Of a stretch of 33,848 nucleotides of DNA, positions 1-33,848 are shown one piece after another. Where the stretch lies: positions 1 through 33,848 of the forward strand of contig JAHDHH010000046.1 in the NCBI GenBank assembly GCA_020631405.1, in the 5' to 3' direction. The notes beneath the pieces were generated by a model, which was not told the DNA's origin, ran no database searches, and saw only the letters and a program-made list of their open reading frames with translations. Origin of the DNA: Saprospiraceae bacterium (GTDB taxonomy: Bacteria; Bacteroidota; Bacteroidia; Chitinophagales; Saprospiraceae). How positions within the stretch are numbered: position 1 is the stretch's first letter; every line of letters starts with the position of its first letter. The position numbers and the translations under genes were made by a program.

Positions 1-122
1 CAAAAGATATTGTTGCGTTTGTAGACGCTCAAAACCTTGAAGTAGAAACCTATCATTGTACGCATGGGTTTACGCTTCAAGATTTTGATTTCCAAACAGT
101 GAGAGATATTGCATCAATGTAA
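1..122 (+). CDS. 3' end of an unidentified protein, possibly an alpha/beta hydrolase
   Basis: The frame is open from the window edge (first full codon at base 3) to a TAA at 120-122, giving the last 39 residues of a protein that starts outside the window. The visible end contains VETYHCTHGFTLQDF followed by a short predicted helix. An HGF/HGFT motif about 20 residues from the end resembles the catalytic-histidine segment of dienelactone-hydrolase or carboxylesterase-like alpha/beta hydrolases, but the fragment is too short to be sure. It ends 19 bases before the bestrophin gene on the same strand, so it probably belongs to the same operon. That it is coding is fairly likely; the family is a guess. 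Confidence 0.55.
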   Translation, partial: KDIVAFVDAQNLEVETYHCTHGFTLQDFDFQTVRDIASM

Positions 123-141
123 ATTTTAAAATCTGTTTGTT

Positions 142-1065
142 ATGATATTGACTACAAAAATGGATTTGAGAAAACTATATGCTTTTACAAAAGGTAATTT
201 ATGGTTTTTGGTATTGACCTGTTTATTAAGCGGGATTATATTATTCCAAGTGAATTCGGATTGGTTAAAGGCACTTTCTTTTCCAACTGGAGTTATTGGA
301 ACAGCTTTGGCATTTTTGATTGGTTTTAGAAATAACTCTGCATATGATCGATGGTGGGAAGCACGGAAAATATGGGGCAAGTTAGTTAATGACAGTAGGT
401 TTTTTGCTTTAAAAACAATAAGTTTTGTGGATAATCATTGGAATCCAGAATTGGGTGAGACCGAAATACAAGAAGCACATCGACGATTAATTTATAGACA
501 TATAGCATTTGTATGGTCAGTCAATAGGCATTTAAGAAAATTGGAATGGGAGGAAAACATTTCACCATTTGTGTCTGTTAATGAATTGGAAGAATTAAAA
601 TCTGAACAGCATATTCCACTTGGCCTTTTAAAAAGGCAAGCTCTAGATATCAAAGGAATGTATCAACAAAAGTACTTTGATGATTTCAGGCATTTAAGTT
701 TTGAATCTCTTATGGAAAACCTAAACGATGCTTTGGGGAAGTCTGAGCGAATTAAAAATACAGTATTCCCCATGCAGTACAATTGGTATATGCAATATGC
801 GATCTGGGTATTTTTAATTCTATTGCCTTTAAGCTTAGCAGGATATTTGGGTCTGTGGTTTGTTCCTTTGTCATTTTTAATTGGATATGTTTTTATTTTA
901 CTTGAATACTTAGGAAGGCACATTGAAAATCCTTTTGAGAATCATCCAAATGATACGCCACTTGATGCTTTGTCAAGGACAATTGAAATAAATCTAAAGG
1001 AAATATTGGGAGATAAAGACTTGCCTGAAAAAATAAAACCTTTAGAAGGAAAATATTTACTTTAA
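142..1065 (+). CDS. Bestrophin family ion channel (UPF0187-like membrane protein)
   Basis: Bacterial bestrophins are pentameric inner-membrane channels; characterised ones conduct cations or anions, so the ion here is not predictable. The 307-residue length is normal for the family. Two N-terminal membrane segments (about residues 18-37 and 44-63) are followed by the family signature GFRNNSAYDRWWEARKIWG (61-79). Two more hydrophobic segments lie at about 217-233 and 237-256, followed by the conserved GRHIENPF motif (259-265) and NDTPLDALSRTIEINL, typical of the cytoplasmic end. The start at 142 gives MILTTKMDLRKLY; an internal Met at residue 7 is an alternative. It follows the upstream partial gene by 19 bases and precedes the pirin gene by 10, so co-transcription is likely. 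Family assignment is secure; physiological role is not. Confidence 0.93.
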   Translation: MILTTKMDLRKLYAFTKGNLWFLVLTCLLSGIILFQVNSDWLKALSFPTGVIGTALAFLIGFRNNSAYDRWWEARKIWGKLVNDSRFFALKTISFVDNHWNPELGETEIQEAHRRLIYRHIAFVWSVNRHLRKLEWEENISPFVSVNELEELKSEQHIPLGLLKRQALDIKGMYQQKYFDDFRHLSFESLMENLNDALGKSERIKNTVFPMQYNWYMQYAIWVFLILLPLSLAGYLGLWFVPLSFLIGYVFILLEYLGRHIENPFENHPNDTPLDALSRTIEINLKEILGDKDLPEKIKPLEGKYLL

Positions 1066-1075
1066 AACACAAATT

Positions 1076-1939
1076 ATGATAAGGACAATAAAAAAAATAA
1101 TACCCTCTCAAAAGGTGAATATGGGAGGACATATCTTAGAGCAGCCACTGCCAAATAATCAGATGGAGCAATTGGATCCATTTCTATTGATCCATCATGC
1201 GGAATGGTCTTTGAAAGGGAATCAGAGGCAACAGGATGTTGGAATAGGTGGTCATCCGCATAGGGGGTTTTCTCCAGTTACTTTTGTTTTTCAAGGAGAT
1301 ATAAGGCATCAAGATAGTTTTGGAAATGATGCTATTGTTAGCGCTGGTGGAACGCAATGGATGCACGCGGGAAAGGGTATTGTACATAGTGAAAGACCTA
1401 GTGCTGAGCTTGCCCAAAAAGGTGGAATGCAAGAAATCATTCAATTTTGGGTTAATACCCCAGCTAAATATAAAATGGAAGCTCCCTATTATTTGCCAAT
1501 TTCTGAAGAAGAAACGCCAAAATTGAATGGTGATGGTTTTAGCATTCAGATTGTTGCAGGGGAGTATGGTAAACTAAAAGGGCCTGCCAAGACTTTTTCT
1601 CCTTTGTTGTTGATGCGTGGAGAGATTGAAGAGGGAGGAGAAGTAGAATTAAATATTCCTGAAGGATTTAATACGCTCATGTATCTGTTGGATGGGTCAT
1701 TAGCATTTGAGGAGAAGTCTGTGTCAGCCAAAGACTTTATTTGGTTTAATAAAGATGGTAATAAGTTGCGTTTTTCTGCAAATGAAAAGACAAGGTTTAT
1801 TATTTTATCAGGAGAGCCAATTGGAGAAAAAGTCACATCTTATGGACCATTTGTTATGAATACTCAAACTGAAATTATGCAAGCAATGCGAGATTCACAA
1901 ATGGGGAAAATGGGCGTGTTGATTGAGGAGTTTGTGTAG
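1076..1939 (+). CDS. Pirin family protein (bicupin)
   Basis: Pirins are two-domain cupins that bind a metal, usually iron; some bacterial members have quercetin 2,3-dioxygenase activity or bind metabolic enzymes. The 287-residue length is typical. The N-terminal cupin carries GGHPHRGFSPVT (59-69), GDIRHQDSFGN (74-84) and GGTQWMHAGKGIVHSE (91-106). The expected metal ligands are His60, His62, His104 and Glu106, all present. The C-terminal pirin domain covers about residues 176-280 and includes LLLMRGEIEEGGEVELNIP and FIILSGEPIGEKVTSYGPFVMNT. The ATG at 1076 lies 10 bases after the bestrophin stop, suggesting translation from the same message. The gene is followed by palindromic repeats and a shared hairpin. 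Family membership is secure; enzymatic activity cannot be read from sequence. Confidence 0.95.
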   Translation: MIRTIKKIIPSQKVNMGGHILEQPLPNNQMEQLDPFLLIHHAEWSLKGNQRQQDVGIGGHPHRGFSPVTFVFQGDIRHQDSFGNDAIVSAGGTQWMHAGKGIVHSERPSAELAQKGGMQEIIQFWVNTPAKYKMEAPYYLPISEEETPKLNGDGFSIQIVAGEYGKLKGPAKTFSPLLLMRGEIEEGGEVELNIPEGFNTLMYLLDGSLAFEEKSVSAKDFIWFNKDGNKLRFSANEKTRFIILSGEPIGEKVTSYGPFVMNTQTEIMQAMRDSQMGKMGVLIEEFV

Positions 1940-1987
1940 CACTTTTACTAATTTAGGTTATCGTGTTTTTTGTTAATTAAAAAGGGA

Positions 1988-2012
1988 ATCGAGAGGACGG
2001 GAGTCCTTCGAT
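1988..2012. repeat. Intergenic 25-base imperfect palindrome, copy 1
   Basis: First of three copies of a 25-base element of the form (A/G)TCGA....GG(A/G)GTCCTTCGAT. The two ends can pair: the right arm GTCCTTCGA is complementary to a left TCGA plus AGGAC with one unpaired base. This copy has TCGAGAGGAC on the left. It lies 48 bases after the pirin stop, outside any gene. The form resembles REP-like elements, which are usually scattered through a genome. Confidence 0.75.
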
Positions 2013-2083
2013 ATTGTTTGCAATAGCTTCTTGAGTTTTGGAGTAGGTTGAATGATATTGTTTTTATTTTAATTAAAATGGAG

Positions 2084-2108
2084 ATCGATAAGATTGGAGT
2101 CCTTCGAT
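2084..2108. repeat. Intergenic 25-base imperfect palindrome, copy 2
   Basis: Second copy, starting 96 bases after copy 1, with left arm TCGATAAGATT and the invariant right arm GGAGTCCTTCGAT. The left arm has drifted (AGATT for AGGAC), which weakens pairing, while the right arm is intact. Confidence 0.7.
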
Positions 2109-2143
2109 GGAGTTATATTAGAAATATCTTTCGTCTGACGGGT

Positions 2144-2168
2144 GTCGATAGGACGGGGGTCCTTCGAT
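2144..2168. repeat. Intergenic 25-base imperfect palindrome, copy 3
   Basis: Third copy, starting 60 bases after copy 2, with left arm GTCGATAGGAC and right arm GGGGTCCTTCGAT. This is the best-paired copy: TCGA and AGGAC pair with the right arm, leaving one bulged T. It lies 119 bases from the stop of the giant - strand gene. Confidence 0.75.
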
Positions 2169-2237
2169 AAGATTTTATAAATAGCTAAAATGAGTTTTAG
2201 AGAAGTGGAGTTTGATGCTTGTTGATTGGTAGTTAAA

Positions 2238-2277
2238 TTAAAAGCAAGCTGCGGAATTTTATGCAGCTTGCTTTTAT
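2238..2277 (-). terminator. Hairpin terminator of the giant gene, probably bidirectional
   Basis: A perfect 13-base-pair stem (AAAAGCAAGCTGC at 2240-2252 with GCAGCTTGCTTTT at 2263-2275) encloses a 10-base AT-rich loop; one more T-A pair extends it. It begins 10 bases beyond the stop codon of the giant - strand gene. On that strand the hairpin is followed by a T-rich tail, and the + strand also ends in TTTT, so it can serve the converging pirin operon as well. Confidence 0.85.
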
Positions 2278-2286
2278 GTATAATGG

Positions 2287-2580
2287 CTATCTCACTAATG
2301 TTAAATCACCAGTAGTGATTAATGATTCTTGCCAAACTGTTCGGTACTTTGCTAAGTAGGTATAAACTCCTTGTTCAGCAGGTTCTCCATTAAACATTCC
2401 ATCCCATCCCCAATAGGGGTCATTGGGTTGAACACCATAGGCGGAGAAGACCAATTCTCCCCATCGGTCGAAGATGTAAAATTCTTCAACTTCTTCGACA
2501 TTTTCATCTGCAAAGAATTCAGATGTGTTATTGGTTCCTTCCTCAGGGGTAAAAATGTTAGGAACATAGATGTTGACATT
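2287..2580 (-). other. Type-B T9SS C-terminal sorting domain (gliding motility-associated C-terminal type)
   Basis: The last 97 residues (about 9315-9411) contain NVNIYVPNIFTP, EEFYIFDRWGELVFS, WGWDGMFNGEPAEQGVYTY and a final beta strand ending TLVR. These match the family pattern of PNxFTP, then FDRWGxxVF, then WDGxxxGxxxxxGVYxY. In known systems this domain directs passage across the outer membrane by T9SS and later processing or attachment. The usual NGDGxND after FTP is replaced here by EEGTNNTSEFF, a noticeable departure. Confidence 0.9.
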
Positions 2581-5500
2581 TCTAATGACATCTACTCTTA
2601 TTTCAGTAGAGGTTTCACATCCATTTTCATCCAATATGGTTACTGTGTAGATGGTTGATTCTAAAGGTGATAAAACGAGGTCGAAGCACATGTTGCATGA
2701 AAGCCCATCTTCTGTAGACCAAGTCCATTCTGAAATTTGATTTAATGTTAATTCCGTTATCAAATTTGCGGAAGCATTATCTCCATACTCAATTTCTATA
2801 AAAGAAGGATCTGCATCTAAATCTATTTCACTGCCTTCTTCTATAATAAAACTACTTTCAAACTCACAACCATTTGAATCTAAAGCAAAGAAGGTGTAAT
2901 TACCTGGACTTAAATCATCAAAATTACTAACATTATTTCCTAAGTCATTGACCAAAGTAAATTCAAATGGTTCACTACCACCAGCTGTATTGAGAATTTG
3001 GACAGCCCCTACATCGTCAAAACAAGGAGGTTGTATGATCAATAAATCTACTTCCGGAAATTCTTGATTTGGTACAATTTCGATGCTGTCAATGGAAGTG
3101 CAGCCATTCAATGGATTCGTAACAAAGACTTGATAGATTCCTATTTGCTCAACAGTGATGATGGTTTCATTAGTGCTAAAAACTTGGCCTTCAAAGATCC
3201 ATTCAATATCAAATTGACTAATTTCAGTTTGGCTTTGAATACTCAGGCTTTCAGATTCAAAATCGCATCCAGCTGTAATATTTTCACCTAGATCAATTTC
3301 AAAGATTTCGCTAATGTCTTCAATCGTTATGGAGTCTTGGTTTTCACAACCATTTTCAGGGTCGAAAGAAATTAAAATGTATTGTCCAGCTTGTGAAAGG
3401 TTTTCAAGAACCAAAGAATTGTCATTAATAATTTCATTTCCATCTGGATCAATCCAAGTATGAACAATGGTTTCGCTGGTAAACGAGCCAGATGCATCTA
3501 TGTTTGTAAATTCATTAAGGCAATCTAGCGGATCTGCAGGCATTATTTCTATAGGAGGATATTCCTCGAAATCGTCAATTAATAGGGTGTTGATTTCTTG
3601 ACAACCGGTGATGGTGTCTAGGGCTGTCAAAGTAACTATTTGAGGATTATAAACAATAACTTGTAAACCAGTTTCAAAGTCTTCATTCAAGCCCCAAGTA
3701 TAAATTACATTTTCTTGTGGGTTTGTTGATAATGTAATTTCTGTAATTATACAATCAAAACTACTGGTTGGCTCTGCATAAATAATTGCTTCAACTTCAT
3801 TTCGAATATCATCAACGGTGACAGAGGAGAAATCAACGCAATTCAAGTTTAGATCAGTTACAATTACGGTATATGTACCTGCACTACTGACATCGATATA
3901 TGCACCAGTTCCAACAGAGTTTTGTGATTCGTCAAACCATTCAATAGTGAAATTTGAGCCAATATTGTTGTTATTAGATCCAATAGTAACTATTGGATTA
4001 TCACAATCGATGGTTGCTGGGGGACCTGCCTCAGCTATTGCTTCGCAATTACAGTCTGGTGGCGATATTTCAATGCTTTGTTCGCATGCACCTTCTTCAG
4101 AAGCAACAGAAATGGTAACTGAATTGTTGATGTCAATTGGGCCAATCAAATAATTGTCTGGAGTAGTCTCCTCAATGTTGACAGAAGGAGTAACAGTAAT
4201 TAATGGACTATTTGAACTTAATTCTAAATAGTAATCTGCTAAATCTGTCCCGCAATCAATATTCGATATAAAAAATTGAGGGTACGAAAATTCTGATACT
4301 TCATAGCTTGCTACATCAGTACAGCCAAGAGCATCTGTAACGGTCAATATATAAATCCCGCCAAGATTTACTTCAATACTTACTGTATTATCGCCAGTAC
4401 TCCAGGTATAGCTCTCAAAACCTAACTCTCCAACCAACTCAATATTTTCTTCTGGACAAATTGATAATTCGTAATTCGGAATTATATCAGGATCGGGGGA
4501 CACTGAAATAATTACAGAATCAGAATCCGTACAATTCAAATTAAGATCTGTTACAATTAAGGTGTACTCTCCAGGATTATCAACATTATGTGTTGGGTTT
4601 GTAGAAATAATATTTCCATTATCATCAATCCACTCAAAGGAGAAACCAGGGCCAATTGAATTATTTGCACCACCTATAACGATATTTGATACATCGCAAT
4701 AGAGTAGACCATCTTGTCCAGCATCAGCCATTGCCAAACATTCACAATCCGGAGGAATGGTTTCGAATTGGGTTGTGCATGATAATGTTTCGCTGGTTAG
4801 TGTAATGGTCACTGAGTTATTTAAATTGATATCAAGAATTTCATAAGTTTGATTTCCTAAATCAATGATTTCCATATCAGGATCAACAGTAATAATGGAG
4901 GCATCGGATGAAAATTGAAGTGAGTAACTTTCCAGATCCTCAGAACATAAGGTGACGATGTCTGAGTATTCTGGAAGATTAACGAGCTGGACTTCAACGC
5001 TTGAGCTGCTTGTGCATCCATTGATGTCAGTCACTGTTACTGTATAAATTCCAGCTTGGGTAATGTTGATTTGCTCACCAAAACTTCCATTGGACCAATT
5101 GTATTGTTCATACTCCTCTTCAAGTTGCAAGATGCTTGATTCGTCTTCGCAAAATTCTAAGTTTCCAAGAATTATTGGTGAAGGAAGTTCATTAATTGTT
5201 AACTGGAATGAGCCATATCCTAAACAGCCAAATATATCTGTTACAGTCAATTCATAGATGCCTTCGACACTTGCTTGAATGCTTGACTCATTAGAGCTGC
5301 CTTCCGGACCTGACCATTCATAATTGGCGTAATCATTTGCAACAGACAGTGTCGAACTTTCGCCAATACATATTTCTGGATCTCCTATAATATCAATGGA
5401 TAGTAGATCAGTTTCTGTTACAGCAACCGTCGAACTTGCAGTACAACCATAACTGTCTGTTACCGTCAAGCCGTAAGTTCCTCCTGAAGTAACCAATATT

Positions 5501-8500
5501 TCATTGCTGTTTTCACCAGTGCTCCAAATATAGCTTTCAAATTCCAAATTACTTTGCAAACTTGTACTACCTCCCGTGCAGATTTCCAACAATCCAAGAA
5601 TCGATACATCCGGCTCAGATATCAATATTACTTCTACTACATCTTGAACTGTACATTCCAAAATTAGATCAGTTACCACAAGCGCATAAGATCCTGGAGT
5701 ATTGGTGGTGAGGTTAATCTCTGTACCCACCACTGTTCCATTTTGGTCGATCCATTGGTATTCGTAATCCTCTCCGACTGAGCTTAATGAACCGCCTAAT
5801 ACCACAAATGTGGTATTGCAATCCAATTGTTGATCAACTCCAGCATCGGCTATTGCACTACAAGCACAATTTGGTGGATCAATCAAAAACTCTGTACTAC
5901 ATCCTGTGTTTGAAATTTCTAAAAATACTGTAATTGATAAGGCGGTGTCAATTCCAACAATTTGGAATTGTTCATTGCCAAGTTCAATTACTTCCAGACC
6001 TAAATTGTTATTAATTTGGTTGGCATCACTTGTGAAGTTGATGTTCCACAAATCTAGATCTTCTGAACAATCAATTGATGAAATGGAAATGGTTGGTAGA
6101 TTGTATTCTTCGACAAAAAACATTGCTGTTCCAGTACAATTGTTTTGATCACTTACGGTAACACTGTAGGTGCCACCATTATTGATATCTAATTCAGATA
6201 AATTACTACCATCGGACCAAATGTAACTTTCAAATGAAGAATTAAGAATTAATGTTCCTGTTTCTTCAGGACATAATCCTAATGGTCCATCTATATCTGG
6301 AGATGGTGGCGTCAGCACAACAACATTTATTGCACCTGTTCCTGTACATAGGCCTGACAGATCGGTCACGGTCAGTGAATATATGCCTTCTTGATCAACT
6401 TCAATGAGTTGTGTTGTTTCACCAGTGCTCCATTCATAATTGGCAAAACCACTTCCACCATCCAATATTGTTGATTCAGAAGGACAAAGATCTGTATCTC
6501 CTGTAATGTTTGGATTTAGTTGGTCATCTTCAGTTACCATAACCGTTGCGGATGATTCACAATCATTTTGATCGGTGACGGTGACAGAATATTCTCCTTC
6601 TTGATCGACGATAATCGTTGAAGAAGATTCACCTGTATTCCATAAAATTGAATTCCAATTTCCATCAGCGCTTAGTGAAGTTTGAGAACCAAGACAATAG
6701 GAAGTAGATCCACTAATTTGTACTTGGTCAACAGTGTGTTCTTGTATAAAAATTGTGGAGTTTCCTTCACAACCAAATTCATCTGTGACTGTAACACTCA
6801 ATTCTCCAGCGGTTCCAATTTCAATGGTAGCGGTATTGCTACTATTTGACCAAAGGTATTCAGCAAAGGTTTGAGATAGTTCCAGTAAGGTCGTCGATCC
6901 AGGACAAATATTTGGATCACCAATAATTTCTGGCGCTGGTAGTGGGTTGATATTTAAACCAATATCTGTTTCGGATGTACATCCATTATCATCCGTTACG
7001 GTAACTGAATATGTGCCGCCTTGATCAACAACAATCGAAGCAGATGTTTCTCCCGTAGACCAAATTTGTGCATTGTAATTTTGATCTAATTCAAAGACTG
7101 TAGATTGGCCCTCACAGATTTCTTCTAGTCCTATTATTGTAGGATTTGGAGGTGTTAGTTCTATTATGGTAATATCACCAACTCCGGTACAACCGGAAGC
7201 ATCCGATACGGTTAGATTATAAATACCTGGTGTAGAAATGGTAATTTCTTGTGTTGAGAAGTTTCCTTCTGGTCCATTCCATGACCAAGTTTCAAAACTA
7301 CCACCGTTGAGTGTAGTTTCTTCTCCAGGACAGATATTTGGATCTCCTAAGATAACTACGGTGAGGGATGTTTCTTCTGTAACCAAAACAGAACTGTCAT
7401 CTCTACATCCATTTTCATCAGTAACTGTAAGGCTATATGTTCCTTCTTGATTAAGCTCAATGGTTTGGGTTGTTTCTCCAGTACTCCATTGCCAGCTCGC
7501 AAAATCTCCTCCATCAAGTATGGTGGATGAGCCAATGCAGAAAGATGTAGATCCACCAATAGTCGCTTCTGGGATTGGGTGTGCTTGTACAAGTATTGAG
7601 CTACTGGCCATGCATCCATTTTCGTCAGTAACGGTTATCATATATTCACCTTCGGACCCAACTTCAATACTATTGCTTGTTTGATTGTTTACACTCCATT
7701 CATAACTTGCGTAAATGTCTTCTATCATAATATTGGTTGAGCTTCCTACGCAGAAGAATGGATCTCCAATAATAATTGGACTTGGATTGGGTACCTGCAA
7801 GACAAAGAATTCACTAGATGAAGTACAACCATTTTCGTCAGTAACAGTAACTGAATAGGTGCCTGTATCAAAAATTTCAAGACTGTTGTCAATGGAGCCA
7901 TTGTTCCAAATTTGTTGATCATAGCTTTGATCAAGTTGAAGAGTGGTTGATGTTGTTTCACAAATAGTCTCTTCACCAATTATTTGCACCGACGGAGGAT
8001 CAAAGTGATTGAGGTCTATACTTCCTTCTCCAGTGCATCCAGCAGCATCAGTAACTGTTAGCGTATATGTTCCAGGCATAGAAACATTAATCTGTTGAGT
8101 GTTAAAAGAACCTTCTGGTCCATTCCAACTCCAAGATTCAAATGCACCGCCATTAAATATGACGGATTCATTAGGGCAGATTTCTGTATCACCCAAGATT
8201 ACAACAGTTAAATTTGTTTCTTCAGAAACAAAAACTGAACTGCTTTCAGTGCATCCATTGAAGTCTGTTACCGTGACAGTATAATCACCTTCTGAATCAA
8301 CTATTATTAATTGTGTATTTTCGCCAGTAGACCAAGACCAAGAACTGTAATCTGATCCTCCATCCAATGTTGTTGAAGAACCGATGCAGAATGAAGTAGA
8401 ACCTCCGATGTTAGGAAGTACTTCTGGATGTTCTTGTACAAAAATACTGCTAGATCCTTGGCAACCATTGATGTCAGTTACGGTTACTGACAATTCTCCA

Positions 8501-11500
8501 GCTGATCCAATTTCGATGTTGTTTTCTTGACTTCCATTACTCCATTGATACTCTAGGTAAATATCTTCTATAGAAATATTAGTAGTCATGTTTGGACAGA
8601 AGAATGGATCGCCTAAGATGATTGGTTGAGGATTGTTAACCAATACCACTTCAAAAGAATTGGTTGCAGTACAACCATTATCATCAGTTACTGTTACCTG
8701 ATAAATTCCGGAAGCAGATACCTGAGCGGTAGGATCAATCGAGCCATTGGACCATACTTGTTGAGTGTATGTTTCACTTAATGAAAGGATAGAAATTTCG
8801 TTTTCACAAATAATTTCCTCTCCAATGATGTCAACTATCGGAGGATCAAGTTCGAATATTTCGATTGAGCCAAAACCGGTGCAACCATCATTGTTTGATA
8901 CTGTAACCATATAAACTCCAGGTGTAGATACAGTAATATTTTGTGTGGTGAAAATACCTTCAGGACCATTCCATTCCCAGCTGTCAAAATTTCCTGCATC
9001 TAAAGTGACATCCTCTCCTTGACAAAATGCTGGATCTCCGAGAATTACCACAGTTAGGTTTGTTTCTTCAGTTACAGATAGTAAAGAACTAGCAGAACAA
9101 CCATTGGAATCTGTGACAGTTAATGAATAGTCACCTTCAGAATTGACTTCAATTATTTGAGAATCTTCGCCAGTGGACCAACTCCAAGTTTCGAATCCTG
9201 GTCCACCGTCCAGAAATACTGATGAACCGATACAGAAGGAAGTCGATCCTCCGATCTGCACTTCTGGATTAGGGTTTTCTGCTACAAAAATTGAACTTGA
9301 ACCTGTACAGCCATTTTCATCTGTTACTGTTACTGAATAAGTTCCGATTGCATCAATTGTTATTTCTTGGTCGATCTCTGAAAAGATATTCCATTCATAA
9401 CTTTGGTATTCTTCGTCAACCATTAAAGTTGTGCTGCCATCTTCGCAAAAGAAGTTTTCACCTAGAATTATTGGATTAGGATTTTCATTGACTTCAACTT
9501 CAATTTCTGAGGTGCTTGTGCAGCCATTATTGTCAGTGATTGTAACAAAATACAATCCTCCCGTTGTGACTGAAATTTGTGGTGCATTTTCTCCAGTTGA
9601 CCATTGTGTGTTGGTGAATGTTGGATCGGTGAACAAGGTACTAACTTGACCTTCACAAATGTTTTGGTCACCTATGATATTTACCATTTCAGGAATTAGT
9701 TGAATCACTTCGATTTCTCCAGTTCCAGTACATCCTGATTCATCAGACACTGTAACGGAATATAGTCCTGGTGTTGAAACAATAATTGTTTGAGAGTCAA
9801 AATTTCCTTCTGGTCCTTGCCATGACCAGGTATCAAATAGTCCTGCATCCAGATTTGTGCTTTGATTTGGACAAATATTTGGATCTCCTAATATATTAAC
9901 AGAAAGACTGGTCTCTTCAAAAACATCTATGCTTGTTTGAGCTGTGCAACCATTTACATCAGTGACTGTAAGTTGGTAGTTTCCTTCAGTAGAAACATTG
10001 ATGACTTGCGTTGTTTCTCCAGTACTCCAATTCCAATTTACAAAAGTTCCGCCTCCATCAAGACTTGTTGAAGATCCTATGCAGAAGGTGTTCGATCCTC
10101 CTATATTAGCAACTGGAATTGGAAATTCGTTGACGAATACTGTGCTGGAACCAATACAACCATTTACATCAGTGACCGTAACAGAATAACTTCCTTCTTC
10201 TACAACTTCCAATTCTGAATTGCCCATGTTGCTAACACTCCATTCGTATGATTCATACCCATTAACACTTAAGATAGTTGATCCGCCATTGCAAAAGTCA
10301 AGTGCGCCATCGATTATAGGTTCTGGTAGAGAATTAAGAATCACATTGATATCAGTATTATTACTGCAGCCATTGTCATCACTGATGGTTACAGCATACA
10401 ATCCTGCAGCAACGATGGTTATACTTTGAGAGGTTGCTCCGTTGGACCATAAAATTGAAGGAAAAGTTTCATCAATTGTTAATTGACCAGTTTCCCCATC
10501 GCATAACTCTGTATCTCCTGAAATGTTGAGGCTTGGTATAGGTAACTCATTGATTGTCAATGAAGCTGTACCGGTACAACCTGTATCGTCTTCAACGGTC
10601 ACCATATAAGTTCCTTCAGAAGTAACTTCAATGCTGGAAGCGCCAGTAATTCCATTGCTCCATTCATAATTAGAAAATATATTAGGAACAGAAAGTTCTG
10701 TTGTCTGTCCTTGACAAAAGTCTTCGCCAGTAATATTAACGGTTAAGAATTCTTCGATTGTGACATCTATACTGGCTACAGCAGTACAGCCATTTTCATC
10801 GGTAACGGTAACAGCGTAGGTTCCTTCTTCATCCACAATGATTGACTGACTTGATTCATTGTTGCTCCAAGCGTATTCACTCCAATTTGATCCTGCGTCC
10901 AAAGTACTAGAGGATCCGATACAGAATGATGTTGGTCCTGTTATTGTTAGCAATTCCAAATCAAATTCTTCGATGGTAATTGAAGAACTAGCCGAACAGC
11001 CATTTTGATCAGTAACAGTTACTGAGTATATGCCTGAATCAAATATTTCTATATGCTGAGTAGTTTCTCCGGTACTCCAATTTATTGCATCATAATTTTC
11101 TGAAAGAGAAATTAAACTCGATTCATTTGGACAAAGACCGGCCTCACCTTCAATGGTAGGAGAAGGAAGATCTAGTTCTTCAACTATGATTGCACTTGTT
11201 CCTGTACATCCATTGATATCGGTTACGGTGACAATGAATTCACCAGATACATTGGTTGTAATAGAGGCACTGATTTCACCAGTAGACCATAGGTAATTCT
11301 CATAAGCAGCATCTAAATTTAGGTTGGTAGATGAGCCCTCACAAAAAAATGGATCTCCAAGAATGCTTGGAATTGGTGCTTGATATTCTGCAATACTAAT
11401 ATCTGTATTGCCAGTGCATCCAAACTGATCAGTAACTGTTAGGGCGTAGGTTCCGGCAATATTTACTTCAATGGTTTGCGTTGAAAAATTTCCAGTAGGG

Positions 11501-14500
11501 CCATTCCAATTCCATTGAGCAAAAGATCCTCCATCTAAAATGGTTGAACCTCCTGGGCAAAAATCTGGTTGACCTTGGATTTCGACAGAAAGATTATCTT
11601 CTTCAATAATATCTATTGAGTTTTCATATACACATCCATTTGAATCAGTTGTCGTAACGCTATAAGTTCCTTCTAAATCAACAATAATGGTTTGGCTTGT
11701 TTCTCCAGTACTCCATTCATATGTGTCGAATTGGTTGCCTGCATCGAGTTGAGTAGAAAGACCAATACAGAAAGAAGTAGAACCACCAATTACCAAAAGT
11801 TCTTCTGGGTAAGCACTAATATTAAGCGCTGCAATTGCTGAACATCCAAAGGCATCGGTCACTGTGACACTGATTAATCCAGGATCTGAAATTTCAACAG
11901 ATGAACTAGTCTCTCCTGTGCTCCATTCATAGATGTCCCAACCATCAACTGTTAGTATTGTAGATTCTCCGAAACAGAATTGTGGAGAACCAAGGATTTC
12001 TGCTTGTTCACTTGGAATTTCATTAACCATTATGGAGCTAGTGCCAGTACATCCTAAATCATCTGTGACTGTGACTGTGTATTCTCCTGTATTGTTAACT
12101 TCTATTGAGTTTGAAAAACTACCATTGCTCCATTGTAAGTTGTTGAACCCAGCAACCGATAAATTGGTTGATCCGCCTTCGCAAAATTCAATTGGTCCTT
12201 CGATGATTGGATCTGGGCTTGGATTTTCTTCAACATCAATAGTTGCTACACCAGTACAGCCAGATAGGTCTGAAACGGTGACTGAATAACTTCCTGGTTC
12301 AAAAATTTCAATGGTTTGGTTAGTGCTAGATAAAGGATCATCCCATTGATAGCTGTCAAAGATACCTGCGTCAAGAAGGGTGGATGTACCAGGGCAAATA
12401 TTTGGGTCTCCAGAAATTGAAGGACTAAGTCCATCTTCAATGGTAACACCAATCATGGAACTTGCTGTACAACCATTTTCATCAGTCACGATCAAAGTAT
12501 AAATTCCTTCCTGGTCAGCTATAATTTCTTGTTGATCAGAATTAACGGGTCCTGACCAATTGTAGCTTTCAAAATTTGGACTGCTCAGTGTGGTAAATCC
12601 ACCTATACAGAAAGAGTTAGATCCTAAAATGTCGACTACTGGGTTATTGAAATAGTTGATATTTGTTTCGGCTATTGCTGTACATCCATTGGCATCGGTT
12701 ATGGTTACAATGTAACTTCCTTCCTGGTCTACAATAATCTGATCATTTGTATCTCCTGTATTCCATTCAAACTCAACACCATTGTCAACAATGAGTGTTG
12801 TTTGGTCGCCTTCGCAAATCATATCAGGTCCAATTATGGATACCAAAGGACTAGGTATTTCTGATATCATTACACTGCTACTGCTAGTGCAACCATTAAT
12901 ATCAGTAACGGTGACAATGTATTCTCCTTCTTGGTTCACCACAATGCTTTGACCATTTTCAAAATTAGACCATTCATAGCTTTCAAATCCTGAGCTTGCC
13001 TGAATTGTAGTGGAGTTGTTTTCACAAAATTCGATTGGTCCTGAAATGTTTACTGTCGGAAGCTCGAAAACATCTACAGTGATTTGACCTATGCCTGTGC
13101 AACCGCTATTGTCAGAAACGGTAACTTCATAGGTGCCTGCTTCGAAGACTTCGATTGATTGACTGATTGAATTGTTTGGGTCATTCCACTGATAGCTTGT
13201 GAATCCAGATCCAGCATCTAGAGTACTTGATGAACCTTCACAAAAATCTGTATCTCCAACTATATTTGGATTAAGTGAATCTTCAATAGTGACCATAACT
13301 TCTGTAGAAGCAGTACAGCCATTTACATCAGTGATGGTTAAAACATAGTTCCCTTCTTCATTCACTTCTATGGTAGAACTGGTTTCACCTGTGCTCCACT
13401 GGTAGGAATCCCATGTTCCTCCATCAAGAATGGTTGTGCTTCCTATACAAAAACTTAGGGAGCCAGAAATTTGAGCCGTAATGGGTGGAAAATTTGAGAT
13501 GATGATAGAATTAGTTCCTGTACACCCATTTTCATCTGTTACTGTAATGCTGTAAACTCCAGTTTCTGAGGTGGTGATGCTCTGAGAAGTTTCACCTGTT
13601 GACCATTCATACTGAGTGAAGGTAGGGTCTACCAATAAAGTTGTTGATTCTCCAGAACAAATTATAGCATCTCCAATAATACTAGGGTTAGGATTTGTTG
13701 TTTCTGTTGTTGTAAATTCAGCAGTGGCAGTACAGCCATTGTTGTCTGTAACTGTGACAGAATATGTCCCAGAATCAAGTACAGTTATAGAAGCATCACT
13801 AGAACCGTTGGACCAATCGTAGGTCTCAAAGGATTCGTTGACTATTAAAGTCGAAGTATTGCCTTCGCAGAAAAATGCTGGTCCACCGATACTTACCTCG
13901 GGTGCGCTATTCTCATTTATATCTATGGAAGCTTCTCCGGTACAACCTGTAATGTCTGTTACTGTTATTGAATAAGTTCCAGCCTGAGAAATAGTAATGG
14001 TGTTATCCGTATCGCCGGTGCTCCATTCGTAGTTTTCAAACCCTAAACCAGCTTCTAAAGTGATTTCGTTTCCGGAACATATACTGCTTGGTCCAAAAAT
14101 TTCAACAGACAATGAGCTTTCTTCTGTTACCTCTACTGAAGTTGATCCTGTGCAACCATTTAGATCTGTAACGGTAACTGAATAGGTGCCACTCTGATCA
14201 ACGGTGATAGATGGTCCAGATTCATTGTTTGACCATTCGTAGGCCTCATATTCTTCAAGTAAGCTTAAAGTAGTGTTTCCGCCTAAGCAGAAACTTGTTG
14301 ATCCGATCATTATTGGATCAGGGTTATTAAAAAATGAAATTTCAATCGATGAGTCTGTAGTGCATCCGAAATCGTCGGTCACTGTCAGCGCATAGATTCC
14401 TGTTTCGTTAACAGTTAACGTTGGAGATGTAGTTCCATCTGACCAAGAGTACTCAGTCCAAGTTCCTGCGGTTAGTGTAACTTCTTGGTCAGAGCAATTA

Positions 14501-17500
14501 TCAATGCTTCCATCAATAATTAATTCTGGAACTACAATCTCCATTGTATTAAATTCAGCTGTGATAGAGCATCCGTTTTCGTCTGTTGCGGTGAGCATAT
14601 AGTTGCCTCCTTCATTAATATTTATTGTTTGTCCACTTAATCCATTACTCCAGACATAAACATCAAAGCCTTCAGTGGCTGTTAATTCAATTATATCTCC
14701 AGAACAAAACTCTAATGGTCCGTCGATGTTTAGGTTTTGTGTAGGGTAGACTACAACTTCTACATTGCTTGAACCTGTACATCCATTTTCGTCAGTTATA
14801 GTGACGGAGTAATTGCCTGCTTCTGTGACCAAAATTGAGGTAGTATTTTCGTTTGTACTCCATTGGATATCATCGTATAATCCTGTAATGAATAGACTGG
14901 TTTCGTCTTCATCACCATCGCAAATAGAAAAATCTCCTTGGATATCAATGGTTAATTCGTCTGTAACTTCAACGGTAAATTCATCTGTTGCTGTGCATCC
15001 TTCTTGATCAGTGACTGTCACGCTGTATGAGCCAGCTTCATTTACTATTATACTTGAATTAGAACTTCCGTCATTCCATTCGATTATATTGAAATTGCCT
15101 TGGATCTCAAGTGTTGCATCTTGATCGGTGCAAATGGTCTGCGGTCCTTCAATGTTTACCAATGGTGGATCTGATTCAGATACTAAAATAGAGTTGCTTG
15201 CCTCACAGCCATTGGAGTCCGTTATAGTGACTGTATACAAACCAGCATCTGATACAATTATTTCGTTTGTTGAATCGCCGGTATTCCAACTATAATTTGA
15301 AAATCCTATTGTGGCACTCAAGGTAGATTGATCAGATTGTCCAAAGCAGAGCAATTGGTCCCCTGAAATATCGACATTCGGATCTGGAAAGAAATCAAAA
15401 TCAAAGCTACTTGAGTTGGTGCATCCATTTTCGTCTGTTACTGTTAGTGAATAGGTGCCTGGTTCTGATATTTCTATTTCAGCATTAAGTGAACCATTAC
15501 TCCATTCATATTGGAGGTATGTGTCAATAGCGTTTAGCGTACCTATTTCACCATCACAAAGCATCGTAGGTCCATTTATGATTGGTGGGTCAAGTTGATT
15601 AATTTCTACGCTGACTTCTGCTGTTCCCGTACATCCATTCGCATCTGTAACGGTAACTCCAAAGATGCCATCAGTAGTTACTTCAATACTTGAAGTGGTT
15701 TCATCACCAGGAGACCAAATGATTGTTTCAAAACCTGATCCAATATCTAGGGTTGTAGATTCACCTTCACAAATGCTTAAATCACCTGATATTTGAGGAT
15801 CCAATTGTGTCGACTCCTGGACAGTAAGTTCATCCGTTGCAGTACACCCATTTACATCAGTGACAGTGACACCATAGGTGCCAGATTGGTCCACTGTAAT
15901 TTGATTGTTGGTATCTCCTGTTGTCCAAATAATATCAATATAATTTCCAGTTACTTCTAAGCTTGTTGAACTTCCTGTGCAAAAACTTGCGGAGCCAGCA
16001 ATATTTGCATTTGGCAGCTCGCTTTCCGAAACGGTAAACTGCGCAGTTCCTGTGCAACCATTGTTGTCTGTAACTGTCACCACATATGTTCCTTGTTCTG
16101 AAACTTCTAATTCGTTGCTTGATTGAGCACCTTCTCCCCAATCGTAGGAATCGAATCCGTCGGTAGCTTCCAAAGTTGTCGTTTCTTGTCCTGAACAAAT
16201 CAAATCTTCGCCAACAATGTTGATTATAATTTCTTCAGCTACCGTTATTGGAATTTCCACAATATTGGATTCGCAATTATTTAAAATACAAGCAATCCAA
16301 AGTGATGAATTATTTTGACCTACATTGTAGCTGAAATCAAGACCGGTGAAAATGATATTGTCCCCATTAGGGTCATCATACCATTCAATGGTTCCGCCTG
16401 AACAACCGGCTGCAGAAATAGTAATTTCTTCATCTATACAACTTATTTCTGGAGCTGTAAAGCTCGGATCTTCAGTTGGATTTGGAGTACCTAAACATGG
16501 AATACAGATCGTTATGCCATCACAAGCATCCACAAATTCTATATCATTGCTTGTGCATGGATCGTTGTCATCGCATGCTTGTTGAACAGGAGGAAGAAGG
16601 TCGCTGCAAACTTCTATTGGGGTCCCTTGACAAGGAATACATTCAGTACCATCGCAAGCGATTGATCGTTCATCGTTTTCAGTACATGGATCTCCGTCGT
16701 CACAAGCTTCTACAATAAGGGTTCCACCACAATCGGTTGGTGTGCCTTGACATGGAATGCAGATTGTACCATCGCAAGCAATCATTTCCATGTCATTGCT
16801 TGTGCAATCATCTCCGTCATCGCAAGTTGTCAAGGTCGGTGCAGCTAAGGTGTATGTTTGAGTAAAAGTGATAGGTCCATTGCCGCATTGATCTGTGTAA
16901 GACCATGTTCTGTCAATTGAACCTCCGTTGCAAGGATCAATTTGTCCTGATTCAGTAGGAAGAACCGTTCCAGTTCCATCACAATTATCGATCCATGTTA
17001 TTTCCTGATTGGCAGGAATGTCAGCAAGGCAATTGATGATAACCAATGCATCTGGTAGATCTTCAAAACTAGGCAATTCGTCATCTTGTAAACTGATGGT
17101 AATTGTATGTTCTAATGCATTGTTACAATTGGTTGGGTCAGCAGGCACCGACCATGTTCTTGTAATTTGATCTCCACATTGTGCTAAAGTTCCGGAATCT
17201 ATACCTTGGGCTGCGCCATCGTTAAGACAGAGGTTATTTGAGGCAAGATTACTATATGCAAGATCAGTAGCTGTTTCGAACTCTGCAATGCAACTGTATG
17301 TGATGTCTTGCGGGAGGGACGAAATCCATTCTAATTCTGGAACTGGATCTACAGTTACGGTTTGAGTATGGAATACCGAATTTCCACAGTCATCGGTATA
17401 ACTCCATTCTCTGGTTAGTTCTCCACCTTGACATTGGTCGACTGTTCCTGTTTCTGTTGGGGATGCTTGTCCAGATTCGTTGCAACCATCGATCCAATTT

Positions 17501-20500
17501 AATGCAATAGGATCTGTTAACATTTCGAAGCAATCCACGGTAATATCACTTGGTGGATTGGTGAATTCTGGCACAGAAGTATTTTCGTAATTGATGATTT
17601 GGGTATGACTTAATAATTGGCCACAATCGCTGGTAAAATTCCAAGTTCTTGTAAGTTGGTCATTACAATTTTCCAAACTTCCAGAATCTTCCGCAGCCAC
17701 AAATCCAGAAATCAAACAGTCATTATCATCAGCATTGTTTGAATACTCCAACGGATTTGAAGCAGGAAGGTCATCAATGCATTCAATCGTGATGTCTTCA
17801 GGAAGTTCTGAAAGCCACACCACTGGTTCCAAGCCGGCGAAGCTGATGGTTTGAGTATGATTAATTGTATTGCCGCAGTTATCTGAAGCAGTCCAAGTTC
17901 TTGTTATGGAGCCATCCTGACATTCGTCAATATTGCCATTATCAACAGGACTTGAAGTCCCGTTGAAAGGATCACAATTGTCCGTCCAGTTGAGGTCTAC
18001 TGCTGGAGGGATAAGTGCAACACAGCTCACGGTCAAATCAATTGGTGGATCAATAAAAACTGGATTTACATTGTCAACCATGGTTATGGTTTGAGTGTGT
18101 GTCAATTCTTCAATGCAATTTTCAAGATCTGCAGCTAAGGTCCAGGTTCTGGTCAACACATCACCACAAGAAATCAATGCTCCAGATTCTTCGGGTTGGA
18201 TGAATCCTTCTATTAAGCAAGCTTGATCTGGGTATCCATTGCTGTAGTTTAGATTGATTGGAGGAGGAATATCATCTTCACACGAAATTTCTAAGGATTG
18301 TGGAAGGGTTGATGTCCAGAATGGAGATTCAAGCGGTAGAATGCTTATTGTCTGTGTATGCGTTATGGTTAGGTTTCCGCATTCATCAGTATAAGTCCAT
18401 GTTCTTGTTACTTCTCCACCTTCACAATTGGTAACGGTGCCTATTTCTTCTGCAGGTACTGAACCAGTTCCATCACAGTTATCTGTCCAAATAATATCTT
18501 GCGCTGGTTGTAGTTCATCCAGACAATCAATAATAATGTCAGATGGTGTATCTATAAATTCTGGGGCTTCTAAATCTACAAAATTGATGGTGAAAGAATG
18601 ACTTAAATTTGTTCCACAGGTATCCATTGCTGAATAGTTGATGGTTTGAATGCTTCCGCATTCTAGAATTCCAACTATTTGGGCAGTGGAAATACCTGCT
18701 ACTTCGCAATCGCCATTACTCGCAGCATTGCCATAATTTAAATTTGGTATGATTGGATCTGAATCACCGCAGCTTAAGGTAATATCTTGCGGGAGATCAT
18801 CCAACCAAGTAATTGGTTCTATTCCTAATATGGTGATGGATTGAGAATGGCTGACTTCATTTCCGCAGTCATCAGTATAACTCCATGTTCTAGTAATTTG
18901 ACCATTTTCACATCCATTTGGAATGTTTGATTGTTCGAAGTTTGCAATTCCCGTTCCTTCGCAATCATCAATATAATTGATGCTCAGAGCAGGGCTAAGA
19001 TCATTAATGCAATCTAAGGTTATATCTTCCGGCATCTCTTCTAAAGTAGGAGCTTGATCATTGCTAAATGTAATGTTTTGTTGATGTGCTATTATGTTTC
19101 CACAAATGTCTTCCGCTTCCCAACTGTATGTCAATATATCACCACAGAAGTTGATGCCTCCGACTGAGGGAAGTTGTATTGCTGTACCAGCTTGAAGACA
19201 ATCACTGAAGGTTGCATTATTGGAATAATTTAATTCTATCTGGTCAGGCACATTGTCTGCACAATCAATAGTAATATCCTGTGGTAAATTGGATATCCAT
19301 TCTATTGATTGTATTGGATCAATAACAATTGTTTGAATTTCAATTGAGGTATTTCCACAAAAATCTGAGACCATCCATTCACGTGAAATGGTTCCTCCGC
19401 TGCATAGTAGATCAGATGGAATTGCATCTTGGGTTCCAAGTATGATGTCATCTCCATCACAGTTGTCTGTCCAATTGAGTGTAGGTACTTCATCTTCAAT
19501 TTCTGCAGAACATTCGATACTGATATCTTCAGGGGCTCCAAAAATAATAGGAGCTTCTTCATCAATTAAACTTATTGTAATTTGATGAGATAAGGCATCA
19601 AGGCAATTAGCAGGGTCAGCGGGAAGATCCCAGATTATGGTTCTTTGGTCACCACAATTTGAAAGTTCTTCATTGTTGTCAATGGGATCAATGGACCCTG
19701 ATAGTAAACATGGTGTTGATTGACCATTACTATAATCTAGGCTCGGGAACACGGGTATATTTTCACCACAATTGATGCTAATATCTTCTGGTAACGCTGA
19801 AATCCAAATGATGGGTTGCTTTGGGAGTATAATTATTGTTTGGGTATGTGATGTTTCATTGAGGCAGTCATCCTGGATGGTCCAAGTTCTAATGATGGTT
19901 CCTCCATCGCAAGATATGGTTGAAGGATCCAAGATTTCAGTACCAGTAACCGTACCATCAGCTATGCAATTATCTTCAAAAGAGAGTTCGTTTATAGGAC
20001 TAATTTCGTCGAAGCAATCTAAGGTGATATCGTTTGGCGGGTTTATGAAGCTAGGTGCTTCTGTGTCAATTAGAGTAACCGTTGCAGTTCTTATGAGTTC
20101 GGTTCCACATACTGGATCAATGGCGGTCCAAGTATAAGTCTTGACATCACCACAAACTACTAAAGAACCTTCAATATCCTCGATCGCTGTACCGGTAATA
20201 GCACAACCAATGAGATTTACACCATTGGAAAAGCTTTGAGTTGGAAAGACTGGTTCTGAGTCTCCACAATTGATCTCAACGTTTTCTGGTGCTGGAACAT
20301 CCCATTCGATAGGAGGTAAAGGACTAATGATAATGGTTTGTGTTTCACTGGTGGTGTTTCCACAATCATCAGTTACTTCCCATGTCCTAATAATTTGACC
20401 ACCCTCGCAATCGATGGTTGTGATATCGATGTCGTCTTCACCCTGAACCGTTCCAGATTCATTACAGTCGTCTTCCCAGTTAAGAGTTGGAATCATCGAA

Positions 20501-23500
20501 GGTGCTGAAAGGAAACAATCATAGGTGATATCTTCAGGAACATTTAAGATAACAGGAGGATTTGTTTCCTCCAAAGTAATGTTTTGTACATGATTAAAAA
20601 TTATTCCGCAATCTAGGTTTATTGACCATGTTCTTGTAATACTTTGCATGCAATTTTCTAATGGTCCAGAATCTACACCAAGAATACTACCACTAATAAC
20701 ACAATTTGCGTCGGTTGCATTGTTGTGATAAGTGATGGACACATTGGTTGGAAGATCCTCTATACATTCGATGGTAATATCTTCTGGAAGATCTTCTAAG
20801 CTAGGCTCGAGCAAAGCTTCAACTGATATGTTTTGCGAATAGCTAACCGAATTGCCGCAAAGGTCAGTATAACTCCAAGTTCTTACAATATTTCCACCTA
20901 AACAAGGATCTACAGGATTGCCCGTTTCTTCCAAATTTGCGATTCCATTTCCATCACAATTATCTGTCCAATTGATGGTTGGCGCTGCTGGAAGACTTGC
21001 TATACACTGTATGGTTAGGTCTTCAGGAGTGTTTAATAATTCTGGCGCTTCCAAATCTTGTAATGTTATGATCTGCATATGTGCAATTCCGTTGATGCAC
21101 AAGGAAGGGTTTTCTGCTACCTCCCAAGTTCTGATAATTTGATCTCCACAAACAGTGAGATCACCAACTTCATTAGCATCAATGGTGCCTGAAATTTCGC
21201 AGGAAGAATTTTGGCTATTGTTTGAATAGTCCAAAGAAATTGCTACTGGAATTGCATCTCCACAATTGAGTGTTATATCCTCAGGCATGATCGGACTTGT
21301 CCAGTTTATTGGTGGAATTTCTTCTACGGTTATGGTTTGAGTATGTGATACAGTCAAGTTTCCACAAAGATCAGTATAGGTCCAAGTCCTAATTATGGAT
21401 CCTCCTAAACAGTCGTCAATAAAGCCAGATTCTGCAGCACTGACTATGCCTGTTCCATCACAATTGTCAGTCCAGCTCAAGTCTTCAGCTATAGGAACCA
21501 AACTTGCACACTCGTAGTTTTGGTCCTCTGGAAGTTCGGTAAAACTTGGAGGAATGATATCCTCAAAGGTGATGGTTTGTGTATGTTCTAATGTGTTGCC
21601 GCAATCATCAGTAATTTCATAATATCTGGTTTGTATGTTGCCACATTCCAGAACACCATTAACTATTGGGCTTACAGTTCCTGTGACCAAACAAGATGCA
21701 ATTGATTCTGAATTACTATAACTAATGTCGATTTCTGCTGGAATTGGATCGCCACAGCTGATGGTGATATCGTCCGGTAAATTGGAGGTCCAAGCAATTG
21801 GAGCGAGAGGAAGCACAGAAATGGTTTGAGTATGCGAAACTGAATTTCCACAATCATCGCTATAATTCCAAGTTCTAGTAATTTCTCCGCCAACACATTG
21901 GTCAATCGTTCCAGATTCTTCTACTGAAATTACTTCGGATGGCAAGCAATCATCGATAGAATTAACTTGTTCCACATCTGGTAAAATGGCCAAACAATTT
22001 AAGGTAATATCTGCAGGGTAATTATCAAATATTGGTAGTTCTGTATTTTGGTATGTAATGTTTTGAGTATGGGTAATCATATTCCCACATATATCTGTTG
22101 CTTCCCAATGATAGCTAAAAACATCATTGCAATCTACCAAACTCCCAGTTGGGACTAATTGTTCGCCAAAACCTTCTTGTAGGCAAGCAGCATCAGTGGC
22201 TTCATTGGAATAAGTAATATTTTCTTGTAATGGTAGATCTTCAATACAAGTGATGATTAGGTCCGATGGAAGTGTACCGGTCCATGCGATTGGAGCTAGC
22301 GCATCAATCTGAATTACTTGTGTCTCGGTGGTGGTGTTGCCACAGAGGTCGGTCACTTCCCAAGTTCTGGTCACTGTTCCTCCAGAACAAAGTAGATCAG
22401 ACGGCAATTGATCTTGAATGCCATCAACAGTACTAGTACCGTCACAATTGTCCAGCCAATCCAAAGTAGGGACGGTGTTATCGATTAATTCAGAACATTC
22501 TAAATTAAGATCTGCTGGAACATTGCTAATAGTAGGAAAAGTATTATCTACCAAGGTGATCGTTTGGGTGTGTTCTAAACCATTTATGCAATTATCAGGA
22601 TCTGGGCTGAGTGTCCAAGTCCTTGTAATCTGATCTCCACAAATATTTAATTCTCCAGATTCCACAGCATCTATTTGGCCAGAGCGGTTACACGATAATT
22701 CAGAGGCACTGTTGGAATAGTTTAATACTTCCGCAGAAGGGATCACGTCATTGCAATTGACGGTGATGTCCATTGGTAAATCTGTATTGGTCCAAACCAC
22801 ATTCGGCACTATTCCTGCTTCGATGTTTTGACTATAGTTTACTGTTAAATTTCCACATAAATCTGTGTAGGTCCATGTTCTTACTATTGTTCCTCCTGTG
22901 CAAGGATCAATTGTCCCTTGGTCCGTAGGATCAACCATTCCAAGGCCATCGCAATTGTCTGACCATTCTAATTGCATTGGATCTGGAACCTCGCTTTCAC
23001 ATTCTACAGTAATATCTACCGGTGTACTTGAGAAACTCGGGGGGATTTCATCAAGAAAAGTGACTGTTTGTGTGTGTGTAATTGTGTTTTCGCAATCATC
23101 ACTTACTTCGTAATATCTGGTCTGCGAACTTCCACATTCAAGTACACCCGTTACTATTGGAGTGATCACTCCTGACAATGCACAGCTAGCAGGCATATTG
23201 TTGCTATAGCTTATTTCTTCTTCAGTAGGTAATGGGTCTCCGCAAGAAATGGTTATATCTTGTGGAAGAGCAGAAGTCCAAGTAATTGGTTCCAATGCTT
23301 GTATCGTCAAGGTTTGGGTATGACTGACGTTGTTGTTGCAATCATCAGTGTAGCTCCATGTTCTTGTAATCTCACCTCCAATACACGGATCGATTGTTCC
23401 TACTTCAACCATGTCTGCAATGCCATTTTCACCACAGTCATCGGAATAATTTACAACAGCAGGGTCTGGTAGCTCACTAAGGCAAGCAAAAGTTTGATCA

Positions 23501-26500
23501 GATGGATAAGCATCAAATGTTGGGTCTATTGAATTAGAATAGGTTATATTTTGTTGATGTGTAATAATATTATTACAATCATCCATGGCCGACCAGTGAT
23601 AACTAAGGACATCTCCACAATCAATCAATTGTCCTGTTGGGTCTAGTGGCGTAGCAATACCTTCTTGTGCACAATTGATATCTGTTGCCCCATTAGAATA
23701 GCTTATTTCTACTTGGACTGGCAGGTCAGCAATGCATTCTATGGTAACATCTACAGGTAGTCCTGATGTCCATGCAATCGGAGGCAATGCCTGAATAATA
23801 ATATTTTGTGTCTCTGTTGTAGTGTTGCCACAGTCGTCTGTGACAGTCCATGTTCTCACTACGGTACCACCTGAACATAGTAGATCAGAGGGAATTTGAT
23901 CCTGTGTGGCGGTAACGGTATTTGCGCCATCACAATTGTCATTCCAATCCAAAGTAGGAAGGTCATCTGTTATAAGTTCTGCACATTCCAAATCTAAGTC
24001 GACAGGTACATTCTCAATTACAGGAAAGATGTCATCTACCAATGTAATGGTTTGTGTGTGGCTTAAACCATTTAGGCAGCTCAATGGATCAGCTGTTAAA
24101 GTCCATGTTCTTATTATTTGATCTCCACATATATTTAGCGTGCCGGTTTCGTCTACATTTATCTGTCCTTCATTTATGCAACTATTTGCAACAGCACCAT
24201 TGGAGTAATCTAGCATTGCTGCATTGGGAATGGGATCATTGCAATTTACCGTAAGGTCAACCGGTAGAACACTGGTCCACATAACAGGAGGAATTTCTTC
24301 GACAACAATATTTTGACTATGAGAAACTGCCAAATTGCCACAAAGATCTGTGTAAGACCATGTTCGTACAATCGATCCGCCTGAGCAAGGATCCACAGTG
24401 CCATCATCAGTTGGATCAACCTCGCCTGTGCCGTCACAATTATCAGACCATTCCAAAGGATAAGCAGCAGGAATTTCTCCGAAACACTCTACAGTAATGT
24501 CAGTTGGAGTCGAAGTAAATTCAGGTGCAATTATATCAACAAAAGTAACTATTTGAGTATGTGTTATTGTATTATTGCAATCGTCGTTTATTTCATAATA
24601 TCTTGTTTCAGAACTCCCACATTCCAAGCTTCCAGTTACAAGAGGAAAAATACTTCCTTCAACAGTACAGCTAGAAAGCATGTTATTGCTATAGTTCAGT
24701 TCTTCGATATTGGGAATTGGATCTCCACAAGAAATGGTAATATTTTGGGGCAGGGTCGATGTCCATTCAATGGGTAGCAATGCTTCTATAGTGAAAGTTT
24801 GGACATGTGTAACATTGTTTCCGCAATCATCAGTATAACTCCATGTTCTGGTAATATCTCCGCCTATACAAGGATCCACACTACCTTCCTCAATCATTTC
24901 TGCCAACCCTGTCTCACCACAATCATCCATAAAATTTACGATTGCAGGTATTGGTAATTCATCAAGGCAAGCGAGTGTTAGGTCATCAGGATAGACATCA
25001 AAAGATGGCGCAATGATATTTGAATAGCTAATATTTTGAGTATGTTGAATTATGTTTCCACAAATGTCTTCCGCTTCCCAATGGTAACTTAGCACATCAT
25101 TGCAATCCGTTAGTGCCCCACTTGGATTTAATTTGTTAGCAATACCTTCTTGAAGACAGAGGAAATCATTGGCTCCATTTGAAAAGCTAATATCTTCTTG
25201 GCTTGGTAGATCATCCAAGCAAGCTATGGTAATATCTGCAGGTAGGACCCCAACCCAACTTATTGCGGGCAAAGCTTGAATTTCGATATTCTGTGTTTCT
25301 GTTGTTGTGTTGCCACAAGCATCTGTAACCTCCCAAATTCTCACTACGATTCCTCCGGAGCAGAGTAGACTTGAAGGTAATTGATCTTGTGTTGCAGTCA
25401 CAGTGCTGACCCCATCGCAATTGTCGTTCCAATCTAGTATTGGTAAATCATCCGTTATAAGTTCTGAGCATTCCAAATTCAAATCATCAGGTACATTTTC
25501 AATGATTGGAAAAATGTCATCGATTAAGGTGATGGTTTGGACATGTTCCAATCCATTTAGGCAGTTGTCAGGATCTGCACTTAGGGTCCATGTTCTTGTG
25601 ATTTGGTCACCACATACGCTTAGATTCCCTGACTCTGCCACAAAAACCTGACCTTCATTTAAACAACTGCTTGCTATTGCATTGTTGGTGTAGTTTAAAA
25701 CTTCAGCATCTGGGATTGGGTCATTGCAATTTACCGTAAGGTCCTGTGGTAAATTACTTATCCAAGTTACATCAGGAACTTGTTCAGCAAAAATACTTTG
25801 ACTAAAAGAAATATTTAAGTTGCCACATAGGTCGGTGTATGACCATGTTCGAACAATTGTTCCGCCTATACATGGATCAATGTTGCCTGTTTCATCTGCT
25901 TGAACAGTTCCAATTCCATCGCAATTGTCCGTCCATTCTAGCTCTTCCATTAATGGTAGCTCACCCGAACATTCTACTGTTAGATCAGCTGGAGTGGATG
26001 TAAATTCAGGAGCTATGGCATCTTCAAAAGTGACTATTTGAGTATGTGTTATGGTATTAAGACAATCGTCTGTAACTTCATAATATCTAATCTCTTGGCT
26101 TCCGCAAATTAGTTCTCCACTAACATTAGGTGAAATGGTTCCACTGATAAAACAATCTGTATTTCCACCATTGTCATAACTTAATTCTTCTATTTCAGGA
26201 GAAGGATCATCACAACTGATGGTGATATCAGCAGGAAGAGTCGATGTCCATTGGATAGCAGGAATACCCAAAACAGTAATGATTTGTTCATAGTATACTT
26301 GGTTGTCACAAAGGTCTGTGTATTCCCACGATCTTGTGATAATACCATCTGAGCAATCGTCTGGTAATTGGGATTCATTAAAGTTTGCAGGACCGCTATT
26401 TCCGCAATCATCCATCCATGTGATGTTAGGTGCAGCTGGTAATTCAGCATTACATTGAATAGTTATATCTGTAGGTTCTTCTGATAGGCTAGGAGGAATA

Positions 26501-29500
26501 GAGCTTTGATAAGTAATGTTTTGCTGATGGGAGATGAATTCACCACAATTACCAGTGGCTTCCCAAACATAGCTAAGAACACTTCCGCATTGATCGATGC
26601 TTCCAATAGCTGGTTGTTGGGTTGCTATACCTTCGTCCAGACATTCGCTGTTGATAGAAAGATTGCTGTAATTAAGATCAACTTGTGTTGGTATATCATC
26701 GGAGCATGCAATGGTAATATCTTGGGGAAGTAAATCAGTAAAATCAATTGGATCTGGTCCAGTAACTTCAATGTATTGATACACAGTAGTGGTGTTGAAG
26801 CAATCATCTGTTATTGTCCATGTTCTTGTAATGGTCCCAGCATCACAATCTAGGTCTGATGGAAGGATGTCTTGTGTTCCAGCAACCATTCCTCCTGCTC
26901 CACAATTGTCGTCCCACTGCAAATCAGGAATAAGGTCATCCAGCATAGTTCCACATTCAATGGTTATATCTTGCGGTATATCATAGATCACTGGATCAAT
27001 GTCATCAATCAAAGTAAATGTCTGAGTATGAGTAATTGGATTGGTACAATTGCTTGCATCTGCAAATACAGTCCAAGTATAAGTTCTGGTATCTCCACAG
27101 GTATTGAGTGGTTCGTTATTATCTATGCCTTGAACAATTCCAGAAAGCAAGCAAAGACCTTCTGATAAGTTGCCAAATTCTAATTCGATGGGTGCATCCA
27201 AGAGATCTCCGCAATTGATTTCAAGATCTTGGGGCAATGATGTGATCCAATCAATTTCCAGTTTCGGTAGGATTGTAATGGTCTGCGTGTGTGTTGCTTC
27301 ATTGTCGCAATCATCGCTTACACTCCAAGTTCGAGTTATGCTGCCACCATCACATGAGATTGGGTTTGGGCTAATTGTTTCATTCCCTACAACCAAGTAA
27401 GAATCAATGCAATTATCAATGAAGTCCAACTCTTGCATAGCTTCGATTTCTTCAAAACAATTCAAGGTTATATCAGAAGGGGGATCGATAAATTGAGGAG
27501 CAGACAAATCAACGAGTGTTATGGTAGCAGTTCTTGTTAAAACTGTTCCACAAAGCGGATCGGTTGCTGTCCATTCAAATGTTTTTACATCTCCACACAG
27601 GATTAATTCACCAGTAATGTTTAAATCTGCGATACCAGATATATTGCAATCACCACTAAGGAGATTATCGTATGTTTGGTCATCGTACGTTGGCTCAATA
27701 TCTCCACAACCTATTCCATAATTAATTGGTTCTGACGATGTCCATTCTATTTCAGGTAATTCTTCAACAGTGATGATTTGATTTTCAATGGTTGTATTTC
27801 CACATTTATCGGTAACGGTCCAAGTCAAGTTGATGTCACCACCATCGCAACCTAACTCTTCTGGAGTAAGGTCGGCGCTCGAATCTACAGTTCCAGTTAC
27901 ACCACATTCATCATCCCAAGTTAACTGTACGATAGCAGTTGGCACTTCCAAATAGCAATTATAAGTTATGTCAGACGGTACATTATTAATAACCGGAGGA
28001 TTTGATTCGTTTAAGGTGAAGCTTTGTTCCCAAGTGATGGTTTCAAAACAATCTGTGGTATAGGTCCAGGTTCTGGTAAGAACATCATCACAATCGACAA
28101 GAATTCCCGAGTCAGTAGGATCTACCGACCCTGAGATTATGCAGGACGGTTCGATGGTGTTATTTTCATAAAACAATGGGCTTGGGTCTGGAACATCTTC
28201 CGCACATGAAACTGTCATGTCGGCAGGGAAACTTGTCCAATCAAAGGCAGGAGGGGCAAGAAAAGTAATGGTCTGAGTATGACTCACCTCCAATTCACAA
28301 AGGTCAGTATATGACCATGTTCTTGTTATCTGTCCACCTATGCATTCATTAATAGGTCCACCAGTTTCAATAAAGTCGGCAGGACCTGTTCCGTCGCAAT
28401 TGTCTATCCAATCAATCGAAGGAACATCTGGATATGCGCTAAAACAATCTAAGGTAATATCGGCTGGTTCATCGGATAATGTTGGAAAGTCAATATCTCT
28501 TAGAGTTATTGTTTGAGTATGGCTTAATGCATTGAGACATGTGCTTGGATCTGCATCTAATGTCCAAGTATAGCTAAGTACATCACCACAAATTAAAAAA
28601 TCAGCATTGTCAGAGATACCAGATATTGTGCCTGAGTTTTCACAACCAGAATTGCCATAATTGCTATAATCAAGATCTATGATTGGTGGGATTGGATCAT
28701 TGCAATCAATGGTGATATCTTGAGGTAAGTTTGAAATCCAATCTACCTCGTCCACAGCACCAATAGTAATTGTTTGGGTTTCTGTAGTTGTGTTGTCGCA
28801 TTTGTCAGTTACCGTCCATGTTCTGGTGACAATATCACCATCACAACCTACTGCGGATATTTCGGGAGAGAACACAGCATCTATCAATCCTGATTCGTTG
28901 CAATCGTCATTCCATACCAATGGTGAATTATCAATATTAACTGTAAAAATGCAGCTAAAAAATTCATCATCGGGAACGTCTTCTATGGTCGGAAAGTTAT
29001 TTTCCGAAAGGGTAATAATCTGAGTATGTATAATCATCTGGCCGCAATCAGGAGTGTACTCCCATGTTCGCATCATGGTACCTCCGCAGATTGAAGGCGG
29101 GGCTGAATCGATAGCAGGAACATCACCTTGAATGAGGCAGGCTTGATCATTTGTACTGTTTGTATAATTTAGGTTGGGTGCTACAGGTATATCTTCTGTG
29201 CAGGCAACACTTATGTCAGCCGGTGGTGATATCCATGTCACCTGTGGAGGTATATTGATGGTAATTTCTTGGGTGTGGGATACTGAGGCGCCACATGCAT
29301 CCGTGTAGGACCAAGTTCTAAAAAGTGTTCCTCCATTGCATTCGTCTATCGGCCCTCCTGTTTCTTCAAAATCAGCGTTGCCTGTGCCATCGCAATCATC
29401 AGTCCACGTTATCAATTCTGGGGGATCTACACTACTAAAACAATCTAGGGTGAGATCAGCAGGCATCTCGCTTAATACTGGTCCATCCAGATTTAAGGTG

Positions 29501-30522
29501 TAGTTGATTTCTTCTATGAGTTCAGTTACCAATCCGCATTCATCAACAACTGTATAAAATCTTAGAATTTGATAATCACATCCTGAAATAAGATTTCCTG
29601 GATGGTCATCTGTGATGGTGACATCATCTGGTGTAAGTAGGGTACAGTCGTCTGAGACATCTGTAATTGGTAATTCATCAGGCATTGATGGAATGCTTTC
29701 TTGACAAGCTAGTTCAGTAGGTGGGATAACAGTACTACCATCAATTTCTAAATAAGGGTATTCATTGTCCGGATCAATATTGATGACCTGTGTGCAAGAA
29801 AAATTTTGGTCATTGCAATAACATATTTCAAAAGTTCTGACGAAGGTGTTTGATTCACATATGTCAGAAGGTGTACTATCATCATAGTATGAAAAACCAA
29901 TGTCCTCGCAAGCTGTTCCAGATGCATCTGAAGAATTGATCATTCCACCTAAGGCAATGAAATCGTCTAATGTACTAGGCGTAGGAACTTCTTCATAACA
30001 TTCATAAGTTATTTCTGGAGGGCATGTTAAGGAATTGATAGTACAGCATGGGATTGCACAGGCTTCAAACAGTATGTCTCCAGTCCCTTGTTTGCAAATT
30101 ACTAATTGGATCATGCCGCCATCATCATCATATACATTTAAATTAATTGGATCACCCTGACCATTATCAGTAACAGCTGTTCCACAATCGGAATTTTCGT
30201 AATCTATTAAAAACCAATTGGTGCTATTATCTTCTGGTGTAGCTGTAATTGTCAAACATGCCGCTGGGCCATCCGGTAGTATTAAATTGACTAATCTACA
30301 TCTATTGGCATTAATCGGGGTCAGACAACAATATACATCTTGATTGTTCAAAGTGACAACCTGACCAACGCAAGCAGTAACAGGTTCGCAATCTTGGCAA
30401 GCGCCATCTATGCTCAGATCGATATCGAGTATATCGGAGCATTGACTAGTCAGGGTAGCTGAGTTCAAAAGCAAAAGGGCCGTGACTAGTAAGGCGGCAG
30501 GAAAACGCCTAACTAGGTTCAT
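2287..30522 (-). CDS. Giant 9411-residue T9SS-exported surface protein with HYR-like and PKD/SprB-like arrays
   Basis: Probable cell-surface adhesin, filament or gliding/attachment protein, exported by Sec and then T9SS. Visible order by residue: signal peptide (1 to about 26), Cys-rich domain (28-166), two diverged modules (167-348), 51 alternating HYR-like modules (349-4562), a Cys/Asp hinge (4567-4685), one Ig-like module (4687-4768), 48 PKD/SprB-like modules (4769-8146), four more interleaved with three unrecognised composite modules (8147 to about 8910), spacer modules including one closer to the classical SprB repeat (about 9158-9235), and a type-B sorting domain (about 9315-9411). There are no stops or frameshifts over 28.2 kb. 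The Met at 30522 is chosen because a clear signal peptide (MNLVRR, then a hydrophobic core) follows directly. The protein is acidic, very poor in Lys and rich in Cys. Biochemical function is unknown; its architecture and export route are well supported. Confidence 0.93.
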   Translation of the reverse strand: MNLVRRFPAALLVTALLLLNSATLTSQCSDILDIDLSIDGACQDCEPVTACVGQVVTLNNQDVYCCLTPINANRCRLVNLILPDGPAACLTITATPEDNSTNWFLIDYENSDCGTAVTDNGQGDPINLNVYDDDGGMIQLVICKQGTGDILFEACAIPCCTINSLTCPPEITYECYEEVPTPSTLDDFIALGGMINSSDASGTACEDIGFSYYDDSTPSDICESNTFVRTFEICYCNDQNFSCTQVINIDPDNEYPYLEIDGSTVIPPTELACQESIPSMPDELPITDVSDDCTLLTPDDVTITDDHPGNLISGCDYQILRFYTVVDECGLVTELIEEINYTLNLDGPVLSEMPADLTLDCFSSVDPPELITWTDDCDGTGNADFEETGGPIDECNGGTLFRTWSYTDACGASVSHTQEITINIPPQVTWISPPADISVACTEDIPVAPNLNYTNSTNDQACLIQGDVPAIDSAPPSICGGTMMRTWEYTPDCGQMIIHTQIITLSENNFPTIEDVPDDEFFSCIFTVNIDNSPLVWNDDCNESGLIDAVFSPEISAVGCDGDIVTRTWTVTDKCDNTTTETQTITIGAVDEVDWISNLPQDITIDCNDPIPPIIDLDYSNYGNSGCENSGTISGISDNADFLICGDVLSYTWTLDADPSTCLNALSHTQTITLRDIDFPTLSDEPADITLDCFSAYPDVPSIDWIDNCDGTGPADFIETGGPINECIGGQITRTWSYTDLCELEVSHTQTITFLAPPAFDWTSFPADMTVSCAEDVPDPSPLFYENNTIEPSCIISGSVDPTDSGILVDCDDVLTRTWTYTTDCFETITWEQSFTLNESNPPVINNVPSDITYNCYLEVPTAIVQLTWDDECGVTGTVDSSADLTPEELGCDGGDINLTWTVTDKCGNTTIENQIITVEELPEIEWTSSEPINYGIGCGDIEPTYDDQTYDNLLSGDCNISGIADLNITGELILCGDVKTFEWTATDPLCGTVLTRTATITLVDLSAPQFIDPPSDITLNCFEEIEAMQELDFIDNCIDSYLVVGNETISPNPISCDGGSITRTWSVSDDCDNEATHTQTITILPKLEIDWITSLPQDLEINCGDLLDAPIELEFGNLSEGLCLLSGIVQGIDNNEPLNTCGDTRTYTWTVFADASNCTNPITHTQTFTLIDDIDPVIYDIPQDITIECGTMLDDLIPDLQWDDNCGAGGMVAGTQDILPSDLDCDAGTITRTWTITDDCFNTTTVYQYIEVTGPDPIDFTDLLPQDITIACSDDIPTQVDLNYSNLSINSECLDEGIATQQPAIGSIDQCGSVLSYVWEATGNCGEFISHQQNITYQSSIPPSLSEEPTDITIQCNAELPAAPNITWMDDCGNSGPANFNESQLPDDCSDGIITRSWEYTDLCDNQVYYEQIITVLGIPAIQWTSTLPADITISCDDPSPEIEELSYDNGGNTDCFISGTISPNVSGELICGSQEIRYYEVTDDCLNTITHTQIVTFEDAIAPEFTSTPADLTVECSGELPLMEELEWTDNCDGIGTVQADETGNIDPCIGGTIVRTWSYTDLCGNLNISFSQSIFAEQVPDVTWISNLPQDLTVNCNDPIPDAEVLNYTNNAIASSCLNEGQVFVAESGNLSVCGDQITRTWTLSADPDNCLNGLEHVQTITLIDDIFPIIENVPDDLNLECSELITDDLPILDWNDNCDGVSTVTATQDQLPSSLLCSGGIVVRIWEVTDACGNTTTETQNIEIQALPAISWVGVLPADITIACLDDLPSQEDISFSNGANDFLCLQEGIANKLNPSGALTDCNDVLSYHWEAEDICGNIIQHTQNISYSNIIAPSFDVYPDDLTLACLDELPIPAIVNFMDDCGETGLAEMIEEGSVDPCIGGDITRTWSYTDDCGNNVTHVQTFTIEALLPIEWTSTLPQNITISCGDPIPNIEELNYSNNMLSSCTVEGSIFPLVTGSLECGSSETRYYEINDDCNNTITHTQIVTFVDIIAPEFTSTPTDITVECFGEIPAAYPLEWSDNCDGTGEVDPTDDGTVDPCSGGSIVRTWSYTDLCGNLAVSHSQNIVVEEIPPVMWTSVLPVDLTVNCNDPIPNAAMLDYSNGAVANSCINEGQINVDETGTLNICGDQIIRTWTLTADPLSCLNGLSHTQTITLVDDIFPVIENVPVDLDLECAELITDDLPTLDWNDNCDGANTVTATQDQIPSDLLCSGGTVVRTWTVTDDCGNTTTETQNIIIQALPPIAWTSGLPVDVTIECIADLPVQVEISYSNGATDINCAQEGIATPLDPTGQLIDCGDVLSYHWSAMDDCNNIITHQQNITYSNSIDPTFDAYPSDQTFACLSELPDPAVVNYSDDCGENGIADMVEVGTIDPCIGGEITRTWSYTDDCNNNVSHTQTLTIQALEPITWTSALPQDITISCGDPLPTEEEISYSNNMPASCALSGVITPIVTGVLECGSSQTRYYEVSDDCENTITHTQTVTFLDEIPPSFSSTPVDITVECESEVPDPMQLEWSDNCDGLGMVDPTDQGTIDPCTGGTIVRTWTYTDLCGNLTVNYSQNIEAGIVPNVVWTNTDLPMDITVNCNDVIPSAEVLNYSNSASELSCNRSGQIDAVESGELNICGDQITRTWTLSPDPDNCINGLEHTQTITLVDNTFPTISNVPADLNLECSELIDNTVPTLDWLDNCDGTSTVDGIQDQLPSDLLCSGGTVTRTWEVTDLCGNTTTETQVIQIDALAPIAWTGTLPSDLIITCIEDLPLQENITYSNEATDAACLQEGFGEQLVPTGSLVDCNDVFSYHWEATDICGNMITHTQNITYQNTELPIFDNYPADITLNCLAILPDVEQVNSIDDCLPSEVISVEESGTIDQCVGGEITRTWNYSDDCGNSVSHTQTISVLPLAPIAWTSNLPDDITISCGDPIPAEIDISYSNSESIASCLVTGTVSPIVNGVLECGNIQTRYYEITDDCGNTLEHTQTITFEDIIPPSFTELPEDQNYECASLVPIAEDLSWTDNCDGTGIVSAAESGFIDDCLGGSIIRTWTYTDLCGNLTVSHTQTITVEEIPPINWTSPIMPEDITLNCGDAIPVAISLDYSNNSQNSSCEISGTIDANEVGDLTVCGDQIIRTWEVAENPSLCINGIAHMQIITLQDLEAPELLNTPEDLTIQCIASLPAAPTINWTDNCDGNGIANLEETGNPVDPCLGGNIVRTWSYTDLCGNSVSYSQNISVEALLEPSLEDLPEDITIECIEDLPTNVSITYHNNATDANCVISGSILGVDSGPLENCMQSITRTWSINLDCGIIFNHVQNITLEETNPPVILNVPEDITYDCFLSAPSMIPTLNWEDDCNESGTVQGEDDIDITTIDCEGGQIIRTWEVTDDCGNTTSETQTIIISPLPPIEWDVPAPENVEINCGDSEPVFPTQSFSNGVNLIGCAITGTAIEDIEGSLVVCGDVKTYTWTAIDPVCGTELIRTATVTLIDTEAPSFINPPNDITLDCFDEISPINELSFEDNCIADGTVTGTEILDPSTISCDGGTIIRTWTIQDDCLNETSHTQTIIILPKQPIIWISALPEDISINCGENIPVFPSLDYSNGQSTPCLLSGSIDPIDNNEELSNCGDQRTIIWDLPADPANCLDALSHQITISLIDEEAPIIFGAPEDISIECSAEIEDEVPTLNWTDNCDGDDIILGTQDAIPSDLLCSGGTISREWMVSDFCGNTSIEIQTIVIDPIQSIEWISNLPQDITIDCADNVPDQIELNYSNNATFSDCLQAGTAIQLPSVGGINFCGDILTYSWEAEDICGNIIAHQQNITFSNDQAPTLEEMPEDITLDCINDLSPALSINYIDDCEGTGIANFEQSNIPNGCENGQITRTWSYTDDCGNEVSHSQSITILGIEPITWLDDLPQDITLSCGDSDPIIPNLNYGNAASNGDCEVAGISTAQIVGILECGSIQTINYSAMDTCGTNLSHSFTINFVDLEAPEFIDTPSDIIIDCLDELQPAQDIIWTDNCDGTGSVPAEEIGTVTNCEGGEVTRTWTYTDECGNLTITHTQTISILPLESPFWTSTLPQSLEISCEDDIPPPINLNYSNGYPDQACLIEGFIQPEESGALISCGDVLTRTWTLAADLENCIEELTHTQTITMVDNVNPVFIDPPIDLTVSCVALIPPAVDLNWTDNCDPFNGTSSPVDNGNIDECQDGSITRTWTASDNCGNTINHTQTISFAGLEPVVWLSELPEDITIECIDDLPASNPLEYSNNADDNDCLISGFVAAEDSGSLENCNDQLTRTWNFTSDCGQLLSHTQIINYENTSVPEFTNPPSDITVDCFEMLTDPIALNWIDGCNESGQASPTETGTVDQCQGGELTREWSYTDDCGNSVFHTQTVTVDPVPELEWISSLPQDITYSCIAEFETATDLAYSNLASNNLCLNDGAAQGIDSGTLAQCGDQITRTWSVPADPTNCNNALEHTITISLQDDELPSFEDLPDALVIINCLADIPANQEITWIDNCDGTGTVLPTESGQIDPCNGGSIDRTWSYTDQCGNGPITFTQTYTLAAPTLTTCDDGDDCTSNDMEMIACDGTICIPCQGTPTDCGGTLIVEACDDGDPCTENDERSIACDGTECIPCQGTPIEVCSDLLPPVQQACDDNDPCTSNDIEFVDACDGITICIPCLGTPNPTEDPSFTAPEISCIDEEITISAAGCSGGTIEWYDDPNGDNIIFTGLDFSYNVGQNNSSLWIACILNNCESNIVEIPITVAEEIIINIVGEDLICSGQETTTLEATDGFDSYDWGEGAQSSNELEVSEQGTYVVTVTDNNGCTGTAQFTVSESELPNANIAGSASFCTGSSTSLEVTGNYIDIIWTTGDTNNQITVDQSGTYGVTVTDVNGCTATDELTVQESTQLDPQISGDLSICEGESTTLDIGSGFETIIWSPGDETTSSIEVTTDGIFGVTVTDANGCTGTAEVSVEINQLDPPIINGPTMLCDGEIGTLNAIDTYLQYEWSNGSLNAEIEISEPGTYSLTVTDENGCTNSSSFDFDFFPDPNVDISGDQLLCFGQSDQSTLSATIGFSNYSWNTGDSTNEIIVSDAGLYTVTITDSNGCEASNSILVSESDPPLVNIEGPQTICTDQDATLEIQGNFNIIEWNDGSSNSSIIVNEAGSYSVTVTDQEGCTATDEFTVEVTDELTIDIQGDFSICDGDEDETSLFITGLYDDIQWSTNENTTSILVTEAGNYSVTITDENGCTGSSNVEVVVYPTQNLNIDGPLEFCSGDIIELTATEGFDVYVWSNGLSGQTININEGGNYMLTATDENGCSITAEFNTMEIVVPELIIDGSIDNCSDQEVTLTAGTWTEYSWSDGTTSPTLTVNETGIYALTVTDDFGCTTDSSIEISFFNNPDPIMIGSTSFCLGGNTTLSLLEEYEAYEWSNNESGPSITVDQSGTYSVTVTDLNGCTGSTSVEVTEESSLSVEIFGPSSICSGNEITLEAGLGFENYEWSTGDTDNTITISQAGTYSITVTDITGCTGEASIDINENSAPEVSIGGPAFFCEGNTSTLIVNESFETYDWSNGSSDASITVLDSGTYSVTVTDNNGCTATAEFTTTETTNPNPSIIGDAIICSGESTTLLVDPTFTQYEWSTGETSQSITTSETGVYSITVTDENGCTGTNSIIISNFPPITAQISGSLSFCIGSTTILDGGTWDSYQWSTGETSSTIEVNEEGNYVLTITDVNGCTASTEVMVTIEDSLNPNIVGDTDFCEGSSSTLDAGSGFTSYQWNDPNNSISQSIEVFEAGTYEVTVSDNSGCTGIGQITVDVFELPTVNISGPIEFCENNSTTIQASSGFESYEWSNFENGQSIVVNQEGEYIVTVTDINGCTSSSSVMISEIPSPLVSIIGPDMICEGDQTTLIVDNGVEFEWNTGDTNDQIIVDQEGSYIVTITDANGCTAIAETNINYFNNPVVDILGSNSFCIGGFTTLSSPNFESYNWSGPVNSDQQEIIADQEGIYTLIVTDENGCTASSMIGVTIEDGLSPSISGDPNICPGTSTLLDAGIFDSYQWDDPLSSTNQTIEIFEPGSYSVTVSDLSGCTGVATIDVEENPSPDPIIEGPIEFCEGGSTNLSVAGFNNLQWSNGSFSNSIEVNNTGEYTVTVTDDLGCTGTSSIMVNEIPSEQAEILGSPQFCFGESTILTVDGWDIYEWSTGETSSSVEISDPGLISVTVTDAFGCSAIAALNISAYPEELLVIGGSTSFCIGLSTQLDAGNQFDTYEWSTGETSQTIIVDLEGTYSVTTTDSNGCVYENSIDIIEEDNLSVEIQGQPDFCPGGSTILDGGSFAQWNWNGPTGNFSTQTIEVNIAGTYALTVTDQFGCTGNTDISIAEYQAPIPSILGDPFFCEGSSTNLNLDAAYENYLWSTGEISASITTNVSGEFIVTVTDINGCTGTSAIIVEELDLPSPTIEGEAGLCPNESSLISLSENYDAINWSTGETTQHIEIFDSGIYSVTVTDQNGCSASSSITIEEFDLELLTITGPTSFCIGSSSTLDAGSNWSEYAWSNNESSQSIIVDEEGTYAVTVTDENGCTAVASIDVTIEEFLTVNITGEDFCQGQTTELSVPNIFSNYEWSNGITGASSIEVTSEGTYMVTVEDDTGCTGTASLTINELPIPSLNISGDTELCDGETGQLTIDETFPSILWSNGATSQSITIVAAGLYAVTISDDNGCSNNTDINVILNSLPEPIIDGALDFCNGGSTILSVNGYESYEWSVSNMGNSELEVVEEGSYSVTVTDVNGCIGSSTVFVNEFPIPVANIGGSNTFCIGSSTSLDGGGTFVNWNWSTGETTQVINVSTEGNYQLTVTDVNGCTAQTSIDVFEETSLSVNILGDPNICPNQSTNLDAGLFDTWSWQGPEGNFDSQTIIVSTPGLYSVTVSDESGCTGTGEIEVIQLIPEMVNIIGDQNICEGQVSTLFTDPTFTNTQWSTGENAPQISVTTGGLYFVTITDNNGCTSTSEIEVEVNENPNPIILGENFFCEDGSTTLMVDEEYQSYEWNIFSEIDQEITIDAIGTYSVTVTDENGCTGSSSIFVAENPNPEVQIGGSTSFCIGSSVFLDGGPGFETWSWSTGEDSQIIEVNSEGDYSLTVTDSNGCSASSLLSVTEETNLTVVILGDPAFCQGEDVTLDAGNFDSWEWNGPEGIFTTQNITVSTPGVYMVTVSNNDGCTGFGSIEIFELDPPIVDIIGEEIICENEISILSLSETYTQQVWSNGSIDPTAQVSASGIYQVTVTDDNGCTATNSFEVVLVNNPQPIILGDPFFCPNMTTNISIEDIYLEYQWSNGSQENNIEIGSAGELSVTVTDINGCQGSSSIFVQEHPEVLPNIGGSTSFCIGSSTTLDGGSDYSSWSWSTGENTQLIIVDSEGDYTVTVTDFNGCTESSSVFVSEETNLTVVILGDTEICPNESVIFNGGAFESWSWNGPEGSFNTQQINVSMPGTYTLTVTDAAGCTGEGSIDLNHFDPPSVQIIGEETICETTSTTLQLDQSYDQQIWNNGSIDNSLEIFDTGTYSVTVTDENGCTSSSEFFVLQVPNPSPIIIGDPFFCVGSSTNIMIEDIYASYEWSVNNQTSNSIEVGSEGEYMITVTDENGCMASSSILVQAHPIPEATIGGSTSFCIGSSTILDGGDFASWQWSTGETTQTIELNQEGTYSLTVTDENGCRDDSSVLVTEETSLTVVILGDPNICPGEETTLNGGSFETWSWNGPEGNFSTQEITISTPGIYNLTVSDASGCTGVGDITIIELTPPNPTIIGLEEICEGQSTVFELDQNYNAQIWSTGETSASIVVDQGGTYSVTVTDDNGCTSETDIGLNINPLPAPEIIGDPNICPGSTTLLELSQTFAEYLWSNSSNTATIEIGTAGELSVTVTDEFGCEGNSTIFIQEHTVDQVQISGSTSYCLGSQTSLSADGNWNSILWNTGESSSTIIVDQEGEYSVTVTDQNDCESSATVMVTEDDQLNPNITGDTDLCPSESTILDGGSGFANYEWSTGETTQLIEVDQEGIYSLTVTDLSGLCTGTGAINVVVLTPPSPDIDGPLGLCPEETGTLILNSSFESYIWSDGSNLSELDINNGGTYSVTVSDQNNCTGTAMFFVEEYNLPTISISSIDCSEDLDLWNINFTSDANQINNNLGLEVIELGNEQFQIVGIDTALSITVFLEISNTGCSTEFLIDPPNCACSAIADAGVDQQLDCNTTFVVLGGSLSSVGEDYEYQWIDQNGTVVGTEINLTTNTPGSYALVVTDLILECTVQDVVEVILISEPDVSILGLLEICTGGSTSLQSNLEFESYIWSTGENSNEILVTSGGTYGLTVTDSYGCTASSTVAVTETDLLSIDIIGDPEICIGESSTLSVANDYANYEWSGPEGSSNESSIQASVEGIYELTVTDIFGCLGYGSFQLTINELPSPIILGNLEFCEDESSILQLEEEYEQYNWSNGSFGEQINITQAGIYTVTVTDINGCTSSSSVEVQLVNLPEYSDIVTLCSEDLESYSLQFSSDASIITVDPDMEIIDLGNQTYEILDINLNNSVTITLTSETLSCTTQFETIPPDCECLAMADAGQDGLLYCDVSNIVIGGANNSIGPGFSFEWIDDNGNIISTNPTHNVDNPGEYTLIVTDLNLNCTDSDSVIISVSPDPDIIPNYELSICPEENIELVGELGFESYTWSTGDNTVSIEVNLGGIYILTVTDALGCTDVASYEVSEFSYPQFFISNIDCGTDLADYYLELSSNSPLITVTPSVNIEETTPDNYLIGPIDINNSVTISVASEEGACEQSIEISPPDCNCEAIAEAGPPATIDCDNPIVTIGSNNNNIGSNFTIEWFDESQNSVGTGAYIDVSSAGTYTVIVTDLNLNCVDFSSVTVDDIRNEVEAIIYAEPTSSFDCIITEITLSTNPQENVIYTWGLNEDFETGLQVIVYNPQIVTLTALDTITGCQEINTLLIDDFEEYPPIEIMPADPLDCLNEFTNIDASGSFTSETIVHTWIDPDGNEIINDNSLVLENLSQAGQYILISFDPENGCENQDSITIEDISEIFEIDLGENITAGCDFESESLSIQSQTEISQFDIEWIFEGQVFSTNETIITVEQIGIYQVFVTNPLNGCTSIDSIEIVPNQEFPEVDLLIIQPPCFDDVGAVQILNTAGGSEPFEFTLVNDLGNNVSNFDDLSPGNYTFFALDSNGCEFESSFIIEEGSEIDLDADPSFIEIEYGDNASANLITELTLNQISEWTWSTEDGLSCNMCFDLVLSPLESTIYTVTILDENGCETSTEIRVDVIRNVNIYVPNIFTPEEGTNNTSEFFADENVEEVEEFYIFDRWGELVFSAYGVQPNDPYWGWDGMFNGEPAEQGVYTYLAKYRTVWQESLITTGDLTLVR
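2581..6084 (-). other. C-terminal mixed-module region of the giant protein
   Basis: Residues 8147-9314. Three composite modules of about 160 residues (starting at 8147, about 8521 and about 8752) each open with a Cys-x-x-DL segment. Each continues through a strand-rich part to PP(N/D)C-x-C-x-A-x-A-(D/E)-AG, then an Ig-like part with (D/Y)C and EW(I/F)D, and a closing TVIVTDL-type strand. Four PKD/SprB-like modules lie between them. Residues about 8915-9157 hold three looser Ig-like modules; about 9158-9235 holds a module with PPCFDDVGAVQI, GGSEPFEFTL and LSPGNYTFFALDSNGC, the pattern of the classical SprB repeat. A final strand-rich linker contains a CNMC motif. Confidence 0.7.
6085..16218 (-). 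repeat. Array of 48 PKD/SprB-like two-cysteine modules
   Basis: Residues 4769-8146, 48 modules averaging about 70 residues. The consensus reads I-x-G-x-x-x-(F/I)-C-x-G-x-x-(S/T)-x-L, then YxWSTGETSQSI, then GTYSVTVTDENGCTG. Each module has one Cys near its start and one in NGC, fitting one disulfide per Ig/PKD-like fold. From about module 10 to module 47 a four-module super-period is visible. Class-1 modules (CIGSSTxLDGG) begin at nucleotides 7560, 8409, 9255, 10104, 10944 and 11790, counted by the first base of each module on the - strand. Class-2 modules carry a WNGPEGxFxTQ insertion. By eye the whole array has no Lys and one Arg (module 42). Confidence 0.88.
16219..16464 (-). other. Single Ig-like module between hinge and second array
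   Basis: Residues 4687-4768, including APEISCIDEEITISAAGCS, then GGTIEWYDDPNG and LWIACILNNCES. It resembles the Ig-like modules that sit beside PKD arrays in other Bacteroidota surface proteins. It has four cysteines, unlike the two-cysteine modules that follow, and occurs once. Confidence 0.6.
16468..16824 (-). repeat. Three-copy Cys/Asp-rich hinge (CDDxDxCTxND repeats)
   Basis: Residues 4567-4685 contain three tandem units of about 40 residues: CDDGDDCTSND, CDDGDPCTEND and CDDNDPCTSND. Each is followed by ACDG, then CIPC(Q/L)GTP. They hold five or six Cys and about eight acidic residues each, a pattern compatible with calcium binding and disulfide cross-linking, although neither can be shown from sequence. 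They mark the exact boundary between the HYR-like and PKD-like halves. Confidence 0.85.
16837..29478 (-). repeat. Array of 51 alternating four-cysteine HYR-like modules
   Basis: Residues 349-4562, 51 modules averaging 82.6 residues, of two alternating types. Type A (26 copies) reads P-x-DITxxC, then WTDNCDGTG, DPCxGG, RTWSYTDLCGN and HTQTITV. Type B (25 copies) reads W(T/I)SxLPQDITIxC, then LxYSN, a Cys, xxCGDxxTRTW, a Cys and HTQTITLxD. Each type keeps four cysteines. Groups of six modules form super-units. Their boundaries, measured from the first base of an IxW-type strand, give blocks at 26749-28248, 25264-26748, 23779-25263, 22291-23778, 20806-22290, 19306-20805 and 17824-19305. These are 500, 495, 495, 496, 495, 500 and 494 residues long. 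Confidence 0.9.
29479..30024 (-). other. Two diverged modules leading the HYR-like array
   Basis: Residues 167-348. The first opens with LTCPPEITYECYEEVPTPS and includes FVRTFEICYC; the second has LACQESIPSMPDELPITD and a DECG segment. Both keep the skeleton of the later modules (P-x-(E/D)ITxxC, a Cys in mid-module, xxCG near the end) but are longer and lack RTW and HTQT. They look like old or specialised edge copies. Confidence 0.6.
30025..30441 (-). other. Cys-rich N-terminal domain of the giant protein
   Basis: Residues 28-166 hold 13 cysteines, including adjacent pairs at 65-66 (VYCCLTP) and 159-160 (IPCCTIN), with acidic segments and VNLILPDGPAACLTITATP. It does not repeat elsewhere in the protein and no family was recognised. 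Its place at the distal or N-terminal tip makes it a candidate binding head, an inference only. Confidence 0.55.
30445..30522 (-). other. Signal peptide of the giant protein
   Basis: Residues 1-26: a positive start (MNLVRR), a hydrophobic core (FPAALLVTALLLL) and a polar end (NSATLTS) before Gln27-Cys28. Cleavage before Gln27 fits the pattern of many T9SS cargo proteins. TSQC is not a lipobox, so a lipoprotein is unlikely. Confidence 0.85.
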
Positions 30523-30538
30523 AATGATTGTTTTTTTT

Positions 30539-30567
30539 CACATAGCTACATAAAATGCAGTTATGTG
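30539..30567 (-). promoter_or_regulatory. Leader hairpin just upstream of the giant gene
   Basis: CACATAGCT (30539-30547) pairs with AGTTATGTG (30559-30567) in 8 of 9 positions around an 11-base loop. On the - strand it ends 16 bases before the start codon and is followed by TGAAAAAAAAC, an A-run of the kind that often replaces a Shine-Dalgarno site in Bacteroidota. It may stabilise the message or affect initiation; there is no U-tract, so it is not a terminator for this strand. Confidence 0.4.
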
Positions 30568-31312
30568 AGGGGTGTTAAATAACAGAGTGATTACTTGTAC
30601 TCTTATATGTAACTTGTATGGAAGTAGTGACCCCAAATTAGATAATAATATGGGCTGCAACAACGATTTTTAAGCCAATAACTTACATTTTATATTTTTT
30701 TGTGGAAAACAACTAATGATATTCAAGAGGTTTTTATCAGCAAAAAATCATCTAGTAGAATATTACTACGTGTTTATTATTGGTAATTTTTTACTAGAGG
30801 TTTACTTTAATTGACTTATGTATTATTTTAATTTTTGACTGATTATGATGAACTTATTCATAAAAGCAAAATGAATAGGCTAATTGGAATTAATCATGCA
30901 CTTTTAAACTAAAGGAAAAGCAAGAGAAAAATTATTGAGTGTAACAAAAACCAGTACATCTAAAAGTAGTGTTTGGAAATATTAACAAAACAAAAATTTC
31001 ACCAGATTCAATCTCAGAGGGAAAGACAAGTTCTCATTGAAGCTGGATTAATAACTTTAGCACATAATTCGACTAAAAAGATCAACTAATATTTAAAATG
31101 ATCAACTTTTTGCATCGTGAAACCTGATCATACACTTTGGTTAGGGCTCAGCCGAGTACAAGAATAAGAAATGATTATTTTCTAAGTAGAAGTGTTTAAT
31201 ACAAAAGAGGCCATATCAGTAATATGATACAGCTTCTTCTACTTCTTCTTTAGAAACACATATGCATTGGCAATTTTTATATTCACAAATTTAATATATC
31301 TATAATCGCCAT
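30568..31312. other. Long AT-rich gap with no convincing gene
   Basis: About 745 bases between the leader of the giant gene and the stop of the next gene. Apart from the candidate promoter there is no ATG-started frame of useful length, no tRNA-like fold and no obvious terminator. Two short open stretches have protein-like composition but no start codon: 30970-31089 on + (ending AGLITLAHNSTKKIN) and about 31230-31290 on - (CQCICVSKEEVEEAV). Either could be a decayed remnant or chance. Confidence 0.5.
30634..30660 (-). promoter_or_regulatory. Candidate promoter of the giant gene
   Basis: Read on the - strand, TTG (30660-30658) is followed after 17 bases by TAATTTG (30640-30634). This is close to the Bacteroidota housekeeping pattern of TTG and TAnnTTTG but one base short in the second element. 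It would give a leader of about 105 bases that includes the hairpin. The match is weak. Confidence 0.28.
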
Positions 31313-32440
31313 TCAAAAGCTATAATATAAAACCAAGTCTGGTAACACATCTCCTTCAAAGTCGGAATGAATTCCAAAGGTGAAGTTCTTATTAAGATCG
31401 TAAACAAGCCCTAGACTAAATTTATAATCAATTCTGTCCCAAATTCTTGTTTCAGGAAAAACGATAAGTTCATTGTCGATTAATAAAGAATTACGTTCTT
31501 GAACATTGTAGAGAGAATACTCCATTCCATTATCAATGTAAAAGTTAAAATTGCGCCAACTTAATGCATTGCATCTCACAAACAGATTTACTTTTTTAAT
31601 TTTCCAAAAATCTCTTATATCATTTGATTCTGAAAATGTAGCTCTTTCAATTACATTGGAATAGTTATATCTCAACCCAAGATCAAAGAATTTATTTAAT
31701 TTTCTTTGTAAACTAATGGTATATTTTATTTGCCTATCATTTATTCCAAAGGTTCTTTTGGTTCCAATTCCTACATACCAATTTTTAGGTTTAATAATGT
31801 TGAATGCATTATAATGATTAAATATCTTTAAGCTAGGTGCTTTGTTGTGAACTAATTTAGTTTGAACGTTGCGATATGTTTGTAATGACCTAGGCCTTCT
31901 TAAAACTTTTATTTCGTTATCGAGAAGATTCTCTGATGGAATATTTTGGATGTTTTGAGCTAGAGTAGTTTCATGTTTATTATTTCCAAAATCAATGTTA
32001 TCCTCTTGATTTTCAATATTAGATAACTCATTTTTAAGATAATCATTTTCTTTATTCTTTTTTAATATACTATTTTGTAAAGAAAATATTTGATTTTTTA
32101 ATTCAAGAATCTCTGTATTAGCTGATTCATTCTTGCTCAAATATTCTTGTATTAGTAGTTTATTATTTTGTATTTCTTTGTTTTGAATTTCTTGATCATC
32201 AATATTCTTTATTGGTTGATTTATATTATTGTAATCTGAACTTAACTTATTGCTAGGATCAGATGTAAAATAATTGTACCCAAAAAAGGAAAGACAAACC
32301 AAATTTGCCATAAAGAAAAATGTAAGAATACTTTTAGCCTTTACAAGAGCTTTTTTTTCTTTTGTAATTAGCAATCTTTCCCAAGACTCATTGTTAGGAA
32401 CTGCTTTGTGATTTTTTATTTTACTTCTAAAGTCTTCCAT
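31313..32440 (-). CDS. Anti-sigma-like membrane protein with coiled coil and beta-barrel-like C-terminus
   Basis: Probable partner and regulator of the ECF sigma factor encoded 8 bases upstream. The 375 residues divide as follows. A charged cytoplasmic start has the spacing MEDFRSKI...PNNESWERL (1-23), seen in Bacteroidota proteins beside ECF sigma genes. One membrane helix spans about 36-56 (ILTFFFMANLVCLSFFGYNYF). An Asn/Glu/Lys-rich periplasmic segment with a likely coiled coil lies at about 85-145. The strand-rich domain from about 220 has alternating aromatic residues (WYVGIGTKRTFGI, FFDLGLRYNYSNVI, FNFYIDNGMEYSLYNV, FTFGIHSDF) and ends in LVLYYSF; a final Phe is typical of outer-membrane barrels. 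There is no signal peptide. No zinc-binding HxxxCxxC anti-sigma motif is present. The anti-sigma role is inferred from context; the barrel is inferred from strand pattern. Confidence 0.75.
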   Translation of the reverse strand: MEDFRSKIKNHKAVPNNESWERLLITKEKKALVKAKSILTFFFMANLVCLSFFGYNYFTSDPSNKLSSDYNNINQPIKNIDDQEIQNKEIQNNKLLIQEYLSKNESANTEILELKNQIFSLQNSILKKNKENDYLKNELSNIENQEDNIDFGNNKHETTLAQNIQNIPSENLLDNEIKVLRRPRSLQTYRNVQTKLVHNKAPSLKIFNHYNAFNIIKPKNWYVGIGTKRTFGINDRQIKYTISLQRKLNKFFDLGLRYNYSNVIERATFSESNDIRDFWKIKKVNLFVRCNALSWRNFNFYIDNGMEYSLYNVQERNSLLIDNELIVFPETRIWDRIDYKFSLGLVYDLNKNFTFGIHSDFEGDVLPDLVLYYSF

Positions 32441-32448
32441 GATAATGA

Positions 32449-32985
32449 TTATTTAATTTTAAATGTTTGCAATTTGACTCTGAGTTCTTTCTTTGCTCTG
32501 TGTAGTAAGTATCTTGAATTGCTTACACTTATATTAATCATGCTGCTGATTTCATTATGTGAATATCCATCGATTTCGAAAAGAGAAAAAACGGCCAATT
32601 GATCTTGCGGCAATGACTGGATACATTTGAATAATTCTTCTGAACTTAGATGATCCAAAGCATTGCTTAGTGAGCTTTCAGTAACAGGTAGTTCCTCAGG
32701 AAAAATGAATCGTTCTTTTTGCTTTATTTCTTTTCTAAGAGAATCAATTGTGGTGTTGAACATTATTTTACTACACCAGCCTAAAACATTTACAATTTCC
32801 TTTTCTTTTTCTATCGAATTAAAAATCTTAATAAATGCATCGTTAAATATTTCCTCAGCTAGAAATTTTGTTTTATAATATCTATTTGGAATATGAAAGA
32901 GATTTTCATATAAATAGTTATAAAACTGTTTTTGTACAACTCTATCTTTCCTGAGCTTTTGGATTGTATGTTTGTCAAGAATCAT
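32449..32985 (-). CDS. RNA polymerase ECF (sigma-70 family) sigma factor
   Basis: Directs RNA polymerase to a specific promoter set, normally when a partner anti-sigma factor is inactivated. The 178-residue length is typical. Region 2 lies at about 16-88 and contains FYNYLYENLF, AEEIFNDAFIKIFNSI and VLGWCSKIMFNTTIDSLRK. Region 4 at about 114-172 contains LPQDQLAVFSLFEIDGYSHN and EISSMINISVSNSRYLLHRA, a helix-turn-helix followed by the usual RAKKELR. There is no region 3, as expected for ECF types. The gene lies between the lipoprotein gene (6-base gap) and the anti-sigma-like gene (8-base gap), so all three are almost certainly co-transcribed. Its targets are unknown; its own operon is the usual one, and the giant gene downstream is a positional candidate. 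Confidence 0.92.
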   Translation of the reverse strand: MILDKHTIQKLRKDRVVQKQFYNYLYENLFHIPNRYYKTKFLAEEIFNDAFIKIFNSIEKEKEIVNVLGWCSKIMFNTTIDSLRKEIKQKERFIFPEELPVTESSLSNALDHLSSEELFKCIQSLPQDQLAVFSLFEIDGYSHNEISSMINISVSNSRYLLHRAKKELRVKLQTFKIK

Positions 32986-32991
32986 GATTGG

Positions 32992-33510
32992 CTAGAGTTC
33001 AGTTATTTTAATTTGGAAATTGCTTGCTTCATAAAGTCCGTTTTTTTCACATACATTGGTGTCCAAATCTATTATTATATCAACTTTGTATGTTTTGGAT
33101 GGCTCAAAGGAAATTGCTTCTGTCAGTTTTAGAATTTCATCATCTTGAACTCGTACTTCAATGAAATTTTCACTAGCATTATTTAAAACTATGAAATCTA
33201 TTCCAATGATAGCGCCGATTATGTTTTCGGTTGACCAAAAAGTATCATTGTGTATCAATGTAGTGTTTTCGCTATTCAATTCTGGCTTAAGGATTGGTCG
33301 AGAAAAATTTCGTAAAAGCGGGCCTCTTTTAACCTCACCATTTTCCATATATGGAAAATTCATATTGGTAATTTGAAATTCTACTGTGGTCCAATTCTGA
33401 GAAGCCTTGGTAGTCACAAATATTTCTAATACAGGCTCAATTTTTTCTTTGCTACATGCAGAAGTTAAGATTATGAATGCTGTGGATATTGTTAAAATTC
33501 TTAGTTTCAT
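32992..33510 (-). CDS. Small predicted lipoprotein, first gene of the sigma operon
   Basis: 172 residues. The start MKLRILTISTAFIILTSAC is a signal peptide with a lipobox-like LTSAC ending at Cys19; Thr at -3 is non-canonical, but Bacteroidota lipoboxes are tolerant. The mature part begins SKEKIEP and is rich in strands, with VEFQITNMNF, GIDFIVLNNASENFIEVRV and a closing TYKVDIIIDLDTNVCEK. The last part resembles the end of DUF4382-type lipoproteins (a VDIxxDLDxN strand followed by a final strand), but this is a weak resemblance. It is the first gene of an operon with the sigma and anti-sigma-like genes and could supply an envelope signal to them. It might equally be a structural or binding lipoprotein; no function can be assigned. 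Confidence 0.8.
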   Translation of the reverse strand: MKLRILTISTAFIILTSACSKEKIEPVLEIFVTTKASQNWTTVEFQITNMNFPYMENGEVKRGPLLRNFSRPILKPELNSENTTLIHNDTFWSTENIIGAIIGIDFIVLNNASENFIEVRVQDDEILKLTEAISFEPSKTYKVDIIIDLDTNVCEKNGLYEASNFQIKITEL

Positions 33511-33541
33511 TTTGATCTATTTAAGTTGTTTCAATGCTATT

Positions 33542-33565
33542 GTCGAAGTAGCATGTAAAAACGTT
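33542..33565 (-). promoter_or_regulatory. Candidate ECF-type promoter of the lipoprotein-sigma operon
   Basis: Read on the - strand, AAC of TAACGTTTTT (33565-33563) is followed after 17 bases by CGAC (33545-33542), 31 bases before the ATG. ECF promoters often have AAC in the -35 region and CGT or CGAC-like -10 elements at about this spacing, and ECF operons are commonly autoregulated. The match is short and could be chance. Confidence 0.25.
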
Positions 33566-33784
33566 AGAAAGAAACTGATATTTTTTAGTAAAATTCTTAA
33601 TTGGACCCCTACATTATTTTTTGAAACAATGTCCGTAGCAATTTTGAGAATCATAGTTATCCAATAGATTGACCGATTCCAAGATTTAAAACAACACTAG
33701 TTTCTTAGATACAAGCTTGCTGAGGATCCCTTTTTAGGGTCGAGAGCGAATGTTAATATTGATGTTTAAAGCAAAACGGCACCA

Positions 33785-33822
33785 CAAAAAAAAGACCTAC
33801 TGATAATCAATCAGTTAGGTCT
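33785..33822 (-). terminator. Rho-independent terminator of a - strand gene mostly beyond the window
   Basis: Read on the - strand, AGACCTAACTGAT pairs with ATCAGTAGGTCT with a single bulged A, followed directly by a run of eight T. It implies a - strand transcript entering from beyond 33848. The 26 bases to its right permit three short frames, so the gene itself cannot be named. The stretch 33566-33784 between this terminator and the lipoprotein operon shows nothing else certain. Confidence 0.85.
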
Positions 33823-33848
33823 CTTCAAGTAGCGTGAGAGTGACTTGA

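Follow-up and report, generated by a model that had tools for sequence, protein, structure and literature searches.

Does the long open frame that fills most of a 33,848-nucleotide stretch of a Saprospiraceae bacterium (hereafter the window, C62:1-33848 in a genome of 3.79 Mb and 94 contigs) encode one genuine protein, and is its union of two repeat arrays a singular design or a trait of a family with a recognisable role? An earlier note, made from the letters alone, had proposed a protein in which two unrelated arrays meet at a Cys/Asp hinge. The single open frame does exist, with 9,411 codons from ATG to stop and no internal stop, and lies on the minus strand, which the note had not stated. 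From the N-terminus, a cap leads into 52 HYR_4C modules; three Cys/Asp knuckles and an Ig_7 domain separate these from 48 PKD-like modules, behind which come a collar and a type B signal of the type IX secretion system (T9SS), with Pfam placing HYR_4C in the N-terminal half and CHU_C and Ig_7 in the C-terminal half (Table 1). The two arrays are indeed different, although their folds differ less than had been implied, both module types being predicted as mainly beta. On the same strand upstream (31313-33510) lie genes for a 172-residue protein that looks by eye like a lipoprotein, an ECF-like sigma factor and a 375-residue protein without a Pfam match, which by eye may be membrane-anchored; 790 bases separate them from the giant gene, and they were not found next to the relatives examined. 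The downstream neighbours in the window, encoding pirin and bestrophin, are on the opposite strand.

Table 1. Parts of the giant protein and their positions in the window.
Feature	Residues	Position	Strand	Basis or remark
Giant CDS	9,411 aa	2287..30522	-	open frame
Signal-peptide-like N-terminus	1-26	30445..30522	-	by eye, putative
N-terminal cap	27-257	29752..30444	-	no Pfam family; common to L071, L117 and P0006/L109
Distal array, 52 HYR_4C (PF23237) modules	258-4562	16837..29751	-	strictly alternating subtypes, 6-module super-period
Joint, three Cys/Asp knuckles	4565-4684	16471..16830	-	repeats of about 35 aa
Ig_7 (PF19081) domain after the joint	4686-4761	16240..16467	-	Pfam
Proximal array, 48 contiguous PKD/Ig-like two-Cys modules	4766-8143	6094..16227	-	12 four-module units
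Collar unit 1	8144-8304	5611..6093	-	adjoins proximal array directly
Collar unit 2	8518-8678	4489..4971	-	161-residue unit
Collar unit 3	8749-8909	3796..4278	-	161-residue unit
T9SS type B C-terminal signal (CHU_C, PF13585)	9319-9395	2338..2568	-	Pfam

An assembly artefact or a decaying sequence is one alternative, and the gene does sit on one contig of a 94-contig genome. Within the CDS no exact DNA repeat of at least 40 bases was found, and Tandem Repeats Finder listed no array. A separately assembled relative, L070 (CALHKJ010000221.1, from an uncultured Saprospiraceae MAG), is open over 6,533 codons and collinear with the window protein along 6,529 aligned residues, at 69% identity and with single-residue gaps only. 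Over residues 1641-7677 synonymous sites are near saturation and pN stays far below pS (pS 0.747 and pN 0.18 in the distal array, 0.719 and 0.214 in the proximal one), and every Cys (245/245), Trp (116/116) and Arg (33/33) is kept; alignment columns before residue 1641 were excluded because L070 there seems to carry one extra block of 495 residues. Judged by these substitutions, the comparison shows purifying selection on the collinear relative, and chance or an assembly artefact appears very unlikely as the origin of the frame. The artefact that the earlier note had named as its refutation is thus disfavoured by both the repeat search and L070, and we regard artefact or decay as an explanation with hardly any probability left.

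The distal array contains 52 four-cysteine groups (208 Cys, at positions from residue 273 to 4546), not the 51 counted before, and the HYR_4C profile matches the protein with an E value of 7e-168, in 26 stretches in one scan. Two HYR subtypes with differing Cys spacings alternate along it, and mean identity between modules peaks at a lag of six (0.480, a value reached by 0 of 5,000 within-subtype shuffles), corresponding to about 495 residues. Of nine proteins tested, the window protein alone has lag 6 as its strongest distal lag; lag 2 leads in the other eight. The proximal array consists of 48 contiguous modules of about 70 residues with 96 Cys; eight further matches to the proximal-module HMM reach down to residue 9316, giving 56 in all in place of the 52 two-Cys modules previously reported. 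Here mean identity peaks at a lag of four (0.477), which none of 5,000 shuffles reached. Behind the 48 modules stands the collar, in which a 161-residue unit occurs in three copies. The description of two module arrays holds in outline, and the six-module and four-module periods and the collar units had gone unnoticed. The supposed hinge, a Cys/Asp joint as proposed, resolves into three repeats followed by the Ig_7 domain.

To place this architecture, relatives were collected through the joint. With the joint region as query, P0005, P0006 and P0011 came to light, all with their parts in this order; when knuckles were looked for in 199 genomes of the same family, 44 gave matches, and stretches were read from 11 of these, chosen for strong or long-frame matches, together with two further stretches from the genomes of L070 and L071; and a second protein search with a paralogue on contig C55 of the same genome added more members. 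HMMs built from the window protein (two HYR subtypes, proximal module and knuckle) were run on 232 proteins and on the retrieved frames. After merging of duplicates, and with inclusion of L117, whose frame is split by N, 26 distinct genes including that of the window carry HYR modules, knuckles and proximal modules in that order. The design had been regarded as unusual for a bacterial surface protein; with 25 further genes of the same order, it is not a one-off.

The joint is conserved among these genes. Exactly three knuckles occur in 24 of the 26, and in 15 aligned three-knuckle genes each knuckle has its own position-specific signature, with spacings of 40-41 and 40-44 residues; the distance from the joint to the first proximal module is 77-82 residues in the 14 genes where that module is present. 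The window protein has all the parts that define the three-knuckle family (HYR_4C, three knuckles, Ig_7, PKD-like modules, collar and CHU_C), and its 48 proximal modules are a multiple of four. The C55 paralogue (L069:3173-13363, G000:C55) is a second member in the same genome, with eight HYR matches, three knuckles, 16 contiguous proximal modules and a cap unlike that of the window protein. One-knuckle joints are found in P0011 and in the second gene of L119 (G093:C41), a locus where two members stand in tandem, the first with three knuckles and the second with one knuckle and four contiguous proximal modules. P0011, an HYR-like domain-containing protein of Portibacter marinus (6,277 aa), resembles the window protein in its HYR_4C array, Ig_7, PKD-like array and CHU_C end, but differs in its single knuckle, in HYR subtypes that do not alternate strictly and in an uninterrupted proximal run of 26 modules, a number not divisible by four. 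L118, with its seven knuckles, gave no HYR match, and knuckle arrays of up to 33 copies occur in Neolewinella and other Saprospiraceae or Bacteroidetes proteins (L072-L080), so the knuckle is a cassette used in other protein settings too. The structure prediction of modules and hinge that the earlier note had recommended came out well for the arrays, AlphaFold2 (pTM 0.45) being confident for an HYR pair and the PKD region, and less so for the joint, with low confidence for knuckles 2 and 3, which may merely reflect the six alignment rows that cover the knuckles.

On either side of this joint the arms vary independently in length. Among 18 proteins that run from an initial Met to the type B region, HYR counts range from 4 to 52, with the window protein at the maximum and the next largest at 25, and are uncorrelated with PKD counts (18-56; Spearman 0.14, p 0.57). 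The end of the HYR arm at the joint is conserved: the final HYR module is closest to window module 52 in all 14 other three-knuckle genes examined and in neither gene with a single knuckle, P0006 not being counted as it duplicates L109.

The proximal arm, in turn, steps by four modules. Between joint and collar its module number is divisible by four in 20 of 21 genes, with lengths of 16 (eight genes), 20 (one), 24 (seven), 31 (one), and 36, 40, 44 and 48 (one each), and division of the distance between first module and collar by 70.4 yields the same numbers. This count covers genes other than L070, L116 and L117, which are cut by contig ends or N, and the one-knuckle P0011 (26 modules) and second L119 gene (four modules). 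The exception, P0006/L109, has 31 modules. Among controls without knuckles, 55 of 155 hold a multiple of four. Because these genes are relatives of one another, and the searches that yielded them used the joint sequences of two members, neither 24 of 26 nor 20 of 21 is an independent or unbiased figure, and the conservative form of the rule is that seven different lengths (16, 20, 24, 36, 40, 44 and 48) obey it. The period is also seen within the sequences: of the 18 members available 13 were tested, and in every one lag 4 leads the proximal lags, although in P0006 only by 2.2 to 2.1 over lag 3; among 177 control proteins it leads in 31. Furthermore, when modules from 17 relatives were assigned to the four classes seen in the window protein, 310 of 411 shared its phase (shuffle mean 103, sd 9), and the first proximal module matches window module 1 in 9 of 13 genes. 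In the 177 controls, drawn from P0007-P0232, the strongest lag is 3 in 43 proteins, 1 in 38, 4 in 31, 6 in 23, 2 in 22, 5 in 14 and 7 in 6; the module period of proximal-type arrays may be a trait to map onto structure.

Fours, pairs and six-module blocks could merely record how the repeats were duplicated by unequal crossing-over, without structural meaning, and we give this reading slightly less than an even chance. Block duplication predicts the steady drop in similarity at lags 6, 12, 18 and 24 and the overall fall at lags 4 to 24, in-register recombination would preserve multiples of four automatically, and the extra 495-residue block that L070 seems to hold fits as well. Against a mere record of duplication, the four classes remain distinguishable and in phase across relatives despite near-saturated synonymous sites, as measured in one pair, and whole units fit between joint and collar in all but one of the genes counted.

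At the N-terminal end, the cap comes in several kinds. That of the window protein is without a Pfam match and is shared with L071 (46%), L117 (44%) and P0006/L109 (32-33%). The C55 paralogue has a second kind in common with the first gene of L119, whose cap region contains a galactose-binding-like domain (PF23759), and a third unites L113, L114 and the second L119 gene. Almost no cap is present in P0005 and L116, where the first HYR match lies at residues 62 and 46, so the cap is not essential. Tips that differ while the jointed shaft is conserved suggest that the protein may be a fibre presenting a binding tip.

Regarding export, the sorting domain that had been recognised before is of type B: CHU_C (PF13585) scores 35.9-37.5 bits, above its cut-off of 27, and TIGR04131 stays below its own (28.7 against 35). 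The genome encodes the SprA translocon, a GldJ-like protein whose match is below the curated cut-off, and 13 PorP/SprF matches, the two weakest of them partial. In Flavobacterium johnsoniae, type B proteins are described as remaining attached to PorP/SprF carriers, one carrier serving three orphan proteins of this type (PMC9143113, PMC12618676, PMC12635249); a porP/sprF-like gene directly downstream is common and not universal for type B substrates, orphans being known (PMC12618676). Among the genes of the window no porP/sprF-like gene is next to the giant, and none was recovered when four PorP-locus frames (one of which, L086, is probably not PorP) were compared by BLAST with the flanks of the window and of the stretches from 13 relatives. 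A C-x-C tail is described for F. johnsoniae SprF; it is absent from the last 40 residues of all 11 PorP/SprF frames read of the 13 matches, and five of the 11 (L126, L127, L128, L130 and L132) have instead a Cys-Pro tail among their final five residues. One PorP/SprF gene directly precedes the GldJ-like gene (G000:C59:100510-102971). In this genome, 29 open frames of at least 2,000 residues with a T9SS tail or an HYR_4C match add up to 111,328 aa, 8.8% of the genome. Some giants share a contig and strand: on C27 two, with 6,183 and 7,920 aa, and on C74 four, with 4,090, 2,722, 7,038 and 5,177 aa.

Taking these features together, we consider it likely, from sequence and model evidence, that the protein is a T9SS-exported, C-terminally anchored and jointed long surface fibre that holds its N-terminal end far from the cell. 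After Sec export it would leave through the T9SS by means of the type B signal found here, along the route described for F. johnsoniae, and would be anchored on a PorP/SprF-like carrier encoded elsewhere in the genome. With the C-terminus as anchor, the HYR arm and the cap would be distal. The PKD-like half would then form a proximal mast whose length, P0006/L109 excepted, steps in four-module units in phase with the joint; the three conserved knuckles would be a flexible joint, as the low model confidence may indicate; and the HYR_4C half, with a module number independent of the mast, would be the distal arm, whose exchangeable cap would attach to surfaces, polymers or other cells. Hundreds of nanometres had been proposed for the stretched molecule, which is plausible: a reach of about 260-290 nm follows by extrapolation from SprB of F. 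johnsoniae (6,497 aa, PMC9870892; given as about 200 nm in PMC12635249) or from GhlA of Litorilinea aerophila (6,596 aa, given as about 180 nm in PMC13319060). GhlA, as described there, is likewise a beads-on-a-string giant forming filaments, but has another module family (49 DUF11 domains), belongs to another phylum and is modelled as three-stranded.

The composition of the giant affects how it can be detected. Lys occurs only 9 times and Arg 59 times among its 9,411 residues; trypsin yields seven peptides of 7-35 residues, equal to 1.3% of the protein, and leaves a fragment of 3,088 residues (4620-7707) uncut, so absence from a proteome would mean little, and missing peptides, which had been put forward as a refutation, would be misleading with trypsin. 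Glu-C would give 410 peptides of 7-35 residues, which cover 68%. Most three-knuckle relatives are likewise K/R-poor; P0006/L109 is not.

A gliding adhesin like SprB is one rival: the type B signal would load the giant on an SprF-like carrier running on the gliding track. SprB is itself a giant filamentous surface protein with a type B signal (PMC9870892, PMC9143113, PMC12635249), some orphan type B proteins of F. johnsoniae are reported to reach the gliding machinery (PMC12618676), and SprA, the GldJ-like gene and its PorP/SprF neighbour on C59 are consistent with such machinery here. However, no sprF neighbour was found, none of the PorP/SprF frames read has the C-x-C tail, the GldJ match falls below its cut-off, and the SprB repeats (PF13573) are not listed in the giant at E 0.01, which leaves this reading rather unlikely. 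The solved structure closest to the proximal half is that of GhpA (grappling hook protein A) from Aureispira sp. (5,898 aa, a heptamer; PDB 9flp, 9fly and others), described in a review as T9SS-secreted (PMC11205867). GhpA is also a giant repeat protein; the proximal modules share its sequence profile and fold, being Ig/PKD-like modules related to those of its shaft, and both proteins have a higher-order module period. By analogy, copies of the giant would associate along their PKD-like halves into a stiff mast, from which, beyond the joint, the HYR arms would splay to grapple prey or other cells. Yet the HYR_4C profile has no match to GhpA, no hook-forming domain was recognised (the window cap being without a Pfam match), the shared modules are present in many Bacteroidota giants, and the period of GhpA is by our own reading three modules and not four; we therefore judge such a hook improbable. 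A bundled form of our own model, in which copies associate via four-module units, as those of GhpA do, into a mast with its length set in whole four-module turns and the joint opens into free HYR_4C arms with exchangeable tips, we hold to be, if anything, slightly more doubtful still; if true, the two arrays would be two independent molecular rulers, one per segment.

T9SS giants, HYR_4C modules and PKD-like modules have been described before. A limited search of the open-licence literature turned up neither a joint of three knuckles between arrays that vary independently nor the rule of four modules or the phase lock. The jointed surface fibre that we favour belongs to a family with rules, namely a conserved joint, two arms varying independently in length and a proximal arm stepping by four modules. 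The growth of giant bacterial adhesins thereby becomes testable by counting, and a structurally solved predatory appendage, GhpA, is linked to a set of unstudied giants.
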